This document shows, piece by piece, positions 1-55,388 of a stretch of DNA of 55,388 nt; within the stretch, counting starts at the first letter, position 1, and every line of letters starts with the position of its first letter. Below the pieces are notes generated by a model. It saw only the letters and a program-made list of their open reading frames with translations, had not been told where the DNA came from and did no database searches. Source of the stretch: Bacteroidales bacterium (GTDB lineage Bacteria > Bacteroidota > Bacteroidia > Bacteroidales > UBA932); contig JAFSJK010000049.1 in the NCBI GenBank assembly GCA_017439305.1, positions 1 through 55,388 of the forward strand. Reading direction: 5' to 3'. The translations under genes were made by a program, and so were the position numbers.

Positions 1-40
1 CGAGATCAATTCCGTCACCCCCTACATCGATTTCAAATAA
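1..40 (+). CDS. rimP: Ribosome maturation factor RimP, C-terminal end (partial)
   Basis: Only the last 12 codons are present, ending with TAA at 38-40; the reading frame starts at base 2 and finishes with the residues VTPYIDFK. A short tail of this kind directly ahead of nusA and infB matches the rimP-nusA-infB order found across bacteria. RimP assists maturation of the 30S subunit. The call rests mainly on gene order, because the visible peptide is too short for a domain assignment. Confidence 0.7.
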   Translation, partial: EINSVTPYIDFK

Positions 41-55
41 TACAAGATAACCACA

Positions 56-1327
56 ATGGCAAAAGACAAAGAAAAAGAAATCACCTTGATCGACGCGTTC
101 AAGGATTTCAAGGAAGAGAAGAGCATCGACCGTCCCGTGATGCTCGGTGTCCTGAAGGATGTGTTCCTCACCCAGCTCGCCAAGACCTACGGCAGCGCCG
201 ACAACTTCGACGTGATCATCAACGTGGACAAGGGTGACTGCGAGATCTACCAGAACTTCGAGGTGGTGGAGGAAGTCGAGAATCCGGCCACGGAGATCAC
301 CGTGGAGGAGATCGCTGCCGAGACCGGCGATGACGACTACGAGATCGGCGACACCTACACCCGCAAGCTCAGCCTCGCCTCCTTCGGACGGCGCGGCATC
401 CTGAACATCCGCCAGAACCTCCAGGGCCGTATCATGGACATCGAGAAGGCCAACGTGTACAAGAAGTACTCCGGCAAGGTGGGCGAGATCTTCACCGGCG
501 AGGTATACCAGACCTGGAAGAACGAGGTCCTGATCCTCGACGAAGACGGCAACGAGCTCCGCATGCCCAAGTCCGAGCAGATCCCGGGCGAGCGCTTCAA
601 GAAGAACGACACCATCCGCGCCATCATCAAGAGCGTGGAGATGAAGAACAACACCACGCCGTACATCGTCCTTTCCCGCACCACCGATTCCTTCCTGGAG
701 AAACTCTTCGAGATGGAGGTTCCGGAAATCTACGACGGCCTCATCACCGTGAAGAAGGTCGTCCGCATCCCGGGCGAGCGCGCCAAGGTGGCCGTGGAGT
801 CCTATGACGACCGCATCGACCCGATCGGCGCCTGCATCGGCGTCAAGGGTTCCCGCATCATGGGTATCGTCCGCGAGCTCCGCAACGAGAACATCGACGT
901 GATCCAGTGGACCTCCAACACCCAGCTGATGATCACCCGCGCCCTGAATCCGGCCCGGATCTCCCGCATCGACCTGGGCGAAGGCCCGGACGACAAGATC
1001 AAGGTCTTCATGCAGGCCGAGGAGGTGAAGAAGGGCATCGGCAAGGGCGGCTGCAACATCAAGCTCGCCGGCATGCTGGTCGGACGCGAGATCGAAGTCT
1101 GGCGGGAACTGCCGCAGGACGAGGCCGAGGAGGAAGACGTGCTGCTCGAGGAATTCGACGACGTCATCGATCCTTGGGTCATCGAGCGCCTGCAGTCCAT
1201 CGGCTGCGACACCGCCCGCAGCGTCCTCGCGCTTTCCCCGGCCGACATCGCCAGCCGCGCCGACCTGGAAGACGAGACCGTGGAGGAGGTATTCTCCATC
1301 CTCCGGGCCGAGTTCGAGGAAGAATAG
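56..1327 (+). CDS. nusA: Transcription termination/antitermination factor NusA
   Basis: 423 residues. NusA binds RNA polymerase and nascent RNA and modulates pausing, termination and antitermination in the cytoplasm. In order: an N-terminal polymerase-binding region to about residue 130, an S1 domain at about 140-205 (GEIFTGEVYQTWKNEVLIL), two KH domains at about 215-350 (with GVKGSRI and GKGGCNIKLAG loops), then an acidic stretch and a helix-hairpin-helix-like C-terminus. The start lies 15 nt after the rimP stop and 32 nt separate it from infB, consistent with one operon. Length is usual for Bacteroidota, which lack the long acidic C-terminal repeats of the Escherichia coli protein. Confidence 0.96.
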   Translation: MAKDKEKEITLIDAFKDFKEEKSIDRPVMLGVLKDVFLTQLAKTYGSADNFDVIINVDKGDCEIYQNFEVVEEVENPATEITVEEIAAETGDDDYEIGDTYTRKLSLASFGRRGILNIRQNLQGRIMDIEKANVYKKYSGKVGEIFTGEVYQTWKNEVLILDEDGNELRMPKSEQIPGERFKKNDTIRAIIKSVEMKNNTTPYIVLSRTTDSFLEKLFEMEVPEIYDGLITVKKVVRIPGERAKVAVESYDDRIDPIGACIGVKGSRIMGIVRELRNENIDVIQWTSNTQLMITRALNPARISRIDLGEGPDDKIKVFMQAEEVKKGIGKGGCNIKLAGMLVGREIEVWRELPQDEAEEEDVLLEEFDDVIDPWVIERLQSIGCDTARSVLALSPADIASRADLEDETVEEVFSILRAEFEEE

Positions 1328-1359
1328 ATTTTTGGTTTTAAAACATTTGGGGTTATTAT

Positions 1360-4161
1360 ATGGCAGAAATCAGACTGAACAAACTTATCAAGCAATTCAA
1401 CATCGGACTGGACACGCTCGTGGACTTCCTGAATTCCAAGGGTGCCGGCATCGAAAATGCCAACCCGAACATGAAGGTATCCGACGAGTACATGGCCGAA
1501 CTTCACAAGAAGTTCGGAAAGGACCTCGAGCTCAAGGAAGCCGCCGAGAAGGTGGACGTGAAGCTCACCGAGATCCTGGACAAGGCCACCCGCAAGTCCG
1601 CCGGTCCCCGGGAGGAAGAGGACGAGTACGAACCCGAGCGCGTGACGGTCATCAAGAGCAACAACCTGTCCCGCACGGTGGTGGAACCCGTCGTCGAAAC
1701 CAAGCCCGAGCCCGAACCGGAGCCCGTTGTGGAGCCGGAACCCGCCGTGGAACCCGAGCCGGTCATCGAGCCGGAACCGGAACCCGTCGTGGAACCCGAG
1801 CCGGTCGTCGAACCGGAACCGGAACCCGTCGTGGAACCCGAACCCCTCATCGAACCGGAACCGGAGCCCGTCGTGGAGCCCGAACCCGTTGCAGAGCCGG
1901 AACCCGTCATAGAACCCGAGCCTGTCGCAGAGCCTGAGCCTGCCGCCCCCGTCGAGGAGACCCCTTCCGCCCAGACCCCAGCGGAAGCCTCCGCCGCGGA
2001 CGCCGCCTCCCAGCTCAAGGTCGTCGGCAAGATCGACCTTTCCCAGTTTGACCCGAAGAAGGGCAAGAAACGCGAACGGATCAAGGGCGGCGGTTCCCAG
2101 AAAGTGGACGTCACCAAGGTCCAGGCCGAAAAGAACCCAAAGAAGAACGACAGCAAGGGCGGCAAGAAACAGGAGCCGGCCGCTGCCGGCAAGGGCCGCA
2201 AGCGCGGAAACGACCGCTTCTCCAAGCCGGCCCTCACCGAGGCCGAGCAGGAGGAGATGCAGAAGGAGATCCAGAAGCAGGTCAAGGAGACCTACGCCCG
2301 GATGAACGAGACCAAGAACAATTTCGGCGCGAAGCACCGCAAGGAGAAGCGCGAGATGGCCGCCATCCGTTCCCAGGAAGAGATGGAGCAGGCGATGGCC
2401 GAGAACAAGGTACTGAAAGTCACCGAGTTCGTTACGGTCAACGACCTCGCCACCCTGATGAACAACACCCCTGTGGTGAAGGTCATCGGCGCCTGCATGT
2501 CCTTAGGTATGATGGTGTCCATCAACCAGCGCCTGGACGCGGAAACCTTGGTCCTTGTAGCCGAGGAGTTCGGCTACAAGGTGGAATTCGTCACGGCCGA
2601 ACTGACCGAGGAAATCGAACAGCAGGAGCCGGACAAGGAGGAAGATCTTGTCGAACGTCCGCCGGTGATCACCGTGATGGGCCACGTCGACCATGGTAAG
2701 ACCTCCCTCCTGGACAACATCCGCAACACGAACGTCATCGCCGGTGAGGCGGGCGGTATCACCCAGCACATCGGTGCGTACAACGTGAAGCTCGCCAGCG
2801 GCCGCCGGATCACCTTCCTGGACACCCCGGGCCACGAGGCCTTCACCGCCATGCGTGCCCGCGGCGCCCAGATGACCGACCTCGCCATCATCATCGTCGC
2901 GGCTGACGACGCCGTGATGCCCCAGACCAAGGAGGCCATCGCCCATGCGCAGGCCGCCGGCGTCCCGATGGTGTTCGCCATCAACAAGATCGACAAGCCC
3001 GGTGCGAATCCCGACACCATCCGTCGCCAGCTCTCCGAGATGAACATCCTCGTGGAAGACTGGGGCGGCAAGTACCAGTGCCAGGAAATCTCCGCCAAGA
3101 AGGGCATCAACGTGGACAAGCTCCTGGAGAAGGTCCTCTTTGAGACCGACCTCCTTGAACTCAAGGCCAATCCGAACAAGCTCGGAAGCGGCGCCGTCAT
3201 CGAATCCTCCCTGGACAAGGGCCGTGGCTATCTGGCCACCGTCCTCGTGCAGGACGGCACGATGCACGTGGGCGACGTGATCATCTCCGGCAGCTACTAC
3301 GGCCGCGTGAAGGCGATGTTCAACGAGCGCGGACAGAAGGTCAAGGAAGCCGGTCCTTCCACGCCGGTCTCCATCCTGGGCCTCAACGGCGCTCCCGCCG
3401 CCGGTGAGAAATTCAACGTGATGCTGGACGAGAAGGAGGCGAAATCCATCGCCAACCGCCGTGAGCAGCTCATCCGCATCCAGGGCATCAAGACCCAGAA
3501 GCACCTCACCCTCGAGGAGATCGGACGGCGCATCGCCATCGGCAACTTCAAGGAACTCAACATCATCGTCAAGGGCGATGTGGACGGTTCCGTGGAAGCC
3601 CTCTCCGACTCCCTCATCAAGCTTTCCACCGAGGAAGTGCGCGTGAATGTGATCCACAAGGCCGTGGGCGCCATCTCCGAAAGCGACGTCCTGCTGGCCG
3701 AAGCCTCCGACGCCGTGATCATCGGCTTCCAGGTCCGTCCTTCCGCCGAAGCCCGCCGCTCCGCCGAGAAGGAGGGCATCGAAATCCGCCTCTACTCCGT
3801 CATCTACGACTGTATCAACGAGGTCAAGGAAGGTATCGAGGGCATGCTCGAGCCGGAGAAGAAGGAGGAGGTCACCGCTACCGCCGAGGTCAAGCAGACC
3901 TTCAAGATCTCCAAGGTGGGCACCATCGCCGGCTGCCAGGTCAAGGAAGGCAAGCTGACCGCCAAGGCCCAGGTCCGCCTGATCCGCGACGGCATCGTGG
4001 TGTACACCGGCGCCCTCGCCTCGCTCCAGCGGGGCAAGGACGACGCCAAGGAAGTCGCCGCCGGCTTCGAATGCGGCTGCGCCCTGGAGCGCTTCAACGA
4101 CATCCACATCGGGGACGTCATCGAGGCCTTCACCGTGGTGGAAATCAAGAGAAGTCTGTAA
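1360..4161 (+). CDS. infB: Translation initiation factor IF-2
   Basis: 933 residues. IF-2 is the GTPase that delivers initiator tRNA to the 30S subunit and promotes subunit joining. An IF2-N type domain occupies about residues 1-65, followed by a low-complexity linker with a Pro-Glu repeat (about 116-195) and a Lys-rich segment. The G domain begins near residue 437, with the P loop [10 protein letters not shown]3 DTPGH and G4 NKID. Domains II, III and the C-terminal fMet-tRNA-binding domain follow. The linker is long and variable in this phylum, so the total length is normal. A CotH-type gene begins 4 nt after the stop, suggesting that it is read from the same transcript. Confidence 0.97.
1705..1944 (+). 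repeat. Imperfect tandem Glu-Pro repeat inside infB
   Basis: About 80 codons encode a run built from units such as [12 protein letters not shown] and EPEPVA. The DNA repeats imperfectly with a period of about 6 codons, with synonymous and Val/Ile/Ala changes between units. It lies in the IF-2 linker, which tolerates length change, and probably varies in copy number by slippage between strains. The reverse strand of this segment gives a long Ser/Gly-rich open frame that is not a gene. Confidence 0.85.
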
Positions 4162-4165
4162 GTCA

Positions 4166-6121
4166 ATGAAATTCAAGAATATCCGCCTTTTGGCGGTTTG
4201 CACGCTCGCTCTTGCGGGCGTGTCTTGTAACCCGGACGCCATCGAAGAGGCCGTCATCCACGTCAAGGACGTTACGGTCTCTCCTCTGACCAAATCCCTG
4301 TACGAAGGGGAAACCTTCCGGCTCGAGGCCAAGGTGGTCCCGGCGGATGCCAAGGATCCCGCGGTGGAATGGTCCACCAACAACGACAAGGTGGCCGTCG
4401 TGGATGCGCAGGGCCTTGTCACGGCCCTGGCCGCAGGTAGTGCCAGCATAACGGCGACCAGCCGGGACGGAGGGCACTCCGCCCGCTGCCGGATTACCGT
4501 GCTTGCTCCCGTGGATCCGACGGTCCATGTCGAGGGCGTTTCCCTGGACAAGTCAAGTGCCACCCTCCAGGTGGGCGAAACGCTGGTCCTGACCGCCACC
4601 CTGAATCCGGCCGATGCGGAGGACAAGGTCCTGACCTGGAGTTCCTCCGAGACTTCCGTCGCGACCGTGTCGGACGGGACGGTGGCAGGCGTGGCGGCCG
4701 GCACGGCAGTCATTACCGTCACAACCCACGAAGGCGGGTTCACCGCACAATGCACCGTCAAGGTCAAAGACCCTTCCCAACAGGAAGAACGCTGGACCGA
4801 TACCGGGGCCGAGGTACCCGTCTATCCCACCTACAAAACCGTTTCCAACCTGGCCGATTTCCCGCGCATCGACATCAGGACGGCTTCCGGACGCCCCGTC
4901 CAGTCCAAGACTGAATACGAAGACGGGACCATCTCCTTCAAGGACCCGAAGCAGATGTATTCGGAAGTCACGGAACTGAACGACCTGAAAATGCGGATCC
5001 GGGGCCGCGGAAACACGACCTGGGAAGGAGAATGGGGCAACAAGAACCCGTACCGCATCAAATTGGACGAGCATACCAGATTGTTCGGGATGAAGGGCGA
5101 CAAGGACTGGATCCTCCTGTCCGACAAGCTGGACCCGACGATGATGCGCACGGCCGTCGCACTCCGCATCTCCCGCCTGGTCTCCATGCCCTGGACACCG
5201 AAATTCCGGATGGCCGAGGTCTATCTGAACGGCAACTACGCCGGCCTGTACTATCTGGTCGAGCAAAAGGAGGCCGACCGGGAAAACAAGATTCCGATCA
5301 CCGTGGCCGCGCCCGGCGAGACATCGACCGGCGGCTATCTGCTGGAACTGGACAACAAGTACGATGAGGACGCCTATTTCTGGTCCGCGACCTTCGGAAA
5401 GGTCGTCAAATACAAGGAGCCGGACCCGAACGACGACGATGCGTCCAAACGGATGACCCAGGCCCAGAAGACCTATATCACAAACTACTTCAACACAGTG
5501 GAGAGGAAGCTTGCGAACCGGGAATTCACCGGGGAGGACAGCTACAAGGATTACATCGAGATGGACTCCTGGATCCAGAACTTCTTCGTGCACGAGATCT
5601 CCATGAACATCGACGGCAACATGCGCCTGTCCACCTATTTCGCCAAGGACGGGGATACCAAGCTGTTCATGCCGTTCGTGTGGGACTTCGACCGGGCCTT
5701 CGGGAATGCCAGCTACCAGGTGGGCGATTTCGACCTGCCGCAGGCCTGGCCGTACGGATGGTTCGTCCGGATCCGCGGCGGATATCCGGACGCGGAAGCC
5801 TGGTCCCAGACCCGGGGAAAGACGCCCAGCTGGTACCAGTACATGTTCGAAGATCCGGAATTCGTCGAACGCGTAAAGGAACTGTGGGCGCTGTACAAGC
5901 CGCGCCTGGACCGTATTCCGGAATTCATCGACAAGATGCTGGAATACAACAAGGTGGCGCTGAAGCACAACGACACGAAGTTCTACAACAACTACGAATC
6001 CAAGGTGAAACAGCTCCGCAGCGACTACATCAAGCGGATCAAGTGGCTGGACGAACAGATGGAAAGCCTCCACGCCCAGCAGTACAATCCCGCGACGGGA
6101 AGATTCGAAGACTTGCTATAA
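4166..6121 (+). CDS. CotH-family surface lipoprotein with two BIG2 domains
   Basis: 651 residues. A signal peptide ends in a lipobox (LAGVSC, Cys21), so the protein is predicted to be membrane-anchored and probably surface-exposed. Two bacterial Ig-like BIG2 domains follow (about 33-112 and 118-198; the first has the typical VEWSTNNDKVAVVD strand). A CotH kinase-like domain fills about 225-640, with RGRGNTTWEG, YLNGNYAGLYYL and VWDFDRAFGN, the last probably a metal/ATP-binding aspartate motif. CotH proteins are atypical protein kinases in Bacillus spores; the role of secreted Bacteroidota members is not established. The gene starts 4 nt after infB and converges with the next gene, overlapping it by 6 nt. 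Confidence 0.85.
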   Translation: MKFKNIRLLAVCTLALAGVSCNPDAIEEAVIHVKDVTVSPLTKSLYEGETFRLEAKVVPADAKDPAVEWSTNNDKVAVVDAQGLVTALAAGSASITATSRDGGHSARCRITVLAPVDPTVHVEGVSLDKSSATLQVGETLVLTATLNPADAEDKVLTWSSSETSVATVSDGTVAGVAAGTAVITVTTHEGGFTAQCTVKVKDPSQQEERWTDTGAEVPVYPTYKTVSNLADFPRIDIRTASGRPVQSKTEYEDGTISFKDPKQMYSEVTELNDLKMRIRGRGNTTWEGEWGNKNPYRIKLDEHTRLFGMKGDKDWILLSDKLDPTMMRTAVALRISRLVSMPWTPKFRMAEVYLNGNYAGLYYLVEQKEADRENKIPITVAAPGETSTGGYLLELDNKYDEDAYFWSATFGKVVKYKEPDPNDDDASKRMTQAQKTYITNYFNTVERKLANREFTGEDSYKDYIEMDSWIQNFFVHEISMNIDGNMRLSTYFAKDGDTKLFMPFVWDFDRAFGNASYQVGDFDLPQAWPYGWFVRIRGGYPDAEAWSQTRGKTPSWYQYMFEDPEFVERVKELWALYKPRLDRIPEFIDKMLEYNKVALKHNDTKFYNNYESKVKQLRSDYIKRIKWLDEQMESLHAQQYNPATGRFEDLL

Positions 6122-7282
6122 AAGCATCAGGAGCGCAAGGAGGTACAGGGCAAACCCCTGTGCCTTGATCCGGCGCTGGACCGTGAACTCGGTGGAGACG
6201 TCCACCGGATCCCGCTCCAGAAGCCCTTTCAGATCGGAGCCTTCGGGAACATCCCGGGGGCTCCATTTGGCTACCAGTTCCCCGTCATTGAAATAGGTCG
6301 CGCCTCCATTGGCCCGGTTCAGCGTGATCAGCGGCTTGTAATCCGCAAAATAGACATCCTGCGGGACGTTCTCGCCGGGAACGGTGAGAAGAAGGGGCGT
6401 GGCACCGCAGGAGCGGGCCTCGGCGGCCTGGCTGCCAATACGTTCCCAATCGGCCTTGGCCGGGTCATAGACGGAGAAGACCATCACTTTACCCAGTACG
6501 GCCCGCTCGTCCTCGTAGGTCCCTTCCGCATCGCGGAAAGAGAGGACAGGTTTGGCCTCACTCTTATACAGACCGCTTCGGCTCAGCGTATCCACGCCGA
6601 CGAAGGTCCAGGTGGAATCCGGCAGGTTGTTCAACGAGAAGGAACCGCGCTGGCCATCGCGTTCATAGATAAAAGTGGGGACCTTATCGTCCATTTCCTG
6701 GTAGTCGTTGTCCAGGGAGGCAAAGAGCTCCACCCCGGGGGCGAACTCCGTGAAATCGATCATCGGCAGGTGCCGGTGATTGTACCAAAGGGCGAAAACG
6801 AGGGACGGAACCGCCAGGAAGAAAGCGACATACTTTCCTTTCCGGGGCACGCCGAAATTCTGGAACGGGAGGAAAGCGACCAGGGCGAGGGCCAACAGGA
6901 CCAGGTTCTTGAGAAGGGTCTGCGCGTGGGTGAGATGGATGGCTTCGCCGAAGCAGCCGCAGTCCATCTCCGGATTCGCCAGCCAAAGGACGACGGTGAC
7001 GGCCGTGAAGAAAAGGACCAGCACCGAGGTGACGATGGCCGTGGTTTTCCGGAAAACACCGGTGATGAGGGCCGCCCCCGTAATGGCTTCGAGTAACGAA
7101 AGCCCCATTCCGAACGCCTTCGCGGTCCCTTGCAGGAATCCGATGTGGAAAAACTTGAAATACTCGCTGACAATCAGGCCCGTACCGACGGGATCCAGCA
7201 GTTTCAGGAGACCGGAGGCCAGGAAGACCAGGCCGATGAGGACGGCGCAGAAACGCCGGAGTCTATGATGTGCCTTTTTCAT
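6116..7282 (-). CDS. MauE/DoxX-like membrane protein with C-terminal extracytoplasmic domain
   Basis: 388 residues. Four hydrophobic segments lie in the first 150 residues and contain a CGCFG motif after the third, as in MauE/DoxX-type quinone or thiol-redox membrane proteins. A soluble region (about 165-355) with no fold I recognise is followed by one last hydrophobic helix at the C-terminus. The ATG overlaps the tmk stop (ATGA), so it is translated downstream of tmk. The pairing with tmk gives no clear functional hint. Assignment to the DoxX/MauE superfamily is fairly firm; a redox role is inference from the Cys pair. Confidence 0.75.
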   Translation of the reverse strand: MKKAHHRLRRFCAVLIGLVFLASGLLKLLDPVGTGLIVSEYFKFFHIGFLQGTAKAFGMGLSLLEAITGAALITGVFRKTTAIVTSVLVLFFTAVTVVLWLANPEMDCGCFGEAIHLTHAQTLLKNLVLLALALVAFLPFQNFGVPRKGKYVAFFLAVPSLVFALWYNHRHLPMIDFTEFAPGVELFASLDNDYQEMDDKVPTFIYERDGQRGSFSLNNLPDSTWTFVGVDTLSRSGLYKSEAKPVLSFRDAEGTYEDERAVLGKVMVFSVYDPAKADWERIGSQAAEARSCGATPLLLTVPGENVPQDVYFADYKPLITLNRANGGATYFNDGELVAKWSPRDVPEGSDLKGLLERDPVDVSTEFTVQRRIKAQGFALYLLALLMLL

Positions 7283-7959
7283 ACGAGATAGGGATCGACG
7301 GCCGCACGGACCTTGGCGAAAATGTCATCCGGAGGCAGCATCCGGCCTTCGGAATCCCCGCAGTCGATACGGAGGAAATGCGGATCGCGGGCTGCCTCGG
7401 ACCGGTACAGGTCACGGACAGCCTGCTGGAACCGGATGTCGGCCTCGTGGATATCCTGGCTTCCATGGAGGTAATTCCGGTCTGCGCCGTCGCGGTGCGC
7501 AGCCAGGCTTTTTTCCACGAAGCCAATGGGCACGTCCAGGAAAAGGTTCAGGTCCGGCTCGGGAAGGTCGAAAAGACCGAATTCCGTGTCGAAGATCCAG
7601 TTGCGGAGACGGAGGCGCTCCGCCCCCTGCGGGAGCTTGGCGCACTGATAGGCGATATTGGAATAGACGTAACGGTCCAGCAGGACCACTTTCCCTTCAT
7701 CCAGGGCCTTGCGCATCATCGGAGCGGCGCCGTGCCGGTCCTCGGCGAACAGAAGGGCCACCAGCTGCGGGTGCACGGCCTCGATGCTGCCGAATTCCCC
7801 TTTGAGGAAACGGCCGATGAGGTCGCCGTATACCGGTGCGTCATAACGCGGGAAATGGATGTATTCCAACTGCCCGCAGCGCTCCGTCAGGTATTCCTTG
7901 AGTCTTTTGACCTGGGTGGACTTCCCCGCCCCGTCCAGGCCTTCCAGCACGATGAGCAT
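7279..7959 (-). CDS. tmk: Thymidylate kinase
   Basis: 226 residues. The enzyme phosphorylates dTMP to dTDP for DNA synthesis. Visible are the P loop GLDGAGKST at residues 7-15, the LLDRYVYSN substrate motif, and a lid-like region RDGADRNYL. The open frame extends upstream to 8427, but the P loop lies seven residues from the ATG at 7959, the usual spacing, and a TATATTTG promoter element sits just upstream at 7980-7987. The start is therefore placed at 7959. It is divergent from folP and overlaps the MauE/DoxX-like gene by 4 nt. Confidence 0.94.
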   Translation of the reverse strand: MLIVLEGLDGAGKSTQVKRLKEYLTERCGQLEYIHFPRYDAPVYGDLIGRFLKGEFGSIEAVHPQLVALLFAEDRHGAAPMMRKALDEGKVVLLDRYVYSNIAYQCAKLPQGAERLRLRNWIFDTEFGLFDLPEPDLNLFLDVPIGFVEKSLAAHRDGADRNYLHGSQDIHEADIRFQQAVRDLYRSEAARDPHFLRIDCGDSEGRMLPPDDIFAKVRAAVDPYLV

Positions 7960-7979
7960 TCCGTTTTCGTTTAATTCCA

Positions 7980-7987
7980 CAAATATA
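7980..7987 (-). promoter_or_regulatory. Promoter -7 element for tmk
   Basis: Reading on the minus strand the octamer is TATATTTG, a perfect match to the Bacteroidota TAnnTTTG box. It would give a transcript start near 7973 and a leader of about 14 nt. No clear -33 TTTG was found. Confidence 0.55.
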
Positions 7988-7989
7988 AC

Positions 7990-7997
7990 TATTTTTG
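7990..7997 (+). promoter_or_regulatory. Possible promoter -7 element for folP
   Basis: TATTTTTG matches TAnnTTTG but ends only 4 nt before the folP ATG at 8002. Transcription from it would start at or just inside the start codon, implying a leaderless or nearly leaderless message. The match in an AT-rich divergent gap could be chance. Confidence 0.35.
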
Positions 7998-8001
7998 CGA
8001 T

Positions 8002-8796
8002 ATGAAACGGAAGATCCACCTCCTCGGCATCGTAAACCTCACGGACGATTCGTATTACGCGCCCAGCCGGGTGCGGGAGACGGACGCCCTGCTTGCGCGT
8101 GTCGGGAAGATGCTGGATGAAGGAGCGGATTTCATCGACTTCGGCGCCTGTTCCACCCGACCGGGCTCCCGGCCCGTGGGGGCCGTCGAGGAATGGCAAC
8201 GGCTGAGAACGGCACTGACCGAGGTCCACCGTGCGTTTCCGGAGGCTCACATCTCCATCGACACCTATTGGGCATCCGTGGTGGAACAAGCCTTCGACTG
8301 CATCGGCCCTTTCCTGGTGAACGACATCTCGGCCGGAGCGTTCGATGCGGCAATGCTGCCGCTGGCCGGCCGGCTCGGTCTTCCCTATGTCGCCATGCAT
8401 CTGCGCGGGACACCGGAAACCATGCAATCCCTGACGGACTATCCGAAAGGGGTCACGGAGGAGGTCCTGCGCTATTTCCGGTCCTTTGCCAGGCAGGCGG
8501 CGGAAGCCGGCGTCACCGACTGGATCCTGGACCCCGGTTTCGGTTTCGCAAAAACCGTGGAGCAGAACTGGACCCTGCTGGAGGAATTGGACAAACTGCA
8601 GGCGCTCCAGATGCCCATCCTGGTAGGCGTCTCACGCAAGAGTATGATTTACAAGCGGTTCGGAATTACGCCGGAGGAAGCGCTTCCCGCAACGCAGGTC
8701 GCGCACTACATGGCTCTTCAGCGGGGTGCAACCTATCTGCGCGTCCACGATGTAGCAGAAGCGCGCCGGACGGTGGAGATTTATTCGATGATGTAG
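8002..8796 (+). CDS. folP: Dihydropteroate synthase
   Basis: 264 residues. The enzyme joins 6-hydroxymethyl-7,8-dihydropterin pyrophosphate to p-aminobenzoate in folate synthesis and is the sulfonamide target. Family motifs are all present: GIVNLTDDSYY near the N-terminus (the phosphate-loop motif, with Asp replacing the usual Pro), GACSTRPGS, the SIDTY strand, NDIS, LDPGFGFAKT, GVSRKSM, and the C-terminal RVHDV strand. Divergent from tmk with a 42-nt gap; its 3' end overlaps the convergent FtsB-like gene by 16 nt. Confidence 0.95.
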   Translation: MKRKIHLLGIVNLTDDSYYAPSRVRETDALLARVGKMLDEGADFIDFGACSTRPGSRPVGAVEEWQRLRTALTEVHRAFPEAHISIDTYWASVVEQAFDCIGPFLVNDISAGAFDAAMLPLAGRLGLPYVAMHLRGTPETMQSLTDYPKGVTEEVLRYFRSFARQAAEAGVTDWILDPGFGFAKTVEQNWTLLEELDKLQALQMPILVGVSRKSMIYKRFGITPEEALPATQVAHYMALQRGATYLRVHDVAEARRTVEIYSMM

Positions 8797-9095
8797 ACGT
8801 CTTCGCCCGGAGCGGCGAAGTGATAGGTTTCCCGGGCAAACTTTTCCAGGGAATCCCGGCTGTTCGTGAGGGCCTGGATCTCAGCGTCCATCTCGTCGAT
8901 TTCGTTGCGATACTTCTCCATCTGGCGTTCCTGGCGTCGGATTTCCACGTTGGCACGGACCCAGTTGAGGACACTGCTGTGCGAAAGGAACAGGAGCCAA
9001 ACGGCCGCAATCGCCGTGATGATGATCACGAACGGAAGGAAGTAGTTGTGCTCGCTGCGGGTCAGGAGGCTGCCCTTGTTCTTCTTTTCTGCCAT
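8781..9095 (-). CDS. FtsB/DivIC-family septum formation protein
   Basis: 104 residues from the ATG at 9095 (MAEKKNKG). The frame is open further upstream, but that extension carries no hydrophobic or coiled-coil content. A short basic N-terminus is followed by one membrane helix (about 21-41) and a heptad-rich coiled coil (about 45-85), then a short C-terminal domain ending GEDVYIIE. This is the FtsB/DivIC layout: a small bitopic divisome protein whose coiled coil is extracytoplasmic. The 3' end overlaps folP by 16 nt on the opposite strand. Confidence 0.8.
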   Translation of the reverse strand: MAEKKNKGSLLTRSEHNYFLPFVIIITAIAAVWLLFLSHSSVLNWVRANVEIRRQERQMEKYRNEIDEMDAEIQALTNSRDSLEKFARETYHFAAPGEDVYIIE

Positions 9096-9134
9096 ATTTC
9101 CGGGAGAGAGTGTCCGACTTTTCCGCGAAATTAC

Positions 9135-9142
9135 TAAATTTG
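9135..9142 (+). promoter_or_regulatory. Promoter -7 element upstream of nucleotidyltransferase gene
   Basis: TAAATTTG is an exact TAnnTTTG match. It predicts a start near 9149 and a leader of about 32 nt before the ATG at 9181, a normal arrangement. Confidence 0.6.
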
Positions 9143-9180
9143 TGTGATTAAGCGAAAACAATTTTAAAATTTCGATCGTT

Positions 9181-10113
9181 ATGAAACCTACCCTTCTTGT
9201 ACTGGCAGCCGGTATGGGCAGCCGCTATGGCGGACTCAAGCAGATGGACGGCCTCGGCCCCCACGGAGAAACCATCATCGACTATTCCATCCACGACGCC
9301 GTGGAAGCCGGCTTCGGCAAGGTCGTCTACATCGTCCGGGATTATTTCAAGGCCGATATGGAAAAAGCGGTCCAGGCCAAGTACGCCGGGGTCAAGACTA
9401 TCGACGGAGAGCCCCTGGAGTTCGTCTTCGTGACGCAGGAGCTGGACAAGATTCCTGCCCGTTTCACCCTGAATCCCGAGCGTGTGAAGCCTTGGGGCAC
9501 CGCCCACGCCGTCCTGATGGCGAAGGACGTCATCCACGAGCCGTTCGCCGTCATCAACGGAGACGATTTCTACGGCAAGGAGTCCTTCCGCATCCTCGGC
9601 GACTGGTGCCGCGCCCACGCGGATACCAAGGGAAAGTACTGCATCATCGGCTTCGAACTGGACAACACCCTGTCCGAGAACGGCACCGTTTCCCGCGGCA
9701 TCTGCTTCTATGACAACACCGGCAACCTCACCGGCATCGCCGAGCACCTGAACATCGGGAAAGAGGCCGACGGCATCGTGTACGGTGACAATTCCGTGAA
9801 CGGCGAAAAGCACGTGGTCCTGGACGCCAAGGCCCTGTGCTCGATGAACATGTGGGGCTTCACTCCCGACTATTTCGAACTGAGCGAGGCTATTTTCGAC
9901 CAGTTCCTCGAGGCCAACATCAACGAGCCCAAGAAGGAATACTACATCCCCTACGCCGTGGACTGCATCATCAAGGAAGGCAAGGGCACCTGCGAGGTGC
10001 TTTCCACTCCGTCCCACTGGTTCGGCGTGACCTTCAAGGAGGACCGTCCGGGTGTCGTCGCCAAGTTCGCCTCCCTGGTGGAAGAGGGCGTCTATCCCAG
10101 CCCGCTGTATTGA
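9181..10113 (+). CDS. Sugar-phosphate nucleotidyltransferase family protein
   Basis: 310 residues, cytoplasmic. The N-terminal signature LAAGMGSRYGGLKQMDG is the nucleotide-binding loop of the NTP-transferase superfamily (GlmU, RmlA, GalU relatives), and FAVINGDDFYG carries the metal-binding Asp region. No left-handed beta-helix acyltransferase domain is present, so it is not a bifunctional GlmU. The substrate cannot be read from sequence. It is followed 1 nt later by a CPBP membrane protease gene, so the two are probably co-transcribed from the promoter at 9135. Confidence 0.8.
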   Translation: MKPTLLVLAAGMGSRYGGLKQMDGLGPHGETIIDYSIHDAVEAGFGKVVYIVRDYFKADMEKAVQAKYAGVKTIDGEPLEFVFVTQELDKIPARFTLNPERVKPWGTAHAVLMAKDVIHEPFAVINGDDFYGKESFRILGDWCRAHADTKGKYCIIGFELDNTLSENGTVSRGICFYDNTGNLTGIAEHLNIGKEADGIVYGDNSVNGEKHVVLDAKALCSMNMWGFTPDYFELSEAIFDQFLEANINEPKKEYYIPYAVDCIIKEGKGTCEVLSTPSHWFGVTFKEDRPGVVAKFASLVEEGVYPSPLY

Positions 10114-10114
10114 T

Positions 10115-11101
10115 ATGGAGCTCTTTGCACGCAAGGTCAACAGCTATGACCTCTACTCCGGCCACGCCTGGTACGTGCCCGGCGTGAAGGGCATGTTCGG
10201 CTTCATCGGCTGGTTCATCCTCGGTTCCCTCCTGGGCGGCATGGTCATGCTCGTCATGGGCCTGTTCATGTCCCCCCAGGCGGTTCAGGATTATTCGATG
10301 GTCGTCGTCTATCCCGTCCAGTTCCTCCCGGCCATGGTCTACGCGGCCAACCAGAGCCGCAAGAACATGATGTTCGATCCCGGTTATGTACTGGACAACA
10401 GGCACTCCGCCCCCTACAGTTTCGGTTTGCTCGTCCTCATCACCGTTGTGATGACGCTCGCCTCGATGTTCGCCTTCGACCTCCCGAACTACTGGAACAT
10501 GCAGCTGACCAACCGGTCCAGCCTCCTGTCGCGGTTCTATGAAGTCATCATGGAGACCATGAAGCAGATGACCGGCGGACCTTTCTGGTCCTCCTTCCTG
10601 GTGGTGGCCATCTTCGCCCCCATCTTCGAGGAGTGGCTGTGCCGGGGCATGGTACTCCGCGGCCTGCTGACGAAGATGAAGCCCGTATGGGCCATCGTCG
10701 TCTCCGCCGTGTTCTTCGCCGTGATCCACGGGAACCCCTGGCAGGCCCTGAACGCCTTCCTGCTCGGCATGGTGATGGGCTATGTCTACTTCAAGACCGG
10801 CTCCCTCATCCTGACGATGATCATCCACTTCGTGAACAACGGAACGGCGGTCATCGCCTCCAACATCGAGGCTTTCAAGGACATGGAAGACCTCTACTGG
10901 ATCGAAATCCTCGGAAAGCAGAACTACACGATCGTGTTCCTGGTGAGTTGCGTGATCCTCGCCGCCTGCCTCTGGGTCTTCTCCCGCATCAAGCTGGAGA
11001 ACCCCTGGGGCAACATCGACCGCATCCCGCCCGCCGATGAAATGGTGGCTCCCGCCGAAAAACCAGCGCCTTCCGAAGAACCGGTTTCTACCGAAGAATA
11101 A
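10115..11101 (+). CDS. CPBP (CAAX protease/bacteriocin-processing) family membrane metalloprotease
   Basis: 328 residues, starting at the ATG one base after the preceding stop; the longer frame would overlap the upstream gene. Multiple membrane helices are present. The CPBP motifs are in order: EEWLCRG at residue 172 (EExxxR-type), a His at 205 (FAVIHGN), and a His-Asn motif at 238 (HFVNN). Such proteins are intramembrane proteases related to type II CAAX prenyl endopeptidases; bacterial roles include bacteriocin immunity and processing. The C-terminal tail is rich in Pro/Glu. A hairpin with a T tract follows the stop. Confidence 0.88.
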   Translation: MELFARKVNSYDLYSGHAWYVPGVKGMFGFIGWFILGSLLGGMVMLVMGLFMSPQAVQDYSMVVVYPVQFLPAMVYAANQSRKNMMFDPGYVLDNRHSAPYSFGLLVLITVVMTLASMFAFDLPNYWNMQLTNRSSLLSRFYEVIMETMKQMTGGPFWSSFLVVAIFAPIFEEWLCRGMVLRGLLTKMKPVWAIVVSAVFFAVIHGNPWQALNAFLLGMVMGYVYFKTGSLILTMIIHFVNNGTAVIASNIEAFKDMEDLYWIEILGKQNYTIVFLVSCVILAACLWVFSRIKLENPWGNIDRIPPADEMVAPAEKPAPSEEPVSTEE

Positions 11102-11948
11102 TAGTTTCGCAAACCCTTTCCGCTTCGGAGAGGGTTTCTTTTTTGCCTACGTCCACCATCGTGAAATCCGGTGGAACGGCGGCATATATGGGATAGTCGG
11201 CGCAAGCCTTCAGATAGAAGTCCGTGATGGAGAAACGCTCGCCGAACCCGAGCTTGTCGAAAGCCTCGAAGATGGCCGGAGAGATAAGATGGATGCCGGC
11301 GAATGCGAGCTTGCGGCATTTCGACGGGTCGATATCCCCGTATGGGCTCCGGACCTCCCCGGTCGCGAGATTCGTCCAGCCCTTTAACCGGCCGTCTTCG
11401 TCGAACAGGAAATACCGCTGCGTCTTCCGCTCGCTCACCACCAACGTCGCCAGCGCTCCTTCCCGGTGCTGCTCCCGTAACCAATTGAGGTCCAGGTTAC
11501 TGACGATGTCCACGTTATGCACGAGAAAGGACTCAGCCCGGAGGATGGGGTGCTCTTCCAGAACCGTCGCTACGCGACCCCTCCCACAAGTGGGCCCCTC
11601 CCTCTTATGATGCCGAGGGTGGCACAGGTTCTGGAAGAGCACCCCATCCTCCGAGCCCAGGAGATACGGGCGTGCATAGCGGATGCCTCCCCCCGTCTCA
11701 CGGAGGAAGTCGCGTTCGTCGGAGACGGCGATGCGGGCACCGAAGTCGTTGGAGCGGAGATAGTCGGTAATCTGGTCCGGGAAGTGATGGACATTGACGA
11801 CGATGTCGTCGTAGCCAGCTGCCACGAGCTTGGTGATGACGTGGTACAAAAGTGGCTGCCCGCAAACAGGCACCAGGGCTTTGGGCATCGTGTCCGTCAG
11901 AGGTTTCAGGCGGGTCCCCAGCCCCGCGGCAAAGATCATCGCTTTCAT
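11088..11948 (-). CDS. MurU-like NTP-transferase carrying an in-frame palindromic insert
   Basis: 286 residues from the ATG at 11948, which overlaps the upstream kinase stop (ATGA). The N-terminus FAAGLGTRLKPLTD is the nucleotide-binding loop; LRETGGGI and LVHNVDIVSNLDL complete an NTP-transferase fold close to MurU/mannose-1-phosphate guanylyltransferase. Paired with an APH-type kinase, this recalls AmgK-MurU, in which MurNAc is phosphorylated at C1 and coupled to UDP; that role is inference. Between residues about 104 and 143 the sequence departs from the family: this stretch is encoded by the palindromic element at 11539-11653. The insert sits just before the conserved VHNVD strand, keeps the frame and adds about 40 residues. 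Whether the protein is active is unknown. Confidence 0.82.
   Translation of the reverse strand: MKAMIFAAGLGTRLKPLTDTMPKALVPVCGQPLLYHVITKLVAAGYDDIVVNVHHFPDQITDYLRSNDFGARIAVSDERDFLRETGGGIRYARPYLLGSEDGVLFQNLCHPRHHKREGPTCGRGRVATVLEEHPILRAESFLVHNVDIVSNLDLNWLREQHREGALATLVVSERKTQRYFLFDEDGRLKGWTNLATGEVRSPYGDIDPSKCRKLAFAGIHLISPAIFEAFDKLGFGERFSITDFYLKACADYPIYAAVPPDFTMVDVGKKETLSEAERVCETIILR
11111..11145 (+). terminator. Rho-independent terminator after CPBP protease gene
   Basis: The stem AAACCCT (11111-11117) pairs with AGGGTTT (11131-11137), with a possible inner CCG/CGG pair, and is followed by CTTTTTTG. It lies inside the 3' coding end of the convergent nucleotidyltransferase gene, because the two genes overlap by 14 nt. 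Confidence 0.65.
11539..11653. repeat. Palindromic element, copy 1, inside the MurU-like gene
   Basis: Perfect 27-bp inverted arms (11539-11565 and 11627-11653) enclose a 61-bp core. The core has two smaller hairpins: GTCGC-TAC-GCGAC and CCCAC-AA-GTGGG. The reverse complement of the core begins TGTGCCACCCTCGGC and continues with AGAGGGAGGGGCCC, matching copy 2 at 12358-12486 almost base for base. The 5-nt string AGCCC flanks both ends (11535-11539, 11654-11658), possibly a target duplication. The element contains no stop codon in the gene frame. Confidence 0.88.
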
Positions 11949-13468
11949 AGCCATTGCTCGATGCCGCGTTCACGGTGGATGAGATGGATTCTTACCGGAT
12001 ATTTCCCGACAAGATGCTCCGCGAGGTGCTGGGCGCTGTAGGCGGAGCGGTGCTGGCCGCCGGTGCAGCCGAAACTGACCTGCAGGTGGGTGAAACCGCG
12101 CTCGAGAAAGCGCTCCACGTGCGCATCGACCAGGGCATAGACGTGGTCCAGGAAGCGGAGGATCTCACCGTCCTGCTCCAGGAACTCGATCACAGGTGCA
12201 TCCAGACCGGTCAATTGCTTGAACCGCTCATACTTCCCCGGATTATGCACGCTCCGGCAATCAAACACATACCCTCCCCCGTTTCCGGATGTATCCTCAG
12301 GAATTCCCTTTCTGAAAGAAAAACTGTAAATGGTGACTGTCAAGGCGGAGCTTGAGTCGGAGGGTGTGTTATTTCCTGAACCTGTGGCCACCCTCGGCTG
12401 CATTAGAGGGAGGGGCCCGCCGCTTGCGGTGGGAGGGACGGAGCAATCTCCGATTGCGGAGGGTTTGGAAAAGAATACCCCCTCCGGAGAAAGATCGCCC
12501 CCGCAAAGCTTGGCGAGAACTTCACTGAGGTAGGGATAGCCATTGAACGGCAGAAGGGACTTGACAATCGCGAGGGCCGGGGGGATGCTGGAAGAGAAGG
12601 ATTTGTTGCCCTCCCAGAGGCCGCGGTAGCCGTAGCAGCCGAGGACTTGGAGCATCCGGAAAAGGATGAAGAGGCGGAGGCGTTCCCGGAAGTGAGCTTC
12701 GTCAACCGGTCCATAGGCGCGAAGGGCGTCCAGGTACACCTGAAGCAGTTCTTCGCGAAGAGCCTCCGGATAACGGGCACGGGCCTGCCAGAGGAAGGAG
12801 GCCACGTCGTAATACACCGGACCGCGACGGCCGCCCTGGAAGTCGATAAAGTACGGTTCTCCGCCCACCAGCATCACGTTGCGGGCATTGAAATCCCGGT
12901 AAAGGAAGGTGTCGGAATCCTCGGCCAGCAGGTCGGTGCGGAAGCGGTCAAAGTCATCCTGCAGGAGGACCTCATTAAATTCCAGTCCGCTGAGTTTCAG
13001 GAAGTCGTATTTGAAATAGTTCAGGTCGAAATCAATCATCCGCGCATCGAAGGAAGGCTGCGGATAACACACGGAGAAGTCCAGTCCGCGTGCGCCCTCG
13101 ACCTGGATCTTCGGGAGGGCGGCGAGGGTCTTGCGAAGAAGCGAGATCTCGTCAGCATGATAGTTGCCCGAGGCCCGCCCGGCGGCCAATGCATCGTAAA
13201 GGACGGTCGTTCCCAGGTCCTCCTGCAGATAACAGAGGCCGTCTTCCGCCACGACCTTCGGGACATTGATTCCCTTGGCGGCAAAGTGACGGTCGATGGT
13301 AAGGAAAGCACGGTTTTCGTCAGCATCGGTACCCTCCACACCGATCAGGGTCCGTCCGTCGGCTCCCGTCAGGCGGAAATACCGCCGGTGCGATGCCGAC
13401 CCGGTGAGCGCCACGCTGGAAACGGGCGCCGCCCCGGTATATTGTTCAAACAAGGATTCCAGTGACAT
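11945..13468 (-). CDS. APH-family kinase fused to RapZ C-terminal domain, with in-frame palindromic insert
   Basis: 507 residues. ATG at 13468 is chosen; the longer frame begins only with TTG. Residues about 1-320 are an aminoglycoside-phosphotransferase-type kinase (YRDFNARNVML catalytic loop; YFIDFQGGRRG metal loop), the fold also used by the MurNAc/GlcNAc kinase AmgK. Residues about 375-507 match the RapZ C-terminal domain (GGGYVFDCR, FGCTGGQHRSAY), which in Escherichia coli RapZ senses glucosamine-6-phosphate. The linker between them (about 330-375) is encoded by a palindromic element. Two-domain kinase-RapZ proteins are, to my recollection, normal in Bacteroidota; the insert is not. It overlaps the downstream MurU-like gene by 4 nt. 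A role in amino-sugar recycling is plausible but inferred. Confidence 0.82.
   Translation of the reverse strand: MSLESLFEQYTGAAPVSSVALTGSASHRRYFRLTGADGRTLIGVEGTDADENRAFLTIDRHFAAKGINVPKVVAEDGLCYLQEDLGTTVLYDALAAGRASGNYHADEISLLRKTLAALPKIQVEGARGLDFSVCYPQPSFDARMIDFDLNYFKYDFLKLSGLEFNEVLLQDDFDRFRTDLLAEDSDTFLYRDFNARNVMLVGGEPYFIDFQGGRRGPVYYDVASFLWQARARYPEALREELLQVYLDALRAYGPVDEAHFRERLRLFILFRMLQVLGCYGYRGLWEGNKSFSSSIPPALAIVKSLLPFNGYPYLSEVLAKLCGGDLSPEGVFFSKPSAIGDCSVPPTASGGPLPLMQPRVATGSGNNTPSDSSSALTVTIYSFSFRKGIPEDTSGNGGGYVFDCRSVHNPGKYERFKQLTGLDAPVIEFLEQDGEILRFLDHVYALVDAHVERFLERGFTHLQVSFGCTGGQHRSAYSAQHLAEHLVGKYPVRIHLIHRERGIEQWL
12358..12486. repeat. Palindromic element, copy 2, inside the kinase-RapZ gene
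   Basis: Inverted 25-bp arms (12358-12382, 12462-12486) match at 19 of 25 positions, less perfectly than copy 1. The core starts TGTGGCCACCCTCGGC and shares AGAGGGAGGGGCCC with copy 1 in the opposite orientation relative to the host gene. Two inner hairpins occur at equivalent places but with different bases: CCCGCCGC-TT-GCGGTGGG and GCAATC-TCC-GATTGC. The element length is 129 bp (43 codons). It lies exactly in the interdomain linker and leaves the frame open. Confidence 0.85.
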
Positions 13469-13474
13469 ATCGTA

Positions 13475-13482
13475 CAAAATTA
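13475..13482 (-). promoter_or_regulatory. Possible promoter -7 element for the kinase-RapZ gene
   Basis: On the minus strand this reads TAATTTTG, matching TAnnTTTG. A start near 13469 would leave virtually no leader before the ATG at 13468. It faces the divergent element at 13491-13498. Confidence 0.4.
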
Positions 13483-13490
13483 ATTATTCT

Positions 13491-13498
13491 TATCTTTG
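13491..13498 (+). promoter_or_regulatory. Promoter -7 element for the phytase-like lipoprotein gene
   Basis: TATCTTTG is an exact TAnnTTTG match. It puts the transcript start near 13505, downstream of the first possible ATG/frame start at 13496, and so favours translation from 13514. Confidence 0.6.
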
Positions 13499-13513
13499 CA
13501 AGCAAATGACGGT

Positions 13514-14929
13514 ATGATGAAAAGGATCCTGTTCAGCGTGTTGTCCGCCGCCTTGGCGGCCATCGGTTGCAAAGCGCAGCCGCAGCAAACGGTATACGAG
13601 CCTGTCCGGTTCGAGGACGGGACACCCGTGAGCGGCGATTCTGAGGCCGACGCCCTGTTCGCGCAGGACCGGTTCCTGACGGATACGACCGTTACGGAGA
13701 AGGGAGATACAATCTTCACCGTCCGGCATGCCAGCGCATTCGTGCACATGCAGCTGGAAGGATTGCCCGCGGATGCGGGCATCGAACGGATCAGCCTGAT
13801 TCCAACGGAGGGAGACATCACCGAGATATCCGTCGTCCCGGAATCGGGAACGCTCTCCTGGTGGATGATGAAGGGGCCGGGAAATCTCCCGGCGGCAGCT
13901 GTCGTTGCGCAGGCTCCGGACGGACGCATCTGGTCGGTTCGACTGCAAGCCATTGACCTGCAGCCAGGTACGGCATATCAAAGGACCGGGGCTTTCCTTT
14001 CTCCCGAAGCTCCTGCTTGCGACCTGAGGGCAACACCCCTGGCGGCCACGCTGCTGGACATCGACCCCGGCGAGTATTCCGGCATCACCTGGCTCGGCGG
14101 AAGTCAGTTCGTGGTCGTGGATGACAACCTGAAGGGAGGAGGAATCATCCGGTTTTCCATTCCCATCGACCAGAACGGGATCATCGGCACGGTCCGGAAG
14201 CAGGTCGCACCCGGAACGGAAGCTGCGGAAGGAAAGAAGCGGGACACGGAGGGTGTCGCCTTCGTTCCCTCGCAGAGCCTGCTGTATGTCACCTCCGAAA
14301 AGCACCAGGAAATCCGCGGCTATGACCTGAACGGGGACGATGCCGGTATGGCGCTGGCCATCCCGGAGGACCTGAAAGGAATCGAGAACAACCGGGGCTT
14401 CGAAGCCCTCACCTACAATGAGGCGACCGGACTGTTCTGGACCACGACGGAAGCTCCCTTGAAGAAAGACACTTTCCTCCCCCGCATCCTTCGCCTCCAG
14501 GGTTTCGACCGGGAAGGGAAGCCGGCCGGACGTTTCTTCTATCAAACCGGTGAACCGGCTCAAACCAGCGAGAATACAGTCGCATACGTGTTCGGTGTCC
14601 CGACCCTCGCAGCCCTGGACGACGGCCGCCTGCTCGTCCTGGAGCGGGAAGTCTACGTGCCCAAGGGAAGCCTGTGGGAAAAACTGCAGGGGGCTTTCAC
14701 GGACATCCATATCTATCTGGTTGATCCGGTCCACGACACGGCCGGCATCCTTCGCAAGTCCCTGCTGTGCTCCTTCACCACCGGTGCATTGAACCTCGCC
14801 AACTTCGAGGGAATGTGCCTCGGCCCCACCCTTCCGGACGGAAGCCGTTGTCTCGTACTCATCGCCGACTCCCAGAAGGGGTCCGGCGGTCTGACGAGCG
14901 AGTATGCAAAGGTCATCCTGCTGCAGTAA
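13514..14929 (+). CDS. Lipoprotein with esterase-like/phytase-like beta-propeller domain
   Basis: 471 residues from the ATG at 13514 (MMKRILF); an earlier in-frame ATG at 13496 would precede the predicted transcript start. The signal peptide ends at a Cys (AAIGC), so the product is a predicted lipoprotein. An N-terminal region (about 25-165) has no family I recognise. From about residue 175 the sequence matches the esterase-like activity of phytase domain, a beta-propeller: YSGITWLGGSQFVVVDDN, TEGVAFVPSQSLLYV, RGFEALTYNEATGLFW and NFEGMCLGP. Members have been linked to phosphate ester or phytate hydrolysis, but secure activity data for such Bacteroidota proteins are not known to me. Divergent from the kinase-RapZ gene. 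Confidence 0.75.
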   Translation: MMKRILFSVLSAALAAIGCKAQPQQTVYEPVRFEDGTPVSGDSEADALFAQDRFLTDTTVTEKGDTIFTVRHASAFVHMQLEGLPADAGIERISLIPTEGDITEISVVPESGTLSWWMMKGPGNLPAAAVVAQAPDGRIWSVRLQAIDLQPGTAYQRTGAFLSPEAPACDLRATPLAATLLDIDPGEYSGITWLGGSQFVVVDDNLKGGGIIRFSIPIDQNGIIGTVRKQVAPGTEAAEGKKRDTEGVAFVPSQSLLYVTSEKHQEIRGYDLNGDDAGMALAIPEDLKGIENNRGFEALTYNEATGLFWTTTEAPLKKDTFLPRILRLQGFDREGKPAGRFFYQTGEPAQTSENTVAYVFGVPTLAALDDGRLLVLEREVYVPKGSLWEKLQGAFTDIHIYLVDPVHDTAGILRKSLLCSFTTGALNLANFEGMCLGPTLPDGSRCLVLIADSQKGSGGLTSEYAKVILLQ

Positions 14930-14967
14930 AAAACGGCCTCTGCCGCACATCCTTCCGTATTTTTCGT

Positions 14968-14975
14968 TATATTTG
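14968..14975 (+). promoter_or_regulatory. Promoter -7 element for the pncB operon
   Basis: TATATTTG fits TAnnTTTG exactly. The expected start near 14982 lies after an in-frame ATG at 14977, so translation should begin at 15016, leaving a leader of about 34 nt. Confidence 0.6.
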
Positions 14976-15015
14976 TATGTTTACCCCCGATGGGCACACT
15001 ACAAACTATAACGAC

Positions 15016-16524
15016 ATGGACAAACTCAACACTGCCTACTGTTCCGACAAGTACCAGTACACGATGGGAAAGTCGTACCTGGAATGCGGAAAGGACAAGG
15101 AAATCGCCACGTTCAACCTCTTCTACCGGAAGGCTCCGGAGAACAACAACTGGGCCGTCGTCAGCGGCACGGAGGAAATCATCCAGATGGTCCAGAAACT
15201 GGGCACCGAGCCGGAGGAGTTCTATGAGAAATTCCTCCCCGGCGATGACTACAAGGAATTCCGCAAGTACTTGAGCACCATGAAGTTTACCGGCGCCGTG
15301 TACTGCATGCGCGAGGGCGAGATCGCCTTCCCTACGCAGCCCATCGTCACCGTCGTTGCCCCCATGATCGAGGCCCAGGTCCTGGAGACCCCGATGCTGT
15401 GCATCCTCAACCACCAGATGGCCGTGGCCACCAAGGCCTCCCGCGTATGCCGGGCCACCGACCGTCCCGTCTCCGAGTTCGGTTCCCGCCGAGCCCACGG
15501 TCCCTGGGCGGCGGTTTACGGTGGAAAGGCCGCCCAGATTGCCGGCTGTGCCAGTTCCTCCAACATCCTTACCGGCGCCTTCAACGGCGTCCCTTCCACG
15601 GGAACGATGGCGCACAGTTTCGTGACGGCCTATGGCAGCACGGTCCAAGGCGAGTACGAAGCCTTCTGCGACTATATCCGGACGCACCGGGGCGAAAACA
15701 TCATCCTCCTGATCGACACATACGACACCCTTAAGTGCGGCGTCAAGAACGCCATCCGCGCTTTCCGTGACTGTGGCATCTCCGACGGCTACGGCCCCGG
15801 CTACGGCGTCCGTTTGGACAGCGGCGACCTCGCCTATCTGTCCCAGGAAGTGCGCCGCATCCTGGACGCCCACGGAATGACCCGCTGCAAGATCTTCGCG
15901 ACCAACAGCCTGGACGAGTACCTGATCACCGACCTGGAGCGCCAGGGCGCCTGCATCGACAGTTACGGTGTGGGCGACGCCATCGCCACCTCCAAGGCCG
16001 CCCCCTGCTTCGGCAACGTTTACAAACTGGTCCAGATCGGCGACAAGCCGGTCCTGAAGCGTTCCGAGGACAAGATCAAGCTCATCAACCCGGGTTTCCA
16101 GATCACCTGGCGCATCAGTGCCCTGGATTCCTCCAAGGGCAACAAGATCGACGGCTACGTGTTCAAGGCCGATGTCACCTGCCTCCGCGGCGACAAGATG
16201 GACCTTGCCATCCAGAAGGGCGAGACCATCACGGTCCGTGACGAATACGACTCTTTCAAATACAAGACCTTCGAGGCTGGCACTTACGAGGCCCGTCCGC
16301 TCCAGCACCAGGCCATCGCGAACGGCAAGCGCGTATGCCCGCAGCACACCCTGATGCAGAAAAAGGCTTTCTTCAAGGACAACCTCCACCACTTCTCGCC
16401 CGCGGAGACCCGCCTGATCAATCCGCACTTCTACAAGGTGGACATCTCCGACGACCTCTACGACACCAAGATGCGCCTGATCGACGACTTGGTGAAACAG
16501 ATCCAGCAATTCGAGATCGATTAA
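15016..16524 (+). CDS. pncB: Nicotinate phosphoribosyltransferase
   Basis: 502 residues from ATG 15016 (MDKLNTAYCSDKYQYTM). The enzyme converts nicotinate and PRPP to nicotinate mononucleotide in the Preiss-Handler branch of NAD salvage. Family hallmarks are the N-terminal DKYQYTM, EFGSRRAHG (active-site loop with the His that is phosphorylated in this family), SNILTGAFNGVPSTGTMAHS, and the phosphoribosyl-binding GVRLDSGDL. The frame extends upstream to 14767 inside the previous gene; a promoter element at 14968 and the domain boundary rule that out. The next gene is pncA, 3 nt away, giving a two-step nicotinamide salvage operon. Confidence 0.94.
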   Translation: MDKLNTAYCSDKYQYTMGKSYLECGKDKEIATFNLFYRKAPENNNWAVVSGTEEIIQMVQKLGTEPEEFYEKFLPGDDYKEFRKYLSTMKFTGAVYCMREGEIAFPTQPIVTVVAPMIEAQVLETPMLCILNHQMAVATKASRVCRATDRPVSEFGSRRAHGPWAAVYGGKAAQIAGCASSSNILTGAFNGVPSTGTMAHSFVTAYGSTVQGEYEAFCDYIRTHRGENIILLIDTYDTLKCGVKNAIRAFRDCGISDGYGPGYGVRLDSGDLAYLSQEVRRILDAHGMTRCKIFATNSLDEYLITDLERQGACIDSYGVGDAIATSKAAPCFGNVYKLVQIGDKPVLKRSEDKIKLINPGFQITWRISALDSSKGNKIDGYVFKADVTCLRGDKMDLAIQKGETITVRDEYDSFKYKTFEAGTYEARPLQHQAIANGKRVCPQHTLMQKKAFFKDNLHHFSPAETRLINPHFYKVDISDDLYDTKMRLIDDLVKQIQQFEID

Positions 16525-16527
16525 GAC

Positions 16528-17118
16528 ATGATGAAAGACAGCGCACTGGTAGTCGTGGACATGCTTTACGACTTCATAGACGGGTCGATGGCGTGCCAGG
16601 GGGCCGACGGGGCCATCGAAGGGACGCTCAAGGCCATCGAAAAACTTACGGAAGGGACGGATGCCGATGAAAGCGGCATCCATTCCACCTACCCGATCCT
16701 GTTCGTCCGGGACCACCATCCGGCGGATCACTGCTCGTTCAAGGAACAGGGCGGCCCGTGGCCTCCGCACTGCGTCCAGGGAACGCACGGAGCCGATGTC
16801 CACGAAGCCCTGCTGCCCTACGTCAAGGACGACATGACGTTCTTCAAGGGAGAGAATCAGGCACAGGAACAATACAGCGGTTTCGAGGGAGTGAACCCGG
16901 CCGGGCAGAGCCTCGGCGAAGTGCTCCATCTCCTGGATGTACAGCGTGTCCTCGTGTGCGGCATCGCCACGGAATACTGCGTCCGCAACACCGCGGAAGA
17001 CCTCCTGAAAGACGGTTTCGAGGTCTCCGTCCTGAAGGACGCCCTCGCCTGGGTCGACGCCGACGGCCATGTCGCGGCCCTGAAAGCCATGGAAGAAGAA
17101 GGCATCAGAATCCTATGA
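16528..17118 (+). CDS. pncA: Nicotinamidase (isochorismatase superfamily)
   Basis: 196 residues. Hydrolyses nicotinamide to nicotinate, feeding the PncB enzyme encoded immediately upstream. The catalytic triad is visible as Asp11 (VVVDMLYDF), Lys107 (FFKGE) and Cys151 (GIATEYCV), and the metal site as Asp62/His64 with His68 or His81 nearby. Length is typical. It lies 3 nt after pncB, and its TGA overlaps the ATG of the following lipoprotein gene (ATGA), so all three genes are probably read from one message. Confidence 0.93.
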   Translation: MMKDSALVVVDMLYDFIDGSMACQGADGAIEGTLKAIEKLTEGTDADESGIHSTYPILFVRDHHPADHCSFKEQGGPWPPHCVQGTHGADVHEALLPYVKDDMTFFKGENQAQEQYSGFEGVNPAGQSLGEVLHLLDVQRVLVCGIATEYCVRNTAEDLLKDGFEVSVLKDALAWVDADGHVAALKAMEEEGIRIL

Positions 17119-18530
17119 ATATCAGACATTTCCTGCTCAGCAGCCTCCTTGTGCTCCTGAGTGCCGCCTCCTGCACGGAGAAGAAAGCGGCCGAGTATCC
17201 CATGTTTTGGACCTGGCTGGAAGACCTTCCGGACATCGACATGGAAACCGCCTTCACCCATATGGAGGAAGCGGGCCTTGACGCCGTCATGCTGCACGCA
17301 GCCTCCGCGGAAGATTACCGGAAAGACGTGGAAATCGCACGCCGGCACGGCATCACCGTCTACGCTTGGGTCTGGACCCTCAATCCCCCGCGCCAGGAAC
17401 GGCCGCAGATGCTCGAGGAGCATCCCGACTGGTTCAGCGTGAACCGGAACGGAGACAGCGTCGTCGACTACAAGGCCTATGTCAATTCCTATAAGTTCCT
17501 CTGCCCCGCCCTGCCGGAAGTCAGGGACTATCTCGTCCAAAAGGTGAAGGACATCTGCGCCATCGACGGTGTGGAAGGCATCTGCCTGGACTATTGCCGT
17601 CTGATCGACTGCGTGCTTCCGATCTCGCTCGCCTATAATTACAGTCTGTTCCAGGACGGCGAGGTCTTCCCCGAATACGACTTCGGCTATCATCCGGCGA
17701 TGCTGGAGAAGTTCCAGGCCCAGTACGGCTACGACCCCCGCGAAAAGGAAGACCCGACCCGGGATGAAACCTGGAACCAGTTCCGCTGCGACCAGGTGAC
17801 CGAGGTCGCCAACCTCCTGTGCGAAGCGGCCCATGCGGCCGGCAAGGCCGTCACCGCCTCTCCTTTCTCCGCAGCCGGCGTTTCCCGTTTCATGGTGTAC
17901 CAGGAATGGTGGAAATGGAACCTGGACCTCGTCCATCCGATGGCCTACACCGATTTCTACACGATGGATCCGTCCTTTGCCCGTGACGCCACGTTGGCGA
18001 ACCAGCTCGTGAAAGGTGCCGGAACCACCCTGATGTGCGGGGTGGACACCGAACTCGGCGGAGATCCCGAATTCATCTTCGAGAAGATGGACGCCGCCTT
18101 CAGTGCCGGTGCCCAAGGCATCTCCCTGTACACCATCGAGGGGCTTGAATCCCCCGACCTGCGCCGCCGGTTCAAGGTATATGCCGACAGTCTCCGGACC
18201 CTCCGGGCCGAAGGGAAACTGCCCGCCGCCCCCGGAATCGCCCCGGATACGGACCCGTTCGCCAATCCCGGCATGATGAAGGCCGTCGAAAGGAGCATCC
18301 AGCGACTGGTGGCAGGACAACCCATCCACGAGCGGAGCGTGAACGGCATGGTGGCGGACGATCCGTCCATCACCTATCCTTCCCTGGATCTCAGTGACTA
18401 TGAACTGGTTCGGGAGAACGACCGCATCAAAGTATACAACGTGAAAGACAACGCCAGCGGACGGAGCTTCGAAGTGCTCTTCGTCTGCTACGGCGACATC
18501 ATCTCCGGCTGGGACGTCCGGTCAATATAG
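17115..18530 (+). CDS. Putative glycoside hydrolase-like TIM-barrel lipoprotein
   Basis: 471 residues; ATG at 17115 overlaps the pncA stop. The signal peptide has a lipobox Cys (LSAASC). The body resembles the COG1649/GHL family of putative extracellular glycosidases: an early WTWLEDLPD strand, GITVYAWVWTLNP, GVEGICLDYCR (candidate catalytic Asp) and DLVHPMAYTDFY. The C-terminal about 80 residues form a separate small region. The substrate is unknown. Its place in an NAD-salvage operon is unexplained; it converges on the large cell-wall-type locus, overlapping its last gene by 9 nt, and may act on the same material as the two related lipoproteins at 25657 and 32116. Confidence 0.65.
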   Translation: MNIRHFLLSSLLVLLSAASCTEKKAAEYPMFWTWLEDLPDIDMETAFTHMEEAGLDAVMLHAASAEDYRKDVEIARRHGITVYAWVWTLNPPRQERPQMLEEHPDWFSVNRNGDSVVDYKAYVNSYKFLCPALPEVRDYLVQKVKDICAIDGVEGICLDYCRLIDCVLPISLAYNYSLFQDGEVFPEYDFGYHPAMLEKFQAQYGYDPREKEDPTRDETWNQFRCDQVTEVANLLCEAAHAAGKAVTASPFSAAGVSRFMVYQEWWKWNLDLVHPMAYTDFYTMDPSFARDATLANQLVKGAGTTLMCGVDTELGGDPEFIFEKMDAAFSAGAQGISLYTIEGLESPDLRRRFKVYADSLRTLRAEGKLPAAPGIAPDTDPFANPGMMKAVERSIQRLVAGQPIHERSVNGMVADDPSITYPSLDLSDYELVRENDRIKVYNVKDNASGRSFEVLFVCYGDIISGWDVRSI

Positions 18531-21155
18531 GTTCCAGTAAGGAATGGTTTCGGGCGTTCCGCCCGTCATCCGGAGCTGGTCTTCCGACAGATAGCGGCGG
18601 TCGATGGCCATCCGGAAAAGGTATGTCCTGAGCCAGTCGGCGTCCAGCTGGACATAGCCGTCCGCCCCGCGGACGGTGCCGAACGTGTTTTCCGACACCC
18701 AGTAGACAATCTTCTCGCCCTCCATCTTCACCCCGCACATCGCCATCGCATGCGTCGAGGTGACGTCGCGGCTGTCGAAACGGTCAGCCTTGGACATCGC
18801 CGAATGTACGCCTAACTGCGCATCCGAGGGGAACAGCTTGGAATCATAGACGCCCTCATCCGGAAGGGCATCCCGGTTCGTGTCGCAGGTGAAATAGAAA
18901 CGGTCCCCTGCCCGCAGGGATGCCAAGGCAAGCGCCTCCAACTCTTCGCAGGGCAGGTTCAGGAAGGTCCATTCGGCATCGTCGGCAGCCGACCGGGAGC
19001 CTTCCACCTTGTACATCCGATGATAAGGACGGCGCGGATCGTTCATCAGCATCACATACCGCCCGGAAAGCCCGGGAGCCACGAAAGCATCCCGATAGGA
19101 GGCAGGAGTATAGGTCTTGCCTTCATGCACGAAGGTCTTGGGCGGGTTGCCCAGGGCCATCGTCAACACGCGCCGGACATCCTCCAGGGCCTCCGCCCGA
19201 AGCTGTTCAGGCTCGGTCGTCGCCCGCATCCGGATCCCGTAAGAACGGAGCAGCGTCCTGAGTTCCTGCAGCAGCGGGGCGGAATTCTGAGACACCTTCG
19301 TCTCCGGCATCGCCGACGAAGGGACGACACCATACTTTTCAATCAGATAGACGGCATTCATGAAATGCCCGCCATCCCAGAGGGGACGGCTGAACAGTTT
19401 TTCATTGTATCGGCTGTCCACGGCTTCCTTGCGGTGGTTCCACACATTGACCAGGAAGAGGTTGGCCTTCTCCAGCATGTCCCAGTAATAGGGATAGACG
19501 ACGGAGAATTCCTGGTCGCCGCGCAGCACGTTCGCCGTCGCGAAATACCAGCAGCGGCCCGATTCGGCCTGGTTCTGGATCGCGGAAGACCGGAGGAAAA
19601 TCGTGAGGCCAGTCGTATCGGCCCGGGGCGTCGCTACCGGCTCGCCCAGGGGGCCGGGGCCGGGCAGGACCGCATCGGACAGGGCCGGCATCGCCGGATC
19701 CAGCGTAGCAGCGGAAAGGAAGGGCGGACGACGGTTCCCCATCATCGGCTTGAAGACAAAGTCCTCGCCGCGCCGGTCCAGGAACTCGGACCGGACCGCC
19801 TGCAACAGCTTGGCATCCGTCATCAGTTCCACCGCGCTGTAATAAAGGACCTTCGCCGCACCCAAAGCACCTTTCGTCCCGATCGTAGTGCCTCCGCTGG
19901 CAACCTGCTGCCAGCTGTGGCCGACACCGCCGGGGACGAAACAAGCGTAGCGGAAGCTGCCCGTAGGCACCGCCCAGGTCACATTTCCGACATCACTGGA
20001 GACATAGGCCTCATATCCTTCCTCGGATGGAGGGACGACAATGGACAGTTTGTCAATCAAGTCAGCGTCCACACCGGACTCCGCCGCCATCGCCCGGGCA
20101 AAAGCCAATTCCCGGTCATCCAGCCGGATACCGCCCACCTTCCCGAGGGATCGGCCCACCAGGTCGGCCATCGCATCGTTGGGGAGACGCTCATAATTGC
20201 CCGAAACCAGGTCATAATCCATCGTCGTTCCGGTCCCCATCGCCGCCCCCTCGGCGGCCTTCAGTGCCCGGGAAAGGATGTCCTGGACCACCTCCCGGGA
20301 AGGGCTCCGGAAGAAATATTTCACGGACGCCTTGTCCGGCACCACGTTCGGTGCCTTGCCGCCATCCGTGATCACATAATGGATGCGCGAAGTCTGGGGG
20401 ACGTGCTCACGCATCAGATTCATCAGATAATCAAACGCTTCCACCGCATCCAACGCAGAACGGCCCGCTTCCGGGGCACCTGAAGCGTGGGATGATTTCC
20501 CCGTGAACGTGAACTGCACCTGCACATTGGCCAGTCCGGACGTCCGGTTCACGGTATTGCGCGTATCGGGATGCCAGTCCAGCATGGCGTCCAAACCTTC
20601 GAAGACGCCTTCCCGCATCATATAAGCCTTTCCCCCGCCGCCTTCCTCAGCCGGACAGCCGAAAAGTTTCACGGTACCGGATGCACCCGTGGACGCCAGC
20701 CATTTGGATACGGCCACCGCTCCTGCGACCGAACCGGTTCCCAGCAGGTTGTGTCCGCAGGCGTGTCCCGCAGCCCCGGGAACGAGGACTTTCGGATAAG
20801 GCACCGTATCCTGCGACATCCTGGCGATGGCATCATATTCGGCCATCATCCCGATGACCGGCGAACCACTCCCGTAAGTGGCCACGAAGGCGGTGGGAAT
20901 GCCGGCCACTCCCCGCTCCACCGTGAATCCCTGCGACGTCAGGAAGGTCATCCACTGGTCCGCGCTGCGGTATTCGTCATAGGCGGTTTCTGCCAGGTTG
21001 AAAATCTGCTTCTGCAGGGAATCATACAGATGGAAATGGGAATCCAGGTAGCGGATGCCCACCATACCGTCGGATCTGCGTGCCTTCTTCGCGGAGAACG
21101 CAGGAGTCACGGAAAGACCGACAAGGGCGGCCAGGATGATCAGTCTGTATTTCAT
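18522..21155 (-). CDS. Secreted M20-type amidohydrolase fused to C1B (bleomycin hydrolase-like) cysteine peptidase
   Basis: 877 residues with a signal peptide (cleavage near AFSA, residue 21). Residues about 40-450 are an M20 peptidase of the AbgB/aminobenzoyl-glutamate hydrolase type: metal ligands in GHACGHN (His131, His135), Glu170/171 in CPAEEGGG, His195 in DWHPD, plus GKSSHAS. Residues about 515-877 match C1B papain-like aminopeptidases: Gln529/Cys535 in NQAESGRCWYFAT, His802 in STHAMAMCGV and Asn823 in VSENTFG. Both active sites look complete. The C1B part is somewhat shorter than free bleomycin hydrolases. The ATG overlaps the gltS stop, so its products, such as glutamate or acyl-glutamate, may be imported by GltS. 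Last gene of the minus-strand locus. Confidence 0.82.
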   Translation of the reverse strand: MKYRLIILAALVGLSVTPAFSAKKARRSDGMVGIRYLDSHFHLYDSLQKQIFNLAETAYDEYRSADQWMTFLTSQGFTVERGVAGIPTAFVATYGSGSPVIGMMAEYDAIARMSQDTVPYPKVLVPGAAGHACGHNLLGTGSVAGAVAVSKWLASTGASGTVKLFGCPAEEGGGGKAYMMREGVFEGLDAMLDWHPDTRNTVNRTSGLANVQVQFTFTGKSSHASGAPEAGRSALDAVEAFDYLMNLMREHVPQTSRIHYVITDGGKAPNVVPDKASVKYFFRSPSREVVQDILSRALKAAEGAAMGTGTTMDYDLVSGNYERLPNDAMADLVGRSLGKVGGIRLDDRELAFARAMAAESGVDADLIDKLSIVVPPSEEGYEAYVSSDVGNVTWAVPTGSFRYACFVPGGVGHSWQQVASGGTTIGTKGALGAAKVLYYSAVELMTDAKLLQAVRSEFLDRRGEDFVFKPMMGNRRPPFLSAATLDPAMPALSDAVLPGPGPLGEPVATPRADTTGLTIFLRSSAIQNQAESGRCWYFATANVLRGDQEFSVVYPYYWDMLEKANLFLVNVWNHRKEAVDSRYNEKLFSRPLWDGGHFMNAVYLIEKYGVVPSSAMPETKVSQNSAPLLQELRTLLRSYGIRMRATTEPEQLRAEALEDVRRVLTMALGNPPKTFVHEGKTYTPASYRDAFVAPGLSGRYVMLMNDPRRPYHRMYKVEGSRSAADDAEWTFLNLPCEELEALALASLRAGDRFYFTCDTNRDALPDEGVYDSKLFPSDAQLGVHSAMSKADRFDSRDVTSTHAMAMCGVKMEGEKIVYWVSENTFGTVRGADGYVQLDADWLRTYLFRMAIDRRYLSEDQLRMTGGTPETIPYWNLY

Positions 21156-22492
21156 ACGTCCGTTTTATTCTCTTGGCGCATCCAGCCCTTGGCCAAGGCC
21201 AGCCCCAGGATGCCGACGCCGGCCAGGGCGCACAGTCCTACGAAAAGCCAGCCGTATCCGCTGGCAAAAGCAAGGGGAGAAAAGCTGACCAGGGCGATTT
21301 CGACCGGCGCGATGTACAGATAGGCATAGGCATAATCATCCAGGCAGCCGCTTTTCCCTTCCGGGTCGGCGATGCGGAGCAGAGCGATGCCCATCGCCAT
21401 CGTCCCCGTGAACCATCCCCAGGTGAAGATGGATTTCTCGAAGGGGCAGGTCCGGTGGATCCGGGCCCCTACCCAGAAGACATACAGCAGGGTGAGCAGA
21501 AGTCCCACCACCAGCAGGATGACGAGGGGAACGATGTACCGCCCTACGATTTCCAGCCGGATGGAAGCGACGCCGAACGCCACCAGATAATCCGTGAACG
21601 CCCCGCTCAGATGGCCGATAATCGGCTGGGACAGATGTTCTTCCACTTTGACCCGGCCGATGAACCAGCGCTCCAGCAGCGCCACGATGAAGGCGCAGCT
21701 GAACACCGGCAGCATCAGGGCCGGCCAGAAATGGGCGATCAGCCGGGACAGGCCGTAACCGCCCACCGCCGCCAAGGCGATGACGGCGAAATTGAACGAC
21801 ATCGAATCCAGGGAAATGGCCGAGAAGGAGGCCAGGCCCATGCTTTTCCGCTTGTCAGGCGGAAGGATGCCCGTCCGGAGTTCGGGAGCCAGGGACTCGA
21901 AGGCGCACAGGAAGCGGGTCTTTCCATGCTGTGCTCCCCAACTGATGAGCCACATGCCCACGACCACCGACGCAATGATGCCGATCGTCGCGGAAGTCAT
22001 GGCCAGCGACTGCATTTCCTCGACGCCGTAGTTGGCGAATGACTCCCCGATGGCCGCCGCAGTCCCGTGTCCGCCGCAGAATCCGGCCGGCATGGACAGG
22101 CCGAACGAGGGAGCAACCGGCCAGATCAGGCTGAGGACCCACAGTCCCAAAGCGCCGCCCAGCGCCCATTGCAGCAGCATTCCGGCCTGCGAATAGGCCC
22201 ACATCCGGCCGATCCGGGAATTGCCGTCGGACTGGCTGCGGGCGGATGTAAAGGGGATACAGCTGAAAACCAAGGCGATAAGGATCCCCGCATAGGTGCC
22301 GAGATTCCCGGACAAGGGCAGCCATCCCAGCACTTCAGGCCCCAAGACAAGCCCGAAAAGACCGGCCAGCAGGCTGGGCGGAATGAAAAAACGCTGGACA
22401 AGCTTCACCTTCGAACGAAGGAATTTGCCCAGCAGCAGAAGAAGCGACACCAGGCCGACATCGACCAGCAGGGTCCAGGGGGTAAAGTCCAT
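21152..22492 (-). CDS. gltS: Sodium/glutamate symporter family transporter
   Basis: 446 residues, about 11-12 hydrophobic segments, inner membrane. The GltS-family signature GGHGTAAAIG lies near residue 140, followed by a run of small residues in the helix ATIGIIASVVVG. GltS imports glutamate with Na+. The family match is fair rather than close, and the protein is about 45 residues longer than the Escherichia coli enzyme, so the substrate may be another acidic amino acid. It overlaps the M20-C1B gene (ATGA) and lies 1 nt after the Ntn-hydrolase gene, which links transport to peptide breakdown. Confidence 0.75.
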   Translation of the reverse strand: MDFTPWTLLVDVGLVSLLLLLGKFLRSKVKLVQRFFIPPSLLAGLFGLVLGPEVLGWLPLSGNLGTYAGILIALVFSCIPFTSARSQSDGNSRIGRMWAYSQAGMLLQWALGGALGLWVLSLIWPVAPSFGLSMPAGFCGGHGTAAAIGESFANYGVEEMQSLAMTSATIGIIASVVVGMWLISWGAQHGKTRFLCAFESLAPELRTGILPPDKRKSMGLASFSAISLDSMSFNFAVIALAAVGGYGLSRLIAHFWPALMLPVFSCAFIVALLERWFIGRVKVEEHLSQPIIGHLSGAFTDYLVAFGVASIRLEIVGRYIVPLVILLVVGLLLTLLYVFWVGARIHRTCPFEKSIFTWGWFTGTMAMGIALLRIADPEGKSGCLDDYAYAYLYIAPVEIALVSFSPLAFASGYGWLFVGLCALAGVGILGLALAKGWMRQENKTDV

Positions 22493-22493
22493 A

Positions 22494-23645
22494 TCAATCG
22501 GCGGTTAACAGGGTTTGGAAGCGTTCGAAACGGAGCGAGGCCCCGGCGTTGTAGCGTTCAACCGCCCGGAGGTCGAAGCCGGTCCGGTCCATCTCCGACG
22601 CCAGACGGCGGCCGGCCTTGAGCTCGGCCTGTTCCGCCTTCCGGACCTGACGGAGAATAGTCTTCAAGGCAGAGACATCCAAGTACTTCTCATCCCATGC
22701 CAGCGGGCGTACAGACCGCTTCAGTTCCACGGCCAGCCGGTTTGCCGGAGCATCGCCGGTCAGCATGGACGGGATCCGCTCCCCTGCCGCCACCCAAACG
22801 GGGATGGCATAGCTGCAGGGAGTATAGCCGAGGGCGCACCAAAGGATGCCGCTGTCGGCCTTTCCGCCGGGCGCGACACCTTCCAAGACAAGCGAGGCCG
22901 TCGTTGTACTGCGCGGGATGAAATCGTGTTCATACAGGTACGCTCCGCGACTTGCCTTCAAAGCATCATCACCCGTCAGGGCATTCCGGAACGTGCGTCC
23001 GGTTTCCAGGAAAAAACCGGGGGTGAATCCCCGGCGTGCCTGGCGTGCCGTCACCTGCTCCATCGTCGAATACCGGGCAAAACCGCGGCCGCGGCCGGGT
23101 TCTCCGGACAGGGAAAAGTTGGTGCGAAAGAGATATCCGCCTTTGGGAACATCAAACCGCACATACGCCGTATCCGACACCTCGAAATAAGCGGCACCCC
23201 CGCATGCATCGATAACGGCAAAGTTGGCACTGAGCTGCATCGGATGCTCCTTCGCGACGAGCATCGCCTCGAATTCATCCAGGGAGGAACAGGTGCCCAG
23301 CGCCAAGGTCATCAGTTCCCCGTTCCGGGTTCCGGCGACCCCGACGGAATCCGGCCGGAGATTGTAGGACAGGTTGTTGGTAATGGCGAAACCGGCCTCG
23401 TTGATGCCGGCATAGGCGTTCCTGCAGTCTTTGTCTGCAGTCGGGAAGAGAGCGGTAAAGCCATACTTATCCCCGCGAACATAGGCAATCCGGTTATAAT
23501 CGTCGCTTGCATCCCGCTGTTTCCAGATCATCGGGCGCCCGGTTCCGCTGGCCTCAGCGGAAACAACGGCCGTCGTGCAGGGAAAAGCCGGGACGGAGCA
23601 AAGCAGCAGCAGGCTACTTGCGAATCTTATAACCGTAGTACGCAT
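22494..23645 (-). CDS. Secreted Ntn-hydrolase (C45/linear amide hydrolase-like)
   Basis: 383 residues. After a signal peptide (about 1-22) comes CTTAVVS, with Cys23 in the position of the N-terminal nucleophile of Ntn-hydrolases; WKQRD and GINEAGFAITNN are the typical substrate-pocket strands of the C45/acyl-transferase and choloylglycine-hydrolase-like families. Signal peptidase cleavage itself could expose the nucleophile. Such enzymes hydrolyse linear amide bonds. The start overlaps the end of the MFS gene by 32 nt, an unusually long overlap in this operon, but no later start would keep the signal peptide. Substrate unknown; an acyl or peptide amide from the locus substrate is likely. Confidence 0.72.
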   Translation of the reverse strand: MRTTVIRFASSLLLLCSVPAFPCTTAVVSAEASGTGRPMIWKQRDASDDYNRIAYVRGDKYGFTALFPTADKDCRNAYAGINEAGFAITNNLSYNLRPDSVGVAGTRNGELMTLALGTCSSLDEFEAMLVAKEHPMQLSANFAVIDACGGAAYFEVSDTAYVRFDVPKGGYLFRTNFSLSGEPGRGRGFARYSTMEQVTARQARRGFTPGFFLETGRTFRNALTGDDALKASRGAYLYEHDFIPRSTTTASLVLEGVAPGGKADSGILWCALGYTPCSYAIPVWVAAGERIPSMLTGDAPANRLAVELKRSVRPLAWDEKYLDVSALKTILRQVRKAEQAELKAGRRLASEMDRTGFDLRAVERYNAGASLRFERFQTLLTAD

Positions 23646-24804
23646 AGAACATGATCAACAGGTAGAACGGCAGGCAGATCCAATAGGCGTTCTGGGCACC
23701 CGCCCAGTCCTTCATTGCCCCGAAAAGCAAAGGAATCAACGCGCCGCCGCCGATAGAGGCGACCAGAAGCGAAGAGCCTTTCTTGGTGAACTTCCCAAGG
23801 TCCACAATCGCAAGGGGCCAGATGGCCGGATACATCAGTGAGCAGGCGAAACTCAGCAGGGCCACGCACCAGACCGACACCTGCGGCGGGGTCAGGACGA
23901 TGAGAAGGGAGTCCACAACGGCAATCCACGTGCAGATCCGGAGTGCCTGTACCTGGGATATGACCTTGGGAATGAACAAGATACCAAGGATATAACCCGC
24001 CGCCATGCCGATACCGGGCCAGATGGTGTAGCTCTCCGGATGGGCCAGTCCCAGTTCCTGCGCATAGTCCAGTACGGTCAGGAGCGCCAGGTTCTCCACC
24101 CCTACGTAAACGAACAGGGCGAGGGCGCCCAGAACCAGGTGCGGGAACTGCCACAGGGATGTCTTTCCGGCGGCATAAGGACAGTCTTCCTCGTTCTCCT
24201 CCCCTTCCGCCTTGATTTCCTCCAGCGGAGCGAAGAAAGTGACAATGCCCAGCACCACAACCACAGCGATGATGATATACAGCGGCTTGTCCAGGTCCAC
24301 CAGTCCGACAGCCTCGATGGGCTTGCGCGTCACCGCGGCGATGAAAATTGACGGCAATGCCAGCGCGCAGGAATTGCAGATGCCCATGATGCTGATCCGG
24401 CGGGCCGCACTGTCGATGGGGCCGAGAATGGTCACATACGGGTTGATGGCTGCCTGCAGGACAGTGTTGGCCGTGCCGCTGATGAAGCAGGCCAGCAGGT
24501 AGAGGGCGAAACTCTCCAGCCGCGCAGCAGGGATGAACAGGGCGAAAGCCAGGGCGAACAGGAAGAACGACAGGGACATCGTCCGTTTGTAGCCGATCTT
24601 CGCAATGATGGACGAAGCCGGGAAACTGAACACCAGGAAGGCCAGGAACGTGGCGGCGATCACCAGGTACGACTGGGCCGACGTGAGGTGCAGATTGTTC
24701 TCCAGGAACGGGACGAAATACCCGTTGATACCCGTGGCAAAGCCCACGGTAAAGAACATCATCCCGATGAAAGCGAGCGGAACCAGGTATTTGTTCTTGC
24801 CCAT
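23614..24804 (-). CDS. FHS-type MFS sugar transporter
   Basis: 396 residues, 12 predicted membrane helices, inner membrane. The sequence resembles the fucose/glucose-galactose/GlcNAc permease (FHS) family: GFATGINGYFVPFLE in helix 1 and GTANTVLQAAINPYVTILG near helix 4-5 are typical. With an amino-sugar kinase 7 nt upstream and GH20 enzymes in the same operon, GlcNAc (as in NagP) or another amino sugar is the likely substrate; this is context-based. A cytoplasmic loop rich in Glu lies mid-protein (about 192-205). Confidence 0.82.
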   Translation of the reverse strand: MGKNKYLVPLAFIGMMFFTVGFATGINGYFVPFLENNLHLTSAQSYLVIAATFLAFLVFSFPASSIIAKIGYKRTMSLSFFLFALAFALFIPAARLESFALYLLACFISGTANTVLQAAINPYVTILGPIDSAARRISIMGICNSCALALPSIFIAAVTRKPIEAVGLVDLDKPLYIIIAVVVVLGIVTFFAPLEEIKAEGEENEEDCPYAAGKTSLWQFPHLVLGALALFVYVGVENLALLTVLDYAQELGLAHPESYTIWPGIGMAAGYILGILFIPKVISQVQALRICTWIAVVDSLLIVLTPPQVSVWCVALLSFACSLMYPAIWPLAIVDLGKFTKKGSSLLVASIGGGALIPLLFGAMKDWAGAQNAYWICLPFYLLIMFYAYYGYKIRK

Positions 24805-24811
24805 ATGGCCG

Positions 24812-25660
24812 CTAGTTTTGCGTGTGATACTTGATGAGGCCTTCCATGGGCGCCTGGAGAACGGTTCCCATCTTCATCCCGTACTCTTCCACCACTTTCT
24901 GAAGCAACGGCTTGAAATAATAGCCCACGGAGCCGACGGAATTGAAGGTATAGGACTGATAATCAGGATAATGCGTTACAATCCGATCGAAGAACTTCCG
25001 GAATGCATCCGTCACCAGCTCCGGGAAATACGGATCGAAGTCCAGGTGCTCGCAGATGAACTTGGCATACTGCGCGCAGAAACGGTTCGGGAACGGCTTG
25101 GTATAGATGATGTCGATCAGCTCGTCATTGGTCCGGCCCAGTTCCTGACCCACCAGTTCATACACCTTCGGAGGCATGTTGCGCCGGATGAAGTCAGTGA
25201 TCATCCGCTTCCCGAGATAGCCGCCGCTTCCCTCGTCACCGAGGATGAAGCCGCAGGAATCCACGTTCAAACCCTCGTTGCAGCCGTCGTAAAGACAGGA
25301 ATTGGCTCCCGTACCCAGGATGGCGGCAAAACCGGGTTTCCGCTGGAGCAGGGCCCGGCAGGAAGCCAGCGTATCCATTGCGATAAACACCTGGCTTGCC
25401 TTGGGGAAAACCTCCCGCAAGGTCTTTTCCATGAAGGGATACTGGAGTTCGGTGACCCCGGCCCCATAGAAGTAGATCTCATCCACAAGGTCCGGAGAGA
25501 GGCCCTGGGGCAGGTTCGCGCGGATATCCGCCACGATCTGCGTGCCGGTGATATAGTTGGGGTTGTAGCCCTGGCTGAAAAAGCCGATCCGGGTTGCGCC
25601 GTCCTTCGAGATACAAGCCCATTCGGTCTTGGTGGCGCCGCTGTCTGCAATCAGGATCAT
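24812..25660 (-). CDS. BadF/BcrA-family amino-sugar kinase (GlcNAc or MurNAc kinase)
   Basis: 282 residues, cytoplasmic. The ASKHA-fold phosphate loop ADSGATKTEW is at the N-terminus, LGTGANSCLYDG is the second phosphate motif, and FILGDEGSGGYLG is the conserved sugar/phosphate strand of the NagK/BadF-BcrA group. In Tannerella forsythia a kinase of this type (MurK) acts on MurNAc next to murQ; here murQ is in the same operon, so a MurNAc kinase is as likely as a GlcNAc kinase. ATGA overlap with the following glycosidase-like gene shows tight coupling. Confidence 0.82.
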   Translation of the reverse strand: MILIADSGATKTEWACISKDGATRIGFFSQGYNPNYITGTQIVADIRANLPQGLSPDLVDEIYFYGAGVTELQYPFMEKTLREVFPKASQVFIAMDTLASCRALLQRKPGFAAILGTGANSCLYDGCNEGLNVDSCGFILGDEGSGGYLGKRMITDFIRRNMPPKVYELVGQELGRTNDELIDIIYTKPFPNRFCAQYAKFICEHLDFDPYFPELVTDAFRKFFDRIVTHYPDYQSYTFNSVGSVGYYFKPLLQKVVEEYGMKMGTVLQAPMEGLIKYHTQN

Positions 25661-26556
25661 TTCGTCAGATTGTTTTCATTCCACAAACCGTGCAGGTCGG
25701 GCAGGTCTCCCAGCCCGTACCGGAAGAGCACGACGCCGGTAGCCTTCGAAGAGTCGGCGAATACCCGGCAGTCGTCCATGATCTTCTCCGCGTCCATCGG
25801 CACGACTTTCGTCGAATCCGTATCCACATAGGTCGTGAGTCCGGCCCAGACGCGGGCTGGAGCGCCCTTCCTGGCGAAGTGGTCCGCCACGCCGAGTGCC
25901 CATTGGAGGCCGTTCTGCCGGTAGCCGTCACTGTGATAGTAGATCATGGGCATCAGGATATCCAGATACTGGCCCATCTGTGCCGGGTCCTGGCCGTAAT
26001 AATACTCGCTGTCCGGCTCCGGCATCAGGGCCGCCGAAAGGATGATTTCAGGGTTCACGGCCTTCACCGCGTCGTGGATCTGGCGGCAGAACTCCGTCAC
26101 GCAGCCCACGGCCGTGATTTCATCCGACGGGTTGTGCTTGTAAGCCGTACCGCCGAAACGGATATAGTCCAGGTGGATACCGTCCACGCCCATCTTCACG
26201 TAGTCCACGGCCCGGGCGATGACTTCGTCGAAGTATTCCTGCTTGTAACGGCAAAGCGAATCATCCACGGGATTGATCCACTGGCCGTCCTTGTAGAAGC
26301 ACTGGAACCAGATATGGACCTTGATGTCCTTCTCCTGCGCCTCCCGGATGAAACCGAGCGTGGAATCCACGCCATGCTTGGAGAAAGAGACCTCGTGCAG
26401 GATAATGTTATTGATGTCCTTGGCCGCGAACTCGTCCAGGTTAACCTCGGGCATGTACTTGGACCAGAGCCAGATACCGTTGGGAGCCGGCTCTGGGGCC
26501 GGACCGCAGGAGGCCAGGGCGAGCGCCAGCGCCAGGAAGGAGAGCAAACGCTTCAT
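25657..26556 (-). CDS. Glycosidase-like TIM-barrel lipoprotein, paralogue of the 32116 gene product
   Basis: 299 residues. Lipobox ALASC gives lipid-anchored Cys17; almost the whole protein is one barrel-like domain. Key strands are HIWFQCFYKDGQWINP (78-96), GIHLDYIRFGGTAYKH (126-141, Asp130 a candidate catalytic residue), SAALMPEPDSEYYYGQ (Glu180), YLDILMPMIYY and GVVLFRYGLG. It is about the same domain as the C-terminal half of the 32116 product, sharing FGGTA-KHN, SAALMPEP and LFRYGLG. From memory, methanogens with pseudomurein walls encode close relatives; this needs a search. The family is a putative glycoside hydrolase (GHL/COG1649 clan), activity undefined. Confidence 0.7.
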   Translation of the reverse strand: MKRLLSFLALALALASCGPAPEPAPNGIWLWSKYMPEVNLDEFAAKDINNIILHEVSFSKHGVDSTLGFIREAQEKDIKVHIWFQCFYKDGQWINPVDDSLCRYKQEYFDEVIARAVDYVKMGVDGIHLDYIRFGGTAYKHNPSDEITAVGCVTEFCRQIHDAVKAVNPEIILSAALMPEPDSEYYYGQDPAQMGQYLDILMPMIYYHSDGYRQNGLQWALGVADHFARKGAPARVWAGLTTYVDTDSTKVVPMDAEKIMDDCRVFADSSKATGVVLFRYGLGDLPDLHGLWNENNLTK

Positions 26557-26558
26557 GG

Positions 26559-27638
26559 TTAGAATTCCAGTTCGTTATACCTTCCGTTGAAGGTTTCCAT
26601 GCCCTTCCAGACAGGCGTTCCGAAGGTAGAGTTGTTGTTGGAGGGATCGCAGATCCACCACTTTCCGTCAGCATAGATTTCCGGGATCACGTGGCCGATC
26701 ACGCCGGAAGAGAAGTAGCACTGGCCGTGCAGATAGCGAGCCGGAATGCCAGCCAGACGGCACATCGCGAGGGTCGCATGGGTCAGATCGCAGCAGTTGC
26801 CGCCCTTGGCCTTGATGGTTCCGAGGGCACCCTTGCTGGTGTTCGAATAGTTCTCCCACTCCCACTCGTCCCGGGCATAGGCGAAGATGGCTTCGGCCTT
26901 CTGGCGGTCCGACGCATCCGAGGCTAGGCCCTTCAGCGCCGCTTCCAGGGTACTCTTCACAAGAGGATCATCCTTGGGGCAGTTCCGTACTGCATCCAGA
27001 TAGGTAGCCGGCCAGGAAGAGACTTCCTCCGGCCATTTCCCTTCGTTTTTCACCCAATAATTGAACACGCGGGCAAGAACCACCATGCAGGCACGGAGAT
27101 TCATCATATTGTCGTGCTCGGTGACCACCATCGTCAGTTTGGGCAGATACCCCGGGGATGTCTCATCGCCCGAAGGGAAGGTCACATAGTTGGGCATCGC
27201 CCCCTTCTCCTTCGAATAGGCCAGAAGCCGGCCTGCCATATAGCGGACATGGGCCATGTCGATGACGTCCGGATCAAAGGTGTTGTACCGGTATTCATCC
27301 CCGAAGGCAGCCACGGGGATTTCAATGTCGACATCCTGCCAGTGCTGCGGATCGGCATCGATCTTCTCCATCAGCATGCAGGCAGCCAGGATGTACTTTC
27401 CCTTGTTGTATTCAAGGCCTTCCACGTTGATCCGGACCGGAAGGGCGCCGGTCTCCACGAACGTGTCGTAGGCGTCGGAAATGGCCTGGGCGAAGTGGCC
27501 GTTATAACTGTCCAGCTTGAAAGCCGGCACTTCGGGTTCATCGGGCTTCTGCTCTTCCTTCGGATCGGGCGTCTTGCCGCAGGCACAGACGGCAAAGAGC
27601 AGGGCACAGGTGGTGAAAAGGAAAGAAAACTTTCTCAT
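26559..27638 (-). CDS. Lipoprotein with pseudomurein-binding-like repeats and transglutaminase-fold peptidase
   Basis: 359 residues from ATG 27638; the longer frame starts with TTG. Signal peptide with lipobox Cys (AVCAC), then a Pro/Glu linker. Three repeats resembling the pseudomurein-binding repeat (PMBR) follow at about 48-93 (GALPVRINVEGLEYNKGKY), 128-155 (GAMPNYVTF) and 182-215. A transglutaminase-like domain fills about 240-330: Cys282 in GGNCCDLTHATLAMC, His316 in GVIGHVIPEI and Asp331 in WWICDPS form the Cys-His-Asp triad. This order, repeats then transglutaminase, is that of methanogen-virus endoisopeptidases PeiW/PeiP and of Methanobrevibacter wall proteins, including the C-terminal GRY-x-F ending. 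It may cleave isopeptide bonds in a cell wall; the polymer is not proven. Confidence 0.75.
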   Translation of the reverse strand: MRKFSFLFTTCALLFAVCACGKTPDPKEEQKPDEPEVPAFKLDSYNGHFAQAISDAYDTFVETGALPVRINVEGLEYNKGKYILAACMLMEKIDADPQHWQDVDIEIPVAAFGDEYRYNTFDPDVIDMAHVRYMAGRLLAYSKEKGAMPNYVTFPSGDETSPGYLPKLTMVVTEHDNMMNLRACMVVLARVFNYWVKNEGKWPEEVSSWPATYLDAVRNCPKDDPLVKSTLEAALKGLASDASDRQKAEAIFAYARDEWEWENYSNTSKGALGTIKAKGGNCCDLTHATLAMCRLAGIPARYLHGQCYFSSGVIGHVIPEIYADGKWWICDPSNNNSTFGTPVWKGMETFNGRYNELEF

Positions 27639-27662
27639 AATCAATTAGGTATTTGACTGGCA

Positions 27663-27690
27663 GCTGCGGGGACGGTCAAGTCCCCGCAGC
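27663..27690 (-). terminator. Intergenic hairpin between repeat lipoprotein and transglutaminase genes
   Basis: A perfect 11-bp stem (27663-27673 with 27680-27690) and a 6-nt loop lie just after the stop of the repeat lipoprotein gene. There is no clear T tract on the minus strand, so it may be a weak terminator or a processing/stability hairpin that sets the ratio of the two products. Confidence 0.5.
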
Positions 27691-27699
27691 CGAAAAGGA

Positions 27700-30600
27700 T
27701 TACTGGATACCGTAGAGGTCATAAGAGAACTTCTTACTCTTGAGGGCGTCGTACACATTCGCTTCGACATTGTTGTCGAGCAGATCCTTGTAGATGCGCA
27801 TCAAGATAAGGAGCTCACGCATAGGAGCGATATAGCCTTCATAACCTTCCAGGTTCAGCGTGGAGGATCCGGTTCCGAACTGCTGGAAGTTGCCGATCAT
27901 GCCCAGCGGGCTGTTGCCGGAGGTCTTCACGAACGAACGGACCACATGCCAGGCACCCACTTTCACCATGAAGTTCACATCGACCTCGGTAACGGGCCCA
28001 CCATTGTATGTCAGACCGTTATAGTTGTCATCTGCCTCATACCAGGGATGCTTGCCCCATTTATTGCCTTCGGAAGCCGAAGGAATGGGAGCGGTGGCGA
28101 AATTGGCATTGTTGGCCAGGGTATATGCCTTGTTCCGGTTGTCCATGGTAGGAAGGAAATCCTCACCCTCAGCGGTAACCATGTTCATAAGGCCGCGGAT
28201 GGCGATTTCCCAAGCCTCGCTGGAGGTGATCTGCTGACCGGCGACAGTCATGACCCAAGGCGTATACTTGGGATCATACTGGTTGCCTTCATGATCGAGA
28301 TACTCACAGTTCGGATTCGGAGTAATCGGAATGAAATGGGCATTCTCCCAGGCAGTACCCTTCTCGATGAGGTGCTTGCCTTCGGATTCGACGGTACCGA
28401 CCGTGTTCTGCCACACATCCAAGCCCTTCACGAATTCCTTCGCGAAATCCTTGAGCGTGGGCTGACCGCCCTCGTCGCCGAGGAGTTCGGAACGGATGAT
28501 CGTGTCGTCGGACACCTGCGTACCCTTGTCCAGGTTGTTGTCAAGCATGTACTTGAAGAAGAACGCATAGGTGAGGAGTGCACGCTGGGAGCTGAAGCAG
28601 CCGTAGTAGCCGGCCAGCTGACCACCGGCGTAGCCGCAAAGGTTGGTAATGGACTGACCGTGCTGGAAATTCAGGGAGCGCATGGCCCAGTTGTCCAGAA
28701 TGTCCACCTTCACCTTGCAGTGCTCGCCATTCTCATCACTACCCATCACCAGATGGCCACCGTTGCCCTTCGTCTCGTTGAAGGGAGCGGAACCCCAGTA
28801 ATAACCGTGCGTGGCAGGAACCGGGGTCGTGCTCATCGCGACAGCGCCGCCTTCAAGGGCAGGAATGCTGTTCTTGCCGTATTTCTCCGTCTCAAGACCG
28901 TCATAACCACGGATCAGGAGGTAGCTGCGGAGAGCGGTTTCCCACATGTCGGCCGTATTGTAGGTCTTGCCACCCACGGTGATCGTGGTGTTCTCGGGAA
29001 CATAGTGGGCATTCGCGACCGTCTCCTCAGGGACATCCGGATGCATCACGATCTCACCGGTCGTCTTCTGCCAGATGTCGAGGATCTTCACGTACTCCTG
29101 GGCGAATTCCTTGATGGTGGCGCTTGCCGGGGCAGCGTCTCCCCAAAGTTCAGTATCAATCTCAACGTCCTTGACGGCATCCAGGGAAGTAATGTTATTC
29201 TTCACCATATACCGGTACAGGCGGGAGAGCATCAGCAGGTCGCGTTCGACGCAGACATAGCCGTTGTAGTTCGTGAGAACCGGATCGGACGTACGGGGAT
29301 AACCGCAGACATTCGGCCACTCGCCGTTGTTCTTGAGATAATTGAGGCAACGCGTGGCGAAGTTGGAGAGCAGATCCAGTTTGGCCACCTTCTCCTGTAG
29401 GGGATCGTCATACTCGTGATAAGGGCTGGTGGCAGGCTCGTAGGAACCCGGTTTCTCGATCGGATCGGTCATCGCCGCACCATTTTCCAGGGCCTTGAGG
29501 GCACGCATACCGATTTCGTGCATCTGGAACTTGTCATAGTTGGTGCCGTTGAGCGTAATGACAAAGTTCTCAGGAACGAAATGGACGTTGTCATACTGGT
29601 ACGTCGTCCCCTCACGGGTGTAACTGACGGTGCCCACATTGGTGTCCCACTTGTCAGCCACCTTGGCGAACTCCTGGGCGAAGTCGGCGATGGTGGGATC
29701 CGGAGTCGGGGCGACATCCTGGGCGTACATGTCATAGTCGAACTGGACATCCTTGATGGCACTGTAGACATTCTGGTCGATGTTGTTGTCGAGCAGATAC
29801 TTGTAGAAACGCATCAGGAGGATGAGCTCACGCATCGGGGAGATGAGTCCGCTGTAGCCTTCGAGCATGAGCGAACTGTCGGAGTCGCCGAATTCCTGGA
29901 AGTTGCCGATCTTTCCGAGAGGATCGAAGACGCCGGGGATGCCGACGAGGCCGCGGACGAGGTGTCCCAGGGTAGCCTTGGTGATGAGGTTGATCCCGAC
30001 CTCTTCGACCGGAGCGCCGTTGTACGTGACGCCGTCTTCCTCATACCAGGGATACTGGCCCCAGATGGCATACTGGGAAGGAGTGGCCGTCATGATTTCG
30101 GAGAAGGCCTTGTAGTCGCCAAGGGTGTATCCCGGCTTGTTACGGCTGGTCATCTTGCCGATGTAATCCTGGCCGTCGGTAAGGACCATGTCAAGCAGGC
30201 CGCGGGTAGCGATTTCCCAAGCCTGTGCGGAGGTGTACTCGGTTCCGTTGACATTGAGCGTCCAGGGAGTGTACATGTCATCGTGCTGGTTGCCCGGGTG
30301 GTTGTCATATTCGCCGCCGGTCTTGCCGACCGGGATGAAGTGGACGTTCACCCAAGCGGTTCCCTTTTCGATGAGGTGCTTATTCTCGGACTCCACGGTA
30401 CCGACGGTGGCAGCCCACACATCGAGACCCTTCACGAACTCCTGTGCGAAATCCTTGAGGGATACGCTGGAAGGATCGACGTATTTCGCCTGGGTCACTG
30501 CAATCTCCAATCCCTCGGTCACATTTCCGCCACTGATGACGACGGTGCCGGTGCGCTCGTCGCCCGTGTTGGGATCGGCGGAGATGGAAACGGTTGCTGC

Positions 30601-32070
30601 ACTGGATGCATCACCGGATACGGGATCGACATGGATCCAGCTCTCTGTCGCGGTTGCGGTCCATTCCTTCTTCGCCATGAAGGTGGCGCTGACAGCCTTT
30701 CCTTCTGCGTCGAGAGCTACGGACTTGGTCTTGAGTTCGATGTCCGGCATCTCTACGCCGTAGAGGTCGGTTGCGAAGGTGACGTCCTTCACCGCATCAT
30801 AGACGTTCTCGGTGATGTTGTTGTCCAGCAGGTACTTGTAGAAACGGGCGGCGATGAGCCACATACGCATGGAGCTCACGAAGCCGTCGACACCCTCCTC
30901 CACGAATCCTTCATCCGGATCGCTGCAGAAGAACTGGTAGTTACCGATCTTTCCGAGGGCTTCCTGACGGGTCAGGAACCAGGTGGCGCAACGGGCGATC
31001 AGATACGGGGTGAACTGGCTCTGGTTGATGGCCGGACCGTCGTTGGTGCTTTCGTACCAAGGATACTGGCCCCAGATATCGTTCTCGGTAACAGCCGGGA
31101 TGGGTTCCTTGAGGGAGGCGCCGTTGCCCATCGTGTGCTCGAACGGGTTACGGTTCTCCTGCTTCTTGGCGGATCCTTCGACGGTGATCATGTCCACGAT
31201 ACCGCGGAGAGCGATGCCCCAAGTCTGTGCGGAGGTGTACTCCTTGCCGTCGATGGTGACGGTGAAGTACGGCTGGTATTTGGCGTCATACTGGTCTACA
31301 CCGTCGGCATAGGCACCGCCGGAGTGCGGGATCGGGACGAAGTGGACGTCCTTCCAGGCAGAATTGTTATCCGTGCAGTGCGAACCGTCCGCGGAAACGG
31401 TACCGACCGTCTTCTCCCAGATATCCAGGATACCGACGAACTGCTGGGCGAAGCCCTTCAGTGAGGCGGCGGCGGAAAGATACTCCGTGGAGACCGAGGC
31501 CGGGAAGGAACCGCTGTTCTTGTAAGCGGCCAGGGCCCGGAGAATCGTCACGGTAGCGCGGTTGGTGGAGAAAGCGAGGGCGCTCGCACCGGTACGGGTG
31601 ATAACCGTCTGGTTCGGAACCGTCAGCTTGTCCTCCATGGCGGCAAGCATCCGCTTGGCGATGTCCACGAGGTCCTCGGTGCCTTCGGTAATCTTGGGAC
31701 CGTTCTTTACGGCAATCTCCTTCTGGTCGTAGCTGTCGCGCTCGGGATGGTCGGCAGCCTTGTAGCCAAGGACCTGCACGTCGGACTTGTCGCCTCCGGC
31801 AAGGTTCACAAGCAGTTTGGCGATCGCATACTGATACTGAGGCAGGGTCAGCGCAGATGCGCCGGAGCCAACCTGGAGCGTCGTGGGAATGGTGGTGTCC
31901 TCTTCCCATGTTTCATACGCAGCTGCCGCGGCGTCGAGCAGGTTCGACGCAGTCACGGTAGTCACAACGTTGCTGGGGTCCACGGGCTCCACCTCCGGGT
32001 CCTTGTGACAGGAGGAGAGGGCCGAGACCGTCAGCAGCGCTGCCAGTGTGTACCAAAGAAACTTTTTCAT
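27700..32070 (-). CDS. Giant repeat lipoprotein: PMBR-like modules and a BACON domain
   Basis: 1456 residues; lipobox ALSSC (Cys21). Two short repeats at 41-90 (IPTTLQVGSGASALTL) and 132-185 resemble pseudomurein-binding repeats. Five large modules follow, about 204-438, 538-784, 792-978, 985-1198 and 1205-1456. Each opens with a DFAQEFVKGLDVW-like helix, then a VTIDGKEYTSAQTWGIALRG-type strand-helix that again looks PMBR-like, and ends with a YKYLLDNNI-type helix and a D-LYG box. A BACON domain (about 442-532; VALDAEGKAVSATFMAKKEW) separates modules 1 and 2. Modules 1, 2 and 5 are the long form with GNYQFF/GNFQEF motifs. No catalytic signature is visible; a surface polymer-binding role is inferred. 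Gene order places it directly before the transglutaminase gene. Confidence 0.7.
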   Translation of the reverse strand: MKKFLWYTLAALLTVSALSSCHKDPEVEPVDPSNVVTTVTASNLLDAAAAAYETWEEDTTIPTTLQVGSGASALTLPQYQYAIAKLLVNLAGGDKSDVQVLGYKAADHPERDSYDQKEIAVKNGPKITEGTEDLVDIAKRMLAAMEDKLTVPNQTVITRTGASALAFSTNRATVTILRALAAYKNSGSFPASVSTEYLSAAASLKGFAQQFVGILDIWEKTVGTVSADGSHCTDNNSAWKDVHFVPIPHSGGAYADGVDQYDAKYQPYFTVTIDGKEYTSAQTWGIALRGIVDMITVEGSAKKQENRNPFEHTMGNGASLKEPIPAVTENDIWGQYPWYESTNDGPAINQSQFTPYLIARCATWFLTRQEALGKIGNYQFFCSDPDEGFVEEGVDGFVSSMRMWLIAARFYKYLLDNNITENVYDAVKDVTFATDLYGVEMPDIELKTKSVALDAEGKAVSATFMAKKEWTATATESWIHVDPVSGDASSAATVSISADPNTGDERTGTVVISGGNVTEGLEIAVTQAKYVDPSSVSLKDFAQEFVKGLDVWAATVGTVESENKHLIEKGTAWVNVHFIPVGKTGGEYDNHPGNQHDDMYTPWTLNVNGTEYTSAQAWEIATRGLLDMVLTDGQDYIGKMTSRNKPGYTLGDYKAFSEIMTATPSQYAIWGQYPWYEEDGVTYNGAPVEEVGINLITKATLGHLVRGLVGIPGVFDPLGKIGNFQEFGDSDSSLMLEGYSGLISPMRELILLMRFYKYLLDNNIDQNVYSAIKDVQFDYDMYAQDVAPTPDPTIADFAQEFAKVADKWDTNVGTVSYTREGTTYQYDNVHFVPENFVITLNGTNYDKFQMHEIGMRALKALENGAAMTDPIEKPGSYEPATSPYHEYDDPLQEKVAKLDLLSNFATRCLNYLKNNGEWPNVCGYPRTSDPVLTNYNGYVCVERDLLMLSRLYRYMVKNNITSLDAVKDVEIDTELWGDAAPASATIKEFAQEYVKILDIWQKTTGEIVMHPDVPEETVANAHYVPENTTITVGGKTYNTADMWETALRSYLLIRGYDGLETEKYGKNSIPALEGGAVAMSTTPVPATHGYYWGSAPFNETKGNGGHLVMGSDENGEHCKVKVDILDNWAMRSLNFQHGQSITNLCGYAGGQLAGYYGCFSSQRALLTYAFFFKYMLDNNLDKGTQVSDDTIIRSELLGDEGGQPTLKDFAKEFVKGLDVWQNTVGTVESEGKHLIEKGTAWENAHFIPITPNPNCEYLDHEGNQYDPKYTPWVMTVAGQQITSSEAWEIAIRGLMNMVTAEGEDFLPTMDNRNKAYTLANNANFATAPIPSASEGNKWGKHPWYEADDNYNGLTYNGGPVTEVDVNFMVKVGAWHVVRSFVKTSGNSPLGMIGNFQQFGTGSSTLNLEGYEGYIAPMRELLILMRIYKDLLDNNVEANVYDALKSKKFSYDLYGIQ

Positions 32071-32115
32071 AACTGTTTTGTGTTAATGGTTTGGAAAGTA
32101 AATGGTTATCTAGTG

Positions 32116-33477
32116 TTAAGGAAGGTCGTTCACATCCGGGAAAGTGCCCAGCCCATAGCGGAAAAGGACGAGACCGTCCGCCTGGGAATCCATGAAGATG
32201 TCGATATCCTTGCGGAGGCTCCCGGCATCCATTCCCTTCACGCCGCCGGAATCATTGCCGGTGTAGGTGGTGATGCCCGCCCAGACCTGGGCACCGCCGG
32301 AGTGCTCGCAGAACCAGTCCGTCAGCGTCTTGCAGCGGGCGTCGCTCCAGCCGTAGGAATAGCGGTATTCCATCGGCATCAGGATATGGATGTACTGGCC
32401 CATCTGGGCCGGGTTCTGCCCGTAGGCATACTCCGTGTTGGGTTCCGGCATCAGGGCGGCGCTCATGACGAGTCCTTCGTCATAGCTGTCGGTGATTTCG
32501 CGGAGTTCCCGGCAGCAGCGGTTCACCGCACCCACGGAATTGACTTCCGCGTTGATGTTGTGCTTGGAAGCGGTGCCGCCGAAACGGATATAGTCCAGAT
32601 GCAGGCCCTTGACGCCGAAGTCCTCCAGATACTTTTTCGCATGGGCCCGGATATCGGCGTACAGGTCTTCCCGGTAGCATTTGTTTTCATCGTCCACGGG
32701 GCTGACCCAGCCGCCCTTGTAGAAGCATTGCATCCAGCAATGGACGTTGACGCCGAGTTCTTCGCACTTGTCCAGGAAAGCGAGGGTCTGTCGCCGGTCG
32801 GCGGTTTCGAAGGCGACGTAGTTCAGGAGGATATGGTCGTAGCCCAGTTTCTTGAGGTTCTTGAGCGACGCGAAATCGTTCTCGCTCATGGAAGGAACAT
32901 GGGAACTCCACGCCCAGACGGCATTATGATGATAATCATCCAGCGAGAAGACCTTGTTCTCCCAACCTGTGCTGTTGTAGGTCATATTCCTCCAATCTCC
33001 GGTGCCGTCCGGAATCCGCTGGTAGCTTCCCCGGGGATAAGCGGGCGCGGGGTCCGCAAAGGCCTTGGAACGGTCGAATTCGTCCACGGCAGTCCCGTCC
33101 TCCACGGCCAGTTTCAAGATGAACTGGGCGGCGGAAGAGATACCGGTCCGGAGGGTCCCGTCGTCCGTGGACAGGACCAGGCGTTCGCCGGCGGAGAGCT
33201 TCGTGCCGGCAGGGGCCGCCCAGATGGACTGGCCGGTAAAATACTCATCCGTGATATACAGGCCCAGGCCCGAGAGGTCCATCGGGGAAGAGCCCGTATT
33301 GAGCAGTTCCACCTTCGTTACCGCGTCCGCCGTCTGGTCGTGGGCAGCAATCTCGTTGATTACGAGACCCTTCCACACACTTACGTCGGTGGGTTCCACG
33401 GGTTTGGGCTTCTCCTGGCAGGCACACACGGCCCAAAGGACCGGGGCCGCCATCACGAGGAATCGTTTCAATCTCAT
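32116..33477 (-). CDS. Lipoprotein with lamin-tail domain and glycosidase-like domain
   Basis: 453 residues; signal peptide with lipobox Cys near residue 20 (AVCAC). Residues about 40-160 form a lamin-tail (LTD)-type beta domain: VINEIAAHD, then VELLNTGSSPMDLSGLGLYI. From about 180 on it is the same barrel as the 25657 product: HCWMQCFYKGGWVSP, GLHLDYIRFGGTASKHN, SAALMPEPNTEYAYGQ, YIHILMPMEY, LFRYGLG. The LTD domain probably serves in substrate or surface attachment. It lies 45 nt upstream of the repeat lipoprotein and 12 nt after murQ. Two paralogues bracketing the PMBR-type proteins suggest successive hydrolysis of one polymer. Confidence 0.72.
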   Translation of the reverse strand: MRLKRFLVMAAPVLWAVCACQEKPKPVEPTDVSVWKGLVINEIAAHDQTADAVTKVELLNTGSSPMDLSGLGLYITDEYFTGQSIWAAPAGTKLSAGERLVLSTDDGTLRTGISSAAQFILKLAVEDGTAVDEFDRSKAFADPAPAYPRGSYQRIPDGTGDWRNMTYNSTGWENKVFSLDDYHHNAVWAWSSHVPSMSENDFASLKNLKKLGYDHILLNYVAFETADRRQTLAFLDKCEELGVNVHCWMQCFYKGGWVSPVDDENKCYREDLYADIRAHAKKYLEDFGVKGLHLDYIRFGGTASKHNINAEVNSVGAVNRCCRELREITDSYDEGLVMSAALMPEPNTEYAYGQNPAQMGQYIHILMPMEYRYSYGWSDARCKTLTDWFCEHSGGAQVWAGITTYTGNDSGGVKGMDAGSLRKDIDIFMDSQADGLVLFRYGLGTFPDVNDLP

Positions 33478-33489
33478 CTGACAGTTCCT

Positions 33490-34317
33490 TTAAATGACGC
33501 CCTGCGCATGCAGGTACTGCTCGGCCTTCTTGAGGCCGCCGCACTTCTTGATGACTTCCTCGCAGAAATCGTACCCAAGCTGTGGATTCCTTTCCACCAT
33601 TGTGCGGGTGAGCCGGTCGATGACCTTGTTGTTGATGAGGTTCGCGCACACCATCCGGTTGCCCTCGACGCGGCCCAGACGCACCATCAGGGTGGTGCTG
33701 ATCATGTCGCACATCAGTTTCTGGGAAGTGCCGGACTTCATCCGGGTGCTGCCCGTGATGAACTCAGGGCCCATCACGATCTCGATGGGATAGTCGACAT
33801 AATGCGAGATCGGAGAATCCGGGTTGTTGCAGATGGAGCCGCAGGGAATGCCGTGCTCCTTGCAGGCCTTCATCGCGGCCAGCACGTAGGGCGTGCAGCC
33901 GCTGGCGGAGATGCCCACCACGATGTCCTTGGGAGTGACGTGGTGCGTCTCGCTGAGGGTGCGCCAGCCTTCCTCCGTATCGTCCTCGGCCTCTTCCAGG
34001 TCGAGCACGAGGTTTTCGTTGCCACCGGCCAGCACGGCCTGCCAGATCTCAGGATCGACACCGTAGGTGTTGGGTACTTCGAGCACGTCGAGCACACCCA
34101 GTTTGCCTCCGGTACCGGCGCCGAGCCAGAAGAAACGGCCGCCGGCACGGATCTGTGCCTCGATGGCGTTCACGAGACGCTCGATGTCGGGCAGGACCGC
34201 CTCGATGGCGAGCGGTACTTTCTTGTCCTCCGTGTTGATGTCCCGAAGCAGTTCCGCCACGGACTTTTTCTCCAAATGATCATAGAGCGAAGGTTGCTCC
34301 GTCATTCTTACTGCCAT
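33490..34317 (-). CDS. murQ: N-acetylmuramic acid 6-phosphate etherase
   Basis: 275 residues, cytoplasmic. Removes the D-lactyl ether from MurNAc-6-phosphate to give GlcNAc-6-phosphate. SIS-domain features: the N-terminal TEQPSLYDHLEKKSV, GRFFWLGAGTGGKLGVLD phosphate-sugar loop, VGISASGCTPYV, and the family motif GPEFITGSTRMKSGTSQK. Length is close to the usual 300 residues. No phosphotransferase system is visible, so MurNAc-6-phosphate would be made by the kinase at 24812. The presence of murQ argues that MurNAc, and hence bacterial murein, is among the locus substrates. The start of the gene is 3 nt after the GH20 stop. Confidence 0.95.
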   Translation of the reverse strand: MAVRMTEQPSLYDHLEKKSVAELLRDINTEDKKVPLAIEAVLPDIERLVNAIEAQIRAGGRFFWLGAGTGGKLGVLDVLEVPNTYGVDPEIWQAVLAGGNENLVLDLEEAEDDTEEGWRTLSETHHVTPKDIVVGISASGCTPYVLAAMKACKEHGIPCGSICNNPDSPISHYVDYPIEIVMGPEFITGSTRMKSGTSQKLMCDMISTTLMVRLGRVEGNRMVCANLINNKVIDRLTRTMVERNPQLGYDFCEEVIKKCGGLKKAEQYLHAQGVI

Positions 34318-34320
34318 AGT

Positions 34321-36153
34321 TTAAAACTCCTTATATTTAATGTTTCCAATTTGCTTACCATCACGGAAGGCCGCCGCCGTGACCCGCTGCTGCCGGTTGA
34401 TGGCGAAGGGCCCGGTATACAGGGGGGATGACGCCGTAGGCGCGCTGCCATCCAGCGTGTAACGGATTTCGGCATCCGGCGCGTCCACGGACAGGAGGGC
34501 CACCTTGCTGAATTCCGTATCCTTGCGAAGTTCGATGAAGGGATCGTAGAAATTCCTGCAATAGCCCACATCCAGCCGGTCCAGGCGGCCCAGGTGGGTT
34601 TCCAGCCGGCGCGTGAAGCCGTCCCAGTCCTTGGGGGCGCTGCTCCAGCCCGATTCGGCGATGGCGCACATCCGCGGCCAGGCCATGTATTCCACACGGG
34701 CGGGTGTAGGCATGTATTCGGTCCACACGCAGCCCTCGACACCGATGATGTATTTCCGCTGTTCGGCATCCAGGACTTCCGGAACCGGATTGTACTCGTA
34801 CATCGTCCTGAGCAGCGTGGGACCGCCCATGGCGAGCGGCTCGCTGTCCGGATCTCCCTGCCAGTAGTCCAGGTAATACTTGGGATAAGGCGCCATCACC
34901 ACCTCGTGGTGCTGCTGGGCGGCCTTGATGCCGCCTTCCTCGCCCAGCCAGGACATGACCCGGGCATTCGGTGCCAGACCGCCCTGGAGGATTTCGTCCC
35001 AGCCGATGATCTGGCGGCCCTTCGAATTGATGTAGCGCTCCATCCGCTGGATGAACCAGCTCTGGAGCTCGAATTCGTCCTTCAGCCCCTCGCGCCGGAT
35101 GAGCGCCTGGCAGTGCGGGCAGGCCTTCCAGCTGGCCTTGGGACATTCGTCACCGCCGATATGGATCAGTTCCGACGGGAACAGGTCGATCACCTCGTCG
35201 AAGACGTCCTCCAGGAAGGCGAACGTTTCCTCCTTCGGACAGTACACCTGCTTGAAGATGCCCCACTTGGTCGCCGTCTCGTAGTGGTCCTCCAGACCGC
35301 AGCTCAACTCGGGATAGCAGGCGATGGCCGCCAGGGCATGGCCGGGCAGTTCGATCTCGGGAATGATGGTGACATACCGCTCAGCGGCATACTGGACCAA
35401 CTCGCGAACCTGTTCCTGCGTATAGTATCCGCCATAGCGCTGACCGTCATAGACACCCGATGAAAGGGAACCTACGACGGTTTCCTTGCGCCACTGGCCC
35501 TTTTCGGTGAGCAGCGGGTATTTCTTGATTTCCAGCCGCCAGCCCTGATCTTCGGTCAGGTGCCAGTGGAACCGGTTCACCTTGTGGAAAGCCATCACGT
35601 CGATGTACTTCTTGAGGAAGTCGACGTCGAAGAAATGCAGGCAGCAGTCCAGATGCATGCCCCGGTAAGGGAAACGGGGAGCATCCTCGATGTCCACGGC
35701 CGGGACGGTCCAGTCGACGCTTTCCCGGCTGTCGGAAAGGCATCCGGCGGGAAGCAGCTGGAGCAAGGTCTGCAAGGCATAAAAAGCCCCTGCCCCGTCG
35801 GTACTCTCGATGAGGATCCGGCCGCTTTCGACCCGGAGCTGATAGCCTTCGGCCGGGTAGCCGTCGGCCTGCATGAAGTAAATGGCACCGCTTTGCGGGA
35901 ATTCCTCCGCAAATCTCAACGCCTTTCCGGTCACGGTCTCAAACCGCTCGGAAAGGAATTCCGCCGTGCGGGTGAATTCCGCAGGACCGTCCACCCAGAT
36001 GGGCGTGTCGGCCGTGATCCGGAACGACCCTTCCAGCATCTGGAGGTGTTCGGGAAGCGGAATGATCTGCGGAGCAGCAGGTTCCTTCACCTCCCGGGCA
36101 CAGGAGGCGAGGAGGGCCGCAACGGCCGTGAGCAGGCAGAGTGTCTTTCTCAT
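34321..36153 (-). CDS. GH20 beta-N-acetylhexosaminidase (lipoprotein), copy A
   Basis: 610 residues; lipobox LLASC, Cys18. GH20b-type N-terminal domain (about 35-150), then the GH20 barrel: FPYRGMHLDCCLHFF, FHWHLTEDQGWRLEIK, PEIELPGHALAAIA and the catalytic Asp335-Glu336 pair in IHIGGDECPK. The Asp polarises the substrate acetamido group and the Glu is the acid/base. A C-terminal chitobiase-type beta domain (YTLDGSAPTASSPLYTGP) is present. Releases terminal GlcNAc or GalNAc outside the cytoplasm. ATGA overlap with the second GH20 gene upstream. Confidence 0.93.
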   Translation of the reverse strand: MRKTLCLLTAVAALLASCAREVKEPAAPQIIPLPEHLQMLEGSFRITADTPIWVDGPAEFTRTAEFLSERFETVTGKALRFAEEFPQSGAIYFMQADGYPAEGYQLRVESGRILIESTDGAGAFYALQTLLQLLPAGCLSDSRESVDWTVPAVDIEDAPRFPYRGMHLDCCLHFFDVDFLKKYIDVMAFHKVNRFHWHLTEDQGWRLEIKKYPLLTEKGQWRKETVVGSLSSGVYDGQRYGGYYTQEQVRELVQYAAERYVTIIPEIELPGHALAAIACYPELSCGLEDHYETATKWGIFKQVYCPKEETFAFLEDVFDEVIDLFPSELIHIGGDECPKASWKACPHCQALIRREGLKDEFELQSWFIQRMERYINSKGRQIIGWDEILQGGLAPNARVMSWLGEEGGIKAAQQHHEVVMAPYPKYYLDYWQGDPDSEPLAMGGPTLLRTMYEYNPVPEVLDAEQRKYIIGVEGCVWTEYMPTPARVEYMAWPRMCAIAESGWSSAPKDWDGFTRRLETHLGRLDRLDVGYCRNFYDPFIELRKDTEFSKVALLSVDAPDAEIRYTLDGSAPTASSPLYTGPFAINRQQRVTAAAFRDGKQIGNIKYKEF

Positions 36154-37967
36154 GGCTTGAAAGTTTTGGTCGTCGTCTTGCCCAGCGGCTTGCCGGAACG
36201 GGAGAAACCGCGGGCCTTGATCACGGCATCCTTGTCCACCATGAAGGGCACGCCGTCATACACCGGGCTCTTCTTTGTGGGCTCGCTGCCGTCCAGGGTA
36301 TAATGCACCACGCCGGCCGGGTCGTCCAGCTCCAGGTTCATGGGCTTCGGGAAATCCAGGTTGCGGTCGTAGTCGAAGATTACCTCGTGGAATACCGGAC
36401 AATAAGCAATGTCTTTCTGGTCCAGGCGTTTGAGGATCTTGGGCATCCGTTCGCGGAACGACTCCCAATCCTTGTTGGAACGGGCGGTCCAGCCCACTTC
36501 GGCTGCCGCGACGTTCCGCGGGAAAGCCTGGTATTCGGCCGTCGCATTGTCCGGAATGTACTCTGTCCAGAGACAGGTCTCGTAACCGACGATATACTTG
36601 GCACTCAGGTCCGCCAGGGAATCCACGACCGGATAGTAGTTGTACACTTTCTTGAGCGGCATGAAGATTTCCTGCGCCACGTCATCGGCCTGGTCCTCCT
36701 GCTTGTTGTCAAGGTAGCACCAGCGGTTGGGGGTGAGGATCACCCGGATGCCGCGCTTGATGCCCTTGGCACACGGGGCATGGCCGCGGTAGGACATGGC
36801 GATCGGGTCTTCCAGGGCGCCGCCGTCCAGGATTTCATCCCAGCCGATGACCGTCTTGCCGTGCTTCCGGAGGAAATCGCCCATCCGCTTGACGAAGAAG
36901 GTCTGGAGTTCCTCCACCGAATCCAGCCCGAGGACCGTCATCAGGTCCTGGCAGTACTGGCTTTGCAGGTAGGCATCCTTCGGGGCCTCGTCGCCGCCGA
37001 TATGATACAGGGGTGAAGGGAACAGTTCGAAGAGTTCGTTGAAAACATCCTCCAGGAAACGGAAGGTGGTCGCCGTAGGGGCATACAGGTTCTTCCAGAT
37101 GCCCCAGCGGGTCAGTACCTCATAGGTGCTGTCCGGGAAGCAGCTCAATTCGGGATAAGCCGCGAGGGCGGCCGTGCAGTGGCCGGGAATCTCCACCTCG
37201 GGAACCACGGTGACGCAGCGCCGGCGGGCGTATTCCACGACCTCGCGGATGTCGTCCTTGGTATAGAAACCGCCATGCGGAATCCCGTTGCCGATGCCGC
37301 TGTGCCAGGACGTCTCCTTGCGCCAGGCCCCCACTTCGGTAAGGCGGGGATATTTGTCGATCTGGATACGCCAGCCCTGGTCCTCGGTCAGATGCCAGTG
37401 GAACATGTTCTGCTTGTGCATCGCCATCAGGTCGATGAACTTCATGATCTCCTCCTTCGGGAAGAAGAAGCGGCCGCTGTCGAACAGGGTTCCGCGGTAC
37501 CAGAACGCGGGTTCATCCTCGATGGTGCAGCAAGGGACCGTCCATTTCTTGACGCCCTTTGCCTTGGCCTTCCCGTAAATCTCCGCGGGAAGGAGCTGAA
37601 GGACCGTCTGAAGGCCGTAGAAAGCACCGTTGACTTCGGTTGCCTCGATGAGGATCCACGTGGGGGTCACCTCCAGCCGATAGGCCTCCTTTCCGAGCCC
37701 CTCCACCTTCCGCAGGATGATGGGCCCGTTCTTTCCCTGGAGTCCAAAGCCGGTCGCCCGGGCCACCTGGGCCCTGAAATCGTCGGCAATCTCCGCGAAG
37801 GAGTCATCCTCCACCAGAAGGCCGGTCTGACTGTTCAGGACAAACTCCCCCGGAGCCTCGACCAGGCTCTTGGGCAGGGGGACCAGGTCATACCGCGGAG
37901 CGGCCGTGAGGAGCGAAGCCCCCAGGGCCAAACCCGCAAGCAAACATATGAATCTTCCGGTTTTCAT
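36150..37967 (-). CDS. GH20 beta-N-acetylhexosaminidase, copy B
   Basis: 605 residues with an N-terminal signal peptide (ending near LLTAAPRYD) rather than a lipobox, so probably periplasmic where copy A is lipid-anchored. Same layout: GH20b domain, barrel with FWYRGTLFDSGRFFF, FHWHLTEDQGWRIQID, PEVEIPGHCTAALA and catalytic Asp326-Glu327 in YHIGGDEAPK, and a C-terminal YTLDGSEPTKKSPVY domain. The two copies are clearly paralogous but well diverged, so they may differ in linkage or location. ATGA overlaps at both ends. Confidence 0.93.
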   Translation of the reverse strand: MKTGRFICLLAGLALGASLLTAAPRYDLVPLPKSLVEAPGEFVLNSQTGLLVEDDSFAEIADDFRAQVARATGFGLQGKNGPIILRKVEGLGKEAYRLEVTPTWILIEATEVNGAFYGLQTVLQLLPAEIYGKAKAKGVKKWTVPCCTIEDEPAFWYRGTLFDSGRFFFPKEEIMKFIDLMAMHKQNMFHWHLTEDQGWRIQIDKYPRLTEVGAWRKETSWHSGIGNGIPHGGFYTKDDIREVVEYARRRCVTVVPEVEIPGHCTAALAAYPELSCFPDSTYEVLTRWGIWKNLYAPTATTFRFLEDVFNELFELFPSPLYHIGGDEAPKDAYLQSQYCQDLMTVLGLDSVEELQTFFVKRMGDFLRKHGKTVIGWDEILDGGALEDPIAMSYRGHAPCAKGIKRGIRVILTPNRWCYLDNKQEDQADDVAQEIFMPLKKVYNYYPVVDSLADLSAKYIVGYETCLWTEYIPDNATAEYQAFPRNVAAAEVGWTARSNKDWESFRERMPKILKRLDQKDIAYCPVFHEVIFDYDRNLDFPKPMNLELDDPAGVVHYTLDGSEPTKKSPVYDGVPFMVDKDAVIKARGFSRSGKPLGKTTTKTFKP

Positions 37968-39301
37968 TCACTTTCAAGGGTTTCACGGATGGTGCGGATG
38001 ACGCCCTCCCGGTAAGTGGAAGGCATCCGTTCCGAAAGCGGATAGGGAGCCTTGATGTACACGTGCATCTGCTCGATTTCATATTCATAGCCCTTGCGCA
38101 CCTCGTAGGCGTGCTCCGAGGGCAGGTAGGAATTCTGGCCGTTGGTGTAACCGGCAAAGAAGACGGTCCGGTCCGGGAAGGCGGCGCGGGCCTCCATCTG
38201 GTATTCGCAGAAAGGCTCGCCGTCCGAGAAGAAGAAGACGATTCCGTCCACGTCCAGGCCGTGCAGATGGTAGCGCAGCTTGGAAGGGACAGGACCGTTG
38301 TCAAAGCGTTCCAGGATTTCGTCTTTCCAGTTCATCACGTCATCCGCGAAGCGAGGGAACGTGGTCCGGGCCGTGGCAGCGAGCGAATCGGCATGACGGG
38401 TCACCGCCTCCGGCGTCACTTCCGCGATCTGGTAAGGAAGGTCCACGGTGTCGTTCACAAGGCGAAGAATCCCCTTGGAAGAAACCTTCTCAAACGGAAT
38501 GTCTTTCAGGGCGTCAGAAAGCTCCTTGCCGCACTGCTCGGCATAATCCACCCGCTTGGGACCGAGCGCCGGGTCCATGTTGCCCGCGGCGCCCGTGAGC
38601 TGGAACACTTCCCCGCCCCAGGCTTCGGACAGGTACCGGGCATTCACCCCGGCATAGTCCGAAGAAAGCAGGTAGCTGCCCGGGCCCATGCACACCGGAT
38701 GGCAGGCCAGGTTCACGATGGAAACCACCGGCTTGCCATGCTGGAGGAAACGGGCCACATAGACATTGTGGTCCACGGGGCCTTCCTTCTCGCAGCGGTT
38801 GCCGTTGATCAGGGTCTCCCCTTTACCGACCTCCAGCGCGAAGGGTTTTCCTTTCTCGCCGATGGTTTTCACGGCATTGCCGACCACCGTGGCAACCATC
38901 CGCTCCTTCCAGGCCCGGTTGGTGCCGCCCGTATAGTTGGACGCTCCCCCGGAACGCGGGGCGGAATGCGTGTGGATGTTGTGCATCAGGATGTTGTCCA
39001 GCGCGAGGCCCGACTGTTCGGCGATCATCGTCCGGATGGTGTCGGAAATGGCCGGCGAGATCTCCATCAGGTCGTTCGAGATGATGCAGACCTTCTGCGT
39101 GCCGTCCCCGAGCACAAGGCAATGGGTGTACAGGTGCTGGTGGATGCCGTCGGACAGGGTGTCGCGGGCGGCGAAGCCGGCCAGCACGACATGCTCGTCC
39201 TCCGTCGTGGAAATGTCGGCGGAGTGGTAGCTCATCGTCAGTCCCCCCTTGTTACAGGAGAGGACTGACAACAGGAGCAGCAGGATCCAAACGCGTTTCA
39301 T
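37964..39301 (-). CDS. Neutral/alkaline ceramidase-family lipoprotein
   Basis: 445 residues from ATG 39301, which overlaps the susD stop (ATGA); the slightly longer frame begins with TTG. Lipobox LSVLSC gives Cys16. The N-terminal domain of neutral ceramidases is recognised by HQHLYTHCLVLGDG, ISNDLMEIS, NIHTHSAPRSGG (zinc-site histidines) and NLACHPVCMGP. Ceramidases hydrolyse an N-acyl amide. Related lipoproteins occur in glycan-utilisation loci, where deacylation of an amino sugar or lipid may be the role; here an N-acyl-amino-sugar amidase is possible but unproven. Confidence 0.8.
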   Translation of the reverse strand: MKRVWILLLLLSVLSCNKGGLTMSYHSADISTTEDEHVVLAGFAARDTLSDGIHQHLYTHCLVLGDGTQKVCIISNDLMEISPAISDTIRTMIAEQSGLALDNILMHNIHTHSAPRSGGASNYTGGTNRAWKERMVATVVGNAVKTIGEKGKPFALEVGKGETLINGNRCEKEGPVDHNVYVARFLQHGKPVVSIVNLACHPVCMGPGSYLLSSDYAGVNARYLSEAWGGEVFQLTGAAGNMDPALGPKRVDYAEQCGKELSDALKDIPFEKVSSKGILRLVNDTVDLPYQIAEVTPEAVTRHADSLAATARTTFPRFADDVMNWKDEILERFDNGPVPSKLRYHLHGLDVDGIVFFFSDGEPFCEYQMEARAAFPDRTVFFAGYTNGQNSYLPSEHAYEVRKGYEYEIEQMHVYIKAPYPLSERMPSTYREGVIRTIRETLESE

Positions 39302-41274
39302 CAATTGTAACCCGGATTTTGTTCAAGTTTTCCCTCACTCTTGGTGATCTCGTTGCGCGGGATCGGCATCAGGTAGTTGCGGCCGCTCTCGGGGAAATAC
39401 CGCGGCGTGGGGTTCTGGTTCAGGATGCAGTCGCCGTAGTCGATCGTGTATTCCTTGCCGAGCCACTTGTACGTGATGATGTACTCGATGGGCTTGCCGT
39501 AACGCGGGTCGCTCTTGAAGCCCGAATAGACATAGGACTTGCTGGGCTCCGTATTGGCCCAGTAGTAATTGGTGTTGTTCTTGGCCGGATCGTACAGGCG
39601 GGCGACGCGGTAGACGGTGTCCATCTGGGTTCCTTTCTGGAGGACCATCGTCCGGGCGCTGGCCAGGGGGACATTCTCATAGAAGTCGGCCATCTTCCAC
39701 CGACGGAGGTCGAAGTAGCGGAAGGTTTCGGCATACAGTTCCACGCGGCGTTCGTTCACCAGGCGGTCCCACAGGTCAGAACCGGATTCCGTCACCTCGG
39801 GCATCATCACGTCCGGACGCTGCCGGATCTTGTTGATGTATTCGCGGCAGATGTCCTCCCGGCCCAGCATGTAGGCGCACTCGGCATAGTTCAGGTACAT
39901 TTCGGCCAGGCGGAACCAGGGATACAGTTTGCTGCCGGTCTGGGATTCGGAAATGTATTCCGTGGGCAGGTACCACTTGTAGAGTTCCAGGCCGCCGTGG
40001 TTGCCGGAAGTGGTGTGCTTGGCCTTGGAAGTGTAGGCAGGCTCTTCCTTTCCGAGGGCGAAATCCTCGCGGGTCATGTTGTCATACAGATAGTAGAGAA
40101 GGAGCGGATCCTCCTTGTAGTTTCCGTTCTTGTCGGTGCTTCCGTAAGGGTAGAACGGGGCGGCGATACAATAGTAGAAACGCGGGTCACGGTTCTTGTA
40201 AGGATGCTTTTCGTCATAGCCGGAGCCTTCCTCGAACCATTTCTTGCCGTTCTTCATCTCGAAATCGATCTGGGCGGCCTGGGAAGGATGGAAGGCTTCC
40301 CAACCGTTGTAGTACTCCACCGTGTAGAGCAGTTGCGCTTTCTTGGTGTAGTTGTCGTCGGCATCGGAAGTGGCCACGAAATACTTGGCCCAGATCAACT
40401 CGGGGGAATTCACGTCCTTCCAGATGCCGTCATAGGTATCGTCCAGGGAATAGGCGCCGTCCACGTCGGCCCGGTCCACGATGGCCTTGGCCGCATCGAA
40501 CGCGCGCTGCCACTTGTCCCGGCTGTAGGTTCCCCGGAAAACCCCGCCCTGCGGCTGTTCCGGATCGTTGAAGAGCTTCGAGGCGGCAACCAGGGTCAGC
40601 CGGCTCTTGAGTGCGAGGACGACGTCCTTGTTGACGCGCCCCAGCGGGGTATCCCCCTTGGCAGGCAGCATCTCGTAAGCCCGCTGCAGGTCATCCAGGA
40701 TGAAGTCCACGCAGGTGTCGAAATCGGCACGCTCCACCGTAAAGTCATCATCCAGGGAGTGGGGCTTGGAAATGAGCGGAACACCGGCATAGCGCTGAAT
40801 CAGCAGGAAATAGGACCAGGCCCGGAGGAAATAGACCTCTCCGCACAGGCGGGTCTTCGCGGCCTCGGACATCTTGCTGCCGTTCTCATCGATGTAGGTC
40901 AGGAAGTAATTCATCCGGTAGATCCACTCGTAGGTGCGGTTCCAGATGTTCAGGACGGTGGTACGGGTATTGTGCGCCTGGCCGCCTTCCTTGATGTACA
41001 TCACATTGTCCGGATCCATGTAGCCGGAGGCGATGTAGCGGGTGGAAGTGCCGCCATAACGGAAGTATCCCTCGTCCGTGATGCAGCCCACGTTACCTTC
41101 CTGGTAAGGGTCGGGCAGGACGGTGTACAAGGCGTTCACATAGGATTCCGCCAGGGCGTCGCTGTTGAACACGGCGTCTTCGGAGAGCTTGTCGAGAGGG
41201 GTCTTGTCCAGGAAGCCGTCCTTGCAGGCCACCAGGGCGAACGCCGCAGCAATCAGGATATATATCTTTTTCAT
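39301..41274 (-). CDS. susD: SusD/RagB-family glycan-binding lipoprotein
   Basis: 657 residues; lipobox AFALVAC, Cys17, then the near-invariant CKDGFLDKTPLD start of SusD proteins. TPR-like N-terminal half (about 80-250: VYFLRAWSYFLLIQRYAGVP), SusD C-terminal region with LYPWFRLAEMYLNYAECA and ERRVELYAETFRYFDLRRW. It sits at the outer surface over the SusC barrel and captures oligomers. Encoded 6 nt after susC. At 657 residues it is longer than the SusD prototype (about 550), with extra loops that may serve a peptide-bearing ligand. Confidence 0.93.
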   Translation of the reverse strand: MKKIYILIAAAFALVACKDGFLDKTPLDKLSEDAVFNSDALAESYVNALYTVLPDPYQEGNVGCITDEGYFRYGGTSTRYIASGYMDPDNVMYIKEGGQAHNTRTTVLNIWNRTYEWIYRMNYFLTYIDENGSKMSEAAKTRLCGEVYFLRAWSYFLLIQRYAGVPLISKPHSLDDDFTVERADFDTCVDFILDDLQRAYEMLPAKGDTPLGRVNKDVVLALKSRLTLVAASKLFNDPEQPQGGVFRGTYSRDKWQRAFDAAKAIVDRADVDGAYSLDDTYDGIWKDVNSPELIWAKYFVATSDADDNYTKKAQLLYTVEYYNGWEAFHPSQAAQIDFEMKNGKKWFEEGSGYDEKHPYKNRDPRFYYCIAAPFYPYGSTDKNGNYKEDPLLLYYLYDNMTREDFALGKEEPAYTSKAKHTTSGNHGGLELYKWYLPTEYISESQTGSKLYPWFRLAEMYLNYAECAYMLGREDICREYINKIRQRPDVMMPEVTESGSDLWDRLVNERRVELYAETFRYFDLRRWKMADFYENVPLASARTMVLQKGTQMDTVYRVARLYDPAKNNTNYYWANTEPSKSYVYSGFKSDPRYGKPIEYIITYKWLGKEYTIDYGDCILNQNPTPRYFPESGRNYLMPIPRNEITKSEGKLEQNPGYN

Positions 41275-41280
41275 ACGCGC

Positions 41281-44200
41281 TTAGAAAGTAAGTTTGACAC
41301 CGGTGTTGATGATCCGCATCTGCGGGTAGGTCTGATAGCCTTCATCCGAGGTCTCGGGGTCCACGAACTTGAGTTCGGACAGGGTGAGGAGGTTGTAACC
41401 GGCCACATAGAAGCGGAGGCCGGAGACACCCAGCTTCGGGACGAGCCGGTTCATCGGGATCGTATAGCCGATTTCGAGGTTCTTCAGGCGCAGGAAGGCC
41501 GCGTTCCGGGAATAGAAGCTGGAACGGTTCACGCCGCCGTTGCTGACGGTGGAGCCGATCCGGGGCTGGTCGGAGTTGGGGTTGTCCTTGGTCCATGCAT
41601 TCTCGGCCGCAAAGCGGTCCAGGTTGCCGGACACCGGGTCCATCATCGGAGAATAGTAGTAACGGGCCAGGGCCTGTCCCTGGAGCAGCATCGAGAAGTC
41701 GAAGTTCCGCCAGGTGATGTCCACGCTGGTACCGAAGACCATCTGCGGGACGACGGTGTAGTCCATCCGCTTGCGGTCCAGGTTGGTGATTTCGTTGTCA
41801 CCGTCCAGGTCCTCGAACCAGAAGTCGCCGAGGGTGGCACCGCTCATCTGGTGATGGTTCGCCAGGTCCTCCTCGGTCTTGTTGATGCCGCCCACCTGAT
41901 AGTACAGGGAAGCACCCATCGGATGACCTTCCTGCTTCATGTAGTCGTGTCCTTCCGGCCAAGGAGCCTCGTCCATGTAGATGATGGTGTTCTTCGCATA
42001 CATCACATTGCCGTTCACGCGGTAGCGGAAGTCGCCGATCCGGTTCTCATGGCTGAGCTGGAGCTCGACGCCCCGGTTGACGACCTCGCCGATGTTCTCG
42101 TCCGGCAGGTTGTTGGTCAGACCCGTATAGTACGGGATGGAAGCGTTGCGGGAGCAGAGGATGTTGGACCGGTGGGTGTAGAACCCTTCCAGTTCCCAGC
42201 TGAAGAGGCCGTTGCGGATGTTGCCGTCCAGGCCCAGGTTCCAGGTGCGGGCGACTTCCCAGGTGACGTTGGGATTGGGAATGGTGCCCGGGATGATGAA
42301 GTTCACCTCCTTGCCGTCGAACAGGGTCTTGTAGGAATAGGCCGACGTATAGCCGTAGGTGGTCATGTACTGGAACGGGTCGATCTGGTCGTTACCCTGC
42401 TCACCGTAGGAGCCGCGGATCTTGAGGTTCGTCAGCCACGGCCAGTTGTCCTTGATGAAGGATTCCTCGGAGATGCGCCAGCCGGCGGAGACGCCGGGGA
42501 AGATGCCCCAACGCTTCCCTTCCGGGAAGTTCTCGGAACCGTCGAAACGGACCAGGGCCTGGAACAGGTACTTGCTCTTGTAATCGTACCCGATACGTCC
42601 GAAGAAGGAACGGCGGGCGGTTTCGCGGGCATAGCCGTTGATGGCGTACCAGCTCTTGTCGGCCGATCCGGCAAAGAACTCGTCCAGCAGGTCGGAATCA
42701 TAGGAATTGATGCCCGCCTTGAAATAATCCAGCCGGTAGGAGTTCTGCTCAAAACCGGCCAGGGCCGTCACGTGGTGACCGCTGAAATCACGGTCGTAGT
42801 TGATGTTCGCATTGATGGCCGTATTCTTCGTATGGCGCTGATACTCATGCAGGACCGGCGTGGGCCAGTAGGAGTTCGAACGCTCCTCGAAGAGCTCGGT
42901 GATCTCGTCGTAGCGGAAATAGTTCCAGTTCTGCTGCCAGTTCTTGTTGAAGGTGCTCACCACGTCATAGGCCAGATGGCCGTTCACCGACAGGCCCTTG
43001 GTCAGGGCGCTGAGGTCCCAGGTGGCGGTGAAGGTCGTATTGATGGTGTTGATGGTCGTACGGTCGTAACCGGTCAGGTCCTGCACCAGGACAGCCGGGT
43101 TCGTACCGCCGCGGAGCAGCCTGCCTTCATAGCCCTGTGCGGCACCCGCCCCGTCGGGGAAGTAAGCGGCACCGGTAGGACGCATGCGCATCGCGATGTA
43201 GAAGATACCGTAGGAGTCCGACGGGAAGGCCGAATAGTTCTTGTGCTGCTGGCGGGCGTTGATGTCCACCCCCAGCTTGAGGCTCTTGGTGACCTGGATA
43301 TCCAGGTTCGAGCGCAGGTTGAACTGGTTGTAATTCGTGGCGCTCTTGTAGTAGATACCGTCCTGGTACTGACCGTTGAACTGCACGAAATAAGCCGCCT
43401 TTTCCGATCCACCGTTGATGCTCACGCCGTACTTGTGCTGGGCGGAGACGGGTTTCACGATCTCGCCGAGCCAGTCGGTGTTGGGATAGTTGATGGGGTC
43501 GTCCTGGTCGATGTAGTGCTGGATCTGGGCGTCGTTGTACACGGGCGCACTGCCGCTGATCGCCAGGCTCTTGTTGTAGGCGGTGGTATACAGGACGGCA
43601 TCGGCCAGCTTGACCATGCGGGTAGGCTGCTGGAGACCCAGGTCGTAGGTGAAGCTCACCTTCGGTCTCTCGTTGTACTTACCGCGCTTGGTGGTCACCA
43701 GGATGACACCGTTCGCCGACCGGGCGCCGTAGATGGCGGCCGAAGCATCCTTCAGGACGTTGATGCTTTCGATTTCGTCACCGGTCAGACGGCCGAACTC
43801 GTCTCCACGGCCCTGCACGCCGTCGATGATGATGAGCGGGCTGTTGTCTCCGAGGGTACTGCGGCCGCGGATGAACATCACCGCGTCGTCACGTCCCGGC
43901 TCGCCGGAACGGTTGTTCACGATGACGCCCGACATACGGCCTGCAAGGCCCTGGGACAGGTTCACGGATGAGTTCTTGACCAGTTCTTCACCGGTGGTGG
44001 TCGCCACCGAGCCGGTCAGGGTCACTTTCCGCTGGTTGCCGTAACCGATGGCCACGGCCTCGTCAAGGACCTCATTGTCGTCCCGGAGGACGAAATCGAT
44101 GGCTGTACGGCCGTCCACGGCGACGGACTGTTCTTCATAGCCCATCATGTTGACGACCAGGGTGCCCCTGGCCGGAACGCCGCTCAGGGTGTACCGTCCG

Positions 44201-44388
44201 CCGGAACCGGTCATCGAACCGTTGGATGTTCCCTGGACATAGACCATCGCTCCGACAATGGGTTCTCCCTTGGTGTCGGAAACGGTGCCCTGCACCCTCA
44301 GGGTGCCGTTCTGGCCCCAAAGGGCCAGGCCCGTGAGGCAGAGCAGGACGCCCGCCGCAAGAAGCATCAGAATGGATTTCCTTCTCAT
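41281..44388 (-). CDS. susC: SusC/RagA-family TonB-dependent transporter
   Basis: 1035 residues. Signal peptide (to about 26), carboxypeptidase-regulatory-like domain (about 30-108: GTVSDTKGEPIVGAMVYVQG), plug (about 112-225 with IRGRSTLGDNSPLIIIDGV and ESINVLKDASAAIYGARSA), then the outer-membrane beta barrel ending in a terminal Phe. No N-terminal STN domain, so anti-sigma signalling is unlikely and control by the divergent DeoR regulator fits. First gene of the 26-kb minus-strand transcription unit, with a complete promoter at 44417-44447. Confidence 0.94.
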   Translation of the reverse strand: MRRKSILMLLAAGVLLCLTGLALWGQNGTLRVQGTVSDTKGEPIVGAMVYVQGTSNGSMTGSGGRYTLSGVPARGTLVVNMMGYEEQSVAVDGRTAIDFVLRDDNEVLDEAVAIGYGNQRKVTLTGSVATTTGEELVKNSSVNLSQGLAGRMSGVIVNNRSGEPGRDDAVMFIRGRSTLGDNSPLIIIDGVQGRGDEFGRLTGDEIESINVLKDASAAIYGARSANGVILVTTKRGKYNERPKVSFTYDLGLQQPTRMVKLADAVLYTTAYNKSLAISGSAPVYNDAQIQHYIDQDDPINYPNTDWLGEIVKPVSAQHKYGVSINGGSEKAAYFVQFNGQYQDGIYYKSATNYNQFNLRSNLDIQVTKSLKLGVDINARQQHKNYSAFPSDSYGIFYIAMRMRPTGAAYFPDGAGAAQGYEGRLLRGGTNPAVLVQDLTGYDRTTINTINTTFTATWDLSALTKGLSVNGHLAYDVVSTFNKNWQQNWNYFRYDEITELFEERSNSYWPTPVLHEYQRHTKNTAINANINYDRDFSGHHVTALAGFEQNSYRLDYFKAGINSYDSDLLDEFFAGSADKSWYAINGYARETARRSFFGRIGYDYKSKYLFQALVRFDGSENFPEGKRWGIFPGVSAGWRISEESFIKDNWPWLTNLKIRGSYGEQGNDQIDPFQYMTTYGYTSAYSYKTLFDGKEVNFIIPGTIPNPNVTWEVARTWNLGLDGNIRNGLFSWELEGFYTHRSNILCSRNASIPYYTGLTNNLPDENIGEVVNRGVELQLSHENRIGDFRYRVNGNVMYAKNTIIYMDEAPWPEGHDYMKQEGHPMGASLYYQVGGINKTEEDLANHHQMSGATLGDFWFEDLDGDNEITNLDRKRMDYTVVPQMVFGTSVDITWRNFDFSMLLQGQALARYYYSPMMDPVSGNLDRFAAENAWTKDNPNSDQPRIGSTVSNGGVNRSSFYSRNAAFLRLKNLEIGYTIPMNRLVPKLGVSGLRFYVAGYNLLTLSELKFVDPETSDEGYQTYPQMRIINTGVKLTF

Positions 44389-44416
44389 GATAGTTAGTTC
44401 AAATTGTTAGTTGCTC

Positions 44417-44447
44417 CAAATTTAAAAAAAGTTTTTCGTTCCTCAAA
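44417..44447 (-). promoter_or_regulatory. Promoter of the susC-led operon
   Basis: On the minus strand: TTTG (44444-44447), 19-nt spacer, TAAATTTG (44417-44424). This is a full match to the Bacteroidota -33/-7 pattern, giving a start near 44410 and a leader of about 22 nt. Confidence 0.75.
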
Positions 44448-44485
44448 CACTTTTTTGTTTCGTTTTTTCGTTTTGTTTCGTTTTT
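44432..44485. promoter_or_regulatory. TTTCG repeat array, candidate DeoR-family operator
   Basis: Four copies of TTTCGTT start at 44434, 44458, 44466 and 44476 in the susC/DeoR intergenic gap. DeoR-family repressors such as AgaR bind repeated TTTCRTTT-like sequences. The array overlaps and flanks the -33 box of the susC promoter, as expected for a repressor site. Confidence 0.55.
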
Positions 44486-44495
44486 ATTTCCATTA

Positions 44496-44527
44496 TTTGC
44501 AGGAAAGGAAACAAAGACGTATCTTCG
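44496..44527 (+). promoter_or_regulatory. Promoter of the DeoR regulator gene
   Basis: TTTG (44496-44499), 20-nt spacer, TATCTTCG (44520-44527; one mismatch to TAnnTTTG). Predicted start near 44534, 18 nt before the ATG. Confidence 0.5.
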
Positions 44528-44551
44528 TACCGACAGCTAAAACCGGAAACC

Positions 44552-45316
44552 ATGACCAGCATCGCCGAACGGCGCAAATTCATCCTCGACAACATCTTCC
44601 AGGACGGTTTCGTCCGGGTTGCGGACCTCGCGCAGAAGCTTTCCGTCACCCAGGCGACCATCCGGAAGGACCTCACATACCTTGAGGGACAGGGACTTCT
44701 GTATCGCGCCTACGGCAGCGCCCTTCCCACCACCGCCCAGGTGATGGACATCAGCCTGAACACGAAGAAACTGATCAATTTCAAGAAAAAACAGAAGATT
44801 GCCGCCCGCGCAGTCAGCCTCCTCCAGGTGAACGATTCCATCATCATGGGGGCGGGTTCCACCCTGGAAGTGATGGCCGAACTGCTGAAGCCGAAAGGAC
44901 GGCTGAACGTCGTGACGCCCGCCGTGAACGTGTCCATGGCGCTCGGTGACATGTCCGGCGTGTCGGTCATGCAACTGGGAGGCATCCTGTACGGCAACTC
45001 CTTGTGCGTCATCGGATCAGAAACGAAATCCCAGCTGGAGAACCTGCACTGCAGCAAGCTTTTCTTCGGCGTGGACGGCATCGACCCGGAAGCGGGCGTC
45101 ACCTGCGCCACCGTCGAGGAGGCCGAACTGCTGGCCCGGATGACCGGCATCGTGGACACCACCATCGTCCTGGCCGATTCTTCCAAGGTCCGCTACAAGG
45201 GCTTCAGCCGCATCTGCGGATGCGAGGACGTGGATATCCTGATCACCGATTCCGGCATTTCCGACGAAGACCGCAAGGCCATCGAGAAGGCCGGCGTGAA
45301 AGTCATCGTCGCATAG
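44552..45316 (+). CDS. DeoR-family transcriptional regulator
   Basis: 254 residues. N-terminal winged helix-turn-helix (about 5-58: RRKFILDNIFQDGFVRVADL, then VTQATIRKDLTYLEGQGLL) and the DeoR C-terminal sugar-phosphate sensor domain (about 76-235) with IIMGAGSTLEVMAELL, SKLFFGVDGID and DTTIVLADSSKVRYKGFS. The family usually represses sugar catabolic genes and is released by a phosphosugar. Divergent position over the susC promoter marks it as the probable regulator of the 15-gene locus; the effector may be an amino-sugar phosphate. Confidence 0.9.
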   Translation: MTSIAERRKFILDNIFQDGFVRVADLAQKLSVTQATIRKDLTYLEGQGLLYRAYGSALPTTAQVMDISLNTKKLINFKKKQKIAARAVSLLQVNDSIIMGAGSTLEVMAELLKPKGRLNVVTPAVNVSMALGDMSGVSVMQLGGILYGNSLCVIGSETKSQLENLHCSKLFFGVDGIDPEAGVTCATVEEAELLARMTGIVDTTIVLADSSKVRYKGFSRICGCEDVDILITDSGISDEDRKAIEKAGVKVIVA

Positions 45317-45323
45317 GGTTCCC

Positions 45324-47501
45324 ATGGACATCTTCGAAGGACTGAACAGCCGCCAGAAGGAGGCCGTGACCACGACGGAAGGAAGAATCCGCGTCGTGGC
45401 GGGAGCCGGTACGGGAAAGACGAAGGCCCTCACCCACCGGTATGCGTACCTGGTGAACGTCGTGGGCATCGACCCCGCGAACATCCTGTGCCTCACCTTC
45501 ACGAACAAGGCGGCCGCCGAGATGCGCGCCCGCATCGCCGGGATGGTCCACAGCGGCGATTACAACGACTTCGTGTGCACCATCCACGGCTTCTGCGTCA
45601 AGTTCCTGCGGAAGGAAATCTACCGTCTGGGCTTCCCGAAAGGGTTCACGGTGCTGGACGAGGAGGACTGCAAGGCCATCGCAAAGCAGACGATGGACGA
45701 GATGGGCATCAAGCGGACCGAGAAGACGGTCAAGCAGTTCCTGGAAGCCGTTTCCATCGACAAGGCCCTGAACGGATACATCCCCGCCTACATGCTGCCG
45801 GGGGCGAAAATCACCGACGAAATGCGCCGCACTTCCCGCCTTGCGGGGTACGTGAGCCGGCAGATGAAGCACTACGCCCTGGACTTCGATGACCTCATCA
45901 ACGTCACCAAATACATCCTGGACCGCTTCCCGGAGGCCTGCGAATGGTGGCAGAACACGCTGAACTACATCATGGTGGACGAAGCGCAGGACTGCAACCT
46001 GGACGACTGGGACCTGGTGGAGCGCCTGGCTGCGAAACACCGCAACCTGTTCATCGTGGGCGACCCGGACCAGGCCATCTACGAATGGCGCGGCGCCCGG
46101 CCGGACCTCTTCGTGCAGTTCGCAGCCGACAAGACCGTCATCCTGGACGAAAACTACCGGTCCACCCCGAAAATCCTGGACGTAGCCAACTCGGTGATTT
46201 CCAATAACAAGAACCGCATTCCGAAAGACCTCTTCACCCGGAAGGCGGAAGGCCGCGCGGTCATCCACTACCACGGGAAATCCGAGAAGGAGGAGATGGA
46301 CTGGATCGTCTCGCAAATCAAGACGATTCTCGCGAACGGCTCCAAGGTCAATGACATCGCCATCCTTTACCGCAGCACTTACCAGTCCCGCGCCCTGGAG
46401 CAGGCCCTCCTGAACGCCCGCCTCGAGTACACCGTCTGGGGCGGCACCCGCTTCTTCGAACGCCGGGAAATCAAGGATGCGCTGAGCTATCTCCGTCTCG
46501 TGAACAACCAGGACGACGACCTCGCCTTCGAACGCATCATCAATGTTCCCTCCCGCAAGCTGGGCAAGAAATTCCTGGACACTCTCCGGGCCGATGCCGA
46601 CCACGACGGCATCTCCCTTTTCAGCGCCCTCCAGATCCGGGACGGCTACGGGAAACCGGCCGCCCAGGCCTTCGTGGACCTGATCGAGGACGCCAAGGCT
46701 TATGCCCTGGAGCACCGCGTGAGCGACCTCCTGAACCGGCTGCTGGACCAATCCGGCCTCAAGCAGTCCATCCGCGAGGACCAGGACGAGGACCGGCTGG
46801 AGAACCTGGACGAGCTTCTCTCCTCCATCCGTTTCTACGAATCGGTCCGGACGCCGGAGGAATCCACCCTTGCCGACTACCTGCAGGACATCGCCCTCTA
46901 TACGAACGACGACCACCGGAAGGACGTTCCCACCCTCAAGCTGATGACCATCCACCAGGCCAAGGGACTGGAGTTTCCGTTCGTCTTCATCATCGGCTTG
47001 TCCGAAGGCATCTTCCCGAACCTGCGGACCATCCGGGAATACAAAAAGAACGGCGAGGAAGAAGAGCGGCGCCTGATGTATGTCGCCATCACCCGCGCCG
47101 AGAAAGCCCTTTTCCTCACCGAATCCGAAGGCTTCAACCTCTCCACGAAAACCAACAAGTACCCCTCCCGCTTCCTGGCAGAAATCAAGCGGGAAATGGT
47201 TGTTACAGAAGGAGTTGTTCCGGAAGAACTCTGGCGCGGGACCCGCAACCTCATCCATGTCCTGGATGAGGAATTCGACCCGCACCGGCCCATCAACCTC
47301 GACGACATGGACTTCACCGCCGAACGCGCCGAACTCCAGAGTCCCTTCCACATCGGGGACACCATAACCCACCCCGTTTTCGGCGAGGGCGTCATCCGCG
47401 CCGCCAACAAGGAATGGACCACCTTCGAGGTCGAATTCTCCGACGGCAAAATCCGTTCCCTCCGCGCCGCCTTCATCAAACTCACCGACCTCCCGGAATA
47501 A
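45324..47501 (+). CDS. UvrD/PcrA-family DNA helicase
   Basis: 725 residues, cytoplasmic superfamily 1A 3'-5' helicase. Motifs in order: Walker A GAGTGKT (27-33), TFTNKAAAEMR (motif Ia), VDEAQDCN (motif II), GDPDQAIYEWRGA (motif III), HQAKGLEFPFVF (motif V) and YVAITRAEKALF (motif VI). A small C-terminal Tudor-like domain (HPVFGEGVI) resembles the polymerase-binding tail of PcrA. It starts 7 nt after the DeoR gene, so it is probably co-transcribed, though functionally unrelated. Could be the main UvrD or an accessory copy. Confidence 0.92.
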   Translation: MDIFEGLNSRQKEAVTTTEGRIRVVAGAGTGKTKALTHRYAYLVNVVGIDPANILCLTFTNKAAAEMRARIAGMVHSGDYNDFVCTIHGFCVKFLRKEIYRLGFPKGFTVLDEEDCKAIAKQTMDEMGIKRTEKTVKQFLEAVSIDKALNGYIPAYMLPGAKITDEMRRTSRLAGYVSRQMKHYALDFDDLINVTKYILDRFPEACEWWQNTLNYIMVDEAQDCNLDDWDLVERLAAKHRNLFIVGDPDQAIYEWRGARPDLFVQFAADKTVILDENYRSTPKILDVANSVISNNKNRIPKDLFTRKAEGRAVIHYHGKSEKEEMDWIVSQIKTILANGSKVNDIAILYRSTYQSRALEQALLNARLEYTVWGGTRFFERREIKDALSYLRLVNNQDDDLAFERIINVPSRKLGKKFLDTLRADADHDGISLFSALQIRDGYGKPAAQAFVDLIEDAKAYALEHRVSDLLNRLLDQSGLKQSIREDQDEDRLENLDELLSSIRFYESVRTPEESTLADYLQDIALYTNDDHRKDVPTLKLMTIHQAKGLEFPFVFIIGLSEGIFPNLRTIREYKKNGEEEERRLMYVAITRAEKALFLTESEGFNLSTKTNKYPSRFLAEIKREMVVTEGVVPEELWRGTRNLIHVLDEEFDPHRPINLDDMDFTAERAELQSPFHIGDTITHPVFGEGVIRAANKEWTTFEVEFSDGKIRSLRAAFIKLTDLPE

Positions 47502-47504
47502 AAA

Positions 47505-47545
47505 CGATTGTTTCCCTTGCGCCCGGCCGGGAAGGGAAACAATCG
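47505..47545. terminator. Bidirectional intrinsic terminator
   Basis: A perfect 14-bp stem (47505-47518 with 47532-47545) has an inner CCCGG/CCGGG pairing in the loop, an A run before it and TTT after it. It separates the convergent helicase and BspA-like genes and can serve both. Confidence 0.85.
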
Positions 47546-47564
47546 ATTTCAAGGAAGATCCGGC

Positions 47565-50500
47565 TTACATGCCGACAAAATGATCCGCAATCGTCATCCA
47601 ATGCGTGTGACGCTTATATTCATCCAACCACTTTGACGGGACATAGACGGTAAAATCCTGGGTGAGGTACTGCAAACCGGCTGCAGGATGCTGATCATAT
47701 TGCACTCCATAATCCAGATCATTTCCTTGAACAACATAATTCGTGTATCTGAAAATGATGGTGGAAAGGCTCGTGCAGCCTTTGAACACATTCTGGCCGA
47801 GCTCTCCGTAATCCTCGGGAAGATCAATGCTTGTCAGGCTCGAACAGTTTTCGAACGCATACGATTTTATCCTTGTGACTTCACCTACCGGAAGCTGGAC
47901 TTCCGTCAATTTGGTACAGCCATAGAATGTGTATTTCGGCAAGCTATGCAGGCCAGAAAAAGCACCCACTTCAGTGTCGTCGTCAACGCCGGCTCCGGAC
48001 ATCAGCACCGTGTCGAATCCCGATTCCGAGAACACGCCGTCACCCATCTTCACATGGTCACCGAACCTTGTTCCGAAACGAAGTTCCGCGGTTCCCGTAC
48101 AATGGCTGAAGGCATAACTGCCGATTTTCTGGACCGTTCTGGGGATGAACAGCCGGGGCTCAGGAAGCTTCGTCCCATAGAATGCGCGTTCCCCGATGAT
48201 CTTGACGCTTTCCGGAATGGCGGGAATCACCAACATGGAACAGTTCTCGAATGCGCCCATTCCAATCTCGTCCAAACTAGACGAGAAGCCACTTCCGATG
48301 TCGGACAGTCTTGTGCAGTCCTTGAATGCATAATCGTAGATACCCTCTACTGAGGACAAATCGAAGGCAGTTATCCTTGAGCCCTGGAATGCACCCTGAT
48401 AGATAGTCTTCACCGAACTGGTTATACCAGAGACAGTCGTCAATTCCGGGCAATCATAAAAAGCTCGGGTGGATACGCTCTTCTGTCCGGAAGTGAACCA
48501 CACCACCTGCAATTGCTGGCACGATGAAAAAGCTTTGTTGGGAATGACTTCCATTCCGGTTCCGAAACGAACCTCCTCCAGGTTAGGGCACTCCATGAAT
48601 GCTCCCCATCCCATGTCTCTCAGCTTATCCGGAAGGGACACCCTGTAAACGGAGGATCCTGCAAAGGCCTTATTCCCGATAGAGACCAACTGCGTATTTG
48701 AAGGGAACGTGATACTCGTAAGAGCCACCCTGCTGAAAGCCTCATCCTCAATATGCAAGACGTCATCTGGAATCTCGTAAGAAGACAGTCCATACGGGGC
48801 AAAACCGACCAGTTTTTTGTCCGAAGTGACCAGGCACCTCTGGTCATCCGTGGCATAAATCGACTCGAATGCTTGCAGTCTGGGCATGTCCGCAAAAGGA
48901 GCATTATCGAAAACCCTGATTTCAATCGGCACTTTTACCCTGGAAACATCGGAAGAATGCTGGAAGAAGAGCGGCATCCTATCAAGGACACTTTTACACT
49001 CGATGGTCACTTTCTTCTCTCCGGCGTCATAGCGTATGTCTTTTACGATACCGGACTCGATGATTTTCTGACCGAGCGCACTGGCGAGGAATTCCTCGGC
49101 ATCGGCGTAACTCCTCACGGTCGTAGCCTCGAAGAGAGTACCGCCTTCCTGGATTCTGTTCTCGTATTGTGGCCAACTCTGCTTATAGATTCCACTCGTT
49201 CCAGCCGGGACAAAGATAGGGCACGTAGAACCGTCGAAGACAGAACTTCCAATCACTGCCGGAACGGTTCCCTCGACGATGATTCGCTGCAATCCCGAAC
49301 AATCCTTGAAAGCCTCCTTCCAGATGTAGGTGACGTTCGCCGGAATTGTAAGGCTCTCCAGGGACGTGCAGCCGTCAAAAGACGTGAACTGATCGATACG
49401 CGTCAGAGAGTTGGGGAAGACGATCCCCTTCAGGTTCGTGTTATCACTGAAATCGCTAAATTGATAGAACCGGGTCAAGCCCTCGGGGAATATCATATAT
49501 TCCAGTTCATAGCCGGGGCGCCAGCTCGTAGCCGCCACGTTGCAGCTGACATAATCGATTCCCTCCGGGAAAGTATAACTGCCGGTCAGTCCGGAATACA
49601 GGAAATAAGCCAGTTCCCGGACAGTCTTCGACCCATCCTTGCGCGTTAGGATCAGGCACTTCCCATCCTCGGACGCGGTAGCGCCCTCGAATGTGGTCAA
49701 ATTGGTACAGTGGTCGAACGCGCCGTCCGCAACGGAATAAACGGTTTCCGGGATTTCGATGCTCGTCAGCCCCGAGCAATAATTGAACGCATCGGCGTCA
49801 ATCCCTTGCAAATTCGACGGCAACACGATCGAAGTCATCAATTCAGAATGGTAATCATCCCTCGGCCGGAACATGTCTTCGACCACATATTTCAGTTCTT
49901 TGTCAAATGCGATGAAGCCATAGCCGCCGGCTGTATTATACCCAGTCTTGACCAATTGGCATCCAGCCAGCTCCAAGTTCGTCTTGACATTCGGATCGGT
50001 CGAGAGGCCGAGGTCGGACTGGTCTGAGGTCTGGTAGTAGATGACACCGGTGTCAGGGGCAATTATGCGCGACGGCCATTTTTCTTTATAGGTCCCAAGG
50101 GCACTGACCGGGACGATTGCGACTGTAGATCCTGCACCATACATGGGATCACCAAGCGGAGGAGTCAGGGAATGGAACCTGACCTCCAATAGATTGTCGC
50201 ATCTGGCAAAGGGCCTCGTCCCTATTTGAGATACGCTTTCCGGCACATCTATCATTCTGAGATTTTTAGAGTTACCGAACGCAGATTCTCCGATGGTCGT
50301 CAGCGAAGAGGGTAAGGTTATCGAAGACATCAAAGAGCCCCAGAATACACCCTCTCCCAAAGCAATCACTCCTTCCGGAACGGTATAGGAAGAGCGTGCA
50401 TAGGCGGAAGTGAAGGCGACCATTGTCCCGTTTTCAGTAATGAGCGCATGCTCATCCGATGATGCAAATTTTCCTTCAAAAGACCACAGATCCGGATTAC

Positions 50501-52571
50501 GGGCAATGGCACCCTGGCTTACATCTTGTACGCATTCAGGGATAGTCAGACTCACCAATTTTTCCTGCCCAACAATTGCGCCCTCGGCAATCAAAGTTAC
50601 AGGCTCACCGAAAATCAAATCTGCTTCTACTAGATCAAATATAACGCCATTGTTGTTATATAAACCACAGAGCCGATATTCCGATTGCTTTACAAACTCC
50701 GCCGGAGCACCGTTGCTGTTCTTGAAACAGGCCTTTTGATCATCGCTGAACGCCAGCGAACGATCAATCGTCTTGAAATGAATCGTATACACCTTCGCTT
50801 TGAATCGAGAAAGGGCATGTGAAGAATTCCACTCCTGAGCCGTCTCATAGTCAGAAAGCGTGCGGTACGGTACATAGATCGGACAACCCGAGTCACCATC
50901 AAAAGTCTCGTTATCTGTCGGCGTAGGAGTTCTAGGCCTGGCCTTGAGAAATATTTCCTCCAATTGCCGACAACCGGATGTCAGTCGTGTACCCAGATCC
51001 GTTACCGTGGTAGGTAGTTCAAGATATTGCAAGTTATACATCTCGGAAAAAGCATAATCCCCAATCACACTGACCCCTTCCGAAACGACAAGTGACCAAA
51101 GCGAGCCGAAACTCTTGAACGCACTTTCCCCTACTTCCGTAATCCCTTCTCCCGCTGGCATCACATATTCCCTCAAACCTCTTCCGGCGAAATGGAGGAA
51201 TACACCATTTACGACGATTCCATGATGATCCGACGTCGTATTGCCGCCGGTAACCAGTTGCAACCAGGTGCAGCCGGTGAAAACATCCGTTGCTTCGGAT
51301 GCGAGACTCCATTGCTCAGGGAATCGGATCTTCTTCAGGGAAGAGCAGCCATAGAAGGCTCTGCTGCCGATAGTCTGCACGGCATCCGGAATGCTTACAG
51401 TCTCCAGGCTGGTACAGCCTTCGAATGCGCTCGCTCCCAGCGATGTCGCGGCACTGGGCAGAATGACCTGGGTCAGCGTCGTTTGACCCATGAACAATTG
51501 ATCAGGGATTGTCTCAATCGTTCCGGCATCGGAGGAAGGCTTGGTAAGGATTTTCCATCCACCCCGTTCCTCGGAAGTGATGAACTGATTGTAACACGGA
51601 GAACTGCTGTTCCACGCCAGGTCGCGTCCGTCCTTCGTCTTGTACCAGATTTCGGTAGCCGGAATAGTGAAGGAAAGATTCCCGTCAACGGCAGGTATGG
51701 GGCGGAAAACCTTTCTCTGGAACACAACTTCTCCTGAGAAAGTAATCGGCGCTGCAGCGATTCCTTCATCGTTATAAAAGGTTGCCGTGAAGCCCTGAGA
51801 CAGGGTTCCATGCAGGAAATTGACATAATAGTGCTCTCCGGGGAGGAAGCAGGGAGAACCTTTGGGCGTCACCTCGATCACACTGGATGCGCCGGACACC
51901 ACCTCCGACACCTGAGGTTTCCCATCATCCCCGAAAACGACCCGTACCGTTCCTGCCAGCGGCTCATTGCCGATGGACCGGAACTCGATCTTCGATATTT
52001 CCGACTTGGCGACTTCGAAACGGATACCGCCGCCAACCAGATAGAAATACAGATTGAGCCCTTTCGACTTGGCGACATACAGATCGGAAGCGGGATCCCA
52101 GGTTCCGACCGGTATCTCCTGCCGGGCGGGCATGGTCATCAAAGCGGAATTGCCATCGCTTCTGTTATCCCCCGAATACGGATAGGTGGCCCAATAATGA
52201 ATCGTTTGCGGAGACCCCTCATCCGTTACGCCGATAAAAGCGTTGATCGATCCCGTGAAGGTGGTCGTCTGGCTGTTTGCCTGGGCATCCGCCGTAAACT
52301 TCGAGCCAGGCAGATTCTGCATGTCTCCATAGAAAACATTAATGGAGTCATTCGGACTCCACCAGTGCTCGACCGTGATCCCATCCTCCTTTTCCATCGC
52401 CGTAGTCCGGGTTTCAGGATCATTCTCTTCAAAAAAAGCGTTGAAAGTCATTACCTCGCCCTCCTTAGGAGGCTGGGCAACGGGTTGCGTGACGTCCAAT
52501 TCATGGACAGAACAAGCCGTGAGGCAGCAGATGCCTACGAGTGCCGACCAAAAATAGTTCTTCGTTTTCAT
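47565..52571 (-). CDS. BspA-like leucine-rich-repeat surface lipoprotein
   Basis: 1668 residues; lipobox CCLTAC, Cys20. The N-terminal region (about 35-300) resembles fimbrillin/Mfa-type domains (VMTFNAFFEENDPETRT, YPYSGDNR). From about 340 to the end are many BspA-type (LRR_5) repeats such as LGASAFEGCTSLETVSIPD, IGSRAFYGCSSLKKIRFP and IKSYAFENCSSLTSIDLPE, interrupted by irregular spacers. BspA proteins bind fibronectin, fibrinogen or other bacteria and act in adhesion. By eye the gene is less GC-rich than its neighbours. It follows two small genes and is probably in one operon with them. Confidence 0.88.
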   Translation of the reverse strand: MKTKNYFWSALVGICCLTACSVHELDVTQPVAQPPKEGEVMTFNAFFEENDPETRTTAMEKEDGITVEHWWSPNDSINVFYGDMQNLPGSKFTADAQANSQTTTFTGSINAFIGVTDEGSPQTIHYWATYPYSGDNRSDGNSALMTMPARQEIPVGTWDPASDLYVAKSKGLNLYFYLVGGGIRFEVAKSEISKIEFRSIGNEPLAGTVRVVFGDDGKPQVSEVVSGASSVIEVTPKGSPCFLPGEHYYVNFLHGTLSQGFTATFYNDEGIAAAPITFSGEVVFQRKVFRPIPAVDGNLSFTIPATEIWYKTKDGRDLAWNSSSPCYNQFITSEERGGWKILTKPSSDAGTIETIPDQLFMGQTTLTQVILPSAATSLGASAFEGCTSLETVSIPDAVQTIGSRAFYGCSSLKKIRFPEQWSLASEATDVFTGCTWLQLVTGGNTTSDHHGIVVNGVFLHFAGRGLREYVMPAGEGITEVGESAFKSFGSLWSLVVSEGVSVIGDYAFSEMYNLQYLELPTTVTDLGTRLTSGCRQLEEIFLKARPRTPTPTDNETFDGDSGCPIYVPYRTLSDYETAQEWNSSHALSRFKAKVYTIHFKTIDRSLAFSDDQKACFKNSNGAPAEFVKQSEYRLCGLYNNNGVIFDLVEADLIFGEPVTLIAEGAIVGQEKLVSLTIPECVQDVSQGAIARNPDLWSFEGKFASSDEHALITENGTMVAFTSAYARSSYTVPEGVIALGEGVFWGSLMSSITLPSSLTTIGESAFGNSKNLRMIDVPESVSQIGTRPFARCDNLLEVRFHSLTPPLGDPMYGAGSTVAIVPVSALGTYKEKWPSRIIAPDTGVIYYQTSDQSDLGLSTDPNVKTNLELAGCQLVKTGYNTAGGYGFIAFDKELKYVVEDMFRPRDDYHSELMTSIVLPSNLQGIDADAFNYCSGLTSIEIPETVYSVADGAFDHCTNLTTFEGATASEDGKCLILTRKDGSKTVRELAYFLYSGLTGSYTFPEGIDYVSCNVAATSWRPGYELEYMIFPEGLTRFYQFSDFSDNTNLKGIVFPNSLTRIDQFTSFDGCTSLESLTIPANVTYIWKEAFKDCSGLQRIIVEGTVPAVIGSSVFDGSTCPIFVPAGTSGIYKQSWPQYENRIQEGGTLFEATTVRSYADAEEFLASALGQKIIESGIVKDIRYDAGEKKVTIECKSVLDRMPLFFQHSSDVSRVKVPIEIRVFDNAPFADMPRLQAFESIYATDDQRCLVTSDKKLVGFAPYGLSSYEIPDDVLHIEDEAFSRVALTSITFPSNTQLVSIGNKAFAGSSVYRVSLPDKLRDMGWGAFMECPNLEEVRFGTGMEVIPNKAFSSCQQLQVVWFTSGQKSVSTRAFYDCPELTTVSGITSSVKTIYQGAFQGSRITAFDLSSVEGIYDYAFKDCTRLSDIGSGFSSSLDEIGMGAFENCSMLVIPAIPESVKIIGERAFYGTKLPEPRLFIPRTVQKIGSYAFSHCTGTAELRFGTRFGDHVKMGDGVFSESGFDTVLMSGAGVDDDTEVGAFSGLHSLPKYTFYGCTKLTEVQLPVGEVTRIKSYAFENCSSLTSIDLPEDYGELGQNVFKGCTSLSTIIFRYTNYVVQGNDLDYGVQYDQHPAAGLQYLTQDFTVYVPSKWLDEYKRHTHWMTIADHFVGM

Positions 52572-52582
52572 AGGGCGATCAT

Positions 52583-52750
52583 TTATTCTCCGACATTATG
52601 ATACGGGTCATAATACCTGTTTCTGTTCCCGTCTGGGATAAGAGGGTCACCTATTGTGGAGTCCTCATTCTGAGACATGATGTTCATCTCCGTTCTGACG
52701 GAGACTACCTCACATCCGGGCACGACATAGACTTTCTTTTCCATAGTCAT
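52583..52750 (-). CDS. Small protein ahead of BspA-like gene (MEKKVYVVPG type)
   Basis: 55 codons from ATG 52750 (or 53 from 52744), ending TAA at 52583. It begins MTMEKKVYVVPGCEVVSV and ends in a polar Tyr/Asp/Asn-rich tail. Small proteins with a K-Y-x-x-P-x-x-E-V-V start occur widely in Bacteroidales before surface-protein genes; their role is unknown. It follows the upstream small gene closely (ATG 2 nt past that stop) and lies 11 nt before the BspA-like start. Confidence 0.6.
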   Translation of the reverse strand: MTMEKKVYVVPGCEVVSVRTEMNIMSQNEDSTIGDPLIPDGNRNRYYDPYHNVGE

Positions 52751-52751
52751 C

Positions 52752-52904
52752 CTATTTTTTCGTTTGATTTTTCTTCTTGGGATCGTCCTTGCCGGTGGAG
52801 GGGGCGGGGGTGGATTCGGAGGCCTCGAGTTCCTTTTCGATGAGGTGCTCGAGGTACTTCAACGCAAAGTTGGTCGCCTTTTCCTGCTCGTCGGTTTTCT
52901 CCAT
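52752..52904 (-). CDS. Small acidic/lysine-tailed hypothetical protein
   Basis: 50 codons from ATG 52904: MEKTDEQEKATNFALKYLEH, then an acidic helix and a Ser/Thr/Pro plus Lys-rich tail (KKKNQTKK), TAG at 52752-52754. No known family. Support comes from a perfect -7 element 26 nt upstream, good codon usage, and the 1-nt gap to the next small gene. Another open frame on this strand (52747-52932) has no such support. Confidence 0.55.
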   Translation of the reverse strand: MEKTDEQEKATNFALKYLEHLIEKELEASESTPAPSTGKDDPKKKNQTKK

Positions 52905-52929
52905 GGGTAAGGGTACATTTAACTAAAAG

Positions 52930-52937
52930 CAAAGTTA
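52930..52937 (-). promoter_or_regulatory. Promoter -7 element for the small-protein/BspA operon
   Basis: TAACTTTG on the minus strand, an exact TAnnTTTG match; start near 52923, leader about 19 nt to the ATG at 52904. It lies just beyond the terminator of the upstream AraC-type gene. Confidence 0.6.
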
Positions 52938-52943
52938 ACGACC

Positions 52944-52971
52944 AAAAACGGGGCGCTTGTTAGCACCCCGT
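52944..52971 (-). terminator. Rho-independent terminator after the TPR/AraC gene
   Basis: On the minus strand ACGGGGTGCT pairs with AGCGCCCCGT around an AACA loop (one G-T pair), immediately followed by TTTTTGG. It lies 33 nt after the stop codon at 53004. Confidence 0.85.
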
Positions 52972-53003
52972 CAAATTATTTTAGCATTTCGTAAAAAATG
53001 AGC

Positions 53004-54668
53004 CTATCTGCCCAGATATTTGCTCGGTGTCATTCCGAAGGCATTCTTGAAAGCGCGCGTAAAGCTGGGGACGTCTCCGTAGGCACAGAGTCGCGAAACT
53101 TCACTGATGTTGAGCTCCGGATGATTGTCCAGCAGGTAGCGGGCGCGGCGCATGCGGACGGTCTGGATGAAGGACTGCGGCGTCTCGCCGGTGATGCTCT
53201 GCAAGCGCTGACGGAACTGGTAGGGGCTCATGTTCATCCGCTGGGAAATCGTCTCCACGCTGACGGATTCCTTGGAGAAAAGTTCGTTGATGATATCCAC
53301 CGTCTGCTCCAGGAATTCCCGGTGCGCCTGGGGCATGTCCACGGCCTCGTCCTGCGGGGCCTTGTTCGTGAGCATGGCGTTGTCGTAATGGATGTGGAGC
53401 TGGCTGTACTTCTCGCGGAGGTCGCGGATGTTCTCGTTGAGCTCGTCGTTGATCTTCGCCTGGCGGCGGTTGCGGCGATGCATCAGCCACCACACAAGGA
53501 CGGCGAGGAGGGTGACGGCGAGGGCGATGAGGGTGATCCGGATCCGGGCCTGCCGCTCGGCGTGGTTCTCCAGGCGCAGCCAGTCGTTGCCGAACTCGGC
53601 GTCGTACTTGGCGAGGGATTCGGCCGATGCTACCTTATATAATGAATCGCGGAGGTCGTTGTAACGGTAGAATTCGTCGTTGGCCTCCTTTTTCTGGTCC
53701 GTCCGCCAGAGGCACTCGTACAGGCCCCGGCGCGCCTGGATCTCGTTGTAGGGGTCTTGGATGGCGGCGAAGATGTCGGCCGCTTCCCGGTAGTACGGGA
53801 TTGCGTCGTCATAGCGCTTGAGGGCCATGACGGTCATGCCCATCTTGTTGTCGGCGATGCCCTGGGAGTGGACGTCGCCCACGGCCTTGAAGTAAGGGAT
53901 CACCTTCTCGAGCAGGGCTTCCGCCTCATTCCAGCGGTTCAGGCCGATGAGGGCGGACGCCTTCTGCGTGAGCCGCACGACAGCCTGGTACTCCCGCCCG
54001 AGCGCCTTCTCTTCCTCGAAGGCCATATCGGCGTATTTCAGCGCTTCCTCGTCCTTGCCTTCGGCGTGGAAGATTTCGGAGGCCATCCCGTGCAGGACGG
54101 CCATGCGAGGCGGATTATCGGCCTTGGCGGCATACTCGAGCGCCCGGAGGATGTACTTCTCCCCTTCCTCCGGCTGGTCGCCGGCCATGTAGATGCCGGC
54201 GATCGTGTTCAGGGACGAACTGATGCGGTCCGCATCGCCGGACTTCTCGTCCAGCACGTAGCACTGCCGGGCGTAATCCGCGGCCTTGGCGAAATCCGAC
54301 AGCCGAACATAACCCAGGGCGAGGAGGTTCAGGCAGTCCGCCTTGACTTGCTCGGAGGCGTCCCCTTCGGGGACAACCGACAGCGCTTTCTCTCCGTATT
54401 TCACGGCGTTGGGATAGTCCTGCAGGTTGTAATACCAGTCGCCGGCCCAGTACCAGACATTGGCGGAAATCTCCCCCATCGGGGTTCCCGGCGCGAAGAC
54501 TACGGGCTCGTCCGTGTACTCCTCCTGCTGGAGCAGGGCGAAGAATGCGGCAGCATGGGCCTCGGTCGGGTTCTTGTCGAAGGCGGCGACGGCGTCCTCC
54601 ACCGGACCGGCCCAGGCGGTAACGGAAAGAAGAATACAGAAAAGGAATGCGGACAACAGTTTTTTCAT
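53004..54668 (-). CDS. Membrane-bound TPR/AraC-type transcriptional regulator
   Basis: 554 residues. Signal peptide-like N-terminus (to about 20), an extracytoplasmic array of TPR repeats (about 30-345), one membrane helix (about 377-398: ITLIALAVTLLAVLVWWLMH), a coiled coil, and a C-terminal AraC-type DNA-binding domain (about 455-552: VETISQRMNMSPYQFRQRLQ, ISEVSRLCAYGDVPSFTRAF). This one-protein sensor/regulator design is common in Bacteroidota. The signal and target genes are unknown; it is divergent from exbB through an inverted-repeat promoter region. Confidence 0.88.
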   Translation of the reverse strand: MKKLLSAFLFCILLSVTAWAGPVEDAVAAFDKNPTEAHAAAFFALLQQEEYTDEPVVFAPGTPMGEISANVWYWAGDWYYNLQDYPNAVKYGEKALSVVPEGDASEQVKADCLNLLALGYVRLSDFAKAADYARQCYVLDEKSGDADRISSSLNTIAGIYMAGDQPEEGEKYILRALEYAAKADNPPRMAVLHGMASEIFHAEGKDEEALKYADMAFEEEKALGREYQAVVRLTQKASALIGLNRWNEAEALLEKVIPYFKAVGDVHSQGIADNKMGMTVMALKRYDDAIPYYREAADIFAAIQDPYNEIQARRGLYECLWRTDQKKEANDEFYRYNDLRDSLYKVASAESLAKYDAEFGNDWLRLENHAERQARIRITLIALAVTLLAVLVWWLMHRRNRRQAKINDELNENIRDLREKYSQLHIHYDNAMLTNKAPQDEAVDMPQAHREFLEQTVDIINELFSKESVSVETISQRMNMSPYQFRQRLQSITGETPQSFIQTVRMRRARYLLDNHPELNISEVSRLCAYGDVPSFTRAFKNAFGMTPSKYLGR

Positions 54669-54689
54669 CGCGGCATGGTTTTCTCAATG

Positions 54690-54697
54690 CAAAGATA
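54690..54697 (-). promoter_or_regulatory. Promoter -7 element for the TPR/AraC gene
   Basis: Minus-strand TATCTTTG, an exact TAnnTTTG match, 22 nt from the ATG at 54668. It forms one half of a 9-bp inverted repeat with the element at 54711-54719. Confidence 0.6.
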
Positions 54698-54711
54698 CGA
54701 AAAATTATTTG

Positions 54712-54719
54712 TATCTTTG
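54712..54719 (+). promoter_or_regulatory. Promoter -7 element for exbB
   Basis: TATCTTTG, exact TAnnTTTG match; start near 54726 and a leader of about 30 nt before the ATG at 54756. Confidence 0.6.
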
Positions 54720-54755
54720 TAGGTTGAAAGAATTGAAACAAAACAGTTAAACGAT

Positions 54756-55388
54756 ATGCTTTTCCTTTTGCAAACTGACACGCTGGTCCAGGCCGCCGGA
54801 GAGGCCCTGGAGCAGGTCGCCGCGGCGCCGGCCCAGCCGGCGGAGATGAGCGAGAGCCTCTTCTCGATGTTCACGCTGGGCGGTCCCCTCATGTGGGTCC
54901 TCCTCGTCCTTTCGATCGTCGCCATCTACATCATCGGATGGAAGTGGTGGACCCTGAACAAGGCTTCCAAGATCGACGGCAACTTCATGAACGACATCCG
55001 CGACTACATGAACGCGGGCAAGACCAAGTCCGCCGTGACCCTGTGCCGCAAGTATGACAATCCGGTCGCCCGGATGATCGAGACCGGCATCCACCGCCTG
55101 GGCCGTCCGATGGGAGACATCCAGTCCGCCATCGAGAATACCGGCAACGTGGAGGTCGGCCGCCTGGAGAAGGGCCTGCCCATCCTCGCGACCATCGCCG
55201 GCGGCGCCCCGATGATCGGTTTCCTCGGCACCGTCCTCGGCATGGTGAAGGCCTTCTTCAACATGTCCAAGGCCGGCAACAACATCGACATCACCCTCCT
55301 CAGCGACGGTATCTACACCGCCATGCTCACCACCGTGGGCGGCCTGATCGTGGGCATCATCGCCTACTTCGGCTACAACTGGCTCACC
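54756..55388 (+). CDS. exbB: MotA/TolQ/ExbB proton channel family protein (partial, 3' end beyond window)
   Basis: 211 codons are present with no stop. One membrane helix near residues 48-66 (WVLLVLSIVAIYIIGWKW) is followed by a cytoplasmic helical region and two further helices near the end (APMIGFLGTVLGMVKAFF; AMLTTVGGLIVGIIAYFG), the last carrying the conserved TxxGLxVGI pattern of ExbB/TolQ. These proteins pair with ExbD/TolR to energise TonB- or Tol-dependent outer-membrane processes, such as the SusC transporter here. exbD is expected just past the window. Confidence 0.9.
   Translation, partial: MLFLLQTDTLVQAAGEALEQVAAAPAQPAEMSESLFSMFTLGGPLMWVLLVLSIVAIYIIGWKWWTLNKASKIDGNFMNDIRDYMNAGKTKSAVTLCRKYDNPVARMIETGIHRLGRPMGDIQSAIENTGNVEVGRLEKGLPILATIAGGAPMIGFLGTVLGMVKAFFNMSKAGNNIDITLLSDGIYTAMLTTVGGLIVGIIAYFGYNWLT

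Follow-up and report, generated by a model that had tools for sequence, protein, structure and literature searches.

A Sus-type locus of rumen Bacteroidales with a probable role in pseudomurein utilisation

Introduction

Pseudomurein is the wall polymer of Methanobacteriales. The available text of PMC11915815 describes it as containing only L-amino acids and beta-1,3 GlcNAc-TalNAcA. The proteins closest to those considered here are PeiW and PeiP (MEROPS C71) and the PMBR protein of the methanogen virus Drs3, in which N-terminal PMBR or PMBR-like units are followed by a C-terminal Cys-His-Asp transglutaminase-fold domain. A small number of other bacteria also have PMBR domains (PMC3124540). For uptake and catabolism, the nearest described systems are the Sus-type loci of Bacteroidota and the Tannerella forsythia-type use of MurNAc by MurK and MurQ. 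In addition, the available part of PMC12680351 describes NagS, a MurQ-related GlcNAc-6-phosphate dehydratase reported there in Streptomycetaceae only. NagS, which we liken to a protein of the present locus by description only, illustrates that a sugar phosphate need not bear a lactyl ether to be a substrate of a MurQ-related SIS enzyme. A bacterial locus for pseudomurein use was reported in none of the matches listed from the open-access literature, and in the available text joining "pseudomurein" with "polysaccharide utilization" the two terms co-occur but are unconnected.

The locus described here shares elements with each of these systems. Its transglutaminase has the two-part architecture of PeiW, PeiP and Drs3. 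Unlike them, it is a bacterial lipoprotein in a nutrient operon, matches Transglut_core without a C71 match and has weak PMBR scores; its activity is putative. Like other Sus-type loci of Bacteroidota, the locus carries a SusC/SusD pair, lipoprotein glycosidases, a candidate surface binding protein, an inner-membrane sugar permease and a neighbouring regulator; it differs in its DeoR regulator, its PMBR-type binding protein, a peptide arm in many copies and a likely archaeal-wall substrate. With MurNAc use of the Tannerella type it shares a same-family kinase, a MurQ-family partner and a permease, whereas the MurQ-like protein belongs to a divergent clade, the block lacks NamZ and PMBR proteins are present. 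We consider it likely that this is a Sus-type locus of rumen Bacteroidales for the use of pseudomurein, which is the best-supported of the substrate readings.

Results

Anatomy of the locus

The window, that is, the whole stretch of 55,388 nucleotides analysed, contains 15 abutting minus-strand ORFs that fill positions 44388-18522 with intergenic gaps of -32 to +55 bases. The features are as follows.

44552..45316, plus strand: DeoR-family regulator, divergent from the operon (Pfam DeoRC 132 bits, HTH_DeoR 52 bits); putative role suggested by position
41281..44388, minus strand: SusC-like TonB-dependent transporter (Plug and CarbopepD_reg_2 above cut-off)
39301..41274, minus strand: SusD-like surface lipoprotein (SusD_RagB 158 bits)
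37964..39304, minus strand: neutral-ceramidase-like lipoprotein, candidate sugar-peptide amidase (Ceramidase_alk 41.8 vs 32.1 bits; H-T-H and CHP motifs); function putative
36150..37967, minus strand: GH20 beta-N-acetylhexosaminidase a (Glyco_hydro_20 353 bits; HxGGDE motif)
34321..36153, minus strand: GH20 beta-N-acetylhexosaminidase b, likely lipoprotein (Glyco_hydro_20 408 bits; HxGGDE motif)
33490..34317, minus strand: divergent MurQ-like SIS protein (PRK05441 (NF003915) 287 bits; TIGR00274 239 vs 302)
32116..33477, minus strand: lipoprotein with lamin-tail-like (LTD) and DUF4015-like glycosidase domains (both Pfam matches below cut-off; DYIRF motif)
27700..32070, minus strand: giant 1456-aa BACON/repeat lipoprotein, candidate surface-binding protein (BACON by Pfam; hhalign)
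26559..27644, minus strand: PMBR-transglutaminase lipoprotein (Transglut_core 63.8 bits; Drs3 match E=2e-25; PeiP first in BFVD)
25657..26556, minus strand: DUF4015 glycosidase-like lipoprotein (DUF4015 34 vs 27 bits)
24812..25660, minus strand: MurK/NagK-type amino-sugar kinase (PDB 1zxo, 1zbs, 8oqk, 8ow7, 8oqw, 8ow9, E<=2.8e-55)
23614..24804, minus strand: NagP/GluP-type sugar permease (gluP TIGR01272 206.5 vs cut-off 202.55)
22494..23645, minus strand: C45/AAT-type exported Ntn-hydrolase (AAT 30.7 vs 23.2 bits; NF040521 below cut-off)
21152..22492, minus strand: GltS-like glutamate symporter (Glt_symporter 54.5 vs 26 bits)
18522..21155, minus strand: M20 amidohydrolase-C1-type aminopeptidase fusion (Peptidase_C1_2 256 bits; TIGR01891 229 vs 154; catalytic-site motifs present)
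16758..18530, plus strand: GHL10 glycosidase-like protein, convergent with the operon end (GHL10 39.6 vs 27.9 bits)

The susC and susD homologues are adjacent with a 6-base gap, and the CAZyme-type genes, two GH20s and two DUF4015-like (one below the Pfam cut-off), are co-directional within the operon. The original prediction of a 15-gene operon-like block was borne out in its content by Pfam, NCBIfam and PDB comparison, with adjustments. The protein at 37964..39304 had been labelled an amidase, and its Ceramidase_alk match identifies it as neutral-ceramidase-like. The glutamate symporter call holds at the family level in Pfam, whereas the NCBIfam score of 52 falls below the cut-off of 310.75. 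The locus may be wider than 15 genes, as the DeoR regulator and the GHL10 gene border it. Scanning the window against Rfam and for tRNA genes yielded no match.

The transglutaminase lipoprotein resembles enzymes of methanogen viruses

The transglutaminase lipoprotein, whose likely start is the ATG at 27638, consists of a PMBR-like region (about 27518-26991) and a transglutaminase domain (about 26990-26562). It had been called a PMBR-transglutaminase; the catalytic part stands, and the PMBR part is supported by profile comparison, with a Pfam match that falls short of the cut-off in the window protein. The PMBR-like N-terminus comprises approximately three units, of which Pfam sees one (17.1 vs 24.9 bits). 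A chance hit was rejected. A PMBR match at E<=1 is found in 21 of 25 members, the window protein included, and the profile comparison is supportive (hhalign: 87.9% against Pei/Drs3 repeats, 58% against aligned Pei/Drs3 N-termini). The Cys-His-Asp triad is intact in the window enzyme, invariant across the 25 members and common to the locus transglutaminases, the Drs3 protein, PeiP and vir080.

The nearest of 50,697 phage records is the Drs3 protein (E=2e-25), which is annotated PMBR and whose gene sits two genes after a tail gene. In the reverse comparison from Drs3, the locus transglutaminases scored 94.7-132 bits, as against 60 for vir080 and at most 43 for 23 other Bacteroidota transglutaminases. 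No relative came up in IMG/VR, whether the query was the Drs3-first alignment, the Drs3 sequence by itself or the locus alignment. PF12386 (Peptidase_C71) strongly matched PeiP and PeiW and gave 20.7 bits for Drs3, just under the 22-bit cut-off; the window transglutaminase had no match at E<=10. When the predicted structure was compared with BFVD, PeiP ranked first by E-value (2.1e-9, the next being 1.7e-4), and the alignment of 321 columns spans both domains with a low TM-score of 0.25 (0.28 for the second row). In the PDB, other transglutaminases fit the locus catalytic domain equally well or slightly better.

Drs3 was unplaced in the tree of all 60 rows. In a reduced tree of 36 rows, from which the long branches PeiW, PeiP, GEN_L018, GEN_L011 and GEN_L013 were dropped and the locus rows thinned, the locus enzymes, Drs3 and vir080 (itself on a long branch) stood apart from other transglutaminases at 95/86, and the narrower group of locus enzymes and Drs3 had 85/39. 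The tree weakly supports a possible kinship of the locus enzymes with Drs3.

The giant lipoprotein begins with a PMBR-like domain

The giant lipoprotein had been noted for its repeats, which are confirmed; its PMBR-like start, overlooked at first reading, was added by hhalign. It is composed of a PMBR-like N-terminal domain (about 31959-31465), repeat R1 (about 31470-30736), a BACON domain (about 30726-30487) and repeats R2-R5 (about 30465-27703). The N-terminal domain matched the transglutaminase N-terminus at 98.4% and the Drs3 N-terminus at 87.6%, with controls at or below 1.7%; the values were 2.0% for isolated Pei/Drs3 repeats and 1.5% for aligned Pei/Drs3 N-termini. R2-R5 matched the R1 profile at 99.7-100%. 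Against the transglutaminase N-terminus, R3 reached 88.1% and the R1 profile 84.6%, while R2, R4, R5 and the single R1 sequence gave at most 1.7%. The R1 profile gave 0.5% to isolated Pei/Drs3 repeats, 0.2% to aligned N-termini and 1.2% to the Drs3 N-terminus. Pfam PMBR was detected in none of 17 N-terminal fragments of giant lipoproteins. PDB searches with the N-terminal model were dominated by the BACON domain, which filled the results, so that they are uninformative on the PMBR part.

The sugar arm and bacterial murein

Could the locus scavenge bacterial murein instead? MurNAc would then be imported, phosphorylated by the MurK-type kinase and split by MurQ, and the PMBR-like units would bind GlcNAc on broken murein. 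The kinase is nearest to MurK-type structures in the PDB search, the MurQ-like protein keeps both aligned Glu positions, which we take to be the MurQ catalytic residues, and a GHL10 gene, of the family that includes E. coli DigH, adjoins the operon. Binding by PMBR domains extends to bacterial spheroplasts treated with lysozyme, whereas intact murein was not bound in the published domain assay (PMC3124540).

The original prediction also took MurQ as a pointer to bacterial murein. The protein is indeed a MurQ-family member, scoring 286.7 against 168 bits with the broader subfamily model NF003915. It falls short of the MurQ equivalog TIGR00274 (239.3 vs 302 bits) and lies in a separate clade with support of 100/100. 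All 15 aligned locus MurQ-like proteins, that of the window included, carry the loops TGGK and EVPNTYG, whereas, of the 29 top-scoring Bacteroidales sequences outside the locus set, 27 have the canonical TSGR and PPT[FY]G. Because of the divergent clade, the changed loops and the missed equivalog cut-off, MurQ was rejected as strong murein evidence and counts as weaker evidence. Furthermore, the NamZ genes map to other parts of the genome, outside the 15-gene block, and no family known as specific for murein peptides was found in the block. We regard murein scavenging as unlikely.

The genome itself contains NagB, and a search of it for NagA found none. In one related locus (L031) the gene after the permease encodes a glucosamine-6-P isomerase/PIG-L fusion, which fits GlcNAc-6-phosphate as the end point.

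Recurrence in other genomes

The locus recurs in 24 other loci of uncultured Bacteroidales/Bacteroidia, ten of them from genomes named rumen or omasum, with gene order mostly kept, exceptions aside. The arrangement is not chance, because of this recurrence. It is rare, being found in 22 of 398 family genomes. All 16 loci that could be tested for the LTD+DUF4015-like lipoprotein have it; of 19 testable loci, 13 have the GltS-like gene and 11 have M20-C1; the last two are in none of four sister loci without PMBR proteins. The idea that the peptide genes always accompany PMBR proteins was dropped, as several copies (e.g. L031, L032) are without them. GHL10 homologues lie near the same operon end in L029, L051, L052 and L148, with differing order or strand.

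Some of these observations fit chitin-like or host/protozoal amino-sugar glycans as the substrate, with the PMBR-like units as general GlcNAc binders: peptide genes are missing from some copies, GHL10 is fused to GH18 in two sister loci (L142, L143), and the two GH20s have chitobiase-type ends. Such a substrate would account neither for the Pei-like transglutaminase nor for the GltS-like carrier and the double peptidase that many copies encode, and we consider it very unlikely.

Discussion

The proposal of a SusCD-type wall-polymer locus, possibly for pseudomurein, is supported by the Drs3 homology, the PeiP-like predicted structure, the PMBR-like sequence of the giant protein, the conserved order and the rumen and omasum relatives. 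The anatomy, homology, conservation and co-occurrence of the locus rest on comparison. In the use of pseudomurein, the giant and transglutaminase-like lipoproteins would hold wall fragments through their PMBR-like units, and the transglutaminase-like enzyme would cut the isopeptide cross-link in the manner of PeiW and PeiP. Cleavage of the amino-sugar chain would fall to the DUF4015/GHL10 proteins and GH20s, the ceramidase-like protein may detach the peptide from its uronic acid, and SusCD would take in the pieces. The M20/C1 protein, the C45 hydrolase and the GltS-like carrier would use the L-Glu, L-Ala and L-Lys peptides, while permease, kinase and MurQ-like protein would supply GlcNAc-6-phosphate to NagB. 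We infer the activity, the substrate, the bonds cut, the order of steps and the fate of N-acetyltalosaminuronic acid; no enzyme for this sugar was identified.

A bolder version of this scheme is possible, albeit doubtful. Rumen bacteria would have a complete pathway for both glycan and peptide of pseudomurein, and the MurQ-like enzyme, having lost lactyl ether removal, would "peel", eliminating 3-O-glycosyl N-acetyltalosaminuronic acid from the 6-phosphate of an imported disaccharide to give GlcNAc-6-phosphate. The DUF4015 lipoproteins would then be the first pseudomurein glycan hydrolases.

Least probable of all is that the transglutaminase joins rather than cuts, tethering the cell, or proteins on its surface, to methanogens so that hydrogen can be exchanged, beside ordinary glycan use; transglutaminases are proposed pseudomurein cross-linkers in the available text of PMC2812497 and PMC11915815, whereas the nearest relative is the virus PMBR protein encoded near a tail gene, the first viral structure match is a lytic endoisopeptidase, and a purely adhesive role leaves importers and peptidases unexplained.

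If the pseudomurein reading is true, this would be the first described bacterial system that harvests an archaeal cell wall, as far as the open-access literature shows. New enzymes that bind and cut pseudomurein, glycan hydrolases possibly among them, would become available for DNA extraction, imaging and livestock methane control. The fate of methanogen walls in the rumen, a neglected question, is made testable with a few recombinant proteins, and gut Bacteroidales would be tied to methanogen turnover, or even predation.

Gene content of the locus

The window is an entire contig (C44) of a genome, G000, with a completeness of 92.6%. Fifteen minus-strand ORFs running from 44388 to 18522 make up one block. 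The intergenic gaps are -32 to +55 bases, a spacing that fits a single operon; the original prediction of a 15-gene operon-like block was borne out.

Genes of the locus in order of transcription, assigned by family scans unless stated otherwise
1-5, minus: SusC, SusD, Ceramidase_alk-like lipoprotein, GH20, GH20
6, minus: MurQ-like SIS protein
7, minus: lipoprotein with lamin-tail and DUF4015-like domains (LTD-DUF4015), both matches under the Pfam cut-off
8, minus: 1456-aa lipoprotein (the giant) with BACON and repeats
9-10, minus: Transglut_core lipoprotein (the transglutaminase), DUF4015 lipoprotein
11-12, minus: amino-sugar kinase, NagP/GluP-like permease
13-15, minus: C45/AAT hydrolase, GltS-like symporter, M20-C1 fusion
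44552-45316, divergent, upstream of the operon: DeoR-family regulator
16758-18530, convergent, downstream of the operon: GHL10 protein

The DeoR-family regulator and the GHL10 protein likely belong to the locus. GHL10 homologues lie near the same locus end in L029, L051, L052 and L148, in varying order or strand. Upstream of the locus, past a UvrD helicase gene (45324-47501, plus), the window encodes a 1668-aa BspA-type leucine-rich-repeat protein (47565-52571), and at 4166-6121 a protein that joins a CotH kinase domain to Big_2 Ig-like repeats.

PMBR-like regions in the transglutaminase and the giant

Pfam counts three pseudomurein-binding repeats (PMBR) in a protein of the methanogen virus Drs3 and one, under the cut-off, in the window transglutaminase; at E<=1, 21 of 25 transglutaminase members matched (best E=1.6e-5). 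A low score is compatible with function, since the PMBRs of PeiR, an active lysin of a rumen methanogen provirus, are reported to score 12.4 in Pfam (PMC6189367). Alignment, together with the helices and strands of the model, suggests about three units in the window transglutaminase. Pseudomurein binding is described as requiring three motifs; the same source reports two as enough for lysozyme-treated bacterial spheroplasts, with no binding to intact murein, and motifs in a few other bacteria (PMC3124540).

In profile comparison, the N-terminal region of the transglutaminase matched 11 repeats of Drs3 and the pseudomurein endoisopeptidases PeiW/PeiP (Pei) at 87.9%, the Drs3 N-terminus at 88.2% and the aligned Pei/Drs3 N-termini at 58%. 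The N-domain of the giant matched the transglutaminase N-terminus at 98.4% and that of Drs3 at 87.6%, but isolated repeats at just 2.0%. Predicted secondary structures of the transglutaminase and giant N-termini look alike. The giant repeats R2-R5 matched the profile of R1 at 99.7-100%, and only R1's profile (84.6%) and R3 (88.1%) were linked to PMBR, both through the transglutaminase N-terminus. Controls (37 segments taken from the remaining 13 genes of the block, plus 60 shuffles) reached at most 1.7% with the transglutaminase, giant N-domain and R1 profiles.

A divergent MurQ-like protein

MurQ had been taken as a sign of bacterial murein. The family match stood, but the score lies under the equivalog cut-off (239 versus 302 bits), the motifs are changed and the protein falls in a separate clade. 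TGGK, EVPNTYG and SASG[CN]TPY are common to 15 locus proteins, the window's included, and TSGR, PPT[FY]G and AASGTTPY occur in 27 of the best-scoring 29 other Bacteroidales sequences. The 67-row tree splits into 40 divergent and 27 canonical rows at 100/100; L087 forms one long branch, flagged by a warning. Both Glu positions are kept. The protein is the sole MurQ-family match in G000 at E<=1e-3. A second gene of the family occurs in 14 of 22 locus-bearing family genomes; among the matches listed, both copies are divergent in G1173, and the second is 46% identical in G908, G1096 and G1187.

The MurQ family is able to switch substrate, as its relative NagS is reported to dehydrate GlcNAc-6-phosphate (PMC12680351). 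On chemical grounds, we propose that the MurQ-like protein might eliminate 3-O-glycosyl N-acetyltalosaminuronic acid from a 6-phosphorylated disaccharide. Murein recycling appears to be separate from the locus, because two NamZ-family genes of G000 sit away from it, on contigs C13 and C66.

Distribution and gene order

The transglutaminase marker is rare: at E<=1e-30 it occurred in 22 of 398 family genomes, G000 counted, confined to 2 of 25 genera; a phylum sample of 395 gave G000 itself and one partial match spanning the transglutaminase domain. A divergent MurQ-like gene (at least 61% identical to the window's) accompanies the marker in 22/22 genomes, versus 10/376 of the remaining family genomes.

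When 84,980 species genomes were scanned for the pattern of an alignment of two transglutaminase sequences, 24 loci emerged. They lie on 23 contigs, each labelled uncultured Bacteroidales, uncultured Bacteroidia or Bacteroidales bacterium. Origin labels name rumen or omasum in 10, carry RUG codes, which mark rumen genomes, in 9, and only SRR codes in 5.

Gene order was mostly kept. Among loci with enough flanking sequence to judge, the giant lies upstream of the transglutaminase in 20/21, and LTD-DUF4015 (16/16), the MurQ-like gene (14/16), the second GH20 (14/15), DUF4015 (20/23), kinase (20/22), permease (17/20), C45 (15/19), GltS-like (13/19) and M20-C1 (11/19) genes recur. Some absences reflect rearrangement (L033, L036) or inserted genes that displace the rest past the examined sequence (L038, L039, L042, L044). 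Within the examined sequence, L031 and L032 have no C45, GltS-like or M20-C1 gene; in L031 the permease is followed by a glucosamine-6-phosphate isomerase/PIG-L de-N-acetylase fusion (14029-15969). L030 has neither giant nor DUF4015 protein, and the more distant copies L151 and L154 show no peptide genes after the permease. An S46 peptidase follows M20-C1 in L027 (15847-17907). Two neighbouring transglutaminase loci, L036 and L052, share contig JAFRSW010000022.1, and the L036 copy, like L033, has an extra SusC-SusD-LTD-Giant set.

Proposed pathway and relation to known systems

At the system level this is a Sus-type locus. Comparison establishes a PMBR-like binding region, a Pei-like enzyme, SusCD, putatively exported peptidases, a permease, a kinase and the MurQ-like protein; export and lipoprotein signals were seen by eye in locus proteins. 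The transglutaminase would cut isopeptide bonds, DUF4015, GHL10 and GH20 proteins would cut the glycan, and the ceramidase-like protein would cut the sugar-peptide link. The L-amino-acid peptides would be used and GlcNAc-6-phosphate released; a NagB gene is present elsewhere in G000. The proposed pathway assigns no enzyme to N-acetyltalosaminuronic acid.

As far as comparison can tell, the transglutaminase works like Pei, but the domain test for MEROPS C71, the Pei family, was negative, so we kept it out of C71. Transglutaminase residues 141-346 match positions 2309-2938 of MT837774.1, a human-faecal 'Bacteriophage sp.' record of 6.2 kb that carries no annotation (23.9%, E=4e-3), and a second Drs3 protein (A0A385AHB8 in BFVD, 1403 aa) weakly matches the transglutaminase model (E=4e-3). 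Searches of an open-access library, in which most subscription journals are absent, did not turn up any description of a bacterial locus for using pseudomurein.

Ten family genomes have a divergent MurQ-like gene and no transglutaminase at the cut-off. Four of the five examined (L142-L145) retain parts of the SusCD/ceramidase-like/GH20/kinase/permease/C45 core, L142 and L143 adding a GH18-GHL10 fusion (about 820-840 aa). Over about 19.5 kb, these four showed no giant, DUF4015 proteins, GltS-like carrier or convincing M20-C1 (one 24-bit match in L144). L142 also encodes a weakly matching N-formylglutamate-amidohydrolase-like lipoprotein. The fifth, G1194, may hold a fragmented copy, since one of its two short contigs (L146 and L147) carries a giant and an LTD-DUF4015 gene. 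A second cluster (L089:9373-15910 and L090:3734-12247) joins a relative of the divergent MurQ clade to a DegT aminotransferase, a ceramidase-like protein and a permease, with a BadF-type kinase and DeoR regulator in L089, and a SusD gene and a kinase recognised by likeness to the locus kinase in L090. Our interpretation of the family is that a core for amino sugars acquired a pseudomurein module, joined by peptide genes in many, not all, copies.
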